From positions 1 through 64,000 of the IMG/VR virus record IMGVR_UViG_3300032116_022062: a stretch of 64,000 nt of DNA; one strand, 5' to 3'. Below the pieces are notes generated by a model. It searched no databases. It had not been told where the DNA came from and saw only the letters and a list, made by a program, of their open reading frames with translations. The stretch is from a virus. Position 1 is the stretch's first letter. Each line of letters begins with the position of its first letter. Both the position numbers and the translations under genes were made by a program. Of this stretch, positions 1 to 64,000 are shown one piece after another.

Positions 1-393
1 ATGATAATTGATTTAAGTAAAGGTGATGCTTTAAGTTGGGCAGAGACAAGTTTTGAATTGGCTCAATTAAAATCAAATAGATTGATCAAGGAGATAGTTA
101 TGCAAAGAAATAAAACTGGTCAAAATTTTATGATAGTTCCGATGTCTATTTATAATATATTGGAAGCGAACAGTTCTTTTAAATTTGCAAAATTAGATTC
201 ACTAATGAATGAAGACCCTCTTAGACATATGGGTTCGATAAATGGAATTGAAATTTATTTAGATCTTTTTTCACCATCAGATACAATCATCCTAAAATAT
301 GATAAAAGTGTGATGAGAGATAACAAAATAGATGCTATATTAAATGATGATAAACTAAAAGAAGAAATTGAAATTACAATTTTGAATTATTAA
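1..393 (+). CDS. Hypothetical protein, capsid-like C-terminal pattern, possibly partial
   Basis: The frame is open from the first base of the window, so this may be a complete 130-residue protein beginning at the ATG at position 1 or the C-terminal end of a longer gene. Residues about 42-105 follow a pattern seen in the C-terminal part of T4 gp23-like capsid proteins: an N-F-M-I-V-P strand, a short helix, then G-S-I-N-G-I-E-I-Y-L-D and D-T-I-I-L-K-Y. That is a weak resemblance and I do not assign a function. It converges on the DHH gene, and the two 3' ends overlap by 20 bases. Confidence 0.6.
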   Translation: MIIDLSKGDALSWAETSFELAQLKSNRLIKEIVMQRNKTGQNFMIVPMSIYNILEANSSFKFAKLDSLMNEDPLRHMGSINGIEIYLDLFSPSDTIILKYDKSVMRDNKIDAILNDDKLKEEIEITILNY

Positions 394-2596
394 AAGATTC
401 AAATTTAGCAATTACTCTTTTATTTTCTGTATCAATTGTCATTAAACTCTTTCTATCAGGTCTCATAGCTTTTTCAGCTCCTGCTTTAATAAATTCTTCT
501 CTTGTTACGGATTTTGGCACCCCTGTGTTTTTATCAACTAATTGGTAGTCAAAACTTTCGTTTGTGTCTTGTCCATAAAGTTCAACTCCTTTAGTGTCAT
601 ATGTAACTGATTCCCCAGAATTAACAATATCTATCTTTTGTTTAAGATTATCTATAATATCTTTTGCTATCATTTTTAAAATATCTGTGTAATTCTCAGT
701 ATTATAAGCAATTTTCATAACTTTCTTATTGTATGCTAAAAAGTTCAGACCTGATATATTTGTAATCGAAGGATGGCCTCCTGAATTTCTTATAATTAAT
801 TCCCAAACTGGTATTTTTAAACTACTAAGATAGTTTTTCTGTTCTAAAGTTAAGTCGTTGTAATTAGTATCCATTGCGACTTTTAATCTCTTATCAGGAA
901 GAGCTTCAAACACTGTTATTTTATCTCTTTTTGATACAATACCTCCGCCTATTAATTCGTTTGATTTAAGTAGGTTTGTGATGTTATTTTTTGCACCTTC
1001 GATTTGTTTTTTTGAAATGTCACTTATAAACGGTGTAGATTCTACAAATTGATTAGTTTTTACAAAAGGTGTTAGTTTATTTTCAGCATTTAATCCTAAT
1101 TTTCCACAAATTTTAACAAATTCTTTTATAGAATCAATTTCAGTTATTTTAAATTGAAATTTTTTACCATTAAAGTCAATAATTACATCGATATCTTCAT
1201 ATTTTTCAGAATTTGCTCTAAAATCAATCTCAAGAGATTTATTTAAAATATTAGCAACTTTGTCCTGTTTATTATAAATGCAATCAATATAAAATGCTTC
1301 TAAATCCGAAAATTTAAATCCTATACCAACATAGCTATCTCCAATTGCTTTTTGCATTTGATTCCAATCTTGGGAAGTTTCATAAACTTGTTTTATTGCT
1401 TCTAATGAAATAAAATATCTTTTAAAAATTGATTCATATTTTGATAAGACTTCTTTAGCTATCTCACCTAAATTAATTTTTTCTAACTTCTTTTCTCTAA
1501 AAGGATTACATGAAACTTGAATAAGACCCATAGGCCAAATAATACAAACAAACTCTGCATCTGGTGTATTTTTGAATACTACATATCTATCATATGATCC
1601 TGGTTTCATCATATCACCTCCACCATATTGTTGTATAATTTTATAATTATCATCAAATGTTTTATCTTTATATGTTTTCATTCTCTGAATATAATCAGAT
1701 AAATTTTTAGCAACTTCTTGTGGAGTAGCCAGTCTTCCTAAACGATCACTTGTTTTAGCATTTGCAATATAGTGTTTAATATTATTAAACATTGAATAAA
1801 GATTTGGATTTGAATCCAACAATAAACATTCTAAGAAGTTTCTATTAATGTGATCTCTACTTCCATCTTTTGATTTAACTGTTATTCTTTTATTTTTATA
1901 AGCTAAAAGAAGTCTATTAACAACGAATCCCATAGTAAATTTTAATTTATCTATCGGTTGTGATTTGTCTAATTGAATTATTGATTGTTGAACATCTTCT
2001 GGTTGAATTCCATATTTAAGAAAGTTAGCAGAGTCTATAGTTTGAATAAAATTGATGTCTCCTTGTGGGAATATTTCTTGTTTTGCAATTTCACCCGAGA
2101 TGGTTTCAACATTTGACCTTGAATGTTTGTAGTAAGTTGATTTAGTATCTTCGGCCCCGACTTGTTCTTGGTGATGGTCTGTTGCTATTGTGAACATTGG
2201 TTTAGAGTGTGCAAAATCAACAAGTACGGCTAAATTTCCGGGTTTTGGTGGTTGAACCGCAAACTCTAATCCACCATATTGAATTGTATGACAATCAACT
2301 GTATCAATGTTGTATTGACCTTTTAGAACTTGTTTCATTGCAAGAGCTGATGTAACTCCATCTAAGTCTTTGTGAAAATAAATTTCACACTTTCTTGTAG
2401 ATCCAACAACATCTGATAAATCTGATTTATTTGCAGCTGATGATGGATTTTTTTCCATTCTTGTAGTACCAACAAGTGCTTGGTCTATTTTATCTAAGCT
2501 TTTTGCAATCTTTTTAAGATTTCTAAGTCCAACTTCTTCGTTAATTGGTTCATCGGATTCTAATCCTAAAAACAATCTATAGTCTTTTATATTCAT
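374..2596 (-). CDS. DHH/DHHA1-family phosphoesterase
   Basis: A 740-residue protein with signatures of the DHH phosphoesterases (RecJ, NrnA and relatives), which hydrolyse phosphodiesters in single-stranded DNA, short RNA or cyclic dinucleotides with Mn2+. Visible motifs are F-H-K-D-L-D-G near residues 74-80, V-D-F-A-H at 126-130 and T-D-H-H-Q-E at 139-144, all expected metal ligands. A G-G-H-P-S-I-T segment near residue 605 fits the DHHA1 substrate-binding domain. It is longer than bacterial NrnA (about 320) or RecJ (about 580); the first 65 residues and a long middle part are unassigned. The substrate cannot be told from sequence. The start is supported by a promoter-like element four bases upstream. 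Confidence 0.8.
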   Translation of the reverse strand: MNIKDYRLFLGLESDEPINEEVGLRNLKKIAKSLDKIDQALVGTTRMEKNPSSAANKSDLSDVVGSTRKCEIYFHKDLDGVTSALAMKQVLKGQYNIDTVDCHTIQYGGLEFAVQPPKPGNLAVLVDFAHSKPMFTIATDHHQEQVGAEDTKSTYYKHSRSNVETISGEIAKQEIFPQGDINFIQTIDSANFLKYGIQPEDVQQSIIQLDKSQPIDKLKFTMGFVVNRLLLAYKNKRITVKSKDGSRDHINRNFLECLLLDSNPNLYSMFNNIKHYIANAKTSDRLGRLATPQEVAKNLSDYIQRMKTYKDKTFDDNYKIIQQYGGGDMMKPGSYDRYVVFKNTPDAEFVCIIWPMGLIQVSCNPFREKKLEKINLGEIAKEVLSKYESIFKRYFISLEAIKQVYETSQDWNQMQKAIGDSYVGIGFKFSDLEAFYIDCIYNKQDKVANILNKSLEIDFRANSEKYEDIDVIIDFNGKKFQFKITEIDSIKEFVKICGKLGLNAENKLTPFVKTNQFVESTPFISDISKKQIEGAKNNITNLLKSNELIGGGIVSKRDKITVFEALPDKRLKVAMDTNYNDLTLEQKNYLSSLKIPVWELIIRNSGGHPSITNISGLNFLAYNKKVMKIAYNTENYTDILKMIAKDIIDNLKQKIDIVNSGESVTYDTKGVELYGQDTNESFDYQLVDKNTGVPKSVTREEFIKAGAEKAMRPDRKSLMTIDTENKRVIAKFESFNNSKL

Positions 2597-2600
2597 AATT

Positions 2601-2610
2601 TATATATTAA
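2601..2610 (-). promoter_or_regulatory. TTAATATATA promoter-like element
   Basis: Exact TTAATATATA on the minus strand, ending 4 bases before the ATG of the DHH gene. A transcript started from it would have almost no leader. Confidence 0.55.
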
Positions 2611-2623
2611 TATTGATTATTCA

Positions 2624-4009
2624 TTATTTTTTATCAAACGACTTGCCATATCCATCAATCATTCCCTTTTTATCACCTTTTGATTCTTCGTCATATTTAG
2701 TATCAAAGAAGTTATTATCATCTGTAACAATTTTAACCTCAGAGTCCATAGTTGCATAAGGTCCAAGTTTTCCTGAACGATAAACACCTCCGAACATATT
2801 ACTATTTAAGTATCCATCCATAAAATAACAATTAGTTAAGTCCGATTGTTCAACTCTGCAATTAAGGATTTTTGAATCAAAGGCATCGGTTTGTTCAAAT
2901 TTTGATTTTGTGCATTGTGAGTTTTTTACTTCACATCCTAAGAAAAAACAATCCTCAAATATTCCTTCTGCTTCACAATTAACAAGATCAACTGACCTTA
3001 ATATAGACGATGTTTTGATTTTAGCATCAACAATTTCAAATGATTGAGATGTTGTGACATAATTAAACATACACTCTTTTACATCTTGAATTGCGTCCAT
3101 TACTGCAAATATTTTATTGTATATTTTAGAATAATAAGCTGATACAATATCGTAATTTGAGTTCTGATCAATTTGTATTTGAACATTTGGAAAATCTACT
3201 ATAAAGTTGTCATATTTTGATAGATTTTTGTAATGAGAAATGTTATTTTGTAAATAGTCTTCCAATATATCAACATCGTCTGGACTAAAATCTACATCAA
3301 TTGAATCAAAAACAGATATTATAAATCTTTCTAGAAAATAAACTAACTGACCAAGATTCTTTTCATAATCTTTACCTCCGATATATCTAAATTCTAATCT
3401 TTGGCTTTCCCTACTGTTATTAACGTGTAAAAAATTAACACCAAAATACTTATCAGAAGGTAGTCTCATATTATTTTTAACAACCGATATAGGTATATTA
3501 AAAAAGTCATATTCTTTATAAGGTATTATTTTTTTAATTGATTTTGCATAAACGTTGTCTTTTCTTGATGGATAAGCTCTGTATATCTCATCTTCATCTA
3601 AGTTTAGTATTAATTTTAAACTATTAAGGTCATTTAAATCTTTATCTGTAAATGAGACATTAAAGTGTATAGAAGACTTTTCGTTGGTGTATCCATAGTT
3701 TTGAATGAATTTAATTATTTTTATCAAATAATATTTAGCGTCATAGTAATTGAGAGGACCAGTAACCAATTCCACCATGTTAGATCCACCGGAAAGGTCA
3801 GGCTCTATTTTAAAGTTTTTCTCATCTGGTGTAAAGTCAGAGTGATATTGTCTAAATCCCCAGACCTTTACAGGACCCAGTTCTTCATTTAACAATTCTA
3901 GTGTTTTATAATATGAAAGATCTTTCATATAGAACTCAAACTCGAATCCAACTCTAGCGTCTTTTAGTTTATTTGACTGATTTAAAAACTTATCAGAATA
4001 TTTTCTCAT
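2624..4009 (-). CDS. Amidoligase-like enzyme with pentapeptide-like C-terminus
   Basis: A 461-residue protein whose first 220 residues look like the putative amidoligase family (ATP-grasp-like relatives of glutamate-cysteine ligase and glutamine synthetase). Visible elements are V-G-F-E-F-E-F at 20-26, E-P-D-L-S-G-G-S-N-M-V-E-L-V-T-G-P at 69-85, S-I-H-F-N-V-S at 113-119 and R-L-E-F-R-Y-I-G-G-K-D-Y at 204-215. Family members form amide or isopeptide bonds to amino groups; the target here is unknown. The last ~110 residues carry irregular C/S-x-F-x-x-C/S repeats resembling a pentapeptide-repeat right-handed helix, an unusual fusion. It lies upstream of the DHH gene on the same strand with its own promoter-like element. 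Confidence 0.7.
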   Translation of the reverse strand: MRKYSDKFLNQSNKLKDARVGFEFEFYMKDLSYYKTLELLNEELGPVKVWGFRQYHSDFTPDEKNFKIEPDLSGGSNMVELVTGPLNYYDAKYYLIKIIKFIQNYGYTNEKSSIHFNVSFTDKDLNDLNSLKLILNLDEDEIYRAYPSRKDNVYAKSIKKIIPYKEYDFFNIPISVVKNNMRLPSDKYFGVNFLHVNNSRESQRLEFRYIGGKDYEKNLGQLVYFLERFIISVFDSIDVDFSPDDVDILEDYLQNNISHYKNLSKYDNFIVDFPNVQIQIDQNSNYDIVSAYYSKIYNKIFAVMDAIQDVKECMFNYVTTSQSFEIVDAKIKTSSILRSVDLVNCEAEGIFEDCFFLGCEVKNSQCTKSKFEQTDAFDSKILNCRVEQSDLTNCYFMDGYLNSNMFGGVYRSGKLGPYATMDSEVKIVTDDNNFFDTKYDEESKGDKKGMIDGYGKSFDKK

Positions 4010-4014
4010 AGTTC

Positions 4015-4024
4015 TATATATTAA
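4015..4024 (-). promoter_or_regulatory. TTAATATATA promoter-like element
   Basis: Exact TTAATATATA on the minus strand, 5 bases before the ATG of the amidoligase-like gene. Confidence 0.55.
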
Positions 4025-4153
4025 AAATGAAATTTTAATTTAAAGTTTAAGGGAAAACTTTTTAAATTATATATATTCTCAACATGACAGTGATTAAAAA
4101 TAATATAAATTGTCTTTTATGGGATAAATGGTCCCAAAAACAGAATCGATAAA

Positions 4154-4543
4154 ATGGAATTTTTTTGTGTTTATTGTAAAACTAGAAAGAAGTTTGATAA
4201 GTTTGTTAAAATTAATCGGATTAAAAACAAATATATCATTGATATAAGGAAAATAATTGAAGAAGAAGAGGTAGATTTTCAAAGTGATAAAACTTATTTA
4301 AAAATTTTAATCTTTAATAAGATCCAACAAGCAATAGATAAAAAGAAAGACATTTACTACATTCCTGACTTTGAAAATGAATTTTCAATTGAAAAACTAC
4401 TAAATCTTAAAAAAATACTCGGTGAAAATAACTTCAATGTTTTAATATTCTACAACGAGTTCAGAAAATTTCCCGAAATTATAGATGATGTTTTAGGAAA
4501 TTTATCAAAATTCTCCAATTCACAAATCATAAGAGACTATTAA
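4154..4543 (+). CDS. Hypothetical protein, 129 aa
   Basis: No recognised family. The protein is rich in Lys, Ile, Asp and Glu, soluble in appearance, and begins M-E-F-F-C-V-Y-C-K-T-R-K-K-F, where the C-x-x-C pair could bind a metal although no second pair follows. The middle (about residues 60-115) reads like a Rossmann-like alternation, with I-Y-Y-I-P-D-F and F-N-V-L-I-F-Y-N-E, perhaps a toprim- or P-loop-like fold without a P-loop. It follows a possible 22-codon leader frame that stops one base before this ATG. The overlapping minus-strand frame is a shadow. Confidence 0.65.
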   Translation: MEFFCVYCKTRKKFDKFVKINRIKNKYIIDIRKIIEEEEVDFQSDKTYLKILIFNKIQQAIDKKKDIYYIPDFENEFSIEKLLNLKKILGENNFNVLIFYNEFRKFPEIIDDVLGNLSKFSNSQIIRDY

Positions 4544-4544
4544 T

Positions 4545-4554
4545 TTAATATATA
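4545..4554 (+). promoter_or_regulatory. TTAATATATA promoter-like element
   Basis: Exact TTAATATATA, 25 bases before the ATG at 4580; belongs to the long-spacing class seen before structural genes. Confidence 0.5.
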
Positions 4555-4579
4555 AAGTATAAAAAATTAATACAAAACT

Positions 4580-6436
4580 ATGCCAAATTTAGGTGGATCC
4601 CCTTTAGGATTAATTGGTGTTGAATCAAGACCAACGCGTGATGGTATGTCTACTTTTAATGGTGGTCGTTCTCGAAACATTAATGTAAATTTATATAACG
4701 CTGGTAAAGAAACCGATAAATCAAAATTACAAAAAGCTAAAGTTGGAAAAAATGGTGGTATGTACTCTCTTTTTACTGGAGGTACCTTAATAAAGGCATG
4801 GGCAAATCAATCTAAAAAAGGAACAGCAAATAAAGAAAAGGAAGAGATAGGTTTAGAAGATGATTACACAGGAACTTCAAGAGCGACTTTACATAATAAC
4901 GATGTGTATGATACATCGGTATTAAATATTGTAGAAAAAACATCAGGTACTCGAGCTAGATTAAGACCATCTGATTTTGCTTATTTAAAAAATCTAGGAG
5001 TTTATCCAAATAACCGGTTAATAATTGCAAGAAGATTCTCGGGTCCTGTTGGTGATAATATTTTCACAAATGGTGGAGGTCCAATTTCCACACTAATAAG
5101 TTGGAGAAAGCCTGAGGAAGATTTCTTGGATATAACATTCGGAGAGGAATGGACCGATGCTGATGCTGATTTTACCGAGATTTTGAATAATATTGGAAAA
5201 GACTTACTTAATATGGGTAATTTAGGAACAGTTGCTGGTGCTGCTTTTGGTGCGGTTCCAATGCCAGGTTTTACAGAGATATTGACTAGAAAAATAGGAG
5301 AAGAGCTTGGAGTCTTTGAGCAGTATGACAAAAATCAAACTTTACCGGCGGGTGAGCCAAATTTAGTGAAAGAGGCAAAAAGAAGAAAGACCGTACCGGC
5401 TGGTGAAGCTGGATCGGGTTTATCTTGTATTTTGAGTGTAAAGATGACTTGTGAGTATGAGCAAAAATTTATTTCTGGAATAGACCCTACAATAGTTTAT
5501 TTAGACATATTATCAAATGCTCTTAGATTTGGAACCTCACCCGCTGTCGATTATGGCTTATCCGGAAAATTTGCTAGTAAAATTAAACAATGGGCAACTA
5601 ATCCACAATCATTGATTACTGATTTTGTTAGTGCGGTAAAAAACGCAATAGACTTTGCAAAAACTCAATTAAAAGATTTGATATCTAAAACATACAAAGA
5701 AGCTAAAGATGCGTTAAAGAACGAGAAAAAAGAAGCTTTAGCTGAACAAGAAGCAGCGGACGAAACTGAAGGTGGTGAAGAAGATCCAGGAGCCGATATA
5801 GAAAAGGATTACAAAAAACAAGAAGCTGAACTTAAAAAGGCTGAAGCTAAAGAAAAGGGATTTATAGATAAATTTGTTAATACTGTAGCTAATTTAACAT
5901 CAGAGATATTTTCTTCTGTAATAAGTAAGTATAGAGAGCAAATTAAAGGTATTGCGAATGCTCTTTCCGGAGCAGCCTCTACACCTTGGCATGTTACAAT
6001 TGGAAATCCTCTAAGACCAATGTTTTGTGCTGGGGATATGTACACAACAGCTGTTCAAATTACATTAGGTCCGACACTTGCATTTAACGATTTACCAGCA
6101 AGTATAAAAATTGACTTCACATTAACCCCCGCAAAATCTTGGGGATTAACAGATATTATGGCTAAGTTTAATACAGGTCACTTAAGAATTGTTAATGTTG
6201 TGAAAGATTTTGCAGCATCAAGTCCATCTGATGTATTAAATGAGAATCTCTATACTTATGAAAAAAGAGAAGAAGGTAAGGATTCGCAAACTCAAAATCA
6301 AGGTGGTGGATCTGGCGTGTCAAACAATGAAGACAAAAACGCAGGTGATCCATCAAAAACCACTACAAAAGAAAATCAATCCCAAGATAAAATAAATAAG
6401 GATGCTAATTCAAATTCGGGTTCTGTTACAAAATAA
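4580..6436 (+). CDS. Tail/baseplate structural protein (gp48/gp54-like candidate)
   Basis: A 618-residue protein opening the plus-strand tail block. Residues about 468-540 (P-W-H-V-T-I-G-N-P-L-R-P, then L-G-P-T-L-A-F-N-D-L-P and F-T-L-T-P-A-K) form a pattern I associate with T4-like tail-tube cap or baseplate-tube proteins; this is a recollection, not a search result. Between them lies a charged, likely coiled-coil stretch (about 370-425, Glu/Lys/Ala rich). The N-terminus is Gly-rich and the last 50 residues are polar, Asn/Gln/Ser/Gly-rich and probably disordered. It is followed after 11 bases by the gp53-like gene, so a baseplate role is the best inference. Confidence 0.6.
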   Translation: MPNLGGSPLGLIGVESRPTRDGMSTFNGGRSRNINVNLYNAGKETDKSKLQKAKVGKNGGMYSLFTGGTLIKAWANQSKKGTANKEKEEIGLEDDYTGTSRATLHNNDVYDTSVLNIVEKTSGTRARLRPSDFAYLKNLGVYPNNRLIIARRFSGPVGDNIFTNGGGPISTLISWRKPEEDFLDITFGEEWTDADADFTEILNNIGKDLLNMGNLGTVAGAAFGAVPMPGFTEILTRKIGEELGVFEQYDKNQTLPAGEPNLVKEAKRRKTVPAGEAGSGLSCILSVKMTCEYEQKFISGIDPTIVYLDILSNALRFGTSPAVDYGLSGKFASKIKQWATNPQSLITDFVSAVKNAIDFAKTQLKDLISKTYKEAKDALKNEKKEALAEQEAADETEGGEEDPGADIEKDYKKQEAELKKAEAKEKGFIDKFVNTVANLTSEIFSSVISKYREQIKGIANALSGAASTPWHVTIGNPLRPMFCAGDMYTTAVQITLGPTLAFNDLPASIKIDFTLTPAKSWGLTDIMAKFNTGHLRIVNVVKDFAASSPSDVLNENLYTYEKREEGKDSQTQNQGGGSGVSNNEDKNAGDPSKTTTKENQSQDKINKDANSNSGSVTK

Positions 6437-6447
6437 TAAAAATAAAT

Positions 6448-6981
6448 ATGGATATAACATCACTTTACAAACAACTAAAACCAGGTTTTATATCGGTTGG
6501 AGTAAAACTAGAACAAAAACCAGTTATATTTTATGATCTTTTTCAACCAACGATAAAAAGTGCGGACTTAAGAAATTATCCGACATATGAAGTTACCGGA
6601 GATGATGAAATGAGAATAGATTTAATTTTCCAGAATATCTATGAGTTAGAATCAGACCAAGTTCGATATTATTATAAAGAAGTTGATGCTCTATTATCTA
6701 TAAACAACATTTCAAATCCATTGAATATAAAAAAAGGAACAATACTAAAGTATGTACCAATTGGTGAGTATGAAGGTCTGAGAATTATTGAAACAGATTC
6801 TTTAGTAAATAAAAAATCGATTAGTCAAAAACTTGGTTATCCTGATAAAAAGACAAAACAAGACAAATCAAGAAAAGATTACGTAGAAAATAATTATTCA
6901 TTACCTCCTACTGTTAATCCAAGTCCTGTTCCGCCTATAAGACTTGGTGATGGAGGTGCTATTAGTGTAGGTGGATTATAA
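6448..6981 (+). CDS. Baseplate wedge protein, gp53-like (LysM-like fold)
   Basis: A 177-residue protein. The segment around residues 83-107 (V-D-A-L-L-S-I-N-N-I-S-N-P-L-N-I, then K-K-G-T-I-L-K-Y-V-P) is the characteristic D-x-I-L-x-I-N-N-I-x-N-P stretch of T4 gp53-type wedge proteins, which have a LysM-like domain and close the baseplate wedge ring. The first 60 residues hold a Y-D-L-F-Q-P-T strand region. The C-terminus (145-177) is Pro- and Gly-rich and probably flexible. It sits between a tail protein (11 bases upstream) and the M15B peptidase (2 bases downstream), consistent with one baseplate operon. Confidence 0.7.
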   Translation: MDITSLYKQLKPGFISVGVKLEQKPVIFYDLFQPTIKSADLRNYPTYEVTGDDEMRIDLIFQNIYELESDQVRYYYKEVDALLSINNISNPLNIKKGTILKYVPIGEYEGLRIIETDSLVNKKSISQKLGYPDKKTKQDKSRKDYVENNYSLPPTVNPSPVPPIRLGDGGAISVGGL

Positions 6982-6983
6982 TT

Positions 6984-9107
6984 ATGGCAAAGTATATTAA
7001 GTCAGTTAGAATAAGGAGAAATTTTGCAAACGGGTTTGATACAAAAACCGAGTTAGATATTAGAGTTGCAATTTATGATAGAGCTTTTTCTAAAAGAAGT
7101 GTATTAGGCGTCGATCCTAATAAAAAAGAAGAACCAGATAAATTAAATAAGATTTGGCCCGAAGTTGAATACTCCGGTAGTCGATATAAAGATTTAACAG
7201 ATGATGAGGTTATAACTGATTATATAAGAACTCAATCAAAGTTAAACTCAATTGAGTATGCTATTATACAAGATCCTTGGTCACCTGAACCTCCAATTTT
7301 AAGAAATTTCGGTTTTGATCCATATTATTTAAATAATGGAACAGAACTTTATGTTAAGTGGTTTAAATTTGATGATCCAAGCTGGACAGAGGTTTCTGGT
7401 ACCTATGAATCTGGTAAAACTGGTAGTATTCCGAATGTTATTGATATAAAAAGATCTGAACCTATTTCAGGTGGAACTGTCTCTGCCAACAGTGGAGATA
7501 GATATCTTGTTGGAAAAAATCCAACTGGTCCAAATTGGTCTAAATATGGAAATACGATGCCAATAGTCGAGTGGAATTCTTTTGGTCAATTTTGGTCTGA
7601 AACATTCTTAGAGGATGGTATAACTGTTTATGTAGATCTTGAAGAAGTTCAGTATAAATATAGTTCCGGCTCTCCTGTAATAGTTACAGGTGGAACAGAG
7701 TGGTCAGATAAAAAAGGTAATGAGAGGGATATAACTAGTTCAGATTATCTTATCGAGTTAAAAGGAGGAACTCCAAGTAATCCAAAGTCTCAAATTATAA
7801 AAAAAGTCGAAACGATAAATCAAAAGTCTGGAGAAATGTTAATGTTATCTATTGATAACACAATTGTCAAATATGGTGGATCTGCATCTAGAGAAGTACC
7901 TTCTGGTATTCCCGACATTGATATTGTCAATCGATTCATAGATGATTGGAAAAGAATAGTTCCAAATTATGATTTAAAACTCTGTAATCCTTCCAATCAA
8001 AAATGTGAATTAATAGAGTATATATCACCAATTCAGCCGTTACCTGGTCCTTCAGTAGAACCAACTGGTGGAAGTCCATCTGGAGCAAGTCCTTCTGGAT
8101 TAACAGTTTCAAAACAAAAATTAACAATAGTTTTCCCGGAAGATTTTAAAGTTATGGCTAGAGAAGATGTTCCTAAGTTTAGTATTTGGATAGGAGAACC
8201 TCAGTCTGAAGAATCTGTTGATGGGTTTGATTTCGGACCAGATAGTCCATTTGTTATTGATGAAGAATATGTTGAAGAACCTTTTGTTGGTTCCGAGGAA
8301 GATTTTCAGGTTTCGGAGTGTCAATTTTATGAAAGTGAATCCGATCAAAAACAAACCGAGGAACAAGCAGCAAAATTTAATGATGCTAGTTCAAATTCGG
8401 TGGGTGCAAACGGTCAGTTAAATGATGAAAAAATGAAAGAATCATATACTAACTATGTGCCTGGAAAACATAAATTAGATTTGATACCTGGAGAATTGGT
8501 AGCAAACGGGAAATCAAAAATAAAATGTTGCGCAGTGCCACTTGAATGGTATTCCGGTAAGAGCAATGTAAAACCAATAAATGTTGTTATAGCACCCGCT
8601 CTTATTGATATGCTTACCGCTGCTAAAGAAGCTGGTCACAGTATAGTTATATCATCAGGTTTCAGACCGGCTTTTGGTCCAAATTTAAGTGCAAAAACCG
8701 AAAGTGGTCTATCAGTTAGTGCTGAATCACAAGAAGTTCTTTACGCTAAAAATTGTCCAGGTGGGGTTTGTGGAAAAACTGAAACCGCCAAGCCCGGAAG
8801 TTCGAGACATGGAAATGGAATTGCTGTCGATTTAAACACCGGTACAAGAGATCCAAATAACGTTGTTCAATTTGGTAAATTGAGAAATGATGTTTATAAA
8901 TGGTTAGTAAAAAATTCCTGGAAGTTTGGATTTGTAAGAGCTGTTAAAAGTGAAGAGTGGCATTGGGAATATTACGGCGAAGCTGCAATAAAAGGTGGTC
9001 CATATTACAAAATCGGAAAAGGTGGTGGGTCTGCATTTAAGAAAGGAGAATCTAATTTCTATAGTGATTTAGGTGTAAATAATCTACAGTCACCTAATTA
9101 TACTTAA
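6984..9107 (+). CDS. Baseplate-associated D-Ala-D-Ala carboxypeptidase (M15B/VanY-like)
   Basis: A 707-residue multidomain protein. The last ~180 residues are an M15B zinc peptidase: G-S-S-R-H-G-N-G-I-A-V-D near 605-617 is the S-x-H-x-x-G-x-A-x-D motif, and E-W-H-W-E-Y-Y-G near 657-664 supplies the second His, so zinc ligands and catalytic Glu are present. Such enzymes cut peptide bonds in peptidoglycan stems. Residues about 168-230 hold a module (S-G-D-R-Y-L-V-G, N-W-S, V-E-W-N-S) shared with the fibre protein at 41104. Residues 413-440 hold an acidic segment shared with the GH108-like protein. It ends a three-gene tail operon and converges on the gene at 9108. Likely local wall digestion during injection. 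Confidence 0.8.
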   Translation: MAKYIKSVRIRRNFANGFDTKTELDIRVAIYDRAFSKRSVLGVDPNKKEEPDKLNKIWPEVEYSGSRYKDLTDDEVITDYIRTQSKLNSIEYAIIQDPWSPEPPILRNFGFDPYYLNNGTELYVKWFKFDDPSWTEVSGTYESGKTGSIPNVIDIKRSEPISGGTVSANSGDRYLVGKNPTGPNWSKYGNTMPIVEWNSFGQFWSETFLEDGITVYVDLEEVQYKYSSGSPVIVTGGTEWSDKKGNERDITSSDYLIELKGGTPSNPKSQIIKKVETINQKSGEMLMLSIDNTIVKYGGSASREVPSGIPDIDIVNRFIDDWKRIVPNYDLKLCNPSNQKCELIEYISPIQPLPGPSVEPTGGSPSGASPSGLTVSKQKLTIVFPEDFKVMAREDVPKFSIWIGEPQSEESVDGFDFGPDSPFVIDEEYVEEPFVGSEEDFQVSECQFYESESDQKQTEEQAAKFNDASSNSVGANGQLNDEKMKESYTNYVPGKHKLDLIPGELVANGKSKIKCCAVPLEWYSGKSNVKPINVVIAPALIDMLTAAKEAGHSIVISSGFRPAFGPNLSAKTESGLSVSAESQEVLYAKNCPGGVCGKTETAKPGSSRHGNGIAVDLNTGTRDPNNVVQFGKLRNDVYKWLVKNSWKFGFVRAVKSEEWHWEYYGEAAIKGGPYYKIGKGGGSAFKKGESNFYSDLGVNNLQSPNYT

Positions 9108-9365
9108 TTAGTAATATCTTTTGTTAGCTAATGGATTTTGTCCATTATCAGGCGTTGAAGAAGTTGCAATTAATAATAAATTATCTAATGCTTCGGTATA
9201 ACTTGAACCGGTAGCTGTTATATTAACTTCTGGCATAGATGCTCTAAAATAATCAGCTGAGTAAGTAGGTAAAGAAACAGTAGCTCCTGATAAAAATTGA
9301 AGTTGAGTGCCATTAACTTGTGATGGTACATAAGAAATATTAACAAAATATTTAGGATCAGTCAT
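9108..9365 (-). CDS. Hypothetical small protein, 85 aa
   Basis: Unrecognised. A compact 85-residue protein with predicted beta strands (Y-F-V-N-I-S-Y-V near the start) and a segment around 45-68 (S-M-P-E-V-N-I-T-A-T-G-S-S-Y-T-E-A-L-D-N-L-L) that resembles the beta-alpha unit of HicB-like or phage small beta-sandwich proteins. It ends immediately after the M15B gene on the opposite strand and has its own promoter-like element 24 bases upstream. Being inside the baseplate block, it may be a minor virion or chaperone protein; this is only context. Confidence 0.6.
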   Translation of the reverse strand: MTDPKYFVNISYVPSQVNGTQLQFLSGATVSLPTYSADYFRASMPEVNITATGSSYTEALDNLLLIATSSTPDNGQNPLANKRYY

Positions 9366-9389
9366 AATAAAAAATTAGTTTTTATAATC

Positions 9390-9399
9390 TATATATTAA
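9390..9399 (-). promoter_or_regulatory. TTAATATATA promoter-like element
   Basis: Exact TTAATATATA on the minus strand, 24 bases before the ATG at 9365. Confidence 0.5.
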
Positions 9400-9416
9400 A
9401 TTAAAAAACTAATTTT

Positions 9417-11702
9417 TTATGGAGTTGTTCCGGTTTGGCTATTTGAACTTCCTCCAGATTGGTCTGTATTTTGACCAGAAGTATTTTGTTTTTCCTCTTC
9501 TTTATCTTTTTTCTCTTTATCTTTCTTTTTATCAGTTGGTTGTTTAGGTGGTGTGAATACTACAACTGTTCCCACGAATCCTAGTGGATCTACCTCTGTT
9601 GTACCTTTTGTTTCACTTTCTTTAGCAGCCTTTTCTTTAGATTTATTAAGAGTTTTCTTTTGTCTTATTAATAAAAATACTTGTGAAGAATCTGTTCCTT
9701 CTGGTAAAGATGATAGTATATTTGACTCATATTTATCTTTATATTCTTGTTTAAGTCCATAGTAAGTATCTCCTTCGAATTCTGGTTTTCCAATTCCACC
9801 CGCTGTCAATGTAGTTCTTTTAGCAATCATACCACTATCCACCTTTTGATCAAATAATTCTCTTTGATTTGGTTCATTTTCGTCTTTAAAATATCCTTCT
9901 ATTATAAGAGCTGCGATAACTTGTTTAGAACCTAATTTTTCTTCAATTATTTCTTTTGTTTCTGATATATTTTGTTGAATATTGTCGATTTTTTTATCAA
10001 CTTTATCTTTAATATCTTTATATTTATCTTTAGCTTGTTTAATTTTACCTTTAGCGTATTTTTCGTATTTGTTCAATTTAGTTTCTTCTTCTGTACTTTC
10101 GGTTGATTTCTCATAATCTACTTTATCCGTAAGTGTATAGGTAAATAACTCTTTTTTACCCTCACTTAATTGTTTTTTACATAATTCCATAAACTCATCA
10201 TAGTGATTTATGTTTTTAAAAACTTGAGATCCTTCTGAATAGTTAAAAACATACTGAGCGGTGGATGTATCCGATGATCTGTGAATATACATTGGAATAC
10301 TTCCTTGTTCTATTGGTGAAGTGAAATCATATTTATTTCTTTTGTTATTTCTATGAACAGCACAATAATCAAATTTCAAACAAGGATGTTTTGTATCTTC
10401 TTGAAAATTTGACATTTTTATAACATTTAAATATTGACCGAGTGCTAACATTGCCACATTTTCGGGTAGTTTTTCTTCACCTGGTACTAATCCAGGAACT
10501 GTTGTAATATCATATTCTTTTAATGTCCAGTTACCTTTATCATCTATATAGAATACATTTAGTTGATCATCAAATACATTGGTAATCTTTTTAGTTTTGT
10601 TCCTAATACCAACTATATTAAGTAGATATTGGTCTTTAAAAACTCTATAGTCTTTTGATTCCATAAACTTTATCAGACTGTCAATTTTAGTATTTGAAGT
10701 CGGTGACGATAGAGGCTCTTCTTTTTTAATTGGTTTCTCTTCTGGTTTAGTCGGATCATCTGGTTTTTTTGTTTCAATTCCGGTCGCTGGATTAACTTCA
10801 GATGGTTTAGGAGTTTCTGTTTTTACCTCTTCTTTAGGATCTGTTTTGGTTTCTGTTGGCTCGGCTTTAAAATTTTCATCATATTTTGGTTTAGGACCTT
10901 CAACTGGCTTGAAATCCTCTTCTGTTTTTGTTGTAACTTTATTCTCTTCTTTAGTTGATACCCATTTATCTCCTTGTTGTGATTCATCTTGTCTTTTTTC
11001 AGTTTCGCCTTTTACTGTTGAGGTTTTATCATTATCAACTATATTTACGTGATGTGATAAAAATTTAGTATCTCTTAAAGCTTTATATTTTAAAAGAACT
11101 GCTAAAAAAGGTGGAGATGGCATACAAGGTGTGGGTGATAGTAAAGCTCCGCCAAATTGACCCATAAGATGATCGACAAACTCATCAAACCAAGTCATCC
11201 AGTTGTTTCCCAATACTGCTTGTTGATTAGCTGTTTTATCTCCAATATTTATAATTCTTTTATTGTCTTTAAGGTTTAAATTAATGGAGTTTTCCGTTAT
11301 GTTAATGTTGTTATATTTGTGATCAATTTTAAGACCCTCGGATTCATTTACATATATTTGAGTTCTATGATCATAAAGTAAAGATTTCATAGAAAGATAG
11401 TCTTCATTTGAAAGTGATTTGATTTTATTTTCTAAATTAACATTATAGTGCTCTGAAAATATAAATTCCGGTTTATTTATATCACCTTGGTCAAATACAA
11501 CAATCACAACCTTGCCTTTATCTGGTACTGAAAATTGATTACCGTTAAGATCTTTCCAAGGAGAAGCCCAAGGAATATCTTCAACTTCCATTTTTTCAAA
11601 GAAGTCTAAAACTCTAACCTTTAACCTACCGTGTTTATCTGGGTCTACATTTTCCTCTACTACACCTATATAGGTTTTACCTATTTCAGCTCTTTTTTTC
11701 AT
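9417..11702 (-). CDS. Baseplate central spike protein, gp5-like OB domain
   Basis: A 761-residue protein. Residues about 10-85 match the N-terminal OB-fold of T4 gp5/VgrG-type spikes: Y-I-G-V-V-E-E-N-V-D-P-D-K-H-G-R-L-K-V-R-V, then D-I-P-W-A-S-P and S-V-P-D-K-G-K-V-V-I-V-V-F-D-Q-G-D. Around 105-155 are short repeated strands (N-I-N-I-T, I-N-L-N-L) that could begin a beta-prism or helix. A long Lys/Glu/Pro/Thr linker follows (about 220-330), then an unassigned domain and a highly charged tail. No lysozyme domain is inserted, unlike T4 gp5. Its ATG overlaps the stop of the upstream structural gene (ATGA), implying coupled translation. Confidence 0.7.
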   Translation of the reverse strand: MKKRAEIGKTYIGVVEENVDPDKHGRLKVRVLDFFEKMEVEDIPWASPWKDLNGNQFSVPDKGKVVIVVFDQGDINKPEFIFSEHYNVNLENKIKSLSNEDYLSMKSLLYDHRTQIYVNESEGLKIDHKYNNINITENSINLNLKDNKRIINIGDKTANQQAVLGNNWMTWFDEFVDHLMGQFGGALLSPTPCMPSPPFLAVLLKYKALRDTKFLSHHVNIVDNDKTSTVKGETEKRQDESQQGDKWVSTKEENKVTTKTEEDFKPVEGPKPKYDENFKAEPTETKTDPKEEVKTETPKPSEVNPATGIETKKPDDPTKPEEKPIKKEEPLSSPTSNTKIDSLIKFMESKDYRVFKDQYLLNIVGIRNKTKKITNVFDDQLNVFYIDDKGNWTLKEYDITTVPGLVPGEEKLPENVAMLALGQYLNVIKMSNFQEDTKHPCLKFDYCAVHRNNKRNKYDFTSPIEQGSIPMYIHRSSDTSTAQYVFNYSEGSQVFKNINHYDEFMELCKKQLSEGKKELFTYTLTDKVDYEKSTESTEEETKLNKYEKYAKGKIKQAKDKYKDIKDKVDKKIDNIQQNISETKEIIEEKLGSKQVIAALIIEGYFKDENEPNQRELFDQKVDSGMIAKRTTLTAGGIGKPEFEGDTYYGLKQEYKDKYESNILSSLPEGTDSSQVFLLIRQKKTLNKSKEKAAKESETKGTTEVDPLGFVGTVVVFTPPKQPTDKKKDKEKKDKEEEKQNTSGQNTDQSGGSSNSQTGTTP

Positions 11703-13765
11703 TGACCTCCGAATAATTTATTTGCCATAGATCCTCCTGCAAAATTCGCAACATCATTTTTTAGCGTTCCCATAGTGTCAAAAAAGTTACCAGAAGGTGG
11801 TATATTAGAAAGTAAGTTCTTTTGAACAGATCCTCCTACTTTATTAGAAAATGCTTTATCTAGAGTTTGATTAAGTAAGGTTTGTCTGATTGACGCTCCT
11901 TTTAATCCGGTTTCTTGTGACATTGTGTTAAAAAAAGTACTTGCTTTTCCTTTTGCTTGTGTTACTTTTGTTCCGATTCCGGTAACATCTACAACGAAAT
12001 TGACTGCTTTTTTAAATGCTGGACTTGGTCCTTTAGAGAAAGCTTCCGACGTCAAACTATTTTGTTTTTCAGCTTTTTGTGCATTCTTTTCAGATTGAAG
12101 TTTAAAAACATCAAATGCCTCTGTAGCGACTCTAGATTGTGGTTCTCCGTATATTAATAGAACTTTAGGTTTTTCAACTCCTACTTGTTTATCGGTATTA
12201 GTATTTGATGTAAAAAATCTTGGTGTAGAAGAACCGCCCGATCCTGTTTTTCTAGCATCTCTAGCTCCTGCGTTTCCTATTTTCCAGATTGCTCCAGCAT
12301 CGTATCCTACATATGTTCCCCATTCATAGTTTGATTGTGGTACAAATCTCTCCATTTTTAATGTTGAGTATTTAAAGTCAAAGTTTATAGAATAATTTTC
12401 TTGAGCAGCTGGTCCTTCTCCACCAACTGATACCTCATTTGGATGTGGCATTTTGTCAAAGTAAAATTGACATTCTTTTAGTGAATAAACATATCTACTT
12501 AGGTTATCTTTAACTTCTCTAACAGTTGGTCCTGATTTATTTACTCTCATAAAGTTTCTAAATTCGGAAATAATAATTTTACAATTAAATCTTAGTAAGT
12601 TATCAGGAACAATCATTTTACCTTGAGGTTTTGACCAATAAAGCAATTTATATAAATGTGCTAACGCACCAACACTAAGTGATACATCTTCATAAAAATC
12701 TAAACTTATAAAGTCATTTCTATAATCAGCAAAATATTTTAAAGTGTTGCCTTTATTTTGTTCTATTAAAAGATCTAATCCAGTGACTTTTTTCAGATAA
12801 TATCCCATATATGCTAATCTACCCGGTTCATGAATATTCGAGTTAGAAGGTAACATTGCTGAATTTGGTTTTGCTTTTGTAAAAGCAATTTTCGTATCAT
12901 CTATTGAATTTTGAAAAGCTACTTCTTGGTCAACTCTAAAAAGTTTTTTAAACTGATTTTTAAATTCTTCATAGACCGCAATTCTTTCTGTAAATTCATT
13001 TACGTTTGAATATTGTCTTAAAAAATCTAAAACCGATCCGTTTAAAAGTGGAGAACTACCCGCCTCAAAGATTATATCAAATCCAAAAAAGACAGGATCA
13101 TTCAATTCCCAAGGTGTTCCTTTAAAGTTATCTAATCTAGCAGTGCTTCCTGAATCGGTAGGAAGTTCTAAGAATGCTTGTTCGTCTATTACTTGAAGTC
13201 CATTTCTAAAATAATCTCCTCGTAGATCTCCAAAAATTAGAGGAATATCTCTAAATGTGTAGGGTTTATCTTGAACATCTTTTTCACTTCTTTCAAAGTT
13301 TTTTGTCTTGTCCCATTTTGACATTGGAGTGGTTTTTGGAACACCAGTGTCTCCTTCTGTTCTTCTTAAATAATCAGCTTTAAGAATATGTCCTCTCCAG
13401 TCTTGAAATATATAACCACCGGCTGATGCTTTAGTGACTATATCATTTGGTAAAGTTTCACTTGTTGGATAAATTGATTCTGGTGGTAAAAATCCCCTTT
13501 TTCCGGCTTCTGCACTAAAAATACCATGTGGATAAGGACTCTCAACCGGATCCTTAATAAGTATTCCGTTTGGTCCATAGTTAGGAAATCCTCCGTTTTT
13601 TGCTAAATTTGTGTAGAAATCATAAGAAGCCCCATCAACTGCACTTTGTTTGTCTATCGGTGATGTGTAGGTAAGATAACTCCAGTCTAATTGTGGATTA
13701 CCTGTTGCTGCATCTATCAAATAAGTAAGTGCTCCTTGGTGATTAGGATTATCAAAAATACTCAT
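11699..13765 (-). CDS. Large virion structural protein, probable baseplate component
   Basis: A 688-residue protein with no domain I can name. It is rich in aromatic and Asn/Gly residues typical of virion proteins; the stretch L-L-R-F-N-C-K-I-I-I-S-E-F-R-N-F near residues 400-416 and P-V-F-F-G-F-D-I-I-F-E near 224-234 look strongly structured. The C-terminal 150 residues are Gly/Ser/Ala/Lys-rich with an amphipathic helix. It lies between the GH108-like gene (upstream) and the gp5-like spike (ATGA overlap downstream) on the minus strand, so a baseplate or tube-initiation role is inferred from position only. Confidence 0.6.
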   Translation of the reverse strand: MSIFDNPNHQGALTYLIDAATGNPQLDWSYLTYTSPIDKQSAVDGASYDFYTNLAKNGGFPNYGPNGILIKDPVESPYPHGIFSAEAGKRGFLPPESIYPTSETLPNDIVTKASAGGYIFQDWRGHILKADYLRRTEGDTGVPKTTPMSKWDKTKNFERSEKDVQDKPYTFRDIPLIFGDLRGDYFRNGLQVIDEQAFLELPTDSGSTARLDNFKGTPWELNDPVFFGFDIIFEAGSSPLLNGSVLDFLRQYSNVNEFTERIAVYEEFKNQFKKLFRVDQEVAFQNSIDDTKIAFTKAKPNSAMLPSNSNIHEPGRLAYMGYYLKKVTGLDLLIEQNKGNTLKYFADYRNDFISLDFYEDVSLSVGALAHLYKLLYWSKPQGKMIVPDNLLRFNCKIIISEFRNFMRVNKSGPTVREVKDNLSRYVYSLKECQFYFDKMPHPNEVSVGGEGPAAQENYSINFDFKYSTLKMERFVPQSNYEWGTYVGYDAGAIWKIGNAGARDARKTGSGGSSTPRFFTSNTNTDKQVGVEKPKVLLIYGEPQSRVATEAFDVFKLQSEKNAQKAEKQNSLTSEAFSKGPSPAFKKAVNFVVDVTGIGTKVTQAKGKASTFFNTMSQETGLKGASIRQTLLNQTLDKAFSNKVGGSVQKNLLSNIPPSGNFFDTMGTLKNDVANFAGGSMANKLFGGQ

Positions 13766-13769
13766 AGAC

Positions 13770-13779
13770 TATATATTAA
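13770..13779 (-). promoter_or_regulatory. TTAATATATA promoter-like element
   Basis: Exact TTAATATATA on the minus strand, 4 bases before the ATG at 13765; drives the structural gene and the spike gene. Confidence 0.55.
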
Positions 13780-13792
13780 GTTTATGTCTTTT

Positions 13793-15718
13793 CTATGATT
13801 CATGAAAATCTTGTATCCATGCATTTACTCCGTTTATCCAACCATTTCTATAAACTGAATTTTTATTACCGGGTTGTGAAATATTTAGAAGAAACTGTGC
13901 TCTACAATCATATAAAGCTGATATCAATTCCGATTCTTTACCTTGGTCGTAGAGTTGATTTACATAATTTATATGAGCGTCTTTTATTTTACCAGATGTG
14001 AATTCTTTACTACCTTTCAATAGATTAAGTGCAGTATTTAAGTTTTTAATAGCACCGCCTGAACCACTACCCCAAGCAAGGTACGTGTAAAAGTAACCGG
14101 CGACTTTGCTTTTCATCTCTAATCCCCTGTTTGGTTTAACAAAGGTATCGTTCATTACTTTCCACCAGTCTTCATCACTCATTTCTAAAAATCTCTTCTG
14201 AAGTGATTCCGATCCATGTTCAGATGAATTTTTAACCCCAAATGCCGTTTTAAATACTAACCAAAGTATTCCTTTGTTTGTATGTATATTGTAAATTCTT
14301 CCTTTTGTGCTACTAGTACAGAGTGAATCATACTTTTTAGCATTTGGATGGTCTTTTTTACTGATAGGGCATACTGTTTTATCTTTATAACTTCGGTACG
14401 CACTATCACTAGTTCCATTTGCAACTCCTCCTTCTGCCTTTTTAACTCTTTTAATAAATGAAGCTTCTGTAATTTTAGGATTACCATATTTAAATTTAGT
14501 CAGTTTATATGTTTCACTTACTTTCACATCCCACGAGTTTCCAGAACCTTGTGTTTTTTGAAAAGATTTTCCTTGTAAAAATCCTTTTTTGGTTGGTTTA
14601 AGGCTATCTGAAGGAACTTCCGCTGGTGGATCTTCATTAGATGATGGTGGTGTGAAATCTAGCTGTTCTGGATTAGGTTCTGTAAGATCCACAGCTGCTG
14701 CTGTATTGGAGTTAAATTCTTCAACCACAACACTCTCAAAACTTTCCTCTGGTCCTGTAAATTCTGATTCCTTATATTCTTCTGATACTTCAAATGTAAC
14801 TTCTTCTGGACCTGGATCAAATTCATCAACTATTTCAACTTCCTCTTTAGATATAATTTTGAGTTTTCCTAACTCAGCATTTACTAAATATCCTGTTGTT
14901 GTGACATCAAATTTATATTCGCCTTCTATTAATTTAGCAGATGTTCCACTCGATCCAGAAGTTCCTGATGTTGTAACATCTGTAGATGTTGATGATCCTG
15001 GAAAATTATCCATAAATAATATTACATCCTTTTCAATAAAAGGTTCTTTTCCAAAGCCTTCAACCCATTTACCAGTACCATCATAAAATAATTCAGCGGA
15101 TTTTACTGATATCTTCTTTGTAGTCTCATCCCAAGTAAATCCGACAGTTTTTTCTCTTTTGATTATTGACTCACCATCTTTAAATACTTCGAATCCTATT
15201 TCCAGAGGTCTATCGCCTGGTTTAGCATTGGTAGGTGTAATTGTTGATATCCATTTTGCTACAACTGTTGGTTTTCCTTTATTCTCAGCAGGAGCTGTTT
15301 GAGTTTTTTTAGCCTCACAGGCCAATTCAAAACTTGCAGTAATTCCATATACTGTTTCAAATTCTTTTTTAAGTAATCTTATCAAATTTTCTTGAGAATC
15401 AATCACTTCAAGCTCATATTCAAATCCATCGTCATTTTTTGATAACTCAAAAGTCCTATTAGACTCAACTGGACCAATAGTAGATTTATCAACTACCGTT
15501 TTTGATTGTGGGTTGGTCCATGGTGTTGGAAGACCAGTTAAAGTTGCTTTTCCTACTGAACTATATTCAATCAAAATAGATGACTGAGTACTGCCATTTA
15601 CAGTGAAAGTGTATTCCTTTTCTCCCTTTTTTTGTACATCTAAAGTTAGATCACCTGAAATTTTCTTTTCATTATCATCTTTTGGTTTTTTTACTTTTAG
15701 ATTATATTCCTGAGCCAT
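13793..15718 (-). CDS. Virion-associated muramidase, GH108-like
   Basis: A 641-residue protein. The C-terminal ~200 residues resemble GH108 lysozymes with the C-terminal peptidoglycan-domain: K-R-V-K-K-A-E-G-G near residues 424-432 provides the E-G-G catalytic glutamate, T-N-K-G-I-L-W near 483-489 corresponds to the conserved T-x-x-G-I, and later V-A-G-Y-F-Y-T-Y-L-A-W-G-S-G and G-W-I-N-G-V-N-A fit the helical C-terminal part. The N-terminal region looks like Ig-like or beta domains. Residues 297-325 carry an acidic segment shared with the M15B protein, and about 245-262 a short Gly-Thr-Ser run. It starts 5 bases after the hub gene. Likely cuts peptidoglycan glycan chains from the baseplate. 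Confidence 0.65.
   Translation of the reverse strand: MAQEYNLKVKKPKDDNEKKISGDLTLDVQKKGEKEYTFTVNGSTQSSILIEYSSVGKATLTGLPTPWTNPQSKTVVDKSTIGPVESNRTFELSKNDDGFEYELEVIDSQENLIRLLKKEFETVYGITASFELACEAKKTQTAPAENKGKPTVVAKWISTITPTNAKPGDRPLEIGFEVFKDGESIIKREKTVGFTWDETTKKISVKSAELFYDGTGKWVEGFGKEPFIEKDVILFMDNFPGSSTSTDVTTSGTSGSSGTSAKLIEGEYKFDVTTTGYLVNAELGKLKIISKEEVEIVDEFDPGPEEVTFEVSEEYKESEFTGPEESFESVVVEEFNSNTAAAVDLTEPNPEQLDFTPPSSNEDPPAEVPSDSLKPTKKGFLQGKSFQKTQGSGNSWDVKVSETYKLTKFKYGNPKITEASFIKRVKKAEGGVANGTSDSAYRSYKDKTVCPISKKDHPNAKKYDSLCTSSTKGRIYNIHTNKGILWLVFKTAFGVKNSSEHGSESLQKRFLEMSDEDWWKVMNDTFVKPNRGLEMKSKVAGYFYTYLAWGSGSGGAIKNLNTALNLLKGSKEFTSGKIKDAHINYVNQLYDQGKESELISALYDCRAQFLLNISQPGNKNSVYRNGWINGVNAWIQDFHES
14945..14990 (-). 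repeat. Short Gly-Thr-Ser triplet tract in the GH108-like gene
   Basis: Encodes [13 protein letters not shown] minor copy of the triplet seen in the long fibre arrays. Confidence 0.6.
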
Positions 15719-15723
15719 TTATA

Positions 15724-18700
15724 TTAATTCTTTTTTTCAATTATAGTTAATTTAGCATCAATATTATATTTATTAATAATTTCTTGTTTCAATATACCAA
15801 CCATTCCATCAGCTAATTCCTGATAAGTTTCATCTGATTTTCCAAGAACTGCTGGAACTTGAGGTCCTTTTATCGGACCAATTGTTCCACCATCAGGAAA
15901 TCCACTTAAAACACCAACAGCATTTCTTTTAGGACCTATGGCCTGAAATGTAATTTTTCCAGTAATCTTTTTATTACCTTCTGTTTCCGGAGTAGGAATT
16001 CCTAAGATATATTCTCTTTCTCCATTACTTACTTTATTCTCTGGTGAGTTAGTTACGGTTTGAGCCGGTTGTTTAGACTTATTTACCGCATCTTGTTCAG
16101 CTAATTTTGTAGCGTTTTCTTTTTGTTTTCCTTTTCCAGCTGGATCTGGTCCTGCAGTTCCTGTTCCATCAACTTCTTTACCACTTATTTCAAAAGTTGC
16201 TTTTGCTGTTACCGTACCATCTGCGTTATCAACATAAGTTGCTGATAATAATTTATTAGTGACCACTGAATCAGCTGACGTACCTGATGTTCCTGAAGTT
16301 CCACTTGTGGCAGAGGTTCCACTAGTTCCTGATGTACCAGAGGATCCGGGCGATGGTTGAGATTGTGGTCTTTGTTCTAACACAGAACCAGTCACTTCAT
16401 TTCCATTTTCTTCTAATCTAGTAATTACAATTTGAAACTTTTTACCATCTTCTCCTTCAACATAATAAACTTCGTTAATAGCATAAGCACTGTTTGGTGG
16501 ATCAAGTGGTTTTTCTTCGTTGCTATTTCCTTCTTTTGTTTCTGGCTTTGTTTCGTCTTTCTGTTCTTCTACCTCTTCTGGAAGCTTTGAAAGTTCTTTT
16601 CTAGCTACCACAATATTTTGTGTAAGCTTACCTCTTGACCAATTATAACTTATATCTACAACCATCCAGTCTCCGTTAAGTCTAACTTGTGATTTATCTG
16701 GTTCGGTAACGGTCGGAGCTGAATTAACAAAATAAATCTTAATTTTTTGAAATTTATATAAATTAAAATTACCGTTTGGTAACTCCATTTCGCATGATAT
16801 TCTTGTTAAATTGTCAAAATTTACTTTGTTTTGAGTTGGTGAGTAAAGGTAATTTTTGTGTGAGTTTGACATATCAATTCTTCCTCCAAACTTAGTTCTA
16901 AAATTTTCTACTAAATCTTTTCCATCTGCTGGTTTTCCTTTTAATATAAGTTTATCATTACCAGTAGATGTTAATGAATTTACATCAAATATTAAAAATG
17001 ATTTAGAAGCCGAATCGTAAAATTTTGTTATAGTAAATTGTCCTTTTGTTACAGATTTTTGAGTTGAGTTATTTTTAACTATCTCTTTGTGGAAAAAGAA
17101 ACTTGAACTTCTTTGAGAGTCATCTTTGATAAGTATCATAGGCACTATCTTATCCGACTCTTCGGATTTTCTATCTACTTGAGAAAGACCTTTTGAGTCT
17201 AATCCAACATCTGTATTGTTATTTCTTGACCATTCTTTTTCTATATCAACATAATTGAAACAATAATAAAAATCGATATATCCCATAACAAATGAGTTAT
17301 CCGAAATATAGGAATGTTCAACAATTTGACCTATAAATTCTCTCCATGTTTTTCCAGTATTAACCCATTTCATTTCATCTTGTGTGTCGTTGATATTAGA
17401 ATTATATCCGAGCTCAAGCTCTTTAGCTATGTCTCTCATTACTTTAAAGGAAGTTCCTTTATATGCTTTATAGTTTATTTTATAGAAATCTTTAAGATCA
17501 ATGCTTCCTGTTACTGTGTAATTTCCGCTTTTATTTTGTTGAAAATTAGTTAATTTGAACTTCATGTGTATAGACTTCAAATTTGGACTACCCGAATTTA
17601 GAAATATTTCAAATGTAGTATCATCTAATGGCATTCCGTCTCTTTTCATAAGACCGTTTGAGTCTGAAAAAACAACATTACAACAAGGAACTATACCATC
17701 GTGGAAAAGAGACATTTGAAGTATATCTCTTGATTCAATTTGATAGGTATTATACCAGAAAAGAGGGGTGTTTCCTAAACTTTGTAGATAATCCTGTGTC
17801 TGTAAATCTTTACTTCCAGCATCTAACTTTATTGGTCGAAGTTTATATGTAGTTTTGTCGATTTGTGCAATTATTGGTCTATTACCATCTGTCTTTTTTT
17901 CTTCTTCTCCTTTTGGCTCCTGTTGTTTAGGAGAAGGATCACCTTCAACTTTTATAGTAAATTCAGTTGGTTCGATATCTTCAGCTTCTGTTGTAACTGA
18001 GATGACGTATTCTCCTGGTTCGTCAAATTGAAGACCTTCGAATACCGCTTCTCCAAAAATTGTTTCTTTTTCTACCTCACCCATTAATTCACCTGGGCCG
18101 CTTTTCTTAACTAATTTTATTTTTGATATTTTTGTAGGACCCGGATCAGCGGCCGCTTTATTATTGTTATTTGCTGCATTTTCGGTTTTTTCGACATTTT
18201 GATCCGTAGTTGGTGGTTGATCACCGGATGTTCCTTGATCAGCTGATGAATCAACAGATGTAGTTTGAACTAAAACACCACTGTACTCTGGTAAATTTTT
18301 AGGAGAACCAGATGGGCCAATTTTCACACCAACAGTGCCTTCTTTTAGACCCGCTGATTTTGGTAAATTTGGATATTTTTGAGGCCATGTATGTTGAAAA
18401 AATATTTGTCTAAAACCACCTGGAAAATAAAGATCTATAACATCTGCTACTTTAGCACCTTTAATACCTACCGCAGCGTTGTATTCCTTTTTATAATTCG
18501 GATAAGCATGTGAAGCCGGTGGAGATTTTTTTGGATATCCTCCAGATGCACCACCCCAAGATGAAAACCCAACATAAGCATTTCCATCTGGAGATTCTTC
18601 AATCGTGAATTCCCAATCAACTTTATAATTTACAGGATCAACCGTGAATTTTACCGATGTTATACAAGGATTTAGGTTGTATTTTTTATAAAATGATTGT

Positions 18701-18852
18701 AAAGCTGTTGGAATTTTACCTTTACCAATACTTCCAAATTGGATCCATCCATGAAGATTAGCCCAAGTACCATCTCCCGAACCAAACTTATGCATTCCAT
18801 CCCAGTTGCCTTTACCTGTTTTATGTGTTCCTGAAACTACTTCTTTAGCCAT
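15724..18852 (-). CDS. Baseplate hub-like structural protein (gp27/gpD-like candidate)
   Basis: A 1042-residue protein, the first gene of the minus-strand tail arm. The central part (about 345-700) looks like a tail hub: L-F-W-Y-N-T-Y-Q-I-E near 365-374, then I-L-Q-M-S-L-F-H-D-G-I-V-P, D-F-Y-K-I-N-Y-K-A-Y-K-G-T-S, and W-M-V-V-D-I-S-Y-N-W-S-R-G; this is pattern memory of gp27/gp44-type hubs, not proof. Residues about 240-300 resemble an Ig-like fold. A Gly-Thr-Ser tract (about 835-860) links to a C-terminal domain with a G-T-I-G-P motif that seems related to the N-terminus of the next gene product. Shares the strand with the muramidase, structural and spike genes downstream. Confidence 0.6.
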   Translation of the reverse strand: MAKEVVSGTHKTGKGNWDGMHKFGSGDGTWANLHGWIQFGSIGKGKIPTALQSFYKKYNLNPCITSVKFTVDPVNYKVDWEFTIEESPDGNAYVGFSSWGGASGGYPKKSPPASHAYPNYKKEYNAAVGIKGAKVADVIDLYFPGGFRQIFFQHTWPQKYPNLPKSAGLKEGTVGVKIGPSGSPKNLPEYSGVLVQTTSVDSSADQGTSGDQPPTTDQNVEKTENAANNNNKAAADPGPTKISKIKLVKKSGPGELMGEVEKETIFGEAVFEGLQFDEPGEYVISVTTEAEDIEPTEFTIKVEGDPSPKQQEPKGEEEKKTDGNRPIIAQIDKTTYKLRPIKLDAGSKDLQTQDYLQSLGNTPLFWYNTYQIESRDILQMSLFHDGIVPCCNVVFSDSNGLMKRDGMPLDDTTFEIFLNSGSPNLKSIHMKFKLTNFQQNKSGNYTVTGSIDLKDFYKINYKAYKGTSFKVMRDIAKELELGYNSNINDTQDEMKWVNTGKTWREFIGQIVEHSYISDNSFVMGYIDFYYCFNYVDIEKEWSRNNNTDVGLDSKGLSQVDRKSEESDKIVPMILIKDDSQRSSSFFFHKEIVKNNSTQKSVTKGQFTITKFYDSASKSFLIFDVNSLTSTGNDKLILKGKPADGKDLVENFRTKFGGRIDMSNSHKNYLYSPTQNKVNFDNLTRISCEMELPNGNFNLYKFQKIKIYFVNSAPTVTEPDKSQVRLNGDWMVVDISYNWSRGKLTQNIVVARKELSKLPEEVEEQKDETKPETKEGNSNEEKPLDPPNSAYAINEVYYVEGEDGKKFQIVITRLEENGNEVTGSVLEQRPQSQPSPGSSGTSGTSGTSATSGTSGTSGTSADSVVTNKLLSATYVDNADGTVTAKATFEISGKEVDGTGTAGPDPAGKGKQKENATKLAEQDAVNKSKQPAQTVTNSPENKVSNGEREYILGIPTPETEGNKKITGKITFQAIGPKRNAVGVLSGFPDGGTIGPIKGPQVPAVLGKSDETYQELADGMVGILKQEIINKYNIDAKLTIIEKKN
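16264..16352 (-). repeat. Gly-Thr-Ser triplet tract in the hub-like gene
   Basis: Encodes eight to nine G-T-S or A-T-S triplets ([14 protein letters not shown] order), the same triplet used in the fibre genes about 30 kb away. Confidence 0.7.
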
Positions 18853-18857
18853 TAATT

Positions 18858-18867
18858 TATATATTAA
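18858..18867 (-). promoter_or_regulatory. TTAATATATA promoter-like element
   Basis: Exact TTAATATATA on the minus strand, 5 bases before the ATG of the hub-like gene. Confidence 0.55.
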
Positions 18868-18882
18868 TGGACATGACTTTCA

Positions 18883-20499
18883 TCAAAGATTTACTTTGAT
18901 AACTTTATATGGATATTGTCTTTTTTGATAAAACTTTTCTCTTTCTTTAAAGTGTCTAAATAGTATATTTGACATATTATTAGAGTCAAATACATCAACT
19001 AAATCAAAAATATTTGCTTTCTTTTTTTCTGAGTGTAATCTAAGAGCTCTACCTATAGATTGAATAATAATTTGCTCAGATTTAAATGAGTCAGCAAATA
19101 TGACATTAAATATTGCGTTGATAGAAACCCCAGTTGATAGTGTCCCATAAGAAGCAACTAAAACTTTAATGTTACCGTCTGTGAATTCCATTTGTTTCTT
19201 TATCTCTTCTCTTTTCTTACCAGATATCTCACCATCAATATAATAGTAATCTCTGCCTGGAAGATCCTTTTCTAACTTTTTAAGAATTTGCTGACCGTAA
19301 TCAATTGTGTGAAATAATAAGAGTGTGTTTGAGTCACACTTTTCTACTATTTTTTTAATAAAATCTAGTCTTTTTTCAGAAACATGTATGTAGGCTTTTT
19401 CTAATTCAAATGCGTCTTTTCCGTTTCCACCTTTTTTGATAAGTTGAATTCTATCATCAAACTCTTTATCATTGTGATTCATTATCACTGCTCTAATTTC
19501 CATTGGTGTAATGATACCTTTTTCCTTTAACTCATTTGCAGACACCTCTGTTATTTTTGGACCCAATACTGCTTGAATTGTTAAAATTTCACAAGTGTCA
19601 TCTTCTGGAAAAGTTCCAGAAACTCCAAATCTTGAATATGCATATTTAAACGTTTTTTGTAATATAGTTGTGATTGTTTTTGCTTTTGCACCGTGTGCTT
19701 CATCTGTTATAACTGTGTGAAATTGTTGAAAAAATTCTTTGGGCCATTTTTCAAGTGATTGATAAGTTCCTATATAAATGTTTGCGTCTTGTGTTCCGGA
19801 ATGTTTTCTCGGTCTTTCTGACATAACTTCTTCAACTCTTAGATCACATGGTGAATATTTAGCGTCTGTATTTAAAATAGATTCTATTTTTTTTTCTCTC
19901 ATCTCCGCTAAATTGTTTATTCCCCAATTATATTCCATAATGTTATCATAAAACTGTGTCACAAGTGTTATTGAAGGAACTATGATTAGAAATTTGGCAG
20001 TTGGATCAATATGTTTTAAAGTATAAAACATTACAATAGATATTATTAATGATTTACCACCGGATGTGGCAACTTCGGCCATACAATATCTATTTTTAAG
20101 TATCTTGTAAGCTGACTCAATTTGATGATCGTAAGGAGTGAAGTTAATCCATTCTCCTGACTTTGTTCTAACTTTATGAAATTTAAAAAACTCTTTACAA
20201 AACTCTTGAACACTCTCTAATGTCACTTCTCTATTAAGAGGGAATTCATCTTTGTTTTCTAATATGAAAGGCATATCTATTTCTTTGCATCCCTTCATAG
20301 CTTCTTTCCAGAGTCCTAAACTTACTCTTCCGTTTCTAAAATATGTTTGTTGTCCATTCCAAACACCCATTTTGAATGCAGGCATATATCTATAACCTTT
20401 CACATGTCTGGTTAGCCAAAGATTTAATTGATGGTATTCAATTCTTGTAGCTGACGTGACAACAATTTCTTCTGTCGATGTGTCATATCTAAATTTCAT
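18883..20499 (-). CDS. uvsW: UvsW-like DNA/RNA helicase (SF2)
   Basis: A 538-residue helicase, close in length to T4 UvsW (about 500). The N-terminal UvsW-specific domain is recognisable (G-Y-R-Y-M-P-A-F-K-M-G-V-W-N-G near residues 35-49). Helicase motifs: Walker A A-T-S-G-G-K-S at 144-150, I-V-P near 173-175, D-E-A-H at 266-269, a G-V-S-G-T-F motif III-like stretch, S-Y-G-T-L-S-T-G-V-S and Q-S-I-G-R-A-L-R (motif VI). T4 UvsW unwinds R-loops and branched DNA and shifts replication from origin- to recombination-dependent initiation. A UvsY-like gene is found in the same window. A short hairpin at its 3' end lacks a U-tract. Confidence 0.92.
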   Translation of the reverse strand: MKFRYDTSTEEIVVTSATRIEYHQLNLWLTRHVKGYRYMPAFKMGVWNGQQTYFRNGRVSLGLWKEAMKGCKEIDMPFILENKDEFPLNREVTLESVQEFCKEFFKFHKVRTKSGEWINFTPYDHQIESAYKILKNRYCMAEVATSGGKSLIISIVMFYTLKHIDPTAKFLIIVPSITLVTQFYDNIMEYNWGINNLAEMREKKIESILNTDAKYSPCDLRVEEVMSERPRKHSGTQDANIYIGTYQSLEKWPKEFFQQFHTVITDEAHGAKAKTITTILQKTFKYAYSRFGVSGTFPEDDTCEILTIQAVLGPKITEVSANELKEKGIITPMEIRAVIMNHNDKEFDDRIQLIKKGGNGKDAFELEKAYIHVSEKRLDFIKKIVEKCDSNTLLLFHTIDYGQQILKKLEKDLPGRDYYYIDGEISGKKREEIKKQMEFTDGNIKVLVASYGTLSTGVSINAIFNVIFADSFKSEQIIIQSIGRALRLHSEKKKANIFDLVDVFDSNNMSNILFRHFKEREKFYQKRQYPYKVIKVNL

Positions 20500-20507
20500 C
20501 TCATATT

Positions 20508-20517
20508 TATATATAAA
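20508..20517 (-). promoter_or_regulatory. TTTATATATA promoter-like element
   Basis: Minus-strand variant TTTATATATA, 8 bases before the ATG of uvsW. Confidence 0.5.
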
Positions 20518-20578
20518 ATCATAGACTGTGTTTAAATTCCATAAAATTTTGAGGTTTTTTATAAGGGAAAAAACAAAA

Positions 20579-20589
20579 TTTGATATATA
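20579..20589 (+). promoter_or_regulatory. TTTGATATATA promoter-like element
   Basis: Variant with TTTG before ATATATA, 21 bases before the ATG at 20611; divergent from the uvsW element. Confidence 0.5.
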
Positions 20590-20610
20590 ATAAAAAAATA
20601 AACTTAAGTT

Positions 20611-20907
20611 ATGTGGGAATCAATTAAGAAATTATTTGGTTTTGGTAAAAAAGAAGAGGTAGTTACTCCAGTATTTGTTGGTGAAACTGAACCAAAAGTA
20701 GCGAAAGTTGCTGAGGTAAAAGTTGAAACTCCTAAAGTTGAAACTCCTAAAAAACCTAAAGCTCCTAAAGCTAAACCAGCTAAATCTGATGCTAAACCGG
20801 TAGAAAAGGTTACAGCTAAAGAAATTAAAGCTAAGGTGAAAAAAGAAGCTCCTAAATCTGAAGAGAAGAAAGCTTCTAAGCCTCGTAAGCCAAAATCTAA
20901 ACAGTAA
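20611..20907 (+). CDS. Small basic Lys/Ala/Pro-rich protein (histone H1-like composition)
   Basis: A 98-residue protein with an amphipathic start (M-W-E-S-I-K-K-L-F-G-F-G-K-K) and then a low-complexity, strongly basic tail built from V-E-T-P-K, K-A-P-K-A-K-P-A-K and K-P-R-K-P-K units, like the C-terminal tails of histone H1. Such proteins bind nucleic acid non-specifically; a role in DNA condensation or as a head-internal protein is possible. The repetition P-K-V-E-T-P-K-V-E-T-P-K is visible at the DNA level. The gene ends 20 bases before a strong bidirectional terminator and is a monocistronic unit. Confidence 0.7.
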   Translation: MWESIKKLFGFGKKEEVVTPVFVGETEPKVAKVAEVKVETPKVETPKKPKAPKAKPAKSDAKPVEKVTAKEIKAKVKKEAPKSEEKKASKPRKPKSKQ

Positions 20908-20926
20908 TTTTATTACCAAAAATTAA

Positions 20927-20952
20927 CCCACTCAATCGAGTGGGTTTTTTTT
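20927..20952 (+). terminator. Rho-independent terminator
   Basis: Stem CCCACTC/GAGTGGG with AATC loop followed by eight T. It serves the basic-protein gene; on the other strand the stem could also end clpP-like transcripts, with a weaker U-tract. Confidence 0.9.
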
Positions 20953-21613
20953 ATTTTCGCTTAGTTATGATTTCGTCAATCATTCCGTATTTTTTAGCAT
21001 CTGAAGCAGACATCCAATAATCACGGTCTCCGTCTTTATAAACCCTATCATAATTCTGTCCTGTTTTATCTGATATTATCTCATAAAGTTCTTTTTTAAG
21101 TGCATTCATTTCTTTTGCTTCGATTTCAACATCCGAAGCTTGTTGCATCCAACCACCGTAAGTCAAAGGTTGATGAATCATTGTTCTACTTCTTTTTAAA
21201 GCTTTTCTTTTACCTTTATCACCAGAGCAAAGAATCACCGCTGCCATTGATGCTGCTAATCCTGTATTAACCGTTGATATATCGCAGTTAATAAAATCCA
21301 TAACATCTAAAAGACCCATTCCTGAATAAACTGATCCACCTGGTGAGTCAATATAAATTGAGATATCTTCATCATTTTCACTATCTAAGTAAAGTAGTTG
21401 TGCTTTTATTATATTACAAACTTCTGAATCAATTTCATCAGACAGGAAAATTATTCTTTCATCCAATAATTTAGAAAAAATATCAACCGGAAGGCCATTT
21501 GATTCTAGTAAATGAGATGTAGTATTTTTCTTTTGAATTTTTCTGAAATAGTCTTGTTGAAAAGAACTTGATATTGATTGACTAAGTAGAAATTTGTTTA
21601 AATCTTTTTGCAT
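20951..21613 (-). CDS. ClpP-like serine protease (S14)
   Basis: A 220-residue protein from the ATG at 21613; a longer frame would need a TTG at 21694 that overlaps the divergent promoter element. ClpP hallmarks: I-Y-I-D-S-P-G-G-S-V at 86-95, catalytic Ser122 in G-L-A-A-S-M-A-A, His147 in T-M-I-H-Q-P and Asp194 in Y-K-D-G-D-R-D-Y-W-M-S. All three catalytic residues are present. ClpP forms barrel proteases with an ATPase partner; no Clp ATPase is seen here. In phages, ClpP-fold enzymes can instead be head-maturation proteases. It lies divergently beside an acidic protein gene and near many genes with capsid-targeting-like N-termini, which makes that alternative worth testing. Confidence 0.88.
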   Translation of the reverse strand: MQKDLNKFLLSQSISSSFQQDYFRKIQKKNTTSHLLESNGLPVDIFSKLLDERIIFLSDEIDSEVCNIIKAQLLYLDSENDEDISIYIDSPGGSVYSGMGLLDVMDFINCDISTVNTGLAASMAAVILCSGDKGKRKALKRSRTMIHQPLTYGGWMQQASDVEIEAKEMNALKKELYEIISDKTGQNYDRVYKDGDRDYWMSASDAKKYGMIDEIITKRK

Positions 21614-21680
21614 AAATAAACTTTTTGTTTTTTTACTAATTTTTAAGGTAAAAGTTTTAGATACAAAAGCGGTTTTAATT

Positions 21681-21691
21681 TTTAATATATA
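21681..21691 (+). promoter_or_regulatory. TTTAATATATA promoter-like element
   Basis: Exact element 19 bases before the ATG at 21711, lying in the gap left when clpP-like starts at its ATG. Confidence 0.55.
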
Positions 21692-21710
21692 CAAGAAAAA
21701 ATTATAAAAT

Positions 21711-22124
21711 ATGAAAACTAGTGTTGAAATAAGTGGATATACTATATCAATTGAAGAAGCTGATGGTGTAATATCTGTAAATGCTGTTAAAGAAGATGAG
21801 GTTGTTGAGGAATTTACAATCGAAGTTGAGGAGTCTGAAGGTCAAGGTGATTTTGATTCTGATTCGGAAATGGGTCAAGGTGAAGAAGAAGTGAAACCTT
21901 TTGGTGATTATGAAGAAGAAGGAGACTTTGATTCTGATGAATTTGATTCTGATGAAGAGGAATTCGGACAACAAGAAGATGAAGATTCAGATGATGAAGA
22001 TTCAGATGATGAAGAAGGTGAATTTGAAGGTGGTCAAGAAGAAGATGAGGATGACGATGAAGAAGAGAGTGAAAAGCCAGCATTAGAATCTTTTCAATCT
22101 TTTATCAACAAAAAAAGAAAATAA
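21711..22124 (+). CDS. Highly acidic protein, possible head-core protein
   Basis: A 137-residue protein. The first 40 residues form a small beta domain (V-E-I-S-G-Y-T-I-S-I-E-E); the rest is almost all Asp, Glu, Ser and Gly, with repeats F-D-S-D-E and D-S-D-D-E, and it ends E-S-F-Q-S-F-I-N-K-K-R-K. Composition recalls T4 gp67, the acidic prohead core protein, but homology cannot be shown. The C-terminal F-Q-S-F-I segment resembles the N-terminal tags found on many neighbouring proteins. The next gene begins 3 bases later, so they form an operon. An overlapping minus-strand frame is a shadow. Confidence 0.7.
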   Translation: MKTSVEISGYTISIEEADGVISVNAVKEDEVVEEFTIEVEESEGQGDFDSDSEMGQGEEEVKPFGDYEEEGDFDSDEFDSDEEEFGQQEDEDSDDEDSDDEEGEFEGGQEEDEDDDEEESEKPALESFQSFINKKRK

Positions 22125-22127
22125 TCA

Positions 22128-23198
22128 ATGATTAAAAAGTTTAATCAGTTTATTAAAGAATCTTCACAAGACGGTGTTTTATTATACTATGCTTTTGACT
22201 GGGATGATAATATTCTAAGAATGCCAACTATGATTCGATTGGAACAAAAGGTTGGAGAACAATGGATTCCAACTGATGTATCAACTGCAGAATTTGCAGA
22301 AGTAAGAAATGATAAACAAAACTGGAGATTTTTAAATCAGAGCGGTGATGAGGCTTTTGCTAACTTTAGAGATACTGGTCCTAAGGGAGGTGAAGTTTTT
22401 TTAGAAGATGTCAAAATTGCTGTTTCTTCAGGAAGATTCGCTCCGGCTTGGGAAGATTTTTTAGAGTGTCTTTCCAATGGATCACTTTTTGCTATTATAA
22501 CGGCTCGTGGTCATGAATCCGAAACAATGAGAAGAGGTGTTGAGTGGATTATTGATAATGTATTGACCGAAGAACAACTATATAATATGTACAATAATCT
22601 ATTAAAGTTCTCCTATTTTTATGATATATCTACAGGGTCAGATAGAATACTAAGAGGAGTTCCTTCACAAAATGAATTATTTAAGTTATACTTAGATAAT
22701 TGTGATTTTGTGGGTGTTTCTGCCCCGTCGAGAGGCGGAACTCCAGATAATCCCGAAAAAGCTAAAGAAGAAACTTTGTTACAATTTAAGTCAAAGATAG
22801 ATAGATTTGCGGGTCAATTAGGTATGAAAGCGATGATTGGGTTTTCTGACGATGATTTAGGAAACGTATCTCACATCGAAGATTTAGCTGATAAGTTAAA
22901 TCATGAGGAGTTTCCTAACATAATTAAGTTTGTAGTTAAAGGTACAAAAGATCCAGAAAATATTACAAAGAAAGTAACAATGATGGGTGGTGTTACCGAA
23001 ACCTCAAATCAAACTCCTGGACTTGAAAATTCGGTTTTAACAGCTACTCAATTTGGAAATATGACAAGTAGATTAAATCCAAGTGGTCCTTTAAATAGAC
23101 AAGACGACTTTTTTAACCAATTTCAAAATCAAGTCAAATATTTGTCAAAAACATCAAAAGAAATATTAAAAAATAAAAAAAGAAAGTCCTCTAAATAA
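22128..23198 (+). CDS. HAD-like phosphatase with capsid-targeting-like N-terminus
   Basis: A 356-residue protein. It starts M-I-K-K-F-N-Q-F-I-K-E-S, very close to the T4 capsid-targeting pattern M-K-T-Y-Q-E-F-I-A-E. HAD-superfamily motifs follow: D-W-D-D-N at 24-28 (nucleophile Asp24 and acid Asp26), I-T-A-R-G at 124-128 (motif II Thr) and F-S-D-D-D-L-G-N at 239-246 (motif IV Asp residues). A large cap insertion occupies about 35-95. HAD enzymes with D-x-D remove phosphates from nucleotides, nucleic-acid ends or small molecules; the substrate is not evident. The last 80 residues are Asn/Thr/Lys-rich. It follows the acidic protein in an operon, and its stop codon lies inside the terminator stem-loop. 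Confidence 0.65.
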   Translation: MIKKFNQFIKESSQDGVLLYYAFDWDDNILRMPTMIRLEQKVGEQWIPTDVSTAEFAEVRNDKQNWRFLNQSGDEAFANFRDTGPKGGEVFLEDVKIAVSSGRFAPAWEDFLECLSNGSLFAIITARGHESETMRRGVEWIIDNVLTEEQLYNMYNNLLKFSYFYDISTGSDRILRGVPSQNELFKLYLDNCDFVGVSAPSRGGTPDNPEKAKEETLLQFKSKIDRFAGQLGMKAMIGFSDDDLGNVSHIEDLADKLNHEEFPNIIKFVVKGTKDPENITKKVTMMGGVTETSNQTPGLENSVLTATQFGNMTSRLNPSGPLNRQDDFFNQFQNQVKYLSKTSKEILKNKKRKSSK

Positions 23199-23210
23199 GA
23201 GGACTTTTTT
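23184..23210 (+). terminator. Rho-independent terminator overlapping the stop codon
   Basis: Stem AAGTCCTCT/AGAGGACTT, loop AAATA, then a T-run. The TAA stop of the HAD-like gene lies in the loop and stem. Confidence 0.85.
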
Positions 23211-23445
23211 ATTTATCAGTTATTTTATTTATCTTTAAATCTCTCTCAATTGCTTGTTCATTTTGGAAATACCAAGCTCTAAAATCACAAGCATAATAAA
23301 TGAATTCTTTTACCGACCCGTCTTCGTTTGTTTCTGCCTGACAAGTGCTTCCAAACATAAATTGGTTAAAACTTTCTCTCCACTCTATTGGTATTTGAGA
23401 CTCTCTCACATCAACATTGGCTTCGTATAATTCTTTTAGTGTCAT
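23209..23445 (-). CDS. Hypothetical protein, 78 aa
   Basis: From the ATG at 23445 (a TTG three codons earlier is less likely). Unrecognised, but with features of a conserved phage family: I-P-I-E-W-R-E-S-F-N-Q-F-M-F-G, a Cys at the following T-C, and Y-Y-A-C-D-F-R-A-W-Y. These aromatic- and Cys-bearing motifs suggest a small folded domain. Upstream on the minus strand is TATATTTG, a fit to the Bacteroidota -7 consensus TAnnTTTG, rather than the phage TTAATATATA element. It converges on the HAD-like gene. Confidence 0.65.
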   Translation of the reverse strand: MTLKELYEANVDVRESQIPIEWRESFNQFMFGSTCQAETNEDGSVKEFIYYACDFRAWYFQNEQAIERDLKINKITDK

Positions 23446-23451
23446 AATAAA

Positions 23452-23459
23452 CAAATATA
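23452..23459 (-). promoter_or_regulatory. TATATTTG, fit to Bacteroidota -7 consensus
   Basis: TAnnTTTG on the minus strand, 6 bases before the ATG at 23445. No convincing -33 TTTG is seen at the right distance, so this is tentative. Confidence 0.3.
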
Positions 23460-23506
23460 CTTATTTTATATTAAAACTCCTAATAGTTTTCATAATATAT
23501 CATGTG

Positions 23507-24700
23507 ATGGATAAGATTTATATAAAAAATATAATTCAATCAGTGTTAAATAAAGAATTTTCTTCCAAAGGAAGAAGAAAGTTAATTGAATATACTGATA
23601 GATTAAACGTTTGCTGTCCATATTGTGGTGACGGTAAATCAGAATTTAAAAAAAGAGGAAATCTATATCTTAATCGTCTTATTTATATTTGTTTTAATTG
23701 TGATAAAAAAACAACTTTAGATAAGTTTTGTAAAGATTTTAACGAGCAAATTGATCCTGATAAAAAGTTGGAAATGATAGAACACTTAAACAGTGTTATG
23801 ACTTATTCTGATTATGAAGGTGACTTTGTTGATGCTAAATTCGATGACCTTATAGACTTATCTGAATTAGAAAGAGTTTTTTCTCAAGATTTAACACCTA
23901 TTTCTGATTTTAAGCCAATTCAAGTAAATGGCGGAGTTTATAAATATCTAATAGGTAGAGGAATACCAGCCGAGTTTCATAAAAATATCTATCAAGCAAA
24001 GTTTTGGAAAAATGAAGATGAACATGAATGGATAATTGTTATGTTAAATCGCAGAGATGATAAAGTATTGGGTCTTCAAATAAGAAACTTAAAAGAAGGA
24101 AAACGCAGAATGTTTAAAATTTATAACTATGAAAACCTTATTGAATGGATTAATTTAGGAAAAGATACAGATAGTGAATTGGATATAAATCAATTAGTTG
24201 TCTATAATAAACTATCCTATTATTTTAATATTTTAAATATTAATTTTGGTGATACAATAACGGTATTTGAGGGTTATTTGGACTCATTGTTTTTTCCTAA
24301 TTCTATTGGACTAGTTGGTGTAAATACCGACTATAGATTTTTAGAAAATAATGATTTAGATATTCAATATTTTTTTGATAATGATGAAGCTGGTTACAAA
24401 AAGTCTGAAGAAAAAATTAAAGAGGGATATCCTGTTTTTTTATGGAAAAAACTTTTTGAAGATATAGTAGAAAAGAAAAAAGTAGATGATCCTTATGCTT
24501 TACTTCATAGAATTTCTAAAGTTAAAGATATTAATAAATTATCTACATTAGTTGATAATCCACATAAAAAATTAGAATTGAATAATTTCTTTTCTAAAGA
24601 TGTTTTAGATTTAAAATGGATTCCGAAATTTAAAAGGAAAAAAAATAAAATAGAAGAGATTGATTATAATAAAAAATTTGACGGTCTAAAATATCTTTAA
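23507..24700 (+). CDS. DNA primase, gp61-like (zinc finger plus TOPRIM)
   Basis: A 397-residue protein from the ATG at 23507. Residues 36-65 form a CHC2-like zinc finger: C-C-P-Y-C-G-D-G then I-C-F-N-C. A TOPRIM-like core follows: T-V-F-E-G-Y-L-D-S-L-F-F-P-N near 276-289 with the metal-binding Glu and D-x-D-like residues, and Q-Y-F-F-D-N-D-E-A-G near 310-319. This matches T4 gp61, which lays RNA primers with the gp41 helicase; no replicative helicase is in this window. A longer frame back to 23417 depends on a TTG and hydrophobic residues and is unlikely. Its 3' end overlaps the HNH gene by 4 bases. Confidence 0.8.
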   Translation: MDKIYIKNIIQSVLNKEFSSKGRRKLIEYTDRLNVCCPYCGDGKSEFKKRGNLYLNRLIYICFNCDKKTTLDKFCKDFNEQIDPDKKLEMIEHLNSVMTYSDYEGDFVDAKFDDLIDLSELERVFSQDLTPISDFKPIQVNGGVYKYLIGRGIPAEFHKNIYQAKFWKNEDEHEWIIVMLNRRDDKVLGLQIRNLKEGKRRMFKIYNYENLIEWINLGKDTDSELDINQLVVYNKLSYYFNILNINFGDTITVFEGYLDSLFFPNSIGLVGVNTDYRFLENNDLDIQYFFDNDEAGYKKSEEKIKEGYPVFLWKKLFEDIVEKKKVDDPYALLHRISKVKDINKLSTLVDNPHKKLELNNFFSKDVLDLKWIPKFKRKKNKIEEIDYNKKFDGLKYL

Positions 24701-25161
24701 ATGAAGTGTTTTAATTTATATTCGTTTTTTATTGATAAATAGTATTTAAAATCTAAATTTCCTCTTTCATTGTTACAGTCTTTACAACAGACAACTAAAT
24801 TAACTTGAGCATTGTTACCTCCTTCAGAAATAGGAATAATATGGTCAGCTGTCGCATTATCCATTGTTAGTTTAGTATCACAGTAAAGGCACTTAGCGTC
24901 TTCGTTTTGCTCAACAAATTCTTTTGCAAAACCTGAAGTTCTTCTTCTTACATTTTTCCCATTATACTTCAATCCAACAACTACAAAATCTTCTAAAACT
25001 TTGAATTTTCTTCTAAAAATCTCAACGGATTTGTAGTTTTTGTTTATTTTAACAGCTGCTATAATAAGGTATTTCCACCTTTTGTAAGTTTTCTTATCAA
25101 CTGATAAAAAATGTGAATCTTTTGATGTCGATAAAAACTTTAAAACTTTTATTAGTCTCAT
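24697..25161 (-). CDS. HNH endonuclease
   Basis: A 154-residue protein. The HNH module spans about 95-138: C-L-Y-C, then A-D-H-I-I-P-I-S-E-G-G-N-N (the D-H pair), N-L-V-V (the N) and C-C-K-D-C-N-N-E-R-G, with two Cys pairs for structural zinc. The N-terminal 80 residues are Lys/Arg-rich. It could be a free-standing homing endonuclease or a phage nuclease of another kind. No intron or intein is seen in neighbouring genes. It converges on the primase gene and has its own element 6 bases upstream. Confidence 0.82.
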   Translation of the reverse strand: MRLIKVLKFLSTSKDSHFLSVDKKTYKRWKYLIIAAVKINKNYKSVEIFRRKFKVLEDFVVVGLKYNGKNVRRRTSGFAKEFVEQNEDAKCLYCDTKLTMDNATADHIIPISEGGNNAQVNLVVCCKDCNNERGNLDFKYYLSIKNEYKLKHFI

Positions 25162-25167
25162 CAGAGT

Positions 25168-25177
25168 TATATATTGA
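25168..25177 (-). promoter_or_regulatory. TCAATATATA promoter-like element
   Basis: Minus-strand TCAATATATA, 6 bases before the ATG of the HNH gene. Confidence 0.45.
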
Positions 25178-25196
25178 CAAAATTGACTTTCCCTAA

Positions 25197-25206
25197 GGAA
25201 TATATA
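25197..25206 (+). promoter_or_regulatory. GGAATATATA promoter-like element
   Basis: Weaker variant, 18 bases before the ATG at 25225; divergent from the HNH element. Confidence 0.4.
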
Positions 25207-25224
25207 AAAGAAAAAATAATCACT

Positions 25225-25533
25225 ATGGCAAACAAAAAAGAAGTAGAACCATCTACAGAAACTGGAAAAAAATTGTTTTTTGGATGGGGAAATATCAAAT
25301 GGGGAATTAAAGAATTAATAAAGATCTATTCAGCGAAAGACTCTTATTTTTCAAAGAAAAGAATTGAGTCTGGAGCGGCTTTTCTTATCGCTCAATGGGG
25401 TATGATATTTTTTCTTTTAGAAAAACATTCAACATTAACTATGGGTGAATTCTTACTTTGGGCGGCGGCTGAATTTGCAGTCTCTGGTTATATCATTAAC
25501 AAGATTCAGAAAGAAAAACAGGTTGAACAATAA
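25225..25533 (+). CDS. Small two-span membrane protein, holin candidate
   Basis: A 102-residue protein from the ATG at 25225. Two hydrophobic segments are visible at about 49-66 (G-A-A-F-L-I-A-Q-W-G-M-I-F-F-L-L) and 75-92 (E-F-L-L-W-A-A-A-E-F-A-V-S-G-Y-I-I), with a polar N-terminal 40 residues and a Lys/Gln tail. The size and two-helix topology fit class II holins, which open the inner membrane at lysis; this is a topology argument only. It stands alone between a promoter-like element and a strong terminator. The next gene, on the other strand, codes for a tiny lipoprotein. Confidence 0.7.
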   Translation: MANKKEVEPSTETGKKLFFGWGNIKWGIKELIKIYSAKDSYFSKKRIESGAAFLIAQWGMIFFLLEKHSTLTMGEFLLWAAAEFAVSGYIINKIQKEKQVEQ

Positions 25534-25550
25534 AAAATTATTCACAAAAA

Positions 25551-25580
25551 AAAGACCATCAAATTTGATGGTCTTTTTTT
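25551..25580 (+). terminator. Rho-independent terminator, bidirectional
   Basis: Perfect 13-base inverted repeat AAAGACCATCAAA/TTTGATGGTCTTT followed by T-runs on both strands. It also contains the stop codon of the minus-strand lipoprotein gene. Confidence 0.9.
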
Positions 25581-25678
25581 ATTTCTAATTTTGTATATGC
25601 GTCGCATTTAGTATGTTTAGAAGTTTTACAAGATATTGTAATTGTGCTTAAGATTGCGATTAATATTATTTTTTTCAT
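25559..25678 (-). CDS. Tiny lipoprotein, 39 aa
   Basis: A short frame: M-K-K-I-I-L-I-A-I-L-S-T-I-T-I-S-C then K-T-S-K-H-T-K-C-D-A-Y-T-K. The charged start, hydrophobic core and S-C form a type II signal peptide, with Cys17 as the lipidated residue, leaving a 23-residue mature lipopeptide. Its ATG overlaps the TGA of the upstream gene (ATGA), which supports real, coupled translation, and its stop sits inside the terminator stem. Small phage lipoproteins can be outer spanins, inhibitors of reinfection, or of unknown use; at 23 mature residues it would be small for a spanin. Confidence 0.65.
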   Translation of the reverse strand: MKKIILIAILSTITISCKTSKHTKCDAYTKLEIKKDHQI

Positions 25679-26169
25679 CTTTTGTTTTTTCTTCTAGTAC
25701 TTTTGTAACTTTTTGATTCAAATTGCTCGCCAGAGTCGATAATTTCTTCATCTTTTAAAGATGTCATTTCATCTTTGACTTCTTGTTTTTGTCCAGAAGC
25801 TGTTGATTGACTTCCTAAGTTAGCTAAAACATCTTCCGGTGTGGTAAAATATTTTTTTACACCTTTGATATGATATTTTTCTGTTTCTGCTGGAAATGTT
25901 ACCTCTTTTCCATCAATTACAACTGATTTTTGACCAGGTGTGAAATCAACTCCAGCAGCATCTGCTAAAGTTTGAAGTGCTATTTCATATTTATCAGTAG
26001 CTACTTCTTCTTCTTCACCTTCAAACTCTGCTTCCATTTCGGATGGTCGATTGATAGGTGGTCTTCCACCTAAAGACGGTAGATCTCTTACAGGAGCTTC
26101 TAATTCAGGTTCCATTCCTAAATCTTCGTTTAATTTACCTTTTACAAATTGATTATATCTTTTAATCAT
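25675..26169 (-). CDS. Hypothetical acidic protein with capsid-targeting-like N-terminus
   Basis: A 164-residue protein starting M-I-K-R-Y-N-Q-F-V-K-G-K-L-N-E-D, nearly the same tag as the HAD-like protein. Residues 18-55 are Pro/Glu-rich and probably disordered (E-A-E-F-E-G-E-E-E-E-V). A small folded domain follows at about 58-110 with V-V-I-D-G-K-E-V-T-F-P-A-E-T and a K-K-Y-F-T-T-P-E-D-V segment, and the tail is basic (S-T-R-R-K-N-K-R). No family recognised. It is the first gene of a two-gene unit with the tiny lipoprotein. Confidence 0.7.
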   Translation of the reverse strand: MIKRYNQFVKGKLNEDLGMEPELEAPVRDLPSLGGRPPINRPSEMEAEFEGEEEEVATDKYEIALQTLADAAGVDFTPGQKSVVIDGKEVTFPAETEKYHIKGVKKYFTTPEDVLANLGSQSTASGQKQEVKDEMTSLKDEEIIDSGEQFESKSYKSTRRKNKR

Positions 26170-26188
26170 TTTAATTTTTATTTTTTTG

Positions 26189-26198
26189 TATATATAAA
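26189..26198 (-). promoter_or_regulatory. TTTATATATA promoter-like element
   Basis: Minus-strand TTTATATATA, 19 bases before the ATG at 26169. Confidence 0.45.
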
Positions 26199-26207
26199 AT
26201 TTTGAAA

Positions 26208-26723
26208 TTAATCTTTTTGTTCTAATTCAGAAACAACATAATCTAAAAAAGAGTCTAATTCATACTCCAGTCCATTACAAAACTCAAATACGTCATAATT
26301 ATCTTGAGATTTTGAATCTTTTTGTATTGAATAGAAATCTGGAGATATCTGTCCATTCTCAAAGACAACTATTCTTCCTTCCAATCTTCCTTCAATTCTT
26401 TTACCATTTGGCCAAACTAAATCTGGAACATAAAGTGTTCCTATATAGTGTAATTCATCACCATAGTCTTCGCAATAATCAAACTCAAATTTAAAAAAAC
26501 CATTATCGTCTTCAAATGTATTTTCAGTTTCTGATTTTGCCAATTTATCATGTAATTCTTCTTCTTTGCCTATTTTATGTGAGTCTAAAAATTCTTTTTC
26601 TAATGGAGTAAGCGATTTTATTCCATACTTAGAAATTTTATCTAAGATGTCATCCGTTCTTTCTTTGGATGTATATCCTTCATATCTCATTAAGTGCTTC
26701 ATAGTATGTTTATCACTTCTCAT
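26208..26723 (-). CDS. Hypothetical protein with capsid-targeting-like start
   Basis: A 171-residue protein with two possible ATGs: 26723, five bases from a promoter-like element, or 26702, which gives M-K-H-L-M-R-Y-E-G-Y-T-S-K-E, in register with the tag on other proteins here. Residues 24-50 hold D-D-I-L-D-K-I-S-K-Y-G-I-K-S-L-T, a small helical motif also found at the end of the protein encoded at 61853. The remaining domain has alternating strands (F-K-F-E-F-D-Y, Y-I-G-T-L-Y-V-P) and a G-R-L-E-G-R-I-V-V-F stretch. No enzyme motif is visible. Confidence 0.7.
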   Translation of the reverse strand: MRSDKHTMKHLMRYEGYTSKERTDDILDKISKYGIKSLTPLEKEFLDSHKIGKEEELHDKLAKSETENTFEDDNGFFKFEFDYCEDYGDELHYIGTLYVPDLVWPNGKRIEGRLEGRIVVFENGQISPDFYSIQKDSKSQDNYDVFEFCNGLEYELDSFLDYVVSELEQKD

Positions 26724-26728
26724 TAAGG

Positions 26729-26738
26729 TATATATTTA
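26729..26738 (-). promoter_or_regulatory. TAAATATATA promoter-like element
   Basis: Minus-strand TAAATATATA, 5 bases before the first ATG (26723) or 26 before the second (26702). Confidence 0.45.
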
Positions 26739-27128
26739 GTTTGAAACCCTTGTTTTTCCTATCTTCCAGGCTCCTTTATCAACTCCTGATATCGGAATAT
26801 ATGGATGCTCAGGAAAGTTTTTGTTTATAACTTTTTCTTTTATAATTTGAAATAAAACTCCTGGTTCCGTGCCATCTAATTGATATATTGCGATGTAACT
26901 ATTTTCAATATCTTGATTTTTAAATTTTTTTACTACTTCATCATTTAGAACCGAGTTAATCTTTGATTGTCTTTCCCAGGATTTAACTTCTTTTACCCAA
27001 CTATCTATAAAACAAAAGATGAATCCGCTGGATCCATCTTTAGGATGATTCATAATAACATCTAAATCGATTCCATTAAAAAACGAAACCATTTTATCAT
27101 CAACTTTTATAGTCTCAATTAAAGTCAT
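26736..27128 (-). CDS. Hypothetical protein, about 130 aa
   Basis: Unrecognised. Two ATGs are possible (27128 or 27140); the shorter overlaps the preceding gene by 14 bases and is preferred. The sequence alternates strands and helices: M-V-S-F-F-N-G-I-D-L-D-V-I-M, F-I-F-C-F-I-D-S-W, S-Y-I-A-I-Y-Q-L-D-G-T-E-P and a C-terminal P-Y-I-P-I-S-G-V-D-K-G-A-W-K-I-G. It probably folds as one alpha/beta domain. It forms an overlapping pair with the gene upstream. Confidence 0.65.
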   Translation of the reverse strand: MTLIETIKVDDKMVSFFNGIDLDVIMNHPKDGSSGFIFCFIDSWVKEVKSWERQSKINSVLNDEVVKKFKNQDIENSYIAIYQLDGTEPGVLFQIIKEKVINKNFPEHPYIPISGVDKGAWKIGKTRVSN

Positions 27129-27345
27129 CGAAAATATCATCTATTTTTTTATCTCTTATTTCTGTTTTCATAAGTTCTATTATCATATCATTGAAAGTTT
27201 CATCATTTTCTATTCTAACTTTAAAATCATCAAAAGATGTTTTACTTATTTTTAAAAGAGACCATTTACCCCTACTTATTTGTGATTCATTTAATCTCCA
27301 ATCTAAATAAGTTACATATTCTTTATATAATTCTTCATTTTTCAT
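27115..27345 (-). CDS. Hypothetical protein, 76 aa
   Basis: Unrecognised small protein, mostly helical in appearance, rich in Lys, Asp and Glu, with W-R-L-N-E-S and K-W-S-L-L-K-I-S near residues 15-35 and an acidic end (I-D-D-I-F-D-D-F-N). It is the first gene of a two-gene minus-strand unit started from a bidirectional intergenic region. Confidence 0.6.
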   Translation of the reverse strand: MKNEELYKEYVTYLDWRLNESQISRGKWSLLKISKTSFDDFKVRIENDETFNDMIIELMKTEIRDKKIDDIFDDFN

Positions 27346-27349
27346 AAAT

Positions 27350-27359
27350 TATATATCAA
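27350..27359 (-). promoter_or_regulatory. TTGATATATA promoter-like element
   Basis: Minus-strand TTGATATATA, 4 bases before the ATG at 27345. Half of a compact divergent pair. Confidence 0.5.
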
Positions 27360-27362
27360 TAC

Positions 27363-27372
27363 TTAATATATA
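27363..27372 (+). promoter_or_regulatory. TTAATATATA promoter-like element
   Basis: Exact plus-strand element 5 bases before the ATG at 27378. The two start codons are only 32 bases apart, leaving no room for separate leaders. Confidence 0.55.
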
Positions 27373-27377
27373 CCCCT

Positions 27378-28076
27378 ATGAATCGAATAAAGAAATGGTC
27401 TAGTTTTTATGAGTCTTTACAAACTCCTTTAACAGAGATTGAAAAAGATGAAATTGGAACAGCATTAATATTCGCTTGTAGAAGCGTGTGGGGTTATATA
27501 AATACTTATTTTGTAAGTAATCATGGATTAAAAATTAGGGGTGAAATTTTGAGATTATCAAAAAATAATAGACTTCTAATTGATTATGTTAATAGTATCT
27601 CGCCTTCAAATACAATTTTTGATTTAGTTGAGTGGATTTCAAAAAATCAAAACGAACTATATCATCCAAATGGTCAATATTTCGATAAAGTAATTAAAAT
27701 ATTGACCAATTCTTATAATCGTGGTAGAAGTTTAGAAGAAAAAGCTAAAGATGTTTTAATTGAATATTTTGACTCCACTGGTGTTGTAATTAATCCCTTT
27801 AAACCAAAAAGAGAAAGAGACGAACAAGGTTATGATTTATTTTGGAAAATAAACCAAGGTATTGAATCCGCTCAAATTAAAACTTTAGATAATTTCTCAA
27901 CGGGTAAGACTAGAGACTTTATTCGATGTAAAGGTCATTTGAAAAAACTTGTTACTAACTATTTAGTTGCTATCAATGATTTTGAGTGTTATATTTATAA
28001 AACCTATAACCATCAATTTACATCTGAATACTTTAGTTTTCCTAAATCTAATTTACTTTATCATAAAGTTTTTTAA
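27378..28076 (+). CDS. Possible PD-(D/E)XK nuclease with capsid-targeting-like start
   Basis: A 232-residue protein starting M-N-R-I-K-K-W-S-S-F-Y-E-S. The C-terminal half has the order expected for a restriction-endonuclease-like fold: E-E-K-A-K-D-V-L-I-E-Y-F (a helix with Glu near residue 120), D-E-Q-G-Y-D-L-F-W near 150-158 (active-site Asp) and E-S-A-Q-I-K-T near 165-171, where Q-x-K replaces E-x-K as in several type II enzymes. The assignment rests on motif order alone. The N-terminal 110 residues are helical and unassigned. If packaged, it could act on host DNA early in infection. Its end overlaps the polymerase gene by 4 bases. Confidence 0.5.
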   Translation: MNRIKKWSSFYESLQTPLTEIEKDEIGTALIFACRSVWGYINTYFVSNHGLKIRGEILRLSKNNRLLIDYVNSISPSNTIFDLVEWISKNQNELYHPNGQYFDKVIKILTNSYNRGRSLEEKAKDVLIEYFDSTGVVINPFKPKRERDEQGYDLFWKINQGIESAQIKTLDNFSTGKTRDFIRCKGHLKKLVTNYLVAINDFECYIYKTYNHQFTSEYFSFPKSNLLYHKVF

Positions 28077-29506
28077 AAACCTTTTCCAAATCCGCTAAAA
28101 ATATCCATAACAACTGATAATCTTTTGGTTATTTCTGGCATTCCTAATGGTTCTATAATTGAATTTACCGGAGAAAGAATAGACTTCTCAAATTGTTCAT
28201 CAAAGTCTATTTGTGGAGCAAATTCCATAGGAAAAGAACCCCTAATATAAGCAAACATATCAGTTATTGATTTATCTTTACAAACATAGTACTTAATTTT
28301 AGTTCCGGATTTAATAAACTCATACTTTTGTTGCATTTCTTTGTCTTTAGATAGTAAGTAATTGTAATGAGCGGCAGATTTAACAGCGAAGTGAGCTCCT
28401 GAAACAAATTGCAATGGTAGTGTCTTATCATTTAAAACCTTAACATCATAATTTGAACAAGACGACTGCATTGCAATATCATCAATATCTGCTAGTTCAA
28501 ATTCTTTTCTCAGATTTTTTACTAATTTTAATAACTCTTTAATGTTAAAAGTGTCTGGGTGTGAAAAAAGATACTTAACGATTCCTACAATCTTGTCTCT
28601 AGCAAAAGCTGGAGTAGAAGAACGAACTAGTTCAACGCCTTTTGGATAAAGATAAGTTAGTCTATCATATGGTATGCCATCTTCAAAAAGAATATGTTGG
28701 ATGTATTTCTTTTTAGCAATGTTAATAATTGATTCAGAAATTCTTTCAAGTTCAAAGTCTTCTTTATTTTCGACACCAAATGAAGAGGCGTAGTCTTCGA
28801 GACACTTTTTAAAATAACCAGCATATCTAAACTGGTCTATTCCTTGAATATAATCGGTTTCATTTGACCAGTTCCATCTGATTTCTGATGTCAAAACTCC
28901 ATTGTCTATTAGTGAGTTTAGTTTTCTATCCTTTACTAGATTACCATCTATTAATAAAATATCATAGGGTAAATTTAGATTTTTTTCTAAATCTGCAACT
29001 TTATTGAAAATTCCTAAACAATTTATAGAATTTGTTTTAAAATCTTCGTTAGTGGTGAGTAGTAAAAATTTTTTTTCAAAATTAGTAAGATAATCTTCAT
29101 TAAAAATTAAATTTTGCCACTCTGAGTGGTCAATTGCTGGTTTAAATGTAACAAATAGTGAATCGGTGTCAGCATATATAGAAACTGGTTTATCTTTATC
29201 TATTGGTGTTACATTTTTTATTCCTAACTTGTAGTGTAGTTCGTGGTCTGAATGCCATTGTTTGTACCAATAGTCTTCATTTACTTTATCCATCGTTCTA
29301 GTTAAATCTCGACCTTGTGCTGTGATTGTACCAGCGACATGGTTGTTATAAAGAATAAAATAAGAAGTTGCAAAAGCACCGTATGATCCATTTAATACAA
29401 GTTTAAGAGCTAGTTGTAATGCGTTATAATAATCAACTTCTTTTTTTAAGTCCGAAGCCTTTTTTTTGAGTAATTCAATTTTTTTGATTTTCTCTTCTTT
29501 AGTCAT
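28073..29506 (-). CDS. Family B DNA polymerase, C-terminal part (split gp43-like)
   Basis: A 477-residue protein from the ATG at 29506. It begins just before polymerase motif B (K-L-V-L-N-G-S-Y-G-A-F at 35-45) and carries motif C (Y-A-D-T-D-S-L-F at 111-118), then a palm/thumb region. Motif B has Gly where most polymerases have Ser (N-G-S-Y-G rather than N-S-x-Y-G). The 3'-5' exonuclease domain and motif A, with the other catalytic Asp, are absent, so this chain cannot be active alone. Another gene outside the window should supply the rest, as in T4-like phages with split polymerases. The unrelated frame upstream to 29566 needs a TTG start. Confidence 0.85.
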   Translation of the reverse strand: MTKEEKIKKIELLKKKASDLKKEVDYYNALQLALKLVLNGSYGAFATSYFILYNNHVAGTITAQGRDLTRTMDKVNEDYWYKQWHSDHELHYKLGIKNVTPIDKDKPVSIYADTDSLFVTFKPAIDHSEWQNLIFNEDYLTNFEKKFLLLTTNEDFKTNSINCLGIFNKVADLEKNLNLPYDILLIDGNLVKDRKLNSLIDNGVLTSEIRWNWSNETDYIQGIDQFRYAGYFKKCLEDYASSFGVENKEDFELERISESIINIAKKKYIQHILFEDGIPYDRLTYLYPKGVELVRSSTPAFARDKIVGIVKYLFSHPDTFNIKELLKLVKNLRKEFELADIDDIAMQSSCSNYDVKVLNDKTLPLQFVSGAHFAVKSAAHYNYLLSKDKEMQQKYEFIKSGTKIKYYVCKDKSITDMFAYIRGSFPMEFAPQIDFDEQFEKSILSPVNSIIEPLGMPEITKRLSVVMDIFSGFGKGF

Positions 29507-29562
29507 AAATTTTATATTACAATAACCAAAAAAGTTTTTTTGAAAAAAAATCGATTTTAAAG

Positions 29563-29572
29563 TCAATATATA
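29563..29572 (+). promoter_or_regulatory. TCAATATATA promoter-like element
   Basis: Plus-strand TCAATATATA, 20 bases before the ATG at 29593. Confidence 0.45.
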
Positions 29573-29592
29573 TGAAAAAATAACGGTGTTTA

Positions 29593-29748
29593 ATGGGTAC
29601 AGTAAAAATTTCAGAAAACAAAATCACAATCAAAAAAAATGGAGTAGTAGAAGTCTATGTAAGAACTTTTAATTTAAGTTCAAATACTTGGATAGTTTAT
29701 AATGGGTATATTTATGAACTTGAAAGTAGTGACGAAGAGGTATTTTAA
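29593..29748 (+). CDS. Hypothetical small protein, 51 aa
   Basis: A 51-residue frame between the divergent polymerase gene and the convergent IF3 gene: M-G-T-V-K-I-S-E-N-K-I-T-I-K-K-N-G, then V-V-E-V-Y-V-R-T-F, W-I-V-Y-N-G-Y-I-Y-E-L-E and an acidic end. The regular strand pattern suggests a small all-beta domain. It has its own promoter-like element and fills the gap exactly, ending one base before the IF3 stop. No family recognised. Confidence 0.6.
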   Translation: MGTVKISENKITIKKNGVVEVYVRTFNLSSNTWIVYNGYIYELESSDEEVF

Positions 29749-29749
29749 A

Positions 29750-30289
29750 TTACTTCTTTTTTGTTTTCATCATCATCAACCATTTACCTCCTTCTAATTT
29801 AGGCATACTTTCAGGAATTCCAAACTCTTCAACTAGTTGTGTGAATTTAAGCATTACTAATTCACCTCTTTCAGGATTTGCTTTTTGACGACCTTTAAGT
29901 GAAATAACAACTTTTACTTTATCACCGTCTTTTAAAAACTCTCTGCCTTTTTTTGCCTTTGTTTCAAGATCGTGATCTGAAATATTTACAGATAGTTGAA
30001 TTTCTTTGAGTTGAGATTTATTGGCAATCTTCTTTTTTTCTTTTTCTGTCTTTTCTAATACATATAAGAATTTATTATAGTCTTCTATTCTAACAATTGG
30101 TGGATTTTGAGATTCGTTAATTAGGATTAAATCTTTTTCCTCTGAGTTTGCAATTTTTTGTGCTTCAGATGTAGAGATAACAAAAGGCTCTCCCCGACCA
30201 ACCAATCTTACTTCAGGAAAATTAAGTTCTGAATTTATTTTGTGTTTTCTTTTTATTTCGGGTCTTTTTCTAAAATTGTTGTTTCTCAT
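29750..30289 (-). CDS. infC: Translation initiation factor IF-3
   Basis: A 179-residue protein, the normal length of bacterial IF3 (about 180). N-domain: K-I-N-S-E-L-N-F-P-E-V-R-L-V at 17-30 and the conserved P-P-I-V-R-I-E-D-Y-N-K-F near 63-74. A Lys/Glu-rich linker helix follows. C-domain: K-E-I-Q-L-S-V-N-I-S-D-H-D-L near 94-107, G-R-E-F-L-K-D-G-D-K-V-K-V near 114-126 and E-R-G near 140. IF3 binds the 30S subunit, checks initiator tRNA and start codon, and affects use of leaderless mRNAs. A phage copy could shift initiation towards phage messages, many of which appear leaderless here. It lies downstream of a membrane-protein gene. Confidence 0.9.
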   Translation of the reverse strand: MRNNNFRKRPEIKRKHKINSELNFPEVRLVGRGEPFVISTSEAQKIANSEEKDLILINESQNPPIVRIEDYNKFLYVLEKTEKEKKKIANKSQLKEIQLSVNISDHDLETKAKKGREFLKDGDKVKVVISLKGRQKANPERGELVMLKFTQLVEEFGIPESMPKLEGGKWLMMMKTKKK

Positions 30290-30303
30290 TTATTACTTTT
30301 ATT

Positions 30304-30645
30304 TCAATTAGAGGTTGTGTCAATTATTATTTGTGGAACACTATCTATTTTTTGCGGAATCACTGTATCCTTTTTTTCCAGAATTATTTTTTTATTATTT
30401 ATTAAATTTTTTGGCTTCTGAATTGTTTGAATTTTTACTTTATTAATAGAGTCTAATTTTTCTTTTAAATCTCTGATTATAGTTTCTTTTTCAAGAACAT
30501 CCATATTCAAAGATTCAACTTCATATCGGTGAGATTCTATTTCTGAATAATTGAGTCTTATCCAATATACTAAAGCAAGCGATGTTATTATGAGTATTGA
30601 TATTTTTCTTTTTAATTTCCAGATTTGTCGGTCTTTTGGTAGCAT
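30304..30645 (-). CDS. Single-span membrane protein with coiled coil, inner-spanin candidate
   Basis: A 113-residue protein with a basic N-terminus, one membrane segment at about 15-31 (I-S-I-L-I-I-T-S-L-A-L-V-Y-W-I), then a probable periplasmic coiled coil (Y-E-V-E-S-L-N-M-D-V-L-E-K-E-T-I-I-R) and a Lys/Pro/Ile-rich tail with V-I-P-Q-K-I-D-S-V-P. The N-in topology with a coiled-coil periplasmic part resembles Rz-type inner spanins, which join the membranes at lysis. No overlapping outer-spanin frame was found; the only lipoprotein seen is at 25559. It lies between the clamp and IF3 genes. Confidence 0.6.
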   Translation of the reverse strand: MLPKDRQIWKLKRKISILIITSLALVYWIRLNYSEIESHRYEVESLNMDVLEKETIIRDLKEKLDSINKVKIQTIQKPKNLINNKKIILEKKDTVIPQKIDSVPQIIIDTTSN

Positions 30646-30677
30646 AGTTATATTTTTAGCTAATATAATAAAAAATA

Positions 30678-31451
30678 TTAATCGTCGGAAAAATCTTGTT
30701 CAAAGGATAGCATCAAATTAGAATTTTCTTCTTGGATTAACATAAAATTATCAAAAATGCTAAATTCTATATCTTTTGAATCAGTTATACATGATAAAAA
30801 TCTTTTATTTAGCATTAAATTAGAATTTCTATCATCATCAATTGAGTCTATTTCTAATTCCCATGCCGCCTTTTCGGAAAAAATTACTCGACCGTTATCA
30901 ATATTTATATTGATAATTCTATCAGAATTTATATTTGATAGTTTTTTTACATCAGAGAAATCACATTGTGAAATTTTAAAAGACCATATTCTTTTTTTGA
31001 TATCAAGATTGTTTCTTAGTGTAGTTTTATTAATATCCCTTAATTCATAATGTTCTCCTGCTAACCAATTTACTTTTAATTTTCCACCCACAACTTGCAT
31101 TGAACGAGCATTCATTATATTATCATCATCGTTTGATTCTTTGTAAGTATATTCGATTGTAACTTTGTCAGATGAAGTCAAAAAATTTAAGTTTTTAACA
31201 AATTTTTTAGCATTTACTATAATAATATCTAAAGTAAAATCGAATTCATCAAAATTGAAGAAGTCATCAGTTTTTAACAAAAAATTTTTAAAAGCCAACA
31301 TAACATTTCCTCCAAGAATAGAGTACATAAGAATATTATCTGAATCTATTTTGAGTTTTATAGTATCTTCGATTTTAGTAAGATCTTCTAATCTCTCAAT
31401 GAATTCAGAAATTTTATCTGATTTAAATACGAATTTAATCTTATTAGCCAT
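30678..31451 (-). CDS. Sliding clamp-like protein (gp45/PCNA fold)
   Basis: A 257-residue protein, slightly longer than T4 gp45 (228). Two halves can be read as processivity folds: F-V-K-N-L-N-F-L-T-S-S-D-K-V-T-I-E-Y in the first and W-S-F-K-I-S-Q-C-D-F-S-D-V-K-K-L-S in the second, the latter lining up with the gp45 segment that follows the interdomain link. The C-terminus F-M-L-I-Q-E-E-N-S-N-L-M-L-S-F-E resembles the clamp's final strands. Homology is by pattern and remote, so confidence is moderate. Neighbouring polymerase, UvsY-like and primase genes support a replication role. Confidence 0.6.
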   Translation of the reverse strand: MANKIKFVFKSDKISEFIERLEDLTKIEDTIKLKIDSDNILMYSILGGNVMLAFKNFLLKTDDFFNFDEFDFTLDIIIVNAKKFVKNLNFLTSSDKVTIEYTYKESNDDDNIMNARSMQVVGGKLKVNWLAGEHYELRDINKTTLRNNLDIKKRIWSFKISQCDFSDVKKLSNINSDRIININIDNGRVIFSEKAAWELEIDSIDDDRNSNLMLNKRFLSCITDSKDIEFSIFDNFMLIQEENSNLMLSFEQDFSDD

Positions 31452-31487
31452 ATAAACATGATATTATAAAGAAATGAATTTGTTTAT

Positions 31488-31497
31488 TTAATATATA
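31488..31497 (+). promoter_or_regulatory. TTAATATATA promoter-like element
   Basis: Exact plus-strand element, 5 bases before the ATG at 31503. Confidence 0.55.
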
Positions 31498-31502
31498 TCG
31501 AT

Positions 31503-32048
31503 ATGAAAAAAATAAAATTATTCAGAGAGTTCATTGAAAATAGCGACAATGTTATTGATGCTAAGATGCAAGAATTAAAAGACCTTATCGATGGTCTTTC
31601 TGATAATAGTATCATTTATGAGTGGGAAAATAAGTCTGATCACGAGGTGGTTGTAAATTTTACAAAAGATGATTTATCTATAAGGTATGAATTTGATATA
31701 GATCAAATGTATGTAGCAAAGTTTGTTGGTGATACTACTGATTTTCAAACTTATGTGGATTCTATTGATGAAGGGCTAGATATTATTGAAAAAGACATTC
31801 AAGGAATTTTGGGAATATCCGAAAGAGTTAAAGCACAAAAGTATAAAGGCCGTAAAATTCCAGGAAAATATTTAACTAAAAATCCTGGTAAAATGAAGAA
31901 AGAAATTGACACATTTAGAGGAAAAAAAGAGTATAAAAAAGACTGGGATGCTGATTACTCGTCTGGTAAAGGAGGTGAGGGTAAAAGAGTTAAAACTAAA
32001 AAATCAGCAGCAACTAAAGCATACCAAAAAATGTTTGGAAATAAATAA
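31503..32048 (+). CDS. Hypothetical protein with capsid-targeting-like N-terminus, 181 aa
   Basis: Starts M-K-K-I-K-L-F-R-E-F-I-E-N-S, one of the best matches to the T4 tag. The first 100 residues are acidic with helical and beta segments (I-I-Y-E-W-E-N-K-S, V-V-V-N-F-T-K-D-D-L-S-I-R-Y-E-F); the last 75 are strongly basic (K-A-Q-K-Y-K-G-R-K-I-P-G-K-Y, ending K-A-Y-Q-K-M-F-G-N-K), which would suit contact with packaged DNA. No enzyme motif is visible. The next gene begins 14 bases downstream. Confidence 0.7.
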   Translation: MKKIKLFREFIENSDNVIDAKMQELKDLIDGLSDNSIIYEWENKSDHEVVVNFTKDDLSIRYEFDIDQMYVAKFVGDTTDFQTYVDSIDEGLDIIEKDIQGILGISERVKAQKYKGRKIPGKYLTKNPGKMKKEIDTFRGKKEYKKDWDADYSSGKGGEGKRVKTKKSAATKAYQKMFGNK

Positions 32049-32061
32049 AAAAATTAAATAT

Positions 32062-32760
32062 ATGAGATACTTAAAAACATTTGAGAGTTTTAGAGAACCA
32101 TTAAATAGAGAAGAAATGATTGAGACTCTTTCTTCAACATCTACATTCGAAAGAGAAGAACTTGAGGCAATGACTGATGATGAATTAGAGGAGTTATTCC
32201 ATTCCTTAGAAACCGAAGATTGGATATCTGAATTAGACAGAGAATCTACTAGTGATGAAAATTGGATAGGAGGACCTTACAACCCAAGAGAGGAAGAAGA
32301 AGGTGATTATTACGAGTCTTATACATTTGAGGATTTTACACATGCTGATATGGAAGATGTTAGAGAACTTTTAGAAATGGGTCTTACTGAAGATCAAATT
32401 GCAATTGAGTTGGATTTGGAAGTTTATGTTGTTAAACAAATTATCGATACTATAAATAAACATGGTAGTGTTTCTGATGAATTAGAAGGATTGGATGAAT
32501 CTAAAAAGTCTGGAGTAACCGCTTCTCTTAAAAAGAAATCAAAAGCTTCTGGAATTCCTGTTGGTATTTTAAGAAAAGTTTTTTCTAAAGGAATGCAAGC
32601 TTGGAATGCTGGTCATAGACCAGGGGTTGCTCAACATCAATGGGGAATGGGTAGAGTTAATTCATTCATTACTGGCGCTGGTGGAGCAAGAAAAGCAGAC
32701 GCTGATTTATGGACAAAAGCAAAAGCTGCTAAAGCAAGAAAGAAGAAAAGAAAGAAGTAA
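32062..32760 (+). CDS. Conserved phage protein with capsid-targeting-like N-terminus, 232 aa
   Basis: Starts at the ATG at 32062, M-R-Y-L-K-T-F-E-S-F-R-E-P; a longer frame back to 31906 needs a TTG and overlaps the previous gene. Residues 14-56 (N-R-E-E-M, E-L-E-A-M-T-D-D-E-L-E-E-L) match a segment of the protein at 36036. After an acidic middle, residues 150-225 form a domain I recall from many cyanophage and other T4-like proteins: S-G-I-P-V-G-I-L-R-K-V, G-M-Q-A-W-N-A-G-H-R-P-G, Q-W-G-M-G-R-V-N-S-F and a final D-A-D-L-W. The function of that domain is unknown to me. The tail is Lys/Arg-rich. Confidence 0.75.
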   Translation: MRYLKTFESFREPLNREEMIETLSSTSTFEREELEAMTDDELEELFHSLETEDWISELDRESTSDENWIGGPYNPREEEEGDYYESYTFEDFTHADMEDVRELLEMGLTEDQIAIELDLEVYVVKQIIDTINKHGSVSDELEGLDESKKSGVTASLKKKSKASGIPVGILRKVFSKGMQAWNAGHRPGVAQHQWGMGRVNSFITGAGGARKADADLWTKAKAAKARKKKRKK

Positions 32761-32761
32761 T

Positions 32762-33124
32762 CTATAAAATAGGTTTTACATATTCTTCTATAATCTTCTG
32801 AACTTCTTTTAGTTTTTTACGAGTTGTTTTTACATCTAGTTGAATTCTCCAATTTCTAACTAAGATGTCATCATCTTCTGGAATCTCCTCAATATGTATT
32901 TCAATATCATTTCTAATTTCTATCGGAGTAAATAGGTCTTTATTTAATCTCATTTGATCCTCGTCAAACGACATTCTACCGCCAATCCATTCAATTACAT
33001 ACTCACCATCTTCATTTGATTCAAAAATGTGACCCGATGAAAATATAAGAACCTTGTTTTTGACTCCAGCAAACTCTGATTCAATGTTCCAATCTTTGTT
33101 TAATTTAAATTTAGGATATTCCAT
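32762..33124 (-). CDS. Hypothetical protein, 120 aa
   Basis: From the ATG at 33124, M-E-Y-P-K-F-K-L-N-K-D-W. Unrecognised. Mostly beta in appearance up to residue 90 (V-L-I-F-S-S-G-H-I-F, Y-V-I-E-W-I-G-G-R-M-S-F) with an acidic E-E-I-P-E-D-D-D loop, then a C-terminal helix (R-K-K-L-K-E-V-Q-K-I-I-E-E-Y). It converges on the previous gene with one base between the stops and diverges from the gene at 33151. Confidence 0.65.
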   Translation of the reverse strand: MEYPKFKLNKDWNIESEFAGVKNKVLIFSSGHIFESNEDGEYVIEWIGGRMSFDEDQMRLNKDLFTPIEIRNDIEIHIEEIPEDDDILVRNWRIQLDVKTTRKKLKEVQKIIEEYVKPIL

Positions 33125-33133
33125 GTATAGAAA

Positions 33134-33143
33134 ATAATATATA
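33134..33143 (+). promoter_or_regulatory. ATAATATATA promoter-like element, probably bidirectional
   Basis: ATAATATATA lies 7 bases before the plus-strand ATG at 33151; its near-palindromic TATATTAT complement lies 9 bases before the minus-strand ATG at 33124. Confidence 0.4.
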
Positions 33144-33150
33144 CGATTAT

Positions 33151-34269
33151 ATGATAACAAAATACGATGGTTTTATATTAGAAAAACTAAAGTTTGAAAT
33201 CTTTTCTCTTTTAGAAGGTCGAGTTTATAGCACGACTGATTTTTTATTTAAATTAAAATCATTAGTAAAACAACCAGGTAAAGTAGGTGAAATTGCCGAT
33301 CAAATATTAGATATAATAGAGAGTGAGCAGTATTTCCCAGATGATAAAATTAAACAAAACTATTTTGATTTAGTTGATTCTGAAGATATGGTTGGGTTTA
33401 TAAATCAATCAAAGGTAAATTCTAAAAAAGATGAAATTTATGATAATCCTAATTTTCCTTATACAATGCCCGGCAGAGGTGAGGTAAAAATTGGTAAAAT
33501 TGTAAATTATATTTGTTCTTTAAGAGGAATTAACGTGAGTGATTCTGATAGAGAGTCTTTTGTAAATTCTTGGAAAGCTTCTACGGAAGTATCAACGATT
33601 CAATTCAAATTAGTATCTGGTGAAGATATTGCAAAATATTATGATGAAAATAAATATTACAGTCGAAAAGGAACTTTAGGAAGTTCTTGTATGAGAGATG
33701 AAGGTAAAAGAACTTTTAAGATTTATACTGAAAATCCAGATAAAGTAAAACTTCTTATTTATGTTGATTCTGATGATAAAATTCATGGAAGAGCTCTTGT
33801 CTGGAAGGTTAAAAAATCACCTTGTGATTCTAAATACTTTATGGATAGAGTTTATGCTAACCGAGATTCGGATGTTAATAGATTTAAACAATTTGCGGAT
33901 ACAGAAGGTTGGTTTTATAAGAAAGTTATTTCATCACATGATAGTGATAGCGTTCGTTTCATTTATAAAGGCGAAGAAGTATCCGGTGAAGTTAAATTAA
34001 AGTTAAAAGGCGACTTTAATATGTATCCTTATGTTGATACTATGTGTTTTTTAAGTAAAGATAAAGATAGTTTGTCTAATTTATCTGACAAAAATTGTTA
34101 TTACTTACATAGTGTTTATGGTGAAAGAGAAAGATGTGAAGATTGTGAAGGTGATGTTATCACAACAAACTGGGACGGTGATAAAGTGTTATGTTCTGAA
34201 TGTTCATCAGGTCACCAAGCTCTAAAAGATCTGCGTATCGAAACTAAATGGAATAAAAAAGTCGATTAA
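33151..34269 (+). CDS. Conserved phage protein with capsid-targeting-like start and zinc ribbon
   Basis: A 372-residue protein starting M-I-T-K-Y-D-G-F-I-L-E-K. The central domain (about 165-260) has motifs I recall from T4-like phages and large viruses: I-A-K-Y-Y, G-T-L-G-S-S-C-M-R, V-K-L-L-I-Y-V, G-R-A-L-V-W-K-V, F-M-D-R-V-Y-A and G-W-F-Y-K-K. No function is known to me. The C-terminus carries a zinc-ribbon-like C-E-D-C...V-L-C-S-E-C (about 328-350). Its end overlaps the UvsY-like gene by 4 bases on the other strand. If packaged, it could be an internal head protein. Confidence 0.75.
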   Translation: MITKYDGFILEKLKFEIFSLLEGRVYSTTDFLFKLKSLVKQPGKVGEIADQILDIIESEQYFPDDKIKQNYFDLVDSEDMVGFINQSKVNSKKDEIYDNPNFPYTMPGRGEVKIGKIVNYICSLRGINVSDSDRESFVNSWKASTEVSTIQFKLVSGEDIAKYYDENKYYSRKGTLGSSCMRDEGKRTFKIYTENPDKVKLLIYVDSDDKIHGRALVWKVKKSPCDSKYFMDRVYANRDSDVNRFKQFADTEGWFYKKVISSHDSDSVRFIYKGEEVSGEVKLKLKGDFNMYPYVDTMCFLSKDKDSLSNLSDKNCYYLHSVYGERERCEDCEGDVITTNWDGDKVLCSECSSGHQALKDLRIETKWNKKVD

Positions 34270-34760
34270 CGACCTAAATAATTCATCAATTCAATCATAT
34301 TCTTAATTGAATAACTTAAACTTTCTAGATTCTTTGTGGTGTCTCTTAAGAATTCGATATAAGATTCAATAAGTTCAAGACTTCTATCATTTTCAGCTAA
34401 ATGGCCATCAATTAAGATTCCTTTTTCTCCTAGGTTTGTTTTAACACCAAATCCTGTTGCATAAAATATAAATTTATCTTGTCTAAGTCTCTTAATCTTA
34501 GTTGTTTCTTTACTGCGTTTATTTAAGAAGAAATTAATTTGTTCGCTGATTGCTTGTCTATAAGACAGAGCCGATGATTGAGCTTCCATTATGTCCTTCG
34601 CGGAGGAAGGATTGGTTAAATCAACTCTTATTATTTTAAAGAGTGGTTCTACATTTTTGTTCCACTCGGATCTTTTGTCATTAAAGAACTCTTCTAATTT
34701 ATCGTTAGTTTCTTTAACTTTACCAATCCTATCGAATTCATCTTGGTTATACGGATTCAT
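34266..34760 (-). CDS. uvsY: UvsY-like recombination mediator
   Basis: A 164-residue, mainly helical protein. The order of elements fits T4 UvsY (137): a helix with basic residues (F-L-N-K-R-S-K-E-T-T-K-I-K-R-L-R near 77-92), a Y-A-T-G-F-G turn, then L-A-E-N-D-R-S-L-E-L-I-E-S-Y-I-E-F-L followed by an amphipathic C-terminal helix (L-E-S-L-S-Y-S-I-K-N-M-I-E-L). UvsY helps the UvsX recombinase displace gp32 from single-stranded DNA. Its presence agrees with uvsW in the same window; UvsX itself is not seen here. The assignment is by pattern, with moderate confidence. It overlaps the upstream gene by 14 bases. Confidence 0.5.
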   Translation of the reverse strand: MNPYNQDEFDRIGKVKETNDKLEEFFNDKRSEWNKNVEPLFKIIRVDLTNPSSAKDIMEAQSSALSYRQAISEQINFFLNKRSKETTKIKRLRQDKFIFYATGFGVKTNLGEKGILIDGHLAENDRSLELIESYIEFLRDTTKNLESLSYSIKNMIELMNYLGR

Positions 34761-35163
34761 CTTCTTTAAATATTTTTTTCATTTGTAATTCTCTATATAA
34801 ATTTTTATTATAACACTCATTAAGTGTTTTTTCAAAAACATCAACCACTCTTTCTTCTAAATTTTCATTTACAACGCTTTCTAATATTTTAGACCATTTT
34901 TCTAAAAGTATTTTGTCTTCAACAATAAGAGGGTGGTTTTCGTATCCTCCAAATATTTCTATACATCCGTTTCTATTATCAAATATAACTTCCATATTTT
35001 CTCTATATTGATATAACTGAGTTGATTTTTTTATTGGATCTTCATCGACTACAAAAGTTATGTAGTAGAATCTAAATCCATATTTCATTTTTTTTGATAC
35101 TGAGATTCTTTTGTCATCAATGTTGTCTAAAAAAAAATGTAAAAATTTATCTAACTTATCCAT
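34747..35163 (-). CDS. Hypothetical protein, 138 aa
   Basis: Unrecognised. It begins M-D-K-L-D-K-F-L-H-F-F-L-D-N, which partly fits the aromatic spacing of the capsid-targeting-like tags but lacks the early Lys-rich stretch, so I do not count it. The middle is beta-rich (F-R-F-Y-Y-I-T-F-V-V-D-E, C-I-E-I-F-G-G-Y-E-N), the end helical and charged. Its stop lies within the start of the UvsY-like gene, indicating coupled expression. Confidence 0.65.
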   Translation of the reverse strand: MDKLDKFLHFFLDNIDDKRISVSKKMKYGFRFYYITFVVDEDPIKKSTQLYQYRENMEVIFDNRNGCIEIFGGYENHPLIVEDKILLEKWSKILESVVNENLEERVVDVFEKTLNECYNKNLYRELQMKKIFKEDESV

Positions 35164-35237
35164 ACTGTCTAAAGTATTATATTTATTGAGACTGAAAAAA
35201 TCTCATAATGATTTTAGTAAAAATTTAGAAAATTGTT

Positions 35238-35247
35238 TTGATATATA
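35238..35247 (+). promoter_or_regulatory. TTGATATATA promoter-like element
   Basis: Plus-strand element (TTTGATATATA with one more base), 19 bases before the ATG at 35267. Confidence 0.5.
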
Positions 35248-35266
35248 CTAAAAAAGAATAACTATT

Positions 35267-36001
35267 ATGAACATAACAATTGATTTATTAAAATCAGTCC
35301 TATCAAAAAAGGGCTACAAATGGTATACCGACAGACCAAATTTAATCGGAGTAAGAGCAACATTAGATGTTCCGGATTCATTTAACGACTTTTTTTGTCT
35401 TGCTTATCAAATACCCAAAATGGCTGATAATTTAGACCTAAAAGGTAAACAACAATTTCTTAACTCTTATGGATTCAAAGGTGCTAATGGGAAAACGTTA
35501 GCTGAGGATGGAGTAGCTGGTAAAAATACCGATTTCGCTTTAGCTGAGTATAGTAAAGTCGCTGGTCAAGAAGTTATTAAAATATTTCCCAACACAACTA
35601 ATCCGGGTGTTTATTGGCTAAATAACCCTATGAGTAAATTAGGAACAGCTATTCTTAAGCCAAATCAATGGGTTGATTGTTGGTCTTTAGGATTTCACCA
35701 ACAAAAAACAGACCACAGAGCTTTGGTTCAAACCGGAAAAGTTACGGTTTATAGAGATTCAAATAAGGATAACAATTATCAGTTGAATGAATCAAAAGTT
35801 GAGACTGGATTATTTGGTATTAATATTCACGGATCTAATAAAGCTGGTTCATCTGCAAAAATCGGTAAGTGGTCTGCTGGTTGTCAGGTATTTTCACATT
35901 GGCTTCATAAAGAAGAAGTTATGAATGTTTGTGAGAAGTTTAAAACTGTAACAAAAAACAAATTTACTTATACTCTTTTAGATGAAAAAGATTTATTCTA
36001 A
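35267..36001 (+). CDS. L,D-transpeptidase-like cell-wall enzyme with PG-binding-like domain, lysin candidate
   Basis: A 244-residue protein. Residues about 60-105 resemble a PG_binding_1 domain (Y-G-F-K-G-A-N-G-K-T-L, D-G-V-A-G-K-N-T-D-F-A-L). The C-terminal part has the YkuD-like catalytic order: F-G-I-N-I-H-G near 184-190 (His) and K-W-S-A-G-C-Q-V-F near 203-211 (S-x-G-C with the nucleophile Cys), with V-Y-R-D-S-N-K-D-N before. Related phage proteins are proposed to act on peptidoglycan as endolysins; hydrolysis versus transpeptidation cannot be told. No signal peptide is seen, so it would need a holin. It is a single-gene unit between a promoter-like element and a terminator. Confidence 0.65.
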   Translation: MNITIDLLKSVLSKKGYKWYTDRPNLIGVRATLDVPDSFNDFFCLAYQIPKMADNLDLKGKQQFLNSYGFKGANGKTLAEDGVAGKNTDFALAEYSKVAGQEVIKIFPNTTNPGVYWLNNPMSKLGTAILKPNQWVDCWSLGFHQQKTDHRALVQTGKVTVYRDSNKDNNYQLNESKVETGLFGINIHGSNKAGSSAKIGKWSAGCQVFSHWLHKEEVMNVCEKFKTVTKNKFTYTLLDEKDLF

Positions 36002-36006
36002 AATAA

Positions 36007-36037
36007 AAAACCCAGTCATTTTGACTGGGTTTTTTTT
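36007..36037 (+). terminator. Rho-independent terminator, probably bidirectional
   Basis: Stem AAAACCCAGTCA/TGACTGGGTTTT with a TTT loop and a run of T. It separates the lysin gene from the convergent gene at 36036. Confidence 0.9.
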
Positions 36038-36767
36038 ATTTAAAGTTTCCAAAACTTTTTATATTTTTCATTTCATCTTCTAAATCTTTATTAGCCAAAT
36101 GACTCTCGGTCTCTTCGTGTGATGGTTCATCATAATGATGATGTCCTTGGTCTTCAGATGGTACATCGTGACCAGCTAAGAAATTGAATACTTCCTCGAT
36201 ATCATCTTTAGATGTTGCAATATGATCTAATGCCCAGTTGTGACCATTTGATAATTTAGCATCAACTTCAGATTCATCCATTTCTAACATCTCATCAACT
36301 AATCTTTTAATTGTTTTTAAATTTCCAAAAAACATATAATTTTGTGTATTCTGGTGTTCTTTTAGTCCTTTAAGTGTTTTTGCTAAATTTAATTTTCTGT
36401 ATTTTGCTAAATCATTTTTAGAAAGACCTTGTACTCCTTTTTTCTTAGGATCTTTGTCTTTTCCTTTTAGAGCCTCTAGTTCGGAGTCAATTTCTTTCTT
36501 TGAAATTTTTTCTCCTTCTTTTTTGTCCATAGATTTTCTTAAAGATCCTGGATTTTTGATAGCGTCTTTAATCCATTTTTCTCCTTTCTTCTCCTGAGTC
36601 ATAGTGTTATTATTTATATAGTTTTCTTCCTCTGTTGCTCTACACATTTCTTCAAGTTCTTGATTTGAACATTCTTCGAGTTCGCTCATAGTATATCCAC
36701 ATCTGCAAAGAGCACTACACATTTCTTCTCTAGACATATAACTTTCAAATTTTTGAATAACTTTCAT
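36036..36767 (-). CDS. Conserved phage protein with capsid-targeting-like N-terminus, 243 aa
   Basis: Starts M-K-V-I-Q-K-F-E-S-Y-M-S-R-E-E-M. The first 50 residues align with the protein at 32062 (R-E-E-M, E-L-E-E, E-L-E-E-M) and contain three Cys (C-S-A-L-C-R-C). Residues about 62-130 hold a domain recalled from crAss-like and other Bacteroidota phages: W-I-K-D-A-I-K-N-P-G-S-L-R-K-S then G-E-K-I and K-Y-R-K-L-N-L-A-K-T-L-K. The rest is acidic with a His-rich stretch (G-H-H-H-Y-D-E-P-S-H). It ends at the shared terminator. Likely an internal virion protein if the tag works as in T4. Confidence 0.75.
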   Translation of the reverse strand: MKVIQKFESYMSREEMCSALCRCGYTMSELEECSNQELEEMCRATEEENYINNNTMTQEKKGEKWIKDAIKNPGSLRKSMDKKEGEKISKKEIDSELEALKGKDKDPKKKGVQGLSKNDLAKYRKLNLAKTLKGLKEHQNTQNYMFFGNLKTIKRLVDEMLEMDESEVDAKLSNGHNWALDHIATSKDDIEEVFNFLAGHDVPSEDQGHHHYDEPSHEETESHLANKDLEDEMKNIKSFGNFK

Positions 36768-36786
36768 AATTTTGTTTTGTTTTTTG

Positions 36787-36796
36787 TATATATTAT
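36787..36796 (-). promoter_or_regulatory. ATAATATATA promoter-like element
   Basis: Minus-strand ATAATATATA, 19 bases before the ATG at 36767. Confidence 0.4.
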
Positions 36797-36800
36797 ATTA

Positions 36801-37955
36801 TTAAATCAGAATATTAACTACTTCAGGGTAGTATTTACTCATTTCTGGATTTTTATCAGAATAGTCTACTTTAGATATAACATATCTCATAGCGTTTAAC
36901 CTACCAATCTTTTTATCATTTGAGTTAATAATAACCCAAGGAGACAATCTAGATGAAGTTTGTTGAAACATCTGTCTTTTAAAGTTTCCAATAACTTCCC
37001 ATTTGTCTAATACTTTTGCGTCGTTTGGAGAGAACTTCCAATATTTAAGTGGTGATTTTTGTCTTAATTCAAATCTTTTAATTTGTTTATCTTGCGTAAT
37101 TGAGAACCAGAATTTTATAAGTATCAAACCATTTCTGATTTGTTTTTCTTCCCAATCTATAACTTTATCCATAAAGTCTTGATATTGTTCTTCTGTGCAA
37201 TATCCCATAGCTGGTTCAACAACTGCTCTATTGTACCAACTTCTATCAAAGAAAACTATTTCTCCTGAATTAGGCAAGTGTGTCTCATATCTTTGGAACC
37301 AATTGTTTTTTTCCTCATCAGTTGGAACACCTAGTGCTACAACTTTAAATCCTTTTGGATCCAAATATTCAACAAATCTTTTAATAGTTGATCCTTTACC
37401 TGCGGCATCTCTACCTTCAAATACAATTGCTACTTTTTTTCCGTTTGCCTTAACCCATTCTTGAAGTTTTAATAGTTCAACCTGTAATTGATATTTTTCA
37501 GATTCATATTGTCTTCTTCCTAAAATTGAACCTTCTCCTTCAAATTGGTCAAAATGATCTTCAGTTTTTCCTGTCTGATGTAATTGGTCAATTCTTACTT
37601 CTATTGACTTGTAGTAGTCATCAAAGGATTCTCTAACTTTTCTTTTAGTATTTCTTTTTTTAAGTTCTAATATTTGATTTAATTTTCTTAAAAATGCTTC
37701 TAAGTTTAATTCTTGAACAACTTCTTCTGTAAATTCATTAGTTAGTTCTCTTATCATTACTTTAATATCGATTGTTTCGAATTCTTTATACTCTACTTTA
37801 TTCGTTGTTAAATTATAATTGATGTTTGATAGAATAAATGTTCGATACTCATTTAATCTAAAAAGTAAATTTCTTTTTAGAGTATCTACTGAAGGTTTAT
37901 CCATGTCTTCAATCCATAATTCTTCTCTTATAAAGTTTGAAAATCTTTTTAACAT
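36801..37955 (-). CDS. ppk2: Polyphosphate kinase 2 (PPK2) with capsid-targeting-like N-terminus
   Basis: A 384-residue protein. Residues about 125-375 are a PPK2 domain, which moves phosphate between polyphosphate and nucleotides: Walker A F-E-G-R-D-A-A-G-K-G-S near 179-189, P-T-D-E-E-K-N-N-W-F-Q-R-Y near 211-223, Walker B F-F-D-R-S-W-Y-N-R near 234-242, and the lid region K-S-P-L-K-Y-W-K-F-S. The ~125-residue N-terminal extension is not part of the usual domain; it begins M-L-K-R-F-S-N-F-I-R-E-E, matching the capsid tag, and is helical and charged. It could regenerate NTPs or dNDPs from host polyphosphate. It has its own element 4 bases upstream. Confidence 0.9.
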   Translation of the reverse strand: MLKRFSNFIREELWIEDMDKPSVDTLKRNLLFRLNEYRTFILSNINYNLTTNKVEYKEFETIDIKVMIRELTNEFTEEVVQELNLEAFLRKLNQILELKKRNTKRKVRESFDDYYKSIEVRIDQLHQTGKTEDHFDQFEGEGSILGRRQYESEKYQLQVELLKLQEWVKANGKKVAIVFEGRDAAGKGSTIKRFVEYLDPKGFKVVALGVPTDEEKNNWFQRYETHLPNSGEIVFFDRSWYNRAVVEPAMGYCTEEQYQDFMDKVIDWEEKQIRNGLILIKFWFSITQDKQIKRFELRQKSPLKYWKFSPNDAKVLDKWEVIGNFKRQMFQQTSSRLSPWVIINSNDKKIGRLNAMRYVISKVDYSDKNPEMSKYYPEVVNILI

Positions 37956-37959
37956 GATT

Positions 37960-37969
37960 TATATATTAA
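37960..37969 (-). promoter_or_regulatory. TTAATATATA promoter-like element
   Basis: Exact minus-strand element, 4 bases before the ATG of the PPK2 gene. Confidence 0.55.
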
Positions 37970-37983
37970 AATTATAAATGAAT

Positions 37984-38886
37984 TTATACTTTCTTATCAA
38001 AAAGGTAAAGATCATATACTGAATTACCCTTCACATTTTTAATACTTTTCAGTACTTTTCCTGTTATTGAGTCTAATACTTTGAATACTCCTAGATTTTG
38101 ATTCTTATCTGTAGTAACTTTTACGGTGTTTCCTGGTTGGCCGAGAGCTCCTAAAATCGCTACATATTTAGTTCCATATACACTTTTAAGAAAAGATAAT
38201 CTCAGTCCTTCTGTATCTTTTAAGTTATTAATATAGGAGTTTTCTAAGGCATTTTTCAAATCTAATTGAGTTCCGGTTTCTTTAACAACAATTGAAGCAA
38301 ATTTTCTTTCCTCTGCTCCCATTTCCACTTCTTCTCTATTTTGAATTTTATTTTGATTCACTAAGTTTTGTTGGTTTCTTCTAATCTCATTAAAGTCAGC
38401 TCGTGTTATGATTCCACCACGCATTCCCTTATCATTCATATTATATCCAGAAGGAGGTAATCTATAAAAAGAACCTGTAAAGGTCATAGAAAGTATTCTA
38501 TCTGTTCTAAAAAGTCTCCAAATTTTATTTATATGTCTTCTTTGAGATACTGACCATCCATTTAAATGCCATCCTCTTAGTAACGTTTTGCCTTTTGATG
38601 AGCGTCCTAAAACCATTGGATAAATTACTCTTTCGTGACCTGCAAAATGTTTGTCTTCTTCTCCCTTATAGTTAATTAAAAAGATCATTCCATACTTTAT
38701 CGCCTTTGACATTAAATCATCTGAATATTTAATAGGTTTATTAATTGGAATATTATTGATATCCTTTACATTCTTTAAGGAAAATCTTGGAATAAACTCT
38801 TGATTCTCTATCAAATCATAATGTTCTTTAATTACAAATTCTACAGGTTTTTTATTATAAAAGTCTTTTAATTGCTTTAAGTTCAT
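37984..38886 (-). CDS. WYL-domain-like protein
   Basis: A 300-residue protein from the ATG at 38886; an upstream TTG at 38922 would run through the promoter element. Residues about 65-145 resemble a WYL domain: Y-K-G-E-E, V-I-Y-P-M-V-L-G, L-L-R-G-W-H-L-N-G-W-S-V-S and W-R-L-F-R-T-D-R-I-L-S-M, the last being a typical WYL ending. WYL domains sense nucleotides or nucleic acids and are found in regulators of defence systems. No DNA-binding helix-turn-helix is seen at the N-terminus. The C-terminal 90 residues look like a separate beta domain. Possible regulator; function unproven. Confidence 0.6.
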   Translation of the reverse strand: MNLKQLKDFYNKKPVEFVIKEHYDLIENQEFIPRFSLKNVKDINNIPINKPIKYSDDLMSKAIKYGMIFLINYKGEEDKHFAGHERVIYPMVLGRSSKGKTLLRGWHLNGWSVSQRRHINKIWRLFRTDRILSMTFTGSFYRLPPSGYNMNDKGMRGGIITRADFNEIRRNQQNLVNQNKIQNREEVEMGAEERKFASIVVKETGTQLDLKNALENSYINNLKDTEGLRLSFLKSVYGTKYVAILGALGQPGNTVKVTTDKNQNLGVFKVLDSITGKVLKSIKNVKGNSVYDLYLFDKKV

Positions 38887-38891
38887 GTAAT

Positions 38892-38901
38892 TATATATTA
38901 A
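38892..38901 (-). promoter_or_regulatory. TTAATATATA promoter-like element
   Basis: Exact minus-strand element, 5 bases before the ATG at 38886; it fixes that start. Confidence 0.55.
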
Positions 38902-38946
38902 TATATCATTCTCTAAATTCAATATGAAAAAATAATAAAAATAAAA

Positions 38947-38956
38947 TTTATATATA
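38947..38956 (+). promoter_or_regulatory. TTTATATATA promoter-like element
   Basis: Plus-strand TTTATATATA, 6 bases before the ATG at 38963. Confidence 0.5.
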
Positions 38957-38962
38957 GATAGT

Positions 38963-39271
38963 ATGAAGTATATCAGGAAATTTGAAACTTTTGATTTTAG
39001 TCAAACGCTACCAGTCGCATCAAAGGCTGACTTAACACTTTATTATCATTGTGATGAGTGTAATGCTCTTTGGAAACAACTTAATCAAGAATCCAATGAT
39101 TGTAAATTTTGCCAATCTAACGAAATTGAGGAGTTAAGTAAAGACGAGTGGTATGAAACTGTTGGTGATAGACTAGAAGAAGATGATTTTCAGGATTTAG
39201 AATCCGAGAGAGCTAAAGATGAAGATGACTTTATAGATTTATATAAATTAAATAAAGGAAATGTCAATTAA
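38963..39271 (+). CDS. Zinc-ribbon protein with capsid-targeting-like N-terminus, 102 aa
   Basis: Starts M-K-Y-I-R-K-F-E-T-F-D-F. Residues about 28-55 form a four-Cys zinc ribbon: Y-H-C-D-E-C-N-A-L-W then D-C-K-F-C-Q-S, similar in layout to FmdB-like or rubredoxin-like ribbons. The remainder is very acidic (E-E-D-D-F-Q-D-L-E-S-E). Its stop overlaps the start of the next gene by 11 bases, so the two form a coupled pair. Confidence 0.7.
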   Translation: MKYIRKFETFDFSQTLPVASKADLTLYYHCDECNALWKQLNQESNDCKFCQSNEIEELSKDEWYETVGDRLEEDDFQDLESERAKDEDDFIDLYKLNKGNVN

Positions 39272-39971
39272 TAATAGAGAAGACGCAAATAAATACTATC
39301 AATTAATTAATGGTTTGGTGGATGATTATATTGATAATCATAAAATTAGACCTTCTAGATTAAGTGCTTATCTTAAGCCAGGTGGTCAAAGATTTAATAA
39401 ATTTTTAGAAAGAAATAAATTAAAAGATATTTCTGGTTCTGATAGAATTCTTAAAGATATTATAGAAGATAGAAAACATATGGAATCAGATGGTGTAATT
39501 ACATTTGAATCATTTAATTTATTAGAATCTACCGAATGGAAAATATCAGATTTAAAGCAGTGTCTCTATAAGGGTATAGATAAAGCTGGAATAGAAATGG
39601 AGAAAATTTTAGCTGATTATTTTGATACTAATTTAAGCGCAATTGATGTTATAGATTCGGATAAACACAAATTTAAGATTGAAGATTGGAAGAATGACGA
39701 TTGGAATATAATTATTTACTCAGAAGAAGAATTTGAAGTTATTAAACATAATATAATAGAACATATTGTTGATGAAATGTCTGAAAGAGAGATAGACATA
39801 ATTGATGACCTCAAAATAAAATTTAATGATTTGGTAAAAAAGGATTTATTAGAGGAAAAATTGTCAGAAATTTTAAATAAAGATAAGTTATGTGATTTAA
39901 TAAGTGTTTGTTTAGGGGATGAGTGGCAACATGATGGATTCAATAGAGGTCACTACATCTGGTTATCTTAA
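39261..39971 (+). CDS. Hypothetical protein, 236 aa
   Basis: Residues about 8-85 contain a conserved-looking helical domain: Y-Y-Q-L-I-N-G-L-V-D-D-Y-I-D, K-I-R-P-S-R-L-S-A-Y-L-K-P, F-N-K-F-L-E-R-N and D-I-I-E-D-R-K-H-M-E-S-D-G-V. I recall similar stretches in other T4-like phages as proteins of unknown function. The rest is acidic and mostly helical, rich in Ile/Asp/Glu/Lys, with a short aromatic end (D-E-W-Q-H-D-G-F). It overlaps the zinc-ribbon gene by 11 bases. Confidence 0.65.
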   Translation: MSINNREDANKYYQLINGLVDDYIDNHKIRPSRLSAYLKPGGQRFNKFLERNKLKDISGSDRILKDIIEDRKHMESDGVITFESFNLLESTEWKISDLKQCLYKGIDKAGIEMEKILADYFDTNLSAIDVIDSDKHKFKIEDWKNDDWNIIIYSEEEFEVIKHNIIEHIVDEMSEREIDIIDDLKIKFNDLVKKDLLEEKLSEILNKDKLCDLISVCLGDEWQHDGFNRGHYIWLS

Positions 39972-40043
39972 ATCATGAAACATCATGATACTCTTACTAT
40001 AAATTTTATTTTTAATGCTTTTGAATAATTAGATTTTTCTTTT

Positions 40044-40053
40044 TTAATATATA
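40044..40053 (+). promoter_or_regulatory. TTAATATATA promoter-like element
   Basis: Exact element preceded by T, 20 bases before the ATG at 40074; opens the fibre block. Confidence 0.55.
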
Positions 40054-40073
40054 AAGAAAACTATATTTTGTAA

Positions 40074-41084
40074 ATGGCTTTTGTTGGTACTTATTCTGTT
40101 CCGGGTCCTAGTGCTTCGATAACTCTTAGTTATCAATATTCTACTGTTGATGAATTGCTACTTCAAATTCCGAATAATACTGGTGGTGAAATTGGAGCGG
40201 GTGATGTCCGTGATGCGATTTATTCATTGTGGGCTAGATTAGATGGGTTTTCTTCGTCTGTCAGTGGTCTTACTGTTTCTTCTGCTTATATTGGATTAAC
40301 GCCCTCCACTATAACTTCTCCAATTGGGGGTATTTTACCGGGAGCTACTTTCTCTGGTTCAGTTCAGGATGTTATTGATACTATGTTGTATCCTTATGTT
40401 TCACCTTCTACGGGTATAGGTCTTTTAAATGATAGGGAGTTTGGGTCTTCGATGAATGTTTCTTTGAATTGGAATGTGGTGCGTGGATCTAACAACATTA
40501 CTTCTATACTAATTAATGGTTCTCCGGTTGTTCCAACTGGTTTAAGTCAATCTGGAGTCGCTACAGGTATTTTTACTACTCATAGTATGTCACCTGTAGG
40601 TCCTTCTGAGGTAAAGTATTTTTCTATGACCGCCTCGGATGCAATATCAAGTGCTAGTTCTACTCAGTCATTGACATTTATGAATCGAATTTATTGGGGA
40701 GATATTGTAGTTCCTTCGCAGCCCAATTTAACCACAAATCCAGGTTCCTCTTCATTAGTAACCGCAGTTTGTATTGATTCTACTATTAGAAATTTAACCG
40801 GTGCTGGTGCAAATGGACAAGCCTTTGGAAATATATTAAGTACAAATAAAAGTAGAACATATAATAATATTAATGGTGGTGGTAATTACTTAGTATTTGC
40901 TTGGCCTAGTACTGTATCACAATCAACTACCCCGGTTTTTACAGTAAATGGTATGATTAATACAGCATTTACTAATGTAAGGACCGCATCTCCGTTAGCT
41001 AACACTTTTGGGTTTATAACTAACTATGAGGTTTGGGTTAGTAATACTAGATATAATTCACCAGTAAATATAGTAATAACATAA
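40074..41084 (+). CDS. Virion structural/fibre protein, 336 aa
   Basis: First gene of the fibre block. Ser/Thr/Gly/Asn-rich with a beta-dominated sequence and a fairly conserved-looking core (D-V-I-D-T-M-L-Y-P-Y, F-M-N-R-I-Y-W-G-D-I). The N-terminal D-A-I-Y-S-L-W-A-R-L segment could be a helix used for attachment. Composition and position indicate an appendage or neck protein; the exact role is unknown. It has no Gly-Thr-Ser array. The next fibre gene begins 19 bases downstream. Confidence 0.65.
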   Translation: MAFVGTYSVPGPSASITLSYQYSTVDELLLQIPNNTGGEIGAGDVRDAIYSLWARLDGFSSSVSGLTVSSAYIGLTPSTITSPIGGILPGATFSGSVQDVIDTMLYPYVSPSTGIGLLNDREFGSSMNVSLNWNVVRGSNNITSILINGSPVVPTGLSQSGVATGIFTTHSMSPVGPSEVKYFSMTASDAISSASSTQSLTFMNRIYWGDIVVPSQPNLTTNPGSSSLVTAVCIDSTIRNLTGAGANGQAFGNILSTNKSRTYNNINGGGNYLVFAWPSTVSQSTTPVFTVNGMINTAFTNVRTASPLANTFGFITNYEVWVSNTRYNSPVNIVIT

Positions 41085-41103
41085 AAATATAAATAAAAAT
41101 TAG

Positions 41104-42705
41104 ATGGCATTAAATACAGGAACATTAATTTCAGCAGCAATAAGACCAGTAGATAGTCTGGATACTATTGCTACTGCTTATGCTTCAGAGATTAAAGGGG
41201 GTCTTCATTCTTATGCTACAATCGCAGAGAGAAATTCTATTATATTTGAAAGAAGAGAATGGGGTATGATGGTTACTGTTTATAGTGATCCAACTCCGTC
41301 TAATAATAAAACTTATCAATTAACATATAATTATGTTTCTACTAACATTTTAGATGATTCAAATTGGAAAGAATTTTCTGGAGGTGTTTCTGGAGGTGGT
41401 GGAAATGAATGGATTGACTCTGTACTTTCTATTTCAAATATAGAACCTACTCCTTCTTCAGGGGATAGATACTTATTAGGAAATGCTCCTTCTGGAATTA
41501 ATTGGTCTTCTTTTCAACCTGATAAAGTTGTTGAATGGAATTCAGTCACTAATCAATGGATTCAGACAACTCCTACGGATGGGATGTCGGTAAGAGTCGA
41601 TGATGAAGATAATTCAATTTATAGATATGAAGGTGTTTTCCCAACAGGTGCTTGGGTTAAAGAAAAATTAAATCAAATTAGATCAATAGTAGCTACAACT
41701 GCGAATGGTTTATCCTATTCTGTTACTATGACACCTTCTATAGATCAGTATTATCCTGATGTGTTATTTTTGACACAGTTTGCTACCTCGAATATTGGAT
41801 TGACTGTTTCGCTAAATATAAACGGATTGGGTGAGGTACTGGTAAAAAGGCCATCTGCTAGCGGACTATCCAATTTTAATCCTAATGAAATTGATACAAC
41901 ATTAATTTATAATGTTTGTTTTGATGGTACTTATTTTCAATTATCAAGACCTTACACAAATGATGATATTTTTAGTGTAAAGTATTTAGTGGAACCAAAC
42001 GATTATATCGTAGTACCGCCATACTATCAATATTGGGTTTATTCTGACTTAACTATACAAGGAACACTTGTTAATTATGGTCAAGTTGTTATAGCAAATG
42101 GATCAATGATTTTGAGTGGTGGTACATTTTCAAATTATGGACAATTATCTTTAATTAATTTTTCAGGTAGTGGAATGACCACATCATTTAATGACACTAA
42201 TACTATTTCCTTTTCACAATCTAATACAATCTTTGGTCCTTCGGTTTCAGCTGAAGTTAAGAACTCATCAATTAACACGTTTAAATTGGATTCAGGTAGT
42301 AATGGGGGAGCGACCGCTGGTTATTTTTTATCAGTGGATTCAATGGGTTATTTTCAATGGGTACCAAGCTCAGCATTAGCACAACCTGAGTATTCTCAAA
42401 TTAATTTATCTCCATTAGGTACATTGATTGGTCAGAATTTTCAACCTACTGGTTTGACAATAAACTATAGTCCAAATGATTATTCAAGATTATCCATTTA
42501 TGTTAATGGTCAATTACAAAATTTAGGTGATGGTCAAAATTCCACAGCTTCTAATGTTGATTGTTATTTTTCGAATGATGGGGGATTAACCGCAAAAACA
42601 ATATTCTCTGTTGATTTAGGTGATGAGCTCTATTGGAATGGATTCAACTCTGGATTCGATCTAATATCATTAGACTCAATCGATATGATTTATGAAAGAA
42701 TTTAA
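41104..42705 (+). CDS. Tail fibre/appendage protein, 533 aa
   Basis: A 533-residue beta-rich protein. Residues about 117-180 match a module of the M15B baseplate protein (S-S-G-D-R-Y-L-L-G, N-W-S, V-V-E-W-N-S, D-G-M-S-V-R-V-D). Residues about 290-385 contain many short strands (Y-G-Q-V-V-I-A-N-G, Y-G-Q-L-S-L-I-N) that look like a beta-helix. The C-terminal ~85 residues (N-D-Y-S-R-L-S-I-Y-V-N-G-Q, L-Y-W-N-G, G-F-D-L) are shared with the end of the next protein. The mosaic suggests domain exchange among virion proteins. A role in adsorption or attachment of distal fibres is inferred. Confidence 0.7.
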   Translation: MALNTGTLISAAIRPVDSLDTIATAYASEIKGGLHSYATIAERNSIIFERREWGMMVTVYSDPTPSNNKTYQLTYNYVSTNILDDSNWKEFSGGVSGGGGNEWIDSVLSISNIEPTPSSGDRYLLGNAPSGINWSSFQPDKVVEWNSVTNQWIQTTPTDGMSVRVDDEDNSIYRYEGVFPTGAWVKEKLNQIRSIVATTANGLSYSVTMTPSIDQYYPDVLFLTQFATSNIGLTVSLNINGLGEVLVKRPSASGLSNFNPNEIDTTLIYNVCFDGTYFQLSRPYTNDDIFSVKYLVEPNDYIVVPPYYQYWVYSDLTIQGTLVNYGQVVIANGSMILSGGTFSNYGQLSLINFSGSGMTTSFNDTNTISFSQSNTIFGPSVSAEVKNSSINTFKLDSGSNGGATAGYFLSVDSMGYFQWVPSSALAQPEYSQINLSPLGTLIGQNFQPTGLTINYSPNDYSRLSIYVNGQLQNLGDGQNSTASNVDCYFSNDGGLTAKTIFSVDLGDELYWNGFNSGFDLISLDSIDMIYERI

Positions 42706-42713
42706 ATTTAAAA

Positions 42714-42723
42714 TTAATATATA
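42714..42723 (+). promoter_or_regulatory. TTAATATATA promoter-like element
   Basis: Exact element, 26 bases before the ATG at 42750. Confidence 0.5.
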
Positions 42724-42749
42724 ATAAAATAAAAAAAAGAAACTAAAAT

Positions 42750-44975
42750 ATGGCTCAATTAGATGGAAAACAATTAAAAATTCAATCAGTCTCATTAGAT
42801 AAGCTTAAGGGATATAGTGGTTTAGTGACATTTACAGCTTCCGCGACTATGAGTTTTGCAACTGGATCGTCGATCACTCAAGCATCTGTAAATATCAACA
42901 CGGATGAGGATGTTGCTAATAAAAAATATGTAGATGATGCTGTTTCATTATTAGGTTCCGGTTCGATAGCTGGAGTTACCGCTGGAAATGGTCTATCGGG
43001 AGGTGGAACTTCTGCTTACATCACTTTAGATGTTAATTTAGGTGTTAATAGTGGATTAACTTTTTCAGGAGATGATATTATTTTAGATTCTTCTATAGCT
43101 GGAAATGGACTTACTGCTAATGGTTCAACTTTGGATGTGAATGTGAATGCTGACTCTTTAGAGATAGTAGGTGATGTTCTGAGATTAAAAGATACGATTG
43201 TGGGTAACAGAACTTTCCAAGATACAGTTACTGTAAATGGTGACTTTTATGTAAATGGAACAGTATCATATATACAAACTCAAACTGTACTAGTTGAAGA
43301 TAATATTATTACACTAAACGCAACTTGGTCCGGTTCTCCGATACTAAATTCTGGTATTGATGTTATAAGAGGAAGTGAGCCATCTGCTTCTTTAATCTGG
43401 AACGAATCGACCGATTTGTGGTCAGCTGGTATTTCTGGTTCTGAGGTGTCAATTCTGTTGAATACAGGAACAGGACTTGTTAAAGACGGCGCAACGGTTT
43501 CTTTAGATTATGTTACAATTACAGGAACAGGACTTACACAAAATGGAACACAGATAAGTATTGATACTGGATTTGCAACATCACTAGCTGGTGATGGTTT
43601 ATCAGAAAATGGTGGAACGCTTTCTGTTAATATTGGTAATGGATTAGAAATTATTTCTGACACAGTTCAATTGGGAGGAACACTCTCACAGAATACTACA
43701 ATAGAAGCAAATGGAAATGATTTTAGTTTATCAGATGCAAATAATATTAACTTAGGAGTTACTGGAGTTGGTACTTTACATTTAGATAATTTTAATGGAG
43801 ATTACACCACAACTTTAGATCTTAATGCACAATCAGGTTACGGTGTTGAATTATCATCTACGTATGCTGGTGGTACGTATTCATTCGTTGCTGTGAATCA
43901 AGGACAAATTAAACTTCTTTCTACTGATCCAAATGTTGGTTCTCAGTTTCAGATTGAAATAAATACATCAACTATTAGTGTTAGTGACGGATCTACCGAT
44001 AATAGAATAGTAATTACAGACACACTAGGAAAAGGAGCGGTTTATGCAGGTGATTATACTGGTAGTTTTACGGATAATTCACTTGTTACAAAACAATATG
44101 TTGATAGTGTGACATCCAATGTTGGCACGGATAACGGAATACAAGAATTAAGTCCAGGTGTAATTGGATTGGGTGGAACTTTTTCACAAAACACTACAAT
44201 TAGTGGATCTAATTATGATTTAACTATTCAAGACTTTGACATATTAACTCTTACTGGTTCGGTTATTGATATTCAATTGGATAATGGATTATTCTTAGTA
44301 GATGCTGGTAACGGAGGAACTATTGATCTTTATGGTGGTGATGTGACATTATTTGCTACCGGAAGTGTGGATATCATTTCAACGAATGAATTTACAGTAT
44401 CTACTGCAACCGGTTCTATTACAACATCAAGTCTTCAAGGTTTGGTTTATACATCTGATTACTCATCTACATTTGTAAATAACTCTTTAATTACAAAAAA
44501 GTATGTAGATGATGCGGTTGCTGTGATAAACGCTGATTTTATCACTGGTGTGACTGCAGGTAATGGATTATCAGGAGGAGGTACCTCAGGATTTATTACT
44601 TTAGATGTTTCTCCAACAATTGCTGGTACGGGTCTGACTTTCTCTGCTGGAGTATTGTCGGTAGTCTCTGGTTCATCACAGCCTGTATATAACGAGTTTG
44701 TTGCTGTATTAACTACTGGTGATGATGCAATTGTAACAGGAGTTACTTTAAGTTCAACACCAAATGATTATTCTAGAATTGAAGTCTATGTTAATGGTCA
44801 GAAACAAAGATTAGGAGATAATGTTGCAACAAAAGACTGTTATTTTGGAACTGCTCCATCAACACCGATTGCTCTTAATAATTTGATATCTGGAGATCAA
44901 CTTTATTGGAATGGAACAGTGGCTGGATTTGATTTATCATCCACCGATATTATTGAAATAGTTTATGAGGTTTAA
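42750..44975 (+). CDS. Long tail fibre protein, 741 aa
   Basis: A repetitive beta-rich fibre protein. G-N-G-L-S-G-G-G-T-S units recur near the start and the end (about 83 and 611), each followed by I-T-L-D-V. Residues about 155-225 carry the module found also at 45100 and 48830: F-Y-V-N-G-T-V-S, D-N-I-I-T-L-N-A, G-I-D-V-I-R-G-S and A-S-L-I-W-N-E-S-T-D-L-W. Twice N-S-L-V/I-T-K-Q/K-Y-V-D occurs, a common phage fibre phrase. The last 85 residues match the end of the previous protein. Followed by a terminator, so it closes the first fibre unit. Confidence 0.8.
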   Translation: MAQLDGKQLKIQSVSLDKLKGYSGLVTFTASATMSFATGSSITQASVNINTDEDVANKKYVDDAVSLLGSGSIAGVTAGNGLSGGGTSAYITLDVNLGVNSGLTFSGDDIILDSSIAGNGLTANGSTLDVNVNADSLEIVGDVLRLKDTIVGNRTFQDTVTVNGDFYVNGTVSYIQTQTVLVEDNIITLNATWSGSPILNSGIDVIRGSEPSASLIWNESTDLWSAGISGSEVSILLNTGTGLVKDGATVSLDYVTITGTGLTQNGTQISIDTGFATSLAGDGLSENGGTLSVNIGNGLEIISDTVQLGGTLSQNTTIEANGNDFSLSDANNINLGVTGVGTLHLDNFNGDYTTTLDLNAQSGYGVELSSTYAGGTYSFVAVNQGQIKLLSTDPNVGSQFQIEINTSTISVSDGSTDNRIVITDTLGKGAVYAGDYTGSFTDNSLVTKQYVDSVTSNVGTDNGIQELSPGVIGLGGTFSQNTTISGSNYDLTIQDFDILTLTGSVIDIQLDNGLFLVDAGNGGTIDLYGGDVTLFATGSVDIISTNEFTVSTATGSITTSSLQGLVYTSDYSSTFVNNSLITKKYVDDAVAVINADFITGVTAGNGLSGGGTSGFITLDVSPTIAGTGLTFSAGVLSVVSGSSQPVYNEFVAVLTTGDDAIVTGVTLSSTPNDYSRIEVYVNGQKQRLGDNVATKDCYFGTAPSTPIALNNLISGDQLYWNGTVAGFDLSSTDIIEIVYEV

Positions 44976-44993
44976 TTATAAAATTCAAACAAA

Positions 44994-45022
44994 AAAAAGA
45001 CCTTACTTTAAGGTCTTTTTTT
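44994..45022 (+). terminator. Rho-independent terminator
   Basis: Stem AAAAAGACCTTA/TAAGGTCTTTTT with a CTT loop and T-run, 18 bases after the stop of the 42750 gene. Confidence 0.9.
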
Positions 45023-45062
45023 GTTTGGTTTAAGTCGGTTTTTCAAAATAGGCAATTTCAAT

Positions 45063-45072
45063 TTAATATATA
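45063..45072 (+). promoter_or_regulatory. TTAATATATA promoter-like element
   Basis: Exact element, 27 bases before the ATG at 45100. Confidence 0.5.
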
Positions 45073-45099
45073 AGAAAGATAAAAAAAATTTAGTCATTA

Positions 45100-48000
45100 A
45101 TGGCTCAAATAAAAACTAAACAAATAAGAGGAGCTTCTCAAGGTTCTATACTTTTTCTGGGCACTAACAGTGTTGTTAGTGAAAACTTTGACAATTTACG
45201 TTGGGAACATAGTTCTAATAAACTAATAGTAGATGGTTCTCTTCAATTTATTGACGGTAATCAATTACCTGGTTATGTTTTAACATCAGATTCTTTTGGA
45301 AATGCAACTTGGCAACAAACTCAAATTCCCTTTACGAAACAGTTATTATCAGGAGGTGCGATATGGAGTGGAGTTGGTTTAACTTTTTCAGTTAGTACTT
45401 TACAGTATACTTTTACAGGGCCAATTTTAACAGCTGGTCCTACTTCAGTGTCTCTTAGTGACGGAGACCCGACTTATTCAAGATTTGACGCGATTGTTGT
45501 TGATGAGGAAGGATTGATTAGTGTTTTACAAGGAGATGCTACGCCTGATCCAGTTACTCCTTCAATACCTGATGAACAACTATTAGTACAATATGTTAGT
45601 ATCTCTGAAAATTCAACAGTTCCTGTTTCTGGTGTTACATCTTCAGAGTATATTTATCAAGACGATGATTATTGGACTGGTGGAACATTCAGTACTTCTT
45701 TAGGTACAAGTTCTGTCGATTTTCAATATACGGGAATTGTACCTTTTCAAGGTACCTATTCAACAAGAGTGATATTGAATAAAACAACATCTGTTAAGTG
45801 GACCAACAACTCATCTATTTTATTAAAAGATTATTCCTATTTAGTCTTTAGAGTTTATTTTCCTTCCGCGGTTCTTAATACAAAGACTATGAGAGTGATA
45901 TGGAGAAATGGAAATACAAATGTTGGATCCTATGCTTATCCGTTCACTAATGGTGGTGTTTCTAGAACAACTACAGGAACTTGGCAACTATGTGTTTTGC
46001 CTTTAAGTTATTTTGGTTCCGCGGTAAATGCTTTAACGTCAAATGGTGGTTCAAATAATGTCAATAATATATTGATAGGATTTTCAGGAAATCCTTCAGC
46101 TAACTATGTTGAAGCATTGTTGGACGAAGTGTATTTGGTTGGTGGTATTGGTACTCCGGTTGCTAATACGAGTATTTCTGTTCAATCAAATGGTGTTTTA
46201 GTTGGTAGTAGAAGCGTAATAAATTTTATATCAGGAAGTGGATCAACTGTAACGGTAACTGATTCTAGTTTAAATTCAAGAATTGACGTTTTAATTAGCG
46301 CATCTGGTAGTGGTGTTTCAGGTACTTCTGGAACCTCTGGTACTGATGGAACCTCTGGTACTTCCGGTACTGGAACCTCTGGTACTTCCGGTACTGATGG
46401 AACCTCTGGTACTTCCGGTACTGATGGAACCTCTGGTACTTCCGGTACTGATGGAACCTCTGGTACTTCCGGTACTGATGGAACCTCTGGTACTTCCGGT
46501 ACTGATGGAACCTCTGGTACTTCCGGAACATCCGGATTACTTTCTTTGACTGGTTCTACAGATAATGGTGTTATTACTTTAAATGGTTCTGCTCCAAATG
46601 CGACTGTTGAATCTAATTTAACATTTGATGGTGATACTTTATCTGTATATGGTGACTTAGTTGTTACTGGAAGTTTTACTGTATCAGGAACGTCATCTGT
46701 TATAAATACTCAAAACTTATTTGTTCAGGACCCTATTATACTTTTAGCTGGAACACAAACAGGAACACCTACTTTGGATTCTGGTTTATTTATAAACAGA
46801 GGTTCAAGTCAAACACAGTCTTTTATTTGGGATGAGTCTAGTGACGAATTTGCTCTTATATCTACTAATGATCCTTCAACTGTTACTGGTAATGTTAACA
46901 TATCAGGATATTCTGATTTAAGATTAAATAGAATTACTGCATCGCAGGGAAATTTTACATACGCTAATCTAACATTTGCTACTTTTTCAGGTGGATATGT
47001 TGATTATATTGATTTTAGACAAGATGCTGTAGTGCAACTACCGGGTAGAATAAGTTGGAATAGTGACTATGGAACTCTTAATGTAGGTCTTACAGGAGGT
47101 AATGTAAATGTTCCTGTTGGTCAAGCTCAATATGCTCAAGTTTTTAACGGTGAAGTAGACACTTTGGTAAAAGGTGAAGTTGTTTATATTTCGGGGGCGC
47201 AAGGTGATAAAATAAAAGTCAAAAGAGCTTTCAATCTAAGTGATGCTACATCAGCTAAGACGTTAGGTATTGTGGCTGAGAATATTTTGTCAAGTCAAAT
47301 TGGATATTGTATTACACAAGGAGTTTTAACTAATTTGAATTTAGGTTCTTATTCCACTGGTGATGTTGTTTGGTTGGGCGCAACTGCAGGAACTTTCACA
47401 ACATATAAAGCTCAGGCTCCTCAACACTTGGTATTTGTTGGTGTTGTTTTGAGAGCAAATAATGGAAACGGAGAATTATTTGTAAAACCTCAAAATGGTT
47501 ATGAATTGAATGAAATACATGATGTTTATATATCCGGAACTCCTTCGAATGGTCAAGTTTTAGCATGGAATGATTTAAATAGTAGATGGGAAGTTAGTTC
47601 TCTTGTTGGTCCTACTGGATCGACAGGAAATAATGGAACTGACGGTACATCTGGTACTTCCGGAACTGACGGCACATCTGGTACTTCTGGTACTTCTGGA
47701 ACTGATGGCACGTCCGGTACTTCTGGTACTTCTGGAACTGATGGCACGTCCGGTACTTCTGGAACTGATGGTACGTCCGGTACTTCTGGTACTTCTGGAA
47801 CTGATGGCACGTCCGGTACTTCTGGCACCTCTGGTACTTCTGGAAGTGATGGCACCTCTGGTACATCTGGAACTTCAGGAACATCACCATATAAAGGTGC
47901 TTATGTAGCTGGAACATATCAAGATGGTGATATTGTTATTGATGGTTTGTTTTCTTATCAATCCACTGCAAATAATAATAATAATGTTCCATCTTCACTT

Positions 48001-48750
48001 AATGATTGGATTTTATTAAATGGTCTTGATGGGGTATCGGGAACATCCGGTACTTCTGGAACTGATGGCACGTCCGGTACTTCTGGAACTGATGGTACGT
48101 CCGGAACCTCTGGAACTGATGGTACGTCCGGTACTTCTGGAACTGACGGCACATCTGGTACTTCCGGAACTGATGGCACGTCCGGAACCTCTGGAACTGA
48201 TGGCACGTCCGGGACCTCTGGAACTGATGGCACGTCCGGTACTTCTGGAACTGATGGCACGTCCGGTACTTCTGGAACTAGTGGGACATCTGGTCTTCTT
48301 TCGCTTACAGGAACAACCAATAATGGTATCATTACACTTAATGGTTCGGTTCCGAATGCTATTGTTGAGTCAAATATGACATTTGATGGTTTATCACTTT
48401 CAATTAATAATTCAGCTTTAATTGGTGAATCAGGAGTACAGGCTTTATATACATCTAAACTTACAACAGCTACTGTCTCAAATACTGTTTCGATATATTC
48501 GTTTGCGACAGCTTCTTATACAAGTGCACATATTGACTATAATGTTAGTAGTGGATCAAATTTAAGAGCTGGTAGTTTGACGGCTGTTTGGCAAGGTAAC
48601 TCTATAACTTACACTGATGTTTCAACAGTGGATTTAGGAACAACGACTGGATTTACTTTTTCTTTTGTTATATCTGGTACTTATGCTGTTCTGCAAGCTT
48701 TATCTTCAACATCAACTTGGGGAGTTAAAACATTAATTAGAGCTATTTAA
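45100..48750 (+). CDS. Giant fibre protein with collagen-like Gly-Thr-Ser arrays, 1216 aa
   Basis: A 1216-residue fibre. N-terminal beta domains (to about 405) include a jelly-roll-like part (Y-S-Y-L-V-F-R-V-Y-F). Three Gly-Thr-Ser/Asp arrays lie at about 408-479, 845-928 and 978-1065; Gly at every third position gives a collagen-like triplet, with Thr, Ser and Asp in X and Y. Between them are the shared module [24 protein letters not shown], and a domain G-E-V-V-Y-I-S-G-A-Q-G that I recall from other phage fibres. It ends with a small beta tip domain. The arrays are the densest Ser/Thr targets in the window and lie near glycosyltransferase genes. Confidence 0.85.
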   Translation: MAQIKTKQIRGASQGSILFLGTNSVVSENFDNLRWEHSSNKLIVDGSLQFIDGNQLPGYVLTSDSFGNATWQQTQIPFTKQLLSGGAIWSGVGLTFSVSTLQYTFTGPILTAGPTSVSLSDGDPTYSRFDAIVVDEEGLISVLQGDATPDPVTPSIPDEQLLVQYVSISENSTVPVSGVTSSEYIYQDDDYWTGGTFSTSLGTSSVDFQYTGIVPFQGTYSTRVILNKTTSVKWTNNSSILLKDYSYLVFRVYFPSAVLNTKTMRVIWRNGNTNVGSYAYPFTNGGVSRTTTGTWQLCVLPLSYFGSAVNALTSNGGSNNVNNILIGFSGNPSANYVEALLDEVYLVGGIGTPVANTSISVQSNGVLVGSRSVINFISGSGSTVTVTDSSLNSRIDVLISASGSGVSGTSGTSGTDGTSGTSGTGTSGTSGTDGTSGTSGTDGTSGTSGTDGTSGTSGTDGTSGTSGTDGTSGTSGTSGLLSLTGSTDNGVITLNGSAPNATVESNLTFDGDTLSVYGDLVVTGSFTVSGTSSVINTQNLFVQDPIILLAGTQTGTPTLDSGLFINRGSSQTQSFIWDESSDEFALISTNDPSTVTGNVNISGYSDLRLNRITASQGNFTYANLTFATFSGGYVDYIDFRQDAVVQLPGRISWNSDYGTLNVGLTGGNVNVPVGQAQYAQVFNGEVDTLVKGEVVYISGAQGDKIKVKRAFNLSDATSAKTLGIVAENILSSQIGYCITQGVLTNLNLGSYSTGDVVWLGATAGTFTTYKAQAPQHLVFVGVVLRANNGNGELFVKPQNGYELNEIHDVYISGTPSNGQVLAWNDLNSRWEVSSLVGPTGSTGNNGTDGTSGTSGTDGTSGTSGTSGTDGTSGTSGTSGTDGTSGTSGTDGTSGTSGTSGTDGTSGTSGTSGTSGSDGTSGTSGTSGTSPYKGAYVAGTYQDGDIVIDGLFSYQSTANNNNNVPSSLNDWILLNGLDGVSGTSGTSGTDGTSGTSGTDGTSGTSGTDGTSGTSGTDGTSGTSGTDGTSGTSGTDGTSGTSGTDGTSGTSGTDGTSGTSGTSGTSGLLSLTGTTNNGIITLNGSVPNAIVESNMTFDGLSLSINNSALIGESGVQALYTSKLTTATVSNTVSIYSFATASYTSAHIDYNVSSGSNLRAGSLTAVWQGNSITYTDVSTVDLGTTTGFTFSFVISGTYAVLQALSSTSTWGVKTLIRAI
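46321..46536 (+). repeat. 27-bp tandem array encoding GTSGTSGTD
   Basis: About seven near-identical 27-base units (GGAACCTCTGGTACTTCCGG plus TACTGAT); one unit lacks the Asp codon. Low divergence suggests recent expansion or gene conversion. Confidence 0.9.
47632..47885 (+). repeat. Second Gly-Thr-Ser array
   Basis: 27- and 36-base units of GTSGTSGTD and [12 protein letters not shown] type, with synonymous differences (ACGTCC, ACATCT) from the first array. Confidence 0.85.
48031..48294 (+). repeat. Third Gly-Thr-Ser array
   Basis: About nine 27-base units of ACTTCTGGAACTGATGGCAC type in register, ending [12 protein letters not shown]. Confidence 0.9.
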
Positions 48751-48780
48751 ATTTATTTTTTAATTTTTGAGTTAAAGTTT

Positions 48781-48790
48781 TTAATATATA
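48781..48790 (+). promoter_or_regulatory. TTAATATATA promoter-like element
   Basis: Exact element, 39 bases before the ATG at 48830; the longest spacing in the set. Confidence 0.5.
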
Positions 48791-48829
48791 CTTTGACTTC
48801 TTTTGGAAAGTGAAAAAAGAACTATTTAA

Positions 48830-51800
48830 ATGGCTAATGAATTTATAACCCGTAGAGGAATAATATCACTGGGAGGTGTAACTTTCCCATATGTTTCTAA
48901 CAATACAACTTATACTATCTTAGATAGTGATTACTTTGTAGATTGTTCAGGAACCTTTAATGTTACTTTACCAACAGCTGTTGGTGTGGCCGGAAAAATA
49001 TATGTTGTTAAAAACAGTGGTTCTGGTACAATAACTGTTGATACAACTTCCTCTCAGACCATAGATGGTAGTTCTACAAAAAATTTAACACAGAATCAAT
49101 CAATCACTGTTCAAAGTAATGGTTCCAATTGGTTAATTTCTGTTGATACTATAACTGCTGGAACTTCTGGTACTGCAGGTACTTCTGGAAGTACTGGCAC
49201 ATCCGGTACTTCCGGTACTTCCGGTACGTCTGGAACATCTGCTACTTCGGGAACATCTGGTGATACTGGTACAAGTGGTACATCCGGTACTTCCGGTACA
49301 TCTGCTACCTCCGGTACATCTGCTACTTCTGGAACTAGTGGCACATCCGCAACATCTGGTACATCAGGTCAAAATGGATCTAGTGGTACATCTGGTACAT
49401 CTGGTACATCCGGTTCATCTGGAAATAACGGGTCATCAGGAACATCCGGAACATCCGGAACTTCTGCTACAAGTGGTACCTCTGGTAATACTGGTAGTAG
49501 TGGTACTTCTGGAACATCCGCTACGAGTGGTACATCTGGATTGAATGGTACATCTGGAACTTCTGGAACTTCTGGTAATAATGGTTCAAGTGGTACATCT
49601 GGTGGTACTGGGGTTTCGGGGACTAGTGGTACATCCGGTACATCTGGTACATCCGCAACATCCGGTACATCTGGTTCGTCTGCTACATCTGGAACATCCG
49701 GATTGAATGGGTCCTCAGGTACTTCAGGAACAAGTGGTGCAGGATTTACTACAATTAGTAACCCGTCAAATAATAGAATACTTACTTCGGATGGTTCTTC
49801 AAATTCTGCAGTAGCTGAAACAAATTTAACATTTGACGGTTCTACATTAAATATACAAGGAAACCTATTTGTAAATGGAACATTTTCTGTTTCTGGTTCA
49901 TTTTCTTCAATAAACACTAGTTCATTAGTGGTATCTGATACAATAATTGCTTTAGGTCATAGTCAATCTGGATCACCGGTTTTAGACGAAGGTATTATGT
50001 TTGTTAGAGGTACTGGTCTAACACAGGCATTTATCTGGGATGAGTCAGATGATACCTTTGCTTTAATAGGAACAAATGATGATCATACGGTTATTGGTAA
50101 TATAGGTATAGTAAATTATTCTAATCTAAGACTTTCTGGACTTACAACTTCTCAGATTCAAATTTCAAACGGAGCCGCATCCGGTTACCTTTTAGTTTCC
50201 GATGCTAATGGATTAGCATCCTGGACTTCTTCTGTTAGTGTAGCGGGTACATCTGGAACAAGTGGTACATCCGCGACATCTGGAACAAGTGGTACATCCG
50301 CGACTTCCGGAACAAGTGGTACATCCGCGACATCTGGAACAAGTGGTACATCCGCGACATCTGGAACAAGTGGTTCGTCTGGTCAAAACGGTACATCTGG
50401 TACATCCGGTACTTCTGCTACTTCTGGTACGTCCGGAGTTAATGGTACTTCCGGTACATCTGGTACGTCTGCTACTTCTGGTACATCCGGAGTCAATGGT
50501 ACATCTGGAACAAGTGGTACATCCGCTACTTCTGGAACATCAGGATCATCTGGTCAAAACGGCACATCAGGAACGTCTGGTACGTCTGCTACTTCTGGTA
50601 CATCCGGGGCTAATGGTACGTCCGGTACATCTGGTACATCCGCGACTTCTGGAACAAGTGGTACATCCGCGACTTCTGGAACAAGTGGTACATCAGGAAC
50701 TCGTGGTACATCAGGTACATCAGGTACATCAGGACAACAAGGTGAGTCAGCTGGTATAAGATATAACTTTGATGCTATTAGCACAGCTTCTTCTGATCCA
50801 GGAACAGGTTTGTTTAAATTTAATAATGCCGCTGCTAGTGGTACTACTGAGATTTACATTGACGATTTGGATGTTAATTCGGTAAGTTTTGCAAGTTATA
50901 TAACTTCATGGGATAATAGCACTAGTAATGTGAAGGGAGTAATTGAAATAAAATCAAACTCCAATTCAGATACCACTATTTGTAATTTCCAACTTACTGC
51001 TCTTACTGATAATTTAGGTTGGAATATTCTATCAGTTACTTACTTATCCGGAAGTACTCCTACTGACACTGAACAATGTTCTATAACTTTCTATAGAACT
51101 GGTGATAAAGGTGATGGAACATCTGGAACAAGCGGAACTACAGGAACAAGTGGTACATCCGGTACAAGAGGAACTAGTGGAACTTCCGGTGCTAATGGAA
51201 CATCTGGAACAAGCGGAACTACAGGAACAAGTGGTACATCCGGTACAAGAGGAACTAGTGGAACTTCCGGTGCTAACGGAACATCTGGTACATCCGGCTC
51301 TTCTGGTGCAAATGGTGCTAACGGAACATCTGGTACATCCGGATCTTCTGGTGCAAATGGTGCTAACGGAACATCTGGTACATCCGGATCTTCTGGTGCA
51401 AATGGTGCTAACGGAACATCTGGTACATCCGGCTCTTCTGGTGCAAATGGTGCTAACGGAACATCTGGTACATCCGGATCTTCTGGTGCAAATGGTGCTA
51501 ACGGAACATCTGGTACATCCGGCTCTTCTGGTGCAAATGGTGCTAACGGAACATCTGGTACATCCGGTTCTTCTGGGACCAGAGGAACATCTGGTACATC
51601 CGGTTCTTCTGGGGCAAATGGAACCTTAAGTCTCACAGGAGCCACCACGAATGGTGTCATAACTTATGATGGAAGTGGATCGAATGCTACTGTTGAATCT
51701 AATTTAACTTTTGATGGTTCTTTGCTAAATGTTAGTGGAGACTTGAATGTTATCGGTTCTTATGACTTTACACATAATCCAACTACTGAATTATCTACTT

Positions 51801-52159
51801 CAGGTGGTTACGGAGACGTGGTCACGTTTGGTTCAGGAGGTGGTGTTACATTTAGTTGTTATTATTTTACTTCTGGTAGTGCTTGGTCTCTAAGTGATTC
51901 TAACGGAGTTGCAACTTCGACTGGTATGTTAGCTATAGCTTTGGGTAATACGGTAGCGTCTGGTATGTTACTAAGAGGATATGTTAGAAACGACTCTTGG
52001 ACCTTTGCTACGGCTTCTGCTGTCTATCTAAATTCTACGGCTGGAGCTCTTTCAAACACAGCTCCGACTGCTGCAAATGATGTAATTAGAATTGTTGGAT
52101 TTGCTATTAGTAGAACTGTAATATTTTTCTGTCCTGATAATACTTGGATAGAAATATAA
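48830..52159 (+). CDS. Giant fibre protein with collagen-like Gly-Thr-Ser arrays, 1109 aa
   Basis: A 1109-residue fibre. N-terminal domain (about 1-108) resembles a phage fibre domain with [14 protein letters not shown]. Three array regions follow at about 110-304 (GTS mixed with A-T-S, N-G-S, D-T-G), 473-639 and 762-929; the last contains six 45-base units coding [15 protein letters not shown]. Between them are the shared [16 protein letters not shown] and [12 protein letters not shown] module and a beta domain. A second [12 protein letters not shown] copy precedes the C-terminal tip ([13 protein letters not shown]). Related to the preceding fibre by modular duplication. Confidence 0.85.
49159..49740 (+). 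repeat. Mixed Gly-Thr-Ser array with A-T-S and N-G-S interruptions
   Basis: Roughly 190 residues of glycine triplets, less regular at DNA level than the 45100 gene arrays. Confidence 0.85.
50247..50745 (+). repeat. Gly-Thr-Ser/Ala-Thr-Ser array
   Basis: An 18-base unit coding S-G-T-S-A-T repeats about five times at the start, then longer units with Q-N-G or V-N-G. Confidence 0.85.
51114..51617 (+). repeat. 45-bp tandem array ([15 protein letters not shown])
   Basis: A duplicated ~78-base unit ([15 protein letters not shown] type) is followed by six nearly identical 45-base units. Confidence 0.9.
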
Positions 52160-52163
52160 ATTA

Positions 52164-52173
52164 TTTATATATA
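52164..52173 (+). promoter_or_regulatory. TTTATATATA promoter-like element
   Basis: Plus-strand TTTATATATA, 4 bases before the ATG at 52178; serves the three tandem tip-protein genes. Confidence 0.5.
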
Positions 52174-52177
52174 GAGT

Positions 52178-52744
52178 ATGAGTAGATACAATACATATAC
52201 ACTTCCATTAGGCCCAGTTGATATTACGGCTGATGCTGGTGATCCAGATGTTAGAAAAGTTATAAGTAGCACAGTTACTGGAATAACAACAAGCTCATTG
52301 ACTGATGTTTTACTTTATAGTACTCTTGTTCCGGCAGGAACTTATATAGCAAATGAGGTATTGGATATTAGAACTTTAGGTACAAAATCCGCTACTAATA
52401 ATACTTGCACTCTTAGATTTTGGTATGGTACCACTGCTTCTTTATCAGGAGCGACTCAGTTAGCTCAGTGTTTATATACTTCAACTTCTCGGTCTCTTCC
52501 TCTTCATAGAAGATTGGGTATAAGATCAGCAACTAACAGTACAATAGCTTTTGATACCACTAGAAGTGCAACAACTGATTTAGCTTTTGGAGGCAGTGAA
52601 TTAAATGGTAGGAATGGTGAATCACCAGGTGGTATTGATTTGGTATCTGTTAATTGGCAAAATGATGTTTGGATTCTTGTAAGTGGAGATGTTGATAATG
52701 CTTCTGATGTTTTACAGGTTAGATATTTTAAAATAAATAATTAA
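52178..52744 (+). CDS. Putative fibre-tip protein, first of three paralogues
   Basis: A 188-residue beta-rich protein beginning M-S-R-Y-N-T-Y-T-L. Features shared with the next two proteins: V-T-G-I-T-T-S-S-L near residue 32-40, L-V-P-A-G-T-Y then a D-I/D-V-I-x-I strand, a W-Y-G-T-T/W-N-E-T/W-N-T-S turn followed by L-A-Q-C-L or similar, T-D-L near the middle, V-N-W or I-N-W, and a C-terminal R-Y-F-K-I. The fold is probably a compact beta sandwich like receptor-binding tips. Position after two giant fibres suggests tip or accessory adhesin. Confidence 0.7.
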   Translation: MSRYNTYTLPLGPVDITADAGDPDVRKVISSTVTGITTSSLTDVLLYSTLVPAGTYIANEVLDIRTLGTKSATNNTCTLRFWYGTTASLSGATQLAQCLYTSTSRSLPLHRRLGIRSATNSTIAFDTTRSATTDLAFGGSELNGRNGESPGGIDLVSVNWQNDVWILVSGDVDNASDVLQVRYFKINN

Positions 52745-52745
52745 A

Positions 52746-53252
52746 ATGGGTAAAATTAATACTTTTGAGGTAGCTGGTGCTGTTGGATTTGTTGATGGTG
52801 TTACTGTAACTGATTCAACAACTGATGGACAAATAGCTCTTATAGAGTCATTTTTTATACCAGCTGGTACTTTGAAATCAAATGATGTTATTAATATACA
52901 AGGAGTGGTTCAGAGGGCATCAACAAGTGATTCTCAGTATTCTTGTTATGTATATTGGAATGAAACTAATGATTTAACAACTCCTATTTTATTGGCTCGA
53001 TCTCTTACAAATAGTGTGAATGATGACTATTGTCCGATATATAGAACAATGGCAATAGTGGATTCCACCACAACTTTAGTTTGGAGTACTAGTCAAACAA
53101 CTGCAACTGATTTGGGTGATACTGGTGGTGAAGAGACCAACATTGATATGACTACAATAACAACTATAAATTGGAACACAGATGGTTATTTAATACTAGC
53201 GACTGATAGAGTGGATACAATGACAAAAAGATATTTTGGAATAATAAAATAA
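52746..53252 (+). CDS. Putative fibre-tip protein, second paralogue
   Basis: A 168-residue protein starting one base after the previous stop: M-G-K-I-N-T-F-E-V. Same pattern as its neighbours: F-F-I-P-A-G-T-L, N-D-V-I-N-I-Q-G-V, Y-W-N-E-T-N-D-L-T, L-L-A-R-S-L, T-A-T-D-L-G, I-N-W-N-T-D-G-Y and a final R-Y-F-G-I-I-K. It is the shortest of the three. Divergence between copies is high, so the duplication is old or under strong diversifying pressure. Confidence 0.7.
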   Translation: MGKINTFEVAGAVGFVDGVTVTDSTTDGQIALIESFFIPAGTLKSNDVINIQGVVQRASTSDSQYSCYVYWNETNDLTTPILLARSLTNSVNDDYCPIYRTMAIVDSTTTLVWSTSQTTATDLGDTGGEETNIDMTTITTINWNTDGYLILATDRVDTMTKRYFGIIK

Positions 53253-53259
53253 TAAAATT

Positions 53260-53904
53260 ATGGCGGAAACGAATACATATAGTTTAGGAAAAGCTTGGAA
53301 TGTAATTAGCAATTGCGCGGCGGTTACTGGCATAACAGCTTCTGGTCCTGCATTGATAAAGTCAATTGAAGTTCCACCAAATAACTTCGGTGTAGGAGAT
53401 ATTGTGCAAATAGAAGCATGTTTTTCAAAACAGGGTAGTAGTGGTAAATATTTCACTGAACTATATTGGAATACATCAGCTACACTAACAAATGCTCGTT
53501 TAATTTGCCATGGTACATTAAATCCTACTTATGACGGTGATTATGCTCCTGCTTCATTTACATATAGTAATATATTTAGAAGAGTTCAAATTGTTAGTTT
53601 AACTAATTCTACGAGATCTTTTGATCCATACAATACTTTTAATTCTTCTACTTTTAGTAGAGGTACTGATTTATTTTTTAGAGACAGAGTTTCAGGTACT
53701 GTTGATGATCAGTATCAAATTATTGGAACACAAGAGTCTCTCGGATCTATAGATTGGACACACTATAATCAAATAGCTCTTAACGGTGGTTTTATTATTG
53801 CTGCTGGGGGTGTGGAAAACTCTAATGATAGGTTAAGGTGTGAGTGGATAAAGATAAGTAATTTGACCACAGGTAACTTTACTGTACCAGCTCCTCCTCG
53901 TTAA
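53260..53904 (+). CDS. Putative fibre-tip protein, third paralogue
   Basis: A 214-residue protein: M-A-E-T-N-T-Y-S-L, then V-T-G-I-T-A-S-G-P, V-P-P-N-N-F-G-V-G-D-I-V-Q-I, Y-W-N-T-S-A-T-L-T, T-D-L-F-F and a C-terminal E-W-I-K-I-S-N. It is longer than the other two through insertions in the second half and a Pro-rich end (V-P-A-P-P-R). It closes the plus-strand fibre block and overlaps the convergent gene at 53901 by 4 bases. Confidence 0.7.
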   Translation: MAETNTYSLGKAWNVISNCAAVTGITASGPALIKSIEVPPNNFGVGDIVQIEACFSKQGSSGKYFTELYWNTSATLTNARLICHGTLNPTYDGDYAPASFTYSNIFRRVQIVSLTNSTRSFDPYNTFNSSTFSRGTDLFFRDRVSGTVDDQYQIIGTQESLGSIDWTHYNQIALNGGFIIAAGGVENSNDRLRCEWIKISNLTTGNFTVPAPPR

Positions 53905-54272
53905 TATTTTTGATAAGACTTCTCTTCTACAAATAAAGATCCATATTTTATATTAATTTCTTTTTTAATTTCAGCTCTTTGATCATTTGTGAAATAAACT
54001 AATCTTGCGAGTTCTATAAAATTTTCGTCAAATTCTTTATTTCTTTCCTTATCTCTGATATCATCTTCTATTATCCAAAGTTTTTTATTTATAGAAACTA
54101 ATTTTTGATAGTCAATTTCTTCGATTTTTAATTGATTAAAAACTATATTATTCAGATAAATAAATTCTTTTTCAATATTTTTCAATTTTTCATTATTTGT
54201 GATATTTTTCATTTTTATATCTAATATTGATAGTTTATCAACTATTTCACCAATTGAAACTTCTATTTCCAT
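53901..54272 (-). CDS. Small protein of the glycosyltransferase neighbourhood (DUF6165-like)
   Basis: A 123-residue helical protein beginning M-E-I-E-V-S-I-G-E-I-V-D-K-L-S-I-L-D-I-K, then K-L-K-N-I-E-K-E. This start pattern is what I remember for a family (I believe DUF6165) found beside glycosyltransferase genes in bacteria. Its biochemical role is not known to me; no catalytic motif is visible. It is the last gene of a three-gene minus-strand unit with the two glycosyltransferases, six bases after the heptosyltransferase-like gene. Confidence 0.65.
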   Translation of the reverse strand: MEIEVSIGEIVDKLSILDIKMKNITNNEKLKNIEKEFIYLNNIVFNQLKIEEIDYQKLVSINKKLWIIEDDIRDKERNKEFDENFIELARLVYFTNDQRAEIKKEINIKYGSLFVEEKSYQKY

Positions 54273-54277
54273 TTTTA

Positions 54278-56080
54278 TTAATAATTTTTTATGTGTATAA
54301 TTACTTCTGTAAAGTATTCTAAAAAGTGATCATTGAATAAGTCCCATTTTACATTGTATCCATCTAAAGAATAAACCTCGTAGTTTGGAAATTGAACTAA
54401 TATTTCATCTCTAAACTTTCTAAATTTTTCCTTTAAATTATTTCCCAAGTGCCATTCTCCAGAAATCTTACTCACATTACTTTTAATCCATTCAATATTT
54501 TTTGAATTAAAGATGTCATATTCACCACCTTCGCAGTCCGTTTTTAAGAAGTCAATTTTATTAATATTATATTTTTCAATCAGGTCACTGAATGAAATAC
54601 ATTCCATTTTTTGTTGTCCTCCGTAAATATAATCACCATCGGTTATTCCTGTTTCATCGGATATTCCCAGCTTCAAACAGGTGGATGAAATATCTTTCAT
54701 ATTTTCCAATAAAGTATCAAATTCCACATCGCTTGGTTCTAAACAATACACGTGTTTAATTTTTTCACCAGCTGAGTAAGGAAATGGACCTACTGAACTT
54801 CCAATATCCATAACAACATCACCTTTTTCAATTTGAAAAAATCTTTCATAAATTTTGTCTTCAAATATTTCTTTGATAAGTATTTCTTTTTGATTCAAAT
54901 TATCTTTCATCCATCCCCATTCGAAGTTATTTAATTTATCAATACTTTTGATTCTATTGATTACCATTTGACCGGTAATCTTTTTGTGACATTCAAATTG
55001 TCTGTCGGTTCCTTTATGGACAGGACACCAATTCCAGTCGCCTTTATCAAATCTAAACTCACTTTTATTCCAACATCCAGAACAAACACTTCTATCAATA
55101 ATTCTACTACAGTTTGATTGAAATTCGTGGTCTGATGTTGTAAAATTAGAAATCATGACAACATGTTTTCCTAATGCCCATGACAACCATGAAAGTCCAC
55201 TCGATAAACCAATCATAAACTCACTGTGGTGAATCACATTCATTGTATATTCTATGCTAGTATCTAATAAATTTTCAACTCCGTAGTATTCTACCGAATC
55301 TTTTGATATATTTACGACTTTGTATCCAGATCCGTTTAGATAGTTTATAACTTCTTGCCATCCAGTTAGATTATTCCAGTATTTAAGACCAGATGTTGAG
55401 TGTGGTGCAATAACTACATATTTTTCTTTATATGGATTTTGACCAGGCACGAAGTCAATTTCAGGTTTAATTTCTTTAAATTCTAATCCTAATATATTAG
55501 AGGCCGCTTTTTGTAAAGGTATTGTATTTGGTTCTTCCGGCTCTTTGTCTTTATTCCAGAACCATCCTAAAACATACATAGCATAAAGGTTATGAACTAC
55601 AACTCCTGGATCTATAAACTCTATTTCAGGATAAGAATTCCTAAATAATTTATTCCAAAATGTTGATGTGATTACATGACAATTCCATTTTTTTCTAAAT
55701 TCATCAATATAAGGCATCCAAGCGATAGTGTCTCCTAATGAAGATGAATCCATGCTTATATAGACTCTTTTTCCTGTGCAGTCATAATTAAATTCTATTA
55801 ACTTACCTGAGTCATCAACGACAATTCTCCATTTCTCAAAATAGGTTTTACTTGGAGATGCCCACATTCCTGAACTTAAATCAGTTTTATAAACTAAATT
55901 ATTTTCTCCATCAAAGAAAAAGACTGGATACTTTTTCTTTGAATTACCAACAACTTCAAAGAATGCCTTTTGAACAAAGTGTAGATTAAATGAAACGTTG
56001 TCTTCAATTGTTTGTTTTTTTATTAACTCAGTTGAGTTAAACTCATCAATATATCTTTGTTTAGTTTCTTTTGAATTCAT
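54278..56080 (-). CDS. BAHT-type O-heptosyltransferase fused to FkbM-like methyltransferase
   Basis: A 600-residue two-domain protein. Residues 1-385 match bacterial autotransporter heptosyltransferases (TibC/AAH type), which attach heptose to Ser residues of repeat proteins: L-G-D-T-I-A-W-M-P-Y at 115-124, S-T-F-W-N-K-L-F at 139-146, A-P-H-S-T-S-G at 225-231, G-L-S-S-G-L-S-W-L-S-W-A at 291-302, and the metal-binding Cys set C333, C336, C352, C364 in C-S-G-C, N-W-C-P and F-E-C. Residues 400-600 are FkbM-like: V-M-D-I-G-S-S-V-G-P at 423-432 (SAM site) and D-F-L-K-T-D-C-E-G-G-E-Y at 510-521. The fusion suggests glycosylation followed by sugar methylation. Targets may be the adjacent Ser/Thr-rich fibres. 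Confidence 0.85.
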   Translation of the reverse strand: MNSKETKQRYIDEFNSTELIKKQTIEDNVSFNLHFVQKAFFEVVGNSKKKYPVFFFDGENNLVYKTDLSSGMWASPSKTYFEKWRIVVDDSGKLIEFNYDCTGKRVYISMDSSSLGDTIAWMPYIDEFRKKWNCHVITSTFWNKLFRNSYPEIEFIDPGVVVHNLYAMYVLGWFWNKDKEPEEPNTIPLQKAASNILGLEFKEIKPEIDFVPGQNPYKEKYVVIAPHSTSGLKYWNNLTGWQEVINYLNGSGYKVVNISKDSVEYYGVENLLDTSIEYTMNVIHHSEFMIGLSSGLSWLSWALGKHVVMISNFTTSDHEFQSNCSRIIDRSVCSGCWNKSEFRFDKGDWNWCPVHKGTDRQFECHKKITGQMVINRIKSIDKLNNFEWGWMKDNLNQKEILIKEIFEDKIYERFFQIEKGDVVMDIGSSVGPFPYSAGEKIKHVYCLEPSDVEFDTLLENMKDISSTCLKLGISDETGITDGDYIYGGQQKMECISFSDLIEKYNINKIDFLKTDCEGGEYDIFNSKNIEWIKSNVSKISGEWHLGNNLKEKFRKFRDEILVQFPNYEVYSLDGYNVKWDLFNDHFLEYFTEVIIHIKNY

Positions 56081-57912
56081 ATTTCTTCTAATTTTTTTAT
56101 CATTTTATTTAGTATTGGTAAGTTTTTTTCGCCGTGTATGAATAGTAAGTTTTCTTTTTTTGATGGAATTCGTAACCATGAATCTACTATTACATCTTTG
56201 TCAGAAAAACCAATTTCTGAATATACTCTATCAATCGTATCTAAAGTTCCATTTACATAAATACAAGGTAATCCGTCTAATATTTTCTTTTTATATAAAA
56301 GACAATTTAAAATAGTTTCTTCGTTATAAGGAGCAAACCATTCGTTATTTTCTAATATTATTGGATTTTCACACATATCGGACCACTCTTGTAAAAAATC
56401 TAAAGTATTTTTACCAGCGATAAAATAACCTGTTTGTCTATATCTTTCTCTAATTTTCTGATCTATATCATACAATTCACAAACTGGATGCTCTAGTGTA
56501 TTTGTTAAGTCTTCTTTAGTTTCAGCTCCTCCTCTCCCGTTGTAAAAAAGATAGTCATATACTCCTTCTACAAAGTATGGATATTCTAAATATTTAGGAT
56601 ACATTGAAAAGATGTTATCAACATATTTAGTAGCAATTGAATCGCTATCTACATATGCGACTGTTTCTACATATTTTTCTAAAACATCTTTGACTACTTT
56701 TGGTCTTTGTATTAACATTTTATAAATGTTAGAGTTTCCTCTATTTATGTAAAAGTTATCACCAATAGTGTTATACATTTCGGAATCCACTTCTAAATCA
56801 CATATCCAATTTATTGTATGGCAGTTTTCTATATCTAAAACTCTATCTGAATTCATCAGATAGACATAAATTGGGTGATTACTTGATTTTCTTATTGATT
56901 CAGCACATAATTTCGATATTTCAAAGTATTTTTCATTTGAATAAAGAACATATCCAAATTTATGTTTAGAATTTTCCTTTATTATATTTTCTAATAATTT
57001 TGAGTCTTTATTAGTATCCCCTTTCAAGAAATGGCAATTTTGTTCATTATTATAGATTCCACAATATGTCTGTAAGTTGAACATTAGTATCGGTATATCA
57101 TAACAGAGAGTTTCTTTTATGACGAGTGGATTTAATTCAAATCGTGAAGTAAAAAGAAACACATCACATGCTTCAATAAAGTTTTTGACATCTGATCTTT
57201 CTCCCCAAATTCTACAATTATCTGGTTTATTTTCAATTACTGGACCCCAATAATCTTGAAAATTACCCGCTAAGTTACCTACAAAATGAAATTCGTAATT
57301 TTTGTCTAAAAAATGTTTAGCAATTTCAAATGCGTATCCTTGATTTTTTCCGGAAGTAAATAACCCAACATTTAAGACGTGTATTTTATTAGGGTCAAGT
57401 CCTAATTCGACTTGAGATTTATATTTGTTTCGACTTTTTTTATCAATTGGATATTCGATGACCGTCGAATCCACTCCTAAATGTTTGTACATTTCTAATG
57501 ACCACTGAGATACAAATGTAAATTTATCTGGAAGATATCTTTTAAGTCCGGAATTGTTATGAGAACTATGAGTTGTCTCTATTATTTTCCAATTTCTTTC
57601 ACTGCAATAAATCTTTTTAAGTATCTCTTCTTTAATGAATGTTTCGGATATCTCTTCAATTAAAATTAATTCTGGTGATAATTCATCAATAATTGAAATT
57701 ATTTTTTCTTTATTTTCATAAAGTGGAATAAAGTTATCGCCAAGTATTTCGATAACAGCATTTCTTTGAACAACAAAATCTGATGATAAAAAATCATATT
57801 CTATACACCAAATATCATAGGTGTCTTTTAAAATTTGTATTTTATTTAGAGTGAATTGTGGAGCTCCTCCTGTTGAAAAGTGAGAAGAAATTATTAAAAG
57901 TCTCTGTTTCAT
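56077..57912 (-). CDS. Two-domain glycosyltransferase (GT4-like plus GT8-like)
   Basis: A 611-residue protein from the ATG at 57912 (a TTG one codon earlier is possible). N-terminal GT-B domain: F-S-T-G-G-A-P at 13-19 near the acceptor site, V-L-N-V-G-L-F-T-S-G-K-N-Q-G near 178-191, and L-F-T-S-R-F-E-L-N-P-L-V-I-K-E-T-L near 252-268 (GT4 E-x7-E-like motif). From about 330 a GT-A domain follows, with V-A-Y-V-D-S-D-S near 420-427 as the metal-binding D-x-D and N-E-E-T-I-like residues later (Y-N-E-E-T-I-L-N). Two transferase domains could add two sugars in turn. Its end overlaps the start of the heptosyltransferase-like gene. Confidence 0.8.
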   Translation of the reverse strand: MKQRLLIISSHFSTGGAPQFTLNKIQILKDTYDIWCIEYDFLSSDFVVQRNAVIEILGDNFIPLYENKEKIISIIDELSPELILIEEISETFIKEEILKKIYCSERNWKIIETTHSSHNNSGLKRYLPDKFTFVSQWSLEMYKHLGVDSTVIEYPIDKKSRNKYKSQVELGLDPNKIHVLNVGLFTSGKNQGYAFEIAKHFLDKNYEFHFVGNLAGNFQDYWGPVIENKPDNCRIWGERSDVKNFIEACDVFLFTSRFELNPLVIKETLCYDIPILMFNLQTYCGIYNNEQNCHFLKGDTNKDSKLLENIIKENSKHKFGYVLYSNEKYFEISKLCAESIRKSSNHPIYVYLMNSDRVLDIENCHTINWICDLEVDSEMYNTIGDNFYINRGNSNIYKMLIQRPKVVKDVLEKYVETVAYVDSDSIATKYVDNIFSMYPKYLEYPYFVEGVYDYLFYNGRGGAETKEDLTNTLEHPVCELYDIDQKIRERYRQTGYFIAGKNTLDFLQEWSDMCENPIILENNEWFAPYNEETILNCLLYKKKILDGLPCIYVNGTLDTIDRVYSEIGFSDKDVIVDSWLRIPSKKENLLFIHGEKNLPILNKMIKKLEEI

Positions 57913-57950
57913 CAATAAATTATATTGTCAATAAAATAAAAGTTTCTTTT

Positions 57951-57960
57951 TTAATATATA
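57951..57960 (+). promoter_or_regulatory. TTAATATATA promoter-like element
   Basis: Exact plus-strand element, 4 bases before the ATG at 57965. Confidence 0.55.
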
Positions 57961-57964
57961 CTCT

Positions 57965-58729
57965 ATGAAATTGACAAAATTCTTTGAGTTTAAAAGAGGA
58001 GCTTTTACTCCAATTAAGTCATTTAGGATTCAAAATGAATTACCTTCAAAGTTGTGGGATAATTTTGAATTGGACGGTGATATTAAAAAACAGTTATTAC
58101 AAATTGCTCAGGATTTCTTTGAAGGAACTGAAATAAAAACGGATGTTGTTGATATAGTTTTATGTGGATCTCTGTGTAATTATAATTGGTCTGAAAAATA
58201 TTCAGACTATGATTTACATATAACTATAGATTATAAAAATGTTGATGAAGACTATGATTTAGTTGAAAAACTATGTGATTATGCTAAGAAAATTTGGAAC
58301 CAACAACATGATATTAAAATAAAGGGTTATGAGGTTGAGGTTTGTATTCAGGATGATGCAATTATGCGTGATGAGTTAAAAACCGGAAAAATGGGAGGAG
58401 TCTACTCATTGATGAATGATAAATGGGTTAAAAAACCAGAAAAAGTTGATTTTAAACCAAATGAGAGAATGATTAAAGAAAAATCTAAGACTATTATAAT
58501 GTCTATAGATGATATTGAATCCGATTCTAAAGAAAAGGACTTTGATGAACTAGAACCAAAGATAAAAAAGGTTTGGAAAAAGATAAAAAGTTATCGACAA
58601 AGTGGATTAGATTCCGAAAGTGGTGAATTTTCATTGGGTAACTTAGTATTTAAGTTACTAAGAAGAAATGGATATATCGGAAAAATCATGGAAATGAAAA
58701 GAAAATTATACGACAAACAATTTAAATAA
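57965..58729 (+). CDS. Nucleotidyltransferase-fold protein with capsid-targeting-like start
   Basis: A 254-residue protein starting M-K-L-T-K-F-F-E-F-K-R-G. Residues about 60-90 carry the pol-beta superfamily motif G-S-x(9-13)-D-x-D: L-C-G-S-L-C-N-Y-N-W then S-D-Y-D-L-H-I; E-V-E-V-C-I near 120 could be the third carboxylate. Such enzymes transfer NMP groups to proteins, RNA ends or antibiotics; the target is unknown. A conserved-looking stretch M-G-G-V-Y-S-L-M-N-D-K-W follows. If packaged, it could modify host molecules at the start of infection. Followed after one base by the gene at 58731. Confidence 0.7.
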   Translation: MKLTKFFEFKRGAFTPIKSFRIQNELPSKLWDNFELDGDIKKQLLQIAQDFFEGTEIKTDVVDIVLCGSLCNYNWSEKYSDYDLHITIDYKNVDEDYDLVEKLCDYAKKIWNQQHDIKIKGYEVEVCIQDDAIMRDELKTGKMGGVYSLMNDKWVKKPEKVDFKPNERMIKEKSKTIIMSIDDIESDSKEKDFDELEPKIKKVWKKIKSYRQSGLDSESGEFSLGNLVFKLLRRNGYIGKIMEMKRKLYDKQFK

Positions 58730-58730
58730 T

Positions 58731-59426
58731 ATGGATATTAAAATTTCAGAAATACAAGAACTATTTAAAGAGATATTCGAGGAAGAAGAGGGAATTGCTT
58801 CTTCCGTAGAGATAGTTTATGAGATGTCACCAGATGAAAAGTTTTATAAGATGGTGATATCTATTCAGGGTTTAGAAACTGAAGATGTTTCTATTATACA
58901 TACAAAGTACATATTCAAAGTTGATTTAAATAAAAAAAATCTAATTGAGAATTCTTTTATTTACTTATATGATATAAATTGTGTTTATCACAAAATTGAG
59001 TTTGAAAATGTATTAGATGTTAAGAAGAAAATTGAAGATATCATAGACTCAAATGATTTTGGTCAAGATTTACAAATTCTTTCAGACTTTATTGAAGCAC
59101 CCGCTATGTTTTTAAATTACTACATGCGTAGAGCAAAAATCACTGACTATTCGGTCTTTGATGTTGAGTATCAACCAAAGTTTAAAACAACTCCTTGTGA
59201 TGAAACCACATTTGACTTTAAAATCAACATAAATAATAACTATAATATGGAGTTGTCAATTTCTAAGGTTGATAAAACAAGTGAGGATGAAATAGACATA
59301 TATAAATACCAATTTCGTTTTATGGATGAGATAGAGACGTTTGAAACAGACACTCTTAAAAACCTGCACTTCTTTATTGGTGACCATGTCGCTAAAATAT
59401 TAGATAAAAAACTTAAAAATAAATAA
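58731..59426 (+). CDS. Hypothetical protein, 231 aa
   Basis: Unrecognised. Acidic, alternating strands and helices, for example V-E-I-V-Y-E-M-S-P-D-E-K-F-Y-K-M-V-I-S-I, and T-F-D-F-K-I-N-I-N-N-N-Y-N-M-E-L-S-I-S-K in the second half, which looks like a partial internal duplication of a beta-hairpin. Placed between the nucleotidyltransferase (1 base upstream) and the next gene, whose ATG overlaps its stop (TAATG), so all three are co-translated. Confidence 0.65.
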   Translation: MDIKISEIQELFKEIFEEEEGIASSVEIVYEMSPDEKFYKMVISIQGLETEDVSIIHTKYIFKVDLNKKNLIENSFIYLYDINCVYHKIEFENVLDVKKKIEDIIDSNDFGQDLQILSDFIEAPAMFLNYYMRRAKITDYSVFDVEYQPKFKTTPCDETTFDFKININNNYNMELSISKVDKTSEDEIDIYKYQFRFMDEIETFETDTLKNLHFFIGDHVAKILDKKLKNK

Positions 59427-60073
59427 TGAAATATTTACATAAGTTTTTACAACATTTAAATGAATCTCAGGATATAACAGATCTTTCTAAAGAAGAGTTA
59501 GATGAGATGTTACTTCCTATAAAGGATTTGGATATTGAATATTCTTTTCAGCCACCAAGAACAATCACAGAAGGTGAATATGAGGGATATACTTCAATGA
59601 ATATCATATTCAGAAATTCATTTAAAACTGGACCTATGGGTGGTTACACCGAAATGATAATTGATGATAAGTTTTGGGAGTTTTTAGATGAACTTATATC
59701 TTTTAAAAATCGTTTAGAAAGTGTCCAGGTGTCAATTAATACTAGTTGGAAATGGGGTATTGTCGTTTGTTTTATTCAAAATGCAAAAGTAGAAGGCGAT
59801 TTATTCAAAGTTCAAAAATTGTACAATGAAATGTCCAAAAGGACAAGTGCTGCAAAAAGTGATTTTGTAAATGGTATTGTGAAAAGATTAAATAAAGAAG
59901 AATTTAAAATTACTGTAAATTGTAATGGTTTTGGACCTGGTAGTTATACTGATAGAAAGTGGAATGGTCTTTTTAGGGGAATAGATTTCTCTGATTTCGA
60001 TGTTGAGAAAAATATAACAGAGGACCGATACGGTGATAAACAGGCAGAGATTACAATAACTATTAAAAAGTAA
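59426..60073 (+). CDS. Hypothetical protein with weak capsid-targeting-like start, 215 aa
   Basis: Starts M-K-Y-L-H-K-F-L-Q-H-L-N-E-S, where His replaces the second aromatic of the tag. No enzyme family recognised. Beta-rich sections (S-V-Q-V-S-I-N-T-S-W-K-W-G-I-V-V) and a helix (F-K-V-Q-K-L-Y-N-E-M-S-K-R). The end contains a G-F-G-P-G-S-Y turn and charged strands. It is the last gene before the portal gene and is coupled to the gene upstream by a TAATG overlap. Confidence 0.65.
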   Translation: MKYLHKFLQHLNESQDITDLSKEELDEMLLPIKDLDIEYSFQPPRTITEGEYEGYTSMNIIFRNSFKTGPMGGYTEMIIDDKFWEFLDELISFKNRLESVQVSINTSWKWGIVVCFIQNAKVEGDLFKVQKLYNEMSKRTSAAKSDFVNGIVKRLNKEEFKITVNCNGFGPGSYTDRKWNGLFRGIDFSDFDVEKNITEDRYGDKQAEITITIKK

Positions 60074-60095
60074 TTTCTGGAGGAATATCAAAAAT

Positions 60096-60105
60096 TTAAT
60101 ATATA
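60096..60105 (+). promoter_or_regulatory. TTAATATATA promoter-like element
   Basis: Exact element, 23 bases before the ATG of the portal gene. Confidence 0.5.
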
Positions 60106-60128
60106 TCACAAAATTTTAGCATTTTTAA

Positions 60129-61856
60129 ATGGCTACTTATAACAATTTTAATACATCAGGATTTGGTCAGAATTTCATAGGAAATAACTCAGCAATAGAA
60201 AATAAAGGATTATTTAGTAGAATCTTAAGAACACTTTCTAATTATGGTATGAACTATGATGACATGATTATAAAAAATCAAGTCGGTATTGGAATCAATG
60301 AAGATCCTTACTCAGCAAAGGGTAATTCTATGTATGATTTCTTTTCACAAAGAGCTGTTGCTTCAGTTTTAAATAGAAAATCAATTCCTTATTTAGATAA
60401 GTCATATGCTGATAAAAGAAGAATTTTAAGAGAGTATTCAATTAAAGATGAAATTAGAGATTTTGTTTCTGCTATATCAGATGAGACAGTAGTTTATAAC
60501 GAGGATAAAGACTTTTGTTCACCAAGACCGCTGCCTACTGATTATTCACAAGAAATAACAGATAAGTATCAAGAATTTTTTGAGAGATTATACACAAAAT
60601 TTGGATTCTCGGATAATATCACCGCTTGGAATATGTTGAGAGATTTCTTAATTGATGGATATATTGCAATTGAAATAATTTATGATGATAAAAAGAAAAA
60701 TGTTATCGGATTCAACAGATTGAGACCCGAGACATTAGTTCCGGCTTATGAGCCAAATGTTGGCCACCTTTGGATTCAGTTTCCAGAAGATCCTCAACTT
60801 AGGAGAATTTTCTTAGATTCTCAGATTATTTATATATCATATTCCACTCAAAATGATTATTCGGAAACTTCTTATGTGGAAGGATTAATCAAGCCTTATA
60901 ACCAATTAAAAATTCTTGAACAAACAAGAATTATGTGGAACGTAACAAATGCAATGATTTGGCAAAAATTTACAATTCCAATTAAAGGTTTATCTCGTCA
61001 AAGAGCAGAAGAACAGATAGGTCAATTAATTCATGACTATTCGGAGGAAGTTGAATGGGATGATACCTTAGGAACTTTATCAATAAATGGGTCTAAGCAC
61101 TTACACTATAACAAACAAATCTGGTTTCCAGAAGGAGATGCCGGAACACCGGGATTTGAAATCGTTAAACAAGAGGGACATGACTTAAATGATGAAACAA
61201 TGTTAAAGTGGTTTCACCAAGGACTTAAAAGAGCTTCAAAAATTCCACTTACTCGTTTTGAGGGTGACTCGGGTGGTGGTAACTTAATAACAGATGCCGC
61301 TGAGATGACAAGAGATGAAATTAAGTTTCATAATTTTATTAGTAGATTGAGAGCAAATTTTAAAGAGATTATTGTTAAGCCTCTTAAATTACAAATGCTA
61401 ATCGAGTTTCCTGAGTTAAAGGATGATGAAGTTTTTGTTAATAGCGTTGATATCATTTTCTATACTAATCAGATTTTTGAAGAATGGAAAAAAATAAATA
61501 ATTTAGCTAAAAGAGCTGAGGCTGTTACTACATTAACCGGAATTATGAATGGAGAACAACCATATTTTCACATTGAGTGGATTATGGATAATGTCTTTAA
61601 ATTAACACCTGAAGAAAAAACTGAAAACCAAAGATATTGGGCTAAAGATGCCGCTAATAAAGCGGCTGCTGGTGCGGCTGGTGCTGCTCCTGGTGCTGAA
61701 GGTGGTGCTCCAGTTGAAGGAGAAATGCCGGCTGAAGGTGGAGAAGCTCCTGTTGAGGGTGGTGGTGAAGCTCAAGCAGGAGCTCAAGATGCTCCAGAGG
61801 CACCTGCTGAAGGAGGAGGAGAAGCGCCCGCTGAAGGAGGAGAATTTGAGTTTTAA
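60129..61856 (+). CDS. Portal vertex protein, gp20-like
   Basis: A 575-residue protein, slightly longer than T4 gp20 (524). The order of segments agrees with gp20: R-E-Y-S-I-K-D-E-I-R-D-F-V-S-A-I-S-D-E-T-V-V near 100-121, M-L-R-D-F-L-I-D-G-Y-I-A-I-E, L-R-P-E-T-L-V-P, S-Y-V-E-G-L-I-K-P-Y-N-Q-L-K-I-L near 256-271, and W-F-H-Q-G-L-K-R-A-S-K-I-P-L-T-R near 360-375. It forms the dodecameric DNA gate of the head. The last ~60 residues are a low-complexity Ala/Gly/Glu/Pro tail, absent from T4. Encoded alone after a long-spaced promoter element, and its 3' end overlaps the gene at 61853 by 4 bases. Confidence 0.88.
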   Translation: MATYNNFNTSGFGQNFIGNNSAIENKGLFSRILRTLSNYGMNYDDMIIKNQVGIGINEDPYSAKGNSMYDFFSQRAVASVLNRKSIPYLDKSYADKRRILREYSIKDEIRDFVSAISDETVVYNEDKDFCSPRPLPTDYSQEITDKYQEFFERLYTKFGFSDNITAWNMLRDFLIDGYIAIEIIYDDKKKNVIGFNRLRPETLVPAYEPNVGHLWIQFPEDPQLRRIFLDSQIIYISYSTQNDYSETSYVEGLIKPYNQLKILEQTRIMWNVTNAMIWQKFTIPIKGLSRQRAEEQIGQLIHDYSEEVEWDDTLGTLSINGSKHLHYNKQIWFPEGDAGTPGFEIVKQEGHDLNDETMLKWFHQGLKRASKIPLTRFEGDSGGGNLITDAAEMTRDEIKFHNFISRLRANFKEIIVKPLKLQMLIEFPELKDDEVFVNSVDIIFYTNQIFEEWKKINNLAKRAEAVTTLTGIMNGEQPYFHIEWIMDNVFKLTPEEKTENQRYWAKDAANKAAAGAAGAAPGAEGGAPVEGEMPAEGGEAPVEGGGEAQAGAQDAPEAPAEGGGEAPAEGGEFEF

Positions 61857-62287
61857 GAGTTAAGAATGTCTAAGTCAAAGTCGGTAAGAGAATCAATTCC
61901 TTTATCTAAAATTTTATCTAAGATATCATCTTTTGAAATCCATTCTTTTTTATATTTTTTTATCAAATATAAAATTTCTTCCTCGACATTCCTTTGATAA
62001 TTGTTGTAGTATTTTGTTTTTATAAAATCGTCATTGATTATTTGTCTTGTTAAATCAATCAATTTAAATTTTAAATTATAACTATTGTAGAGGATATCTA
62101 GCTTTTTTAGCAAATAATCATTTAGAATTGCAAACATACATTCAAAGTTATTCTCGTCTGTATATTCTACTATAGATATTTTACTGTATAGACTTTGAAT
62201 ATACTCTACCTCTGTAGAGCTCATTTTTTTCAATAATTTATCCAACTCATACTGAGTGTGTTGAGTTACAACTTTATAAAATTTCAT
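61853..62287 (-). CDS. Hypothetical protein with D-I-L-D-K-I end motif, 144 aa
   Basis: Unrecognised helical protein rich in Tyr, Lys, Asp and Ile. The C-terminus D-D-I-L-D-K-I-L-D-K-G-I-D-S-L-T-D-F-D resembles a short helical motif I recall at the C-termini of Bacteroidota rhomboid-like proteins (I-L-D-K-I-x-x-x-G-x-x-S-L-T) and is shared with the protein at 26208. Its start overlaps the stop of the gene upstream by 4 bases. The convergent overlap with the portal gene is 4 bases. Confidence 0.65.
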   Translation of the reverse strand: MKFYKVVTQHTQYELDKLLKKMSSTEVEYIQSLYSKISIVEYTDENNFECMFAILNDYLLKKLDILYNSYNLKFKLIDLTRQIINDDFIKTKYYNNYQRNVEEEILYLIKKYKKEWISKDDILDKILDKGIDSLTDFDLDILNS

Positions 62288-62718
62288 GCCGCCATTTTTG
62301 GTAATTCAAAATAAAAATTATCTATTTGACCTTCTATATTTATATGTTGAAATAGTTTTAAATCTATGTCGGATTCAAGTATATTTTTAACTTTTTTACC
62401 CCAGTTCGTGTCTAAAAAGGTAACATCAATTTTTAAGTTAATGATTTGGTTGTTTAGGATAATAAAAACAAATTTATTTATAACAGAACAAACATTTACC
62501 AAAGCGGTTGTGTATTTAAAATCATCCGAAACACTAACATAAAAGACACTTTGATTATTTGGTATTTCAACATCAAATTGAATTTTTTTACCTTCTTCTA
62601 ATAAAATATTTAGGTTTATTTCTCTTTTGTATTTTTTCCAATTACTAAATCGTGATAGAATGTCTTCATAATCCTCTATTTTGGAATTATTTAATTCTAT
62701 TTCAAATGTCCTTTTCAT
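62284..62718 (-). CDS. Hypothetical protein, 144 aa
   Basis: Unrecognised. Strand-rich small protein: M-K-R-T-F-E-I-E-L-N-N-S-K-I, I-Q-F-D-V-E-I-P-N-N-Q-S-V-F-Y-V-S-V, F-V-F-I-I-L-N-N-Q-I-I-N-L-K-I-D-V. No catalytic motif. Its first base coincides with the last base of the RNase R-like gene, so it is co-transcribed downstream of it. Confidence 0.65.
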   Translation of the reverse strand: MKRTFEIELNNSKIEDYEDILSRFSNWKKYKREINLNILLEEGKKIQFDVEIPNNQSVFYVSVSDDFKYTTALVNVCSVINKFVFIILNNQIINLKIDVTFLDTNWGKKVKNILESDIDLKLFQHINIEGQIDNFYFELPKMAA

Positions 62719-64000
62719 TAGAATAATTTAAAGTCAATTTGCTTTTTTTCTAAATCAACTGTTGATACTATAACTTTTAAAGGATCCCCTAGTCTAATTT
62801 TATTACCCATTTCATCTGAAATAGTATAATGTTCTAAATCTACTTTTACTTTACCTATTGTATTATATCTTATCATTCCCTCGCATTTGGATTCGGTTAA
62901 TTCTACATAAATTCCCCAATCTGTTACACCTGATACAATTCCGTCAAAAACTTGACCAATTTTATCTTGTAAAAACTCAGCTTGTTTGTATTTTATAGAG
63001 TCTCTTTGTGCTTTTGCTGCTATTAATTCTCTACTAGAACACCAACTAGCATTTTCTTCAATTTTAGCAGGATTTCCTTGTTTTCCTTTATTTAAAAAAT
63101 CAAATAAAATTCTATGTGTGATTAAATCCGGATATCTTCTAATTGGAGATGTAAAGTGAGAATAGTGACTGAAACCTAATCCATAGTGACCAATGTTCTT
63201 GATAGTATATTTAGCCTTAGACATACATCTGGTAACTAAAGTCTCTATCATGTTTTCTTCAGGAGTTCCTTTTATTTCTTTTAGTAGTTGATTAATTGAT
63301 TTTTTTAAATCATCTCCTTCTCCTTCTATTTTAACATTGTGTCCAAAATTCTCACAAACTCCTACTAGTTGTTGTAATTTTTCCATATTTGGTGTATCGT
63401 GTATTCTATAAACATTAAACCATTGATTTTCTGAAAGTATTTTAGCAACTGATTTGTTAGCTAGTAACATAAATTCTTCAATAAGTTTGTTAGCTTCTTT
63501 TTGTTCTTTGAAATAAACTCCAATAGGTTTTTTATTATCTTCTGCTAATTTAAAACGAACTTCAATTCCTCCCATTTCGATTGAACCATCTTTTATTCTT
63601 TTCTTTCTAATTTTCTGAGCTAATGTATTAAGAACTCTTATTTCATTGTGAAAGTCTCCGTCAGATCCTTCGATTATTTCTTGAGCTTCTTCGTAAGTAA
63701 ATCTTCTATCTGAGTGTATAACCGTTTTTCCGTGCCACTCTTTAATAATTTTCCCATCTTTATCTATATTGAATATTACAGAAAAGGCCAAACGATCTTC
63801 ATGTGGCTTTAGTGAGCAAATTCCGTTACTTAGTCTCTCAGGTAACATCGGAACGCATCTATCAACTAAATATACCGATGTTGCTCTTTTGTAAGCTTCT
63901 TCATCTAGTTTAGTTCCTGGTTTTACATAGTGACCAACGTCTGCTATATGAACTCCTACTTCAATATTATTTTCGTTGATTATTTGTATTGAAAGAGCGT
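62718..64000 (-). CDS. rnr: RNase R/RNase II-like exoribonuclease, 5' end outside window
   Basis: The frame is open to the window edge, so the N-terminal cold-shock domains and first RNB residues are missing. Visible RNB core: G-V-H-I-A-D-V-G-H-Y-V, T-S-V-Y-L-V-D-R-C-V-P-M-L-P, N-G-I-C-S-L-K-P, Y-R-I-H-D-T-P, G-H-Y-G-L-G-F-S-H-Y-S-H-F-T-S-P-I-R-R-Y-P-D-L-I-x-H in pieces, followed by a C-terminal S1 domain (V-F-D-G-I-V-S-G-V-T-D-W-G-I-Y-V). RNase R degrades structured RNA 3' to 5'. A phage copy may recycle host mRNA to nucleotides or process phage RNA. The ATG at 63848 is an internal Met, not the start. Confidence 0.88.
   Translation of the reverse strand, partial: ALSIQIINENNIEVGVHIADVGHYVKPGTKLDEEAYKRATSVYLVDRCVPMLPERLSNGICSLKPHEDRLAFSVIFNIDKDGKIIKEWHGKTVIHSDRRFTYEEAQEIIEGSDGDFHNEIRVLNTLAQKIRKKRIKDGSIEMGGIEVRFKLAEDNKKPIGVYFKEQKEANKLIEEFMLLANKSVAKILSENQWFNVYRIHDTPNMEKLQQLVGVCENFGHNVKIEGEGDDLKKSINQLLKEIKGTPEENMIETLVTRCMSKAKYTIKNIGHYGLGFSHYSHFTSPIRRYPDLITHRILFDFLNKGKQGNPAKIEENASWCSSRELIAAKAQRDSIKYKQAEFLQDKIGQVFDGIVSGVTDWGIYVELTESKCEGMIRYNTIGKVKVDLEHYTISDEMGNKIRLGDPLKVIVSTVDLEKKQIDFKLF

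Follow-up and report, generated by a model that had tools for sequence, protein, structure and literature searches.

Tagged proteins in the window

The window, the 64,000 nucleotides analyzed here, is part of an 83,122-bp record from a T4-like huge phage whose capsid protein is 77% identical to its counterpart in LR745206 (W01, 635 kb). The initial annotation had listed twelve proteins in the window that begin with methionine, basic residues and two aromatics three positions apart. All twelve starts are present and match the pattern, although two of them, at 26702 and 57965, are weak matches with no cleavage-like site next to the tag.

The 356-residue protein at 22128..23198 (+) begins MIKKFNQFIKE|S, where the bar marks the predicted cut. 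A DWDD motif seen by eye suggests a HAD-like fold, and Pfam gave no match. Its orthologues begin MIKKFNQFLEN in W01 and MDILRFDQFIRES in W06, and that of W03 is tagged as judged by eye. The preceding gene (21711..22124, +) encodes a very acidic protein with a conserved tag-like C-terminal end, LESFQSFINKKRK (LESFQSFVNK in W01, LESFQSFINKKK in W06). An acidic protein at 25675..26169 (-) begins MIKRYNQFVKGKLNE|D and its orthologues in W01 and W06 are tagged; the DUF6576 protein at 26208..26702 (-; Pfam, 2.9e-7), which starts at 26702 or 26723, has the tag-like N-terminus MKHLMRYEGY. The protein at 27378..28076 (+), with no function assigned, begins MNRIKKWSSFYE|S and has a late-promoter-like element, AATATATA, upstream. 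Two further tagged proteins are encoded at 31503..32048 (+; MKKIKLFREFIE|N, with a basic C-terminus) and 32062..32760 (+; MRYLKTFESFRE, with DUF5824 at residues 156-214, E 2.8e-13); the tag of the latter starts at an in-frame ATG within a longer ORF call. The N-terminus MITKYDGFILE at 33151..34269 (+) is tag-like, but it may be an ordinary helix integral to the protein because the W01 family mixes tagged and untagged paralogues. An AlphaFold2 model of this protein from four sequences had a mean pLDDT of 41 and was not used.

The protein at 36036..36767 (-) begins MKVIQKFESYM and contains a weak SSV VP2-like stretch (E 0.0014, below cut-off). Its C-terminus, KNIKSFGNFK, is also tag-like. A polyphosphate kinase 2 (PPK2) at 36801..37955 (-) combines the tag MLKRFSNFIRE|E with a PPK2 domain at residues 147-369 (PF03976, 9.1e-79), and its orthologues are tagged in W06 (MINNFIKFINE|E), W03 (MISNYDNFMNE|S), W01 (MPVYNFHKFINE|E) and G003 (MLKRFQNFILE|D). 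A small protein with CxxC pairs (38963..39271, +) begins MKYIRKFETF. The protein at 57965..58729 (+; MKLTKFFEF) matches phrog_36119, a family of unassigned function (4.5e-36), and is nucleotidyltransferase-like by motif and by a weak Pfam match (MTPAP-like_central, E 0.011, below cut-off). The last of the twelve, at 59426..60073 (+), begins MKYLHKFLQHLNE|S, and its W01 counterpart MKHLTQFFDYIKE|S.

Several tagged starts had been overlooked. A DHH-like protein at 374..2596 (-) begins MNIKDYRLFLGLESDEPINE|EVGLRN with an INE|E site, and its W01 orthologue begins MISKYNQFINE|EVGLRN (DHH match E 1.7e-4, below cut-off). The C-terminal end of this protein contains KFESFNNSKL. Outside the window, tagged starts were found at 69141, 69542, 71085, 82191(-) and 82813(-); the ORF at 69102 fits the pattern from an earlier methionine, and the tag-like MKYLKYFES begins at 69141.

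Head genes and a late-promoter-like element

The head-gene block starts with a portal protein (60129..61856, +), which is outside the tagged set. Just past the window lie a gp21-type prohead protease (65187-67280; phrog_207, 1.9e-30), whose Peptidase_S77 match is below the Pfam cut-off, and a gp23-type capsid protein (67360-69066; Gp23, 6.9e-27). An AlphaFold2 model of the protease domain (31 sequences) had a mean pLDDT of 46 and was not used. The capsid protein carries the site INE|N, which resembles the predicted cut site of the tag, in 83 of 86 sequences (counted without dereplication).

In W01, AATATATA was found upstream of 58/137 tagged and 112/758 untagged genes (p=3e-12). The same was seen in W06 (64/113 versus 82/447) and W02 (20/55 versus 41/516), whereas the excess was weak in W03 and, in this record alone, not significant (7/15 versus 18/67).

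Enrichment of the tag at N-termini

The comparison set consisted of relatives of this phage of 460-735 kb (W01, W06, W03, W02 and W12), of which 400 kb each of W02, W03 and W06 and 340 kb of W12 were examined; Lak and T4 were represented by 160 kb each. ORFs shorter than 60 aa or without an ATG were excluded before counting, and N-termini at the first ATG were compared with Met-initiated internal peptides. Over the whole record, the pattern first described occurs at 14/82 N-termini versus 3/311 internal sites (p=4.5e-8); a slightly wider pattern gave 15/82 versus 3/311. One of the 15, at 52178-52744 (MSRYNTYTLPL), adjoins tail-fibre-like genes and looks like a chance match.

The relatives gave the same result. 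The tag is found at 137/895 ORF starts of W01 versus 22/2529 internal Met positions (p=7e-60), so that about 8 of the 137 matches are expected by chance from the internal rate. Corresponding values were 113/560 versus 17/1674 (W06), 51/502 versus 23/1719 (W03), 55/571 versus 13/1412 (W02) and 31/418 versus 13/1165 (W12); across this phage and its relatives roughly 1 gene in 5 to 1 in 13 is tagged. Among 80 IMG/VR loci, counted without dereplication, the pattern occurs at 209/1638 N-termini versus 100/7343 internal sites. In a held-out test, a mixture model fitted to just three other huge phages, which as relatives leave the test not fully independent, scored 12/82 N-termini versus 0/311 internal sites in this record and 146/895 versus 6/2529 in LR745206; its low counts in PTm1, Lak and T4 do not serve as controls, since their N-termini formed the background of the model. 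The N-terminal tag is real and far above chance.

A unified pattern was enriched in 13 of 13 phages (p<0.05), weakly in some (T4, 7/232 versus 8/746; PTm1, 9/287 versus 4/874; MaF61, 4/186 versus 5/1000), and was not used as a test because it was composed after inspection of T4 and PAU. The PAU and Lak patterns were likewise composed after inspecting their N-termini. Enrichment of a C-terminal version was weak and no claim is made for it.

Architecture of the tag

The tag has two hydrophobic residues three apart, often followed by hydrophobic-x-Glu and a small residue, and its consensus is lineage-specific (for example MKYLKxFxxF or MIKKYxxFIKE). The 25 MKYLK tags are encoded by 13 different DNA 15-mers and are therefore not recent DNA copies. 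The strict T4 spacing, arom-xx-arom-[ILVM]-x-E, is found at 29/502 N-termini versus 4/1719 internal sites in W03 and 19/418 versus 0/1165 in W12, and at only 25/895 versus 1/2529 in W01; many tags, such as MKYLKTFESF, have no textbook I/L-x-E after the second aromatic. A looser site, hydrophobic-x-E-[SAGN] within residues 6-25, is present in 88/152 tagged versus 78/743 untagged W01 proteins (p=8e-35), a majority of the tagged proteins but not all, and in 5/145 of them at residues 46-65. In this record alone the excess is modest (8/18 versus 8/64, p=5e-3).

Distribution of the tag among genes

Apart from their N-termini, the tagged proteins were described at the outset as unrelated, and mostly they are: 152 tagged W01 proteins formed 138 clusters. 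Three of the 152, which span stretch ends, were set aside before counting. Identified enzymes include RNA ligase, a CCA/poly(A) polymerase-family enzyme, 2H, DHH-like and Nudix proteins and PPK2. Among 20 tagged W01 proteins picked mostly by length, Pfam found domains in 4 at E 1e-3. Of the 149 (of 152) tagged W01 proteins searched with PADLOC, a single one was assigned to a family, as a DEDDh nuclease, so a counter-defence role does not rest on PADLOC.

Replication and tail proteins were said to lack the tag. None of 39 core orthologues shared with PTm1 carries it (p=6e-4) and 1 of 25 T4 orthologues does (p=0.06), the single case being the RNA ligase RnlA, which has the tag in three of seven genomes and lacks it in the other four. 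The statement holds with one possible tail exception, the loose match at 52178. Agreement in tag status between orthologues is lost with distance. By regular expression, 24/280 W01-W06 pairs are discordant; 2 of 86 W01-W03 pairs are both tagged and 9 discordant (p=0.07), 1 of 108 W01-W02 pairs is both tagged and 13 discordant (p=0.41), and among 21 pairs between this record and W03 none is both tagged and 3 are discordant.

Phage PAU

The cultured Sphingomonas phage PAU has its own tag, MKT[LI]xxLYE|[AS], at 18/287 ORFs versus 1/1065 internal sites, and 12 of the 18 lie inside the 100-115 kb head-gene block. Hydrophobic spacing and the Glu-small pair match the MKYLKKFNE|S class; the consensus differs. 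Four of the five PAU proteins deposited in GenBank as 'internal capsid protein' are tagged (4/18 tagged versus 1/269 untagged, p=5e-5; 3/269, p=3e-4, when the two 'internal capsid vertex' proteins are included). Taking the labels as deposited, the tag is absent from one internal capsid protein, gp70, and from both vertex proteins, gp1 and gp10. The labelled scaffolding protein has the PAU tag. A PDB search gave no match for PAU gp154 or the PAU capsid protein.

Discussion

The tags are probably capsid-targeting sequences of the T4 kind that load cargo into the head, as the initial annotation proposed. In T4, residues 4 and 7 of the sequence serve targeting and residues 8 and 10 processing (PMC9026906); the tags keep the targeting pair, with hydrophobics at positions equivalent to Y4 and F7, and often the processing residues. 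Like the propeptides of T4 IPI, IPII, IPIII and Alt, which are cut by gp21, they occupy about ten residues at the extreme N-terminus of unrelated proteins and often end in hydrophobic-x-Glu ahead of a small residue, and the phage has gp21- and gp23-type genes with a matching site in the capsid protein. The late-promoter-like elements in the relatives, the untagged core orthologues and the PAU labels are consistent with this reading. Against it, neither PTm1 nor the 160 kb examined of Lak shows enrichment of the pattern, though both phages have related capsid proteins.

By analogy with T4, the basic residues and hydrophobic or aromatic pair would bind the prohead scaffold, and proteins made late in infection, as the upstream element suggests, would fill the prohead with small proteins and enzymes, a large set whose members are mostly unrelated. 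The gp21-type protease would then cut after hydrophobic-x-Glu, often ahead of Ser, Ala, Gly or Asn and at the same kind of site as INE|N, freeing mature proteins within the head. The cargo would presumably leave with the DNA at infection, where the RNA ligase, CCA/poly(A) polymerase-family, 2H, DHH-like, Nudix and PPK2 proteins could fit early repair and counter-defence.

It is rather unlikely that the packaged proteins act inside the head, in DNA condensation or head building, instead of being injected. T4 IPIII has been suggested to act in head assembly (PMC9026906), the tagged PAU scaffolding protein would fit, and the tagged set includes strongly acidic and strongly basic proteins, but RNA-repair and nucleotide enzymes have no evident use there. 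Improbable, too, is a localization or docking signal for a target other than the prohead, such as a phage-made compartment or shared partner, with the Glu part of the docking motif. Packaging is argued from sequence and the T4 analogy, many tags lack a strict I/L-x-E beside the aromatic pair, and 137 of 895 genes is high for head cargo; however, the residues match the T4 targeting and processing needs (PMC9026906), the small residue after Glu agrees with the capsid-protein site, core orthologues lack the tag and most labelled PAU internal capsid proteins have that phage's version.

It is highly improbable that the pattern arises from AT-rich coding and a preference for Lys-rich, A-rich first codons at translation starts, together with coincidence. 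W01 N-termini as a whole are indeed enriched in Lys, Asn and Ile at position 2, but AT-rich phages showed no significant excess (PTm1, 6/287 versus 8/874; Lak, 5/161 versus 15/688; pT24, 5/276 versus 11/1193; and, in 50 kb each, crAss001, 1/46 versus 2/191, and AR9, 1/57 versus 2/198), composition accounts for neither the spacing of the hydrophobics nor the Glu-small pair that follows, and the held-out model disfavours this reading. Duplication of one ancestral head protein, with the tag its sole recognizable remnant, is scarcely credible: relatedness is seen in a few of the tagged families (10 multi-member clusters, the largest of 5), but the 138 clusters and the untagged relatives elsewhere of several known enzymes speak against it, and the cases of RnlA and the CCA/poly(A) polymerase-family enzyme contradict it.

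The proposed capsid targeting differs from known systems in several ways. Unlike T4's handful, 51-137 tagged ORFs were found in the 400-635 kb examined of each of four huge phages; consensuses are lineage-specific, C-terminal versions are possible, and among the predicted cargo are RNA ligase, PPK2, Nudix and a CCA/poly(A) polymerase-family enzyme. A similarity over about ten residues, with consensuses that differ between lineages, is too short to prove descent from the T4 tag. The ejection-protein propeptides of SPN3US and phiKZ share a gp21-type protease, cleavage after Glu and a large mass of head cargo, but most are described as far longer, several in SPN3US exceeding 100 residues, and their cut sites are A-x-E or S/A-x-E (PMC5694885, PMC9026906). 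For P1 DarB, N-terminal residues reportedly suffice to bring a reporter into the capsid, whereas a consensus was not detected among the Dar N-termini (PMC9024508). A literature search covering mainly journals free of subscription found no description of such tags in huge phages and no paper on PAU capsid work; the tag is not mentioned in the consulted parts of Al-Shayeb et al. (PMC7162821), and those of the MA9V-1 account describe virion proteins by gel only.

What appears to be new is the expansion of T4's handful of tagged head proteins to dozens or more. The set was expected to be large and to include enzymes, and its scale exceeds what the window alone could show. With the tag on so many genes, these phages may bring a ready-made enzyme kit with their DNA. 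A bolder proposal, which seems to us evenly poised between right and wrong, is that Mahaphage-clade heads carry about 100 distinct tagged proteins, among them a kit for tRNA repair (RnlA and a CCA-adding-type enzyme) and possible destroyers of host alarm nucleotides (2H, DHH-like, Nudix), delivered before any phage gene is read; much of the genome expansion would then be cargo capacity, and in each T4-like lineage a separate tag would evolve along with that lineage's scaffold. If so, counter-defence and RNA repair would start ahead of transcription. The sequence rule turns dozens to more than 100 hypothetical huge-phage genes into predicted virion cargo and makes the purpose of these extra genes directly testable, and the suggested lineage-specific packaging tags (PAU, W12 and Lak-type) may be useful for protein delivery by phage heads.

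Enrichment of the tag at protein starts

The initial annotation had described a short N-terminal tag (Met, basic residues, an aromatic-xx-aromatic motif and often I-x-E) on proteins of the window, which covers bases 1-64,000 of a virus record of 83,122 bp. We compared the N-termini at first ATGs with peptides starting at internal Met residues of the same proteins. The pattern as first written was indeed in excess at protein starts in the full 83,122-bp record (14/82 N-termini vs 3/311 internal) and in the huge phage LR745206 (90/895 vs 21/2,529, p=8.5e-35). A widened pattern, which adds a related MK[YH][LI]xx[FY]-like form, gave 15/82 vs 3/311 in the record and 137/895 vs 22/2529 in LR745206, and the excess extended to LR756502 (113/560 vs 17/1674), LR756501 (51/502 vs 23/1719), LR756504 (55/571 vs 13/1412) and LR756500 (31/418 vs 13/1165). 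There was little excess in PTm1 (6/287 vs 8/874), Lak-B5 (5/161 vs 15/688), crAss001 (1/46 vs 2/191), AR9 (1/57 vs 2/198), pT24 (5/276 vs 11/1193), MaF61 (5/186 vs 12/1000) and MA9V-1 (4/255 vs 11/1163); T4 gave 8/232 vs 6/746 (p=0.007) and Sphingomonas phage PAU 8/287 vs 10/1065 (p=0.02). A mixture model trained on LR756502, LR756501 and LR756504 scored 146/895 vs 6/2529 in LR745206 and 12/82 vs 0/311 in the record, a test that was held out yet not fully independent because LR745206 and LR756502 are relatives.

The record carries a T4-type head block with genes for the portal (phrog_213, 6.6e-58), for a head maturation protease at 65187-67280 (phrog_207, 1.9e-30; its Peptidase_S77 match fell under the Pfam cut-off) and, adjoining the protease gene, for a Gp23-family capsid protein (6.9e-27); it also encodes a gp55-type late sigma factor (phrog_234, 6.7e-7). 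The capsid protein shows 77% identity to its counterpart in LR745206 (634,780 bp) and 51-76% identity to the counterparts in LR756502, LR756504 and LR756501 (642, 636 and 735 kb); LR756500 is 462 kb. Al-Shayeb et al. 2020 (PMC7162821) assign the largest of their genomes to a 'Mahaphage' clade, for which Bacteroidetes hosts are predicted.

Likeness to T4 targeting and cleavage

PMC9026906 reports, from truncation and suppressor work, that T4 targeting depends mainly on residues 4 and 7 of a ten-residue sequence, that processing depends on residues 8 and 10, and that gp21 cleaves after L/I-x-E. The huge-phage tag matches the residues needed in T4, both in spacing and in the hydrophobic-x-Glu. 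The strict form, aromatic-xx-aromatic-[ILVM]-x-E, was found in LR745206 at 25/895 vs 1/2529, LR756501 29/502 vs 4/1719, LR756502 17/560 vs 3/1674, LR756504 18/571 vs 2/1412, LR756500 19/418 vs 0/1165 and the record 3/82 vs 1/311. Among the 152 tagged proteins of LR745206 (in-frame ATGs within the first 45 codons accepted), 88 had hydrophobic-x-E-[SAGN] at residues 6-25, vs 78/743 untagged (p=8e-35); at residues 46-65 the same proteins gave 5/145. In the record the counts at residues 6-25 were 8/18 tagged and 8/64 untagged (p=5e-3).

The capsid protein reads INE↓N (the arrow marks a putative prohead-protease cut) in 83 of 86 sequences, which were not dereplicated, while two others have IHE↓N and MNE↓N; the Lak capsid protein was without this site pattern as written. 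A similar site lies in the N-terminus of the protease, where Glu17 is nearly invariant (31 sequences). Capsid targeting with Glu-specific cleavage is, judging from the sequences, very probably the function of the tag and much the best explanation.

The tag as an add-on

The proteins behind the tag had been called unrelated, and the 152 tagged proteins of LR745206 gave 138 clusters when compared without their first 22 residues. On such sequence comparisons the tag is an add-on to mostly unrelated proteins. The RNA ligase RnlA, read in seven genomes, was tagged in LR745206 (MKLFKYIEFINE↓N), LR756502 (MKKLHRYNSFIKE↓S) and G009, a further genome (MKLFRYKEFIKE↓G), and without a tag in LR756504, LR756501, G007 (another such genome) and T4. 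A CCA/poly(A) polymerase-family enzyme, read in six, was tagged in LR745206 (MILKKYKMFLE↓S), LR756502 (MIITKYAKFLE↓S) and G009 (MKIKKYKSFLE↓S), had no tag in LR756504 and Lak, and was within a much longer frame in LR756501 (155778-156200(-), where the PolyA_pol/CCA match is part of an open frame of 1,237 aa; elsewhere the protein has ~400 aa). The 2H/Acb1-like domain was tagged in LR745206, LR756502 and G009; one LR756504 copy was tag-like (MNFYSNFDDFLLE), and the second and that of T4 were bare. PPK2 was tagged in the record, LR745206, LR756502, LR756501 and G003, and bare in a second, distant LR756501 copy.

In the DHH-like orthologues of the record (MNIKDYRLFLGLESDEPINE↓EVGLRN), LR745206 (MISKYNQFINE↓EVGLRN) and LR756502 (MLRKYGQFINE↓EVGFKN) the putative cut site and mature start are conserved and the tag differs. 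The 25 MKYLK tags of LR745206 have 13 different 15-base spellings and are therefore kept as protein rather than being recent DNA copies. Tag status agreed between LR745206 and LR756502 orthologues (33 both tagged, 223 neither, 24 discordant; p=2e-23), and agreement faded with distance: LR756501, 2 both and 9 discordant of 86; LR756504, 1 both and 13 discordant of 108; record against LR756501, 0 both and 3 discordant of 21. The regular expression undercounts tags, because some discordant partners appear tagged by eye. Several tagged LR756500 proteins (e.g. 13446-14282, 180972-181730(-), 198758-199531(-)) share a body start like KLxxLELIAxL and are possibly an amplified family.

Putative cargo and untagged genes

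Known domains were scarce among tagged proteins of the window (PPK2, DUF6576, DUF5824; one further protein matched a functionally uncharacterised PHROG and, weakly, a nucleotidyltransferase family), and the DHH-like assignment is a sub-threshold match on the LR745206 orthologue. Beyond the window, the record encodes tagged proteins with an NFACT-R domain (69141-69524(+)) and a SET domain (81739-82191(-)), and others that are metallopeptidase-like (69542-71083(+)) and cysteine-hydrolase-like (82199-82813(-)), both by motifs seen by eye. Pfam assigned 20 families among 149 tagged LR745206 proteins, including RNA_lig_T4_1, PolyA_pol, Nudix (2 proteins) and NFACT-R; peptidase M50 and GH16 may be among ~8 chance matches. 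One tagged protein fuses a 2H/Acb1-like domain to an exonuclease. PADLOC contributed nothing of use.

Tag-like ends also occur at C-termini (21711-22124(+), LESFQSFINKKRK; 36036-36767(-), IKSFGNFK; 374-2596(-), KFESFNNSKL), and FxxF followed by KK/KR close to C-termini was weakly enriched in LR745206, LR756504 and LR756501. PMC9026906 describes cleavage of T4 Alt at its C-terminus too.

Replication and tail proteins had been said to be free of the tag. In the record, none of the proteins that PHROGs identified as portal, baseplate, helicase, polymerase, protease or late sigma factor carried it. Reciprocal-best orthologues of LR745206 were tagged in 0/39 cases with PTm1 (hypergeometric 5.9e-4) and 1/25 with T4 (p=0.06), namely RnlA. 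The ORF at 28073-29566(-) matches DNA polymerase families in its C-terminal part only; the polymerase of the record is possibly split, and two polymerase ORFs are present in MA9V-1 as well.

Upstream element

The element AATATATA lay within 40 bases upstream of 58/137 tagged vs 112/758 untagged genes in LR745206 (p=3e-12), 64/113 vs 82/447 in LR756502, 20/55 vs 41/516 in LR756504 and, weakly, 11/51 vs 54/451 in LR756501 (p=0.05); the record gave no significant excess (7/15 vs 18/67). It ended 4-6 bases before the ATG in 81/170 LR745206 cases. In the window it precedes, often at 4-6 bases from the ATG, genes such as 27378, 31503, 36801-37955(-), 57965, 11699-13765(-) and 15724-18852(-), and in the record it is also ahead of the portal (60129) and baseplate wedge (81365) genes. 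Because it resembles the T4 late TATA box, we infer that it is a late promoter. If it acts as one of T4 type, mRNAs would begin at or beside the ATG, i.e. leaderless.

Tags in other lineages

PAU, a cultured phage, has its own tag, MKT[LI]xxL[YF]E (written after inspection of its N-termini), on 18/287 ORFs vs 1/1,065 internal sites (p=8e-12). Over bases 1-217,000 of the 219,372 in its GenBank record, five proteins are labelled 'internal capsid protein' by the depositors; four (gp142, gp154, gp199 and gp270) are tagged and gp70 is not. This label was on 4/18 tagged and 1/269 untagged ORFs (p=5e-5), or 4/18 and 3/269 (p=3e-4) when the untagged 'internal capsid vertex proteins' gp1 and gp10 were added. 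The 'scaffolding' protein gp152 is tagged, and the head block at 100-115 kb holds 12/18 tagged ORFs vs 14/269 others. A small ORF of the window (23209-23442(-)) starts with the PAU-type tag-like MTLKELYEANVDVRES.

Lak-B5 has hydrophobic-x-E-[SGAN]-LF[DE], again written after inspection, in the first 45 residues of 5/161 ORFs (later stretches 0/779), and MA9V-1 has three T4-like tags, e.g. MKTFFNFVNE↓S (3/255 vs 1/1163, p=0.02). From these patterns and that of the huge phages, T4-type phages thus seem to hold lineage-specific tags, numerous only in huge phages among those examined. A literature search found no published account of such tags in huge phages. By analogy with T4, the tagged proteins would likely be injected and act early. 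Such a system is known in kind from T4; what sets this one apart is its scale, the enzymes among the predicted cargo and tags that differ between lineages.
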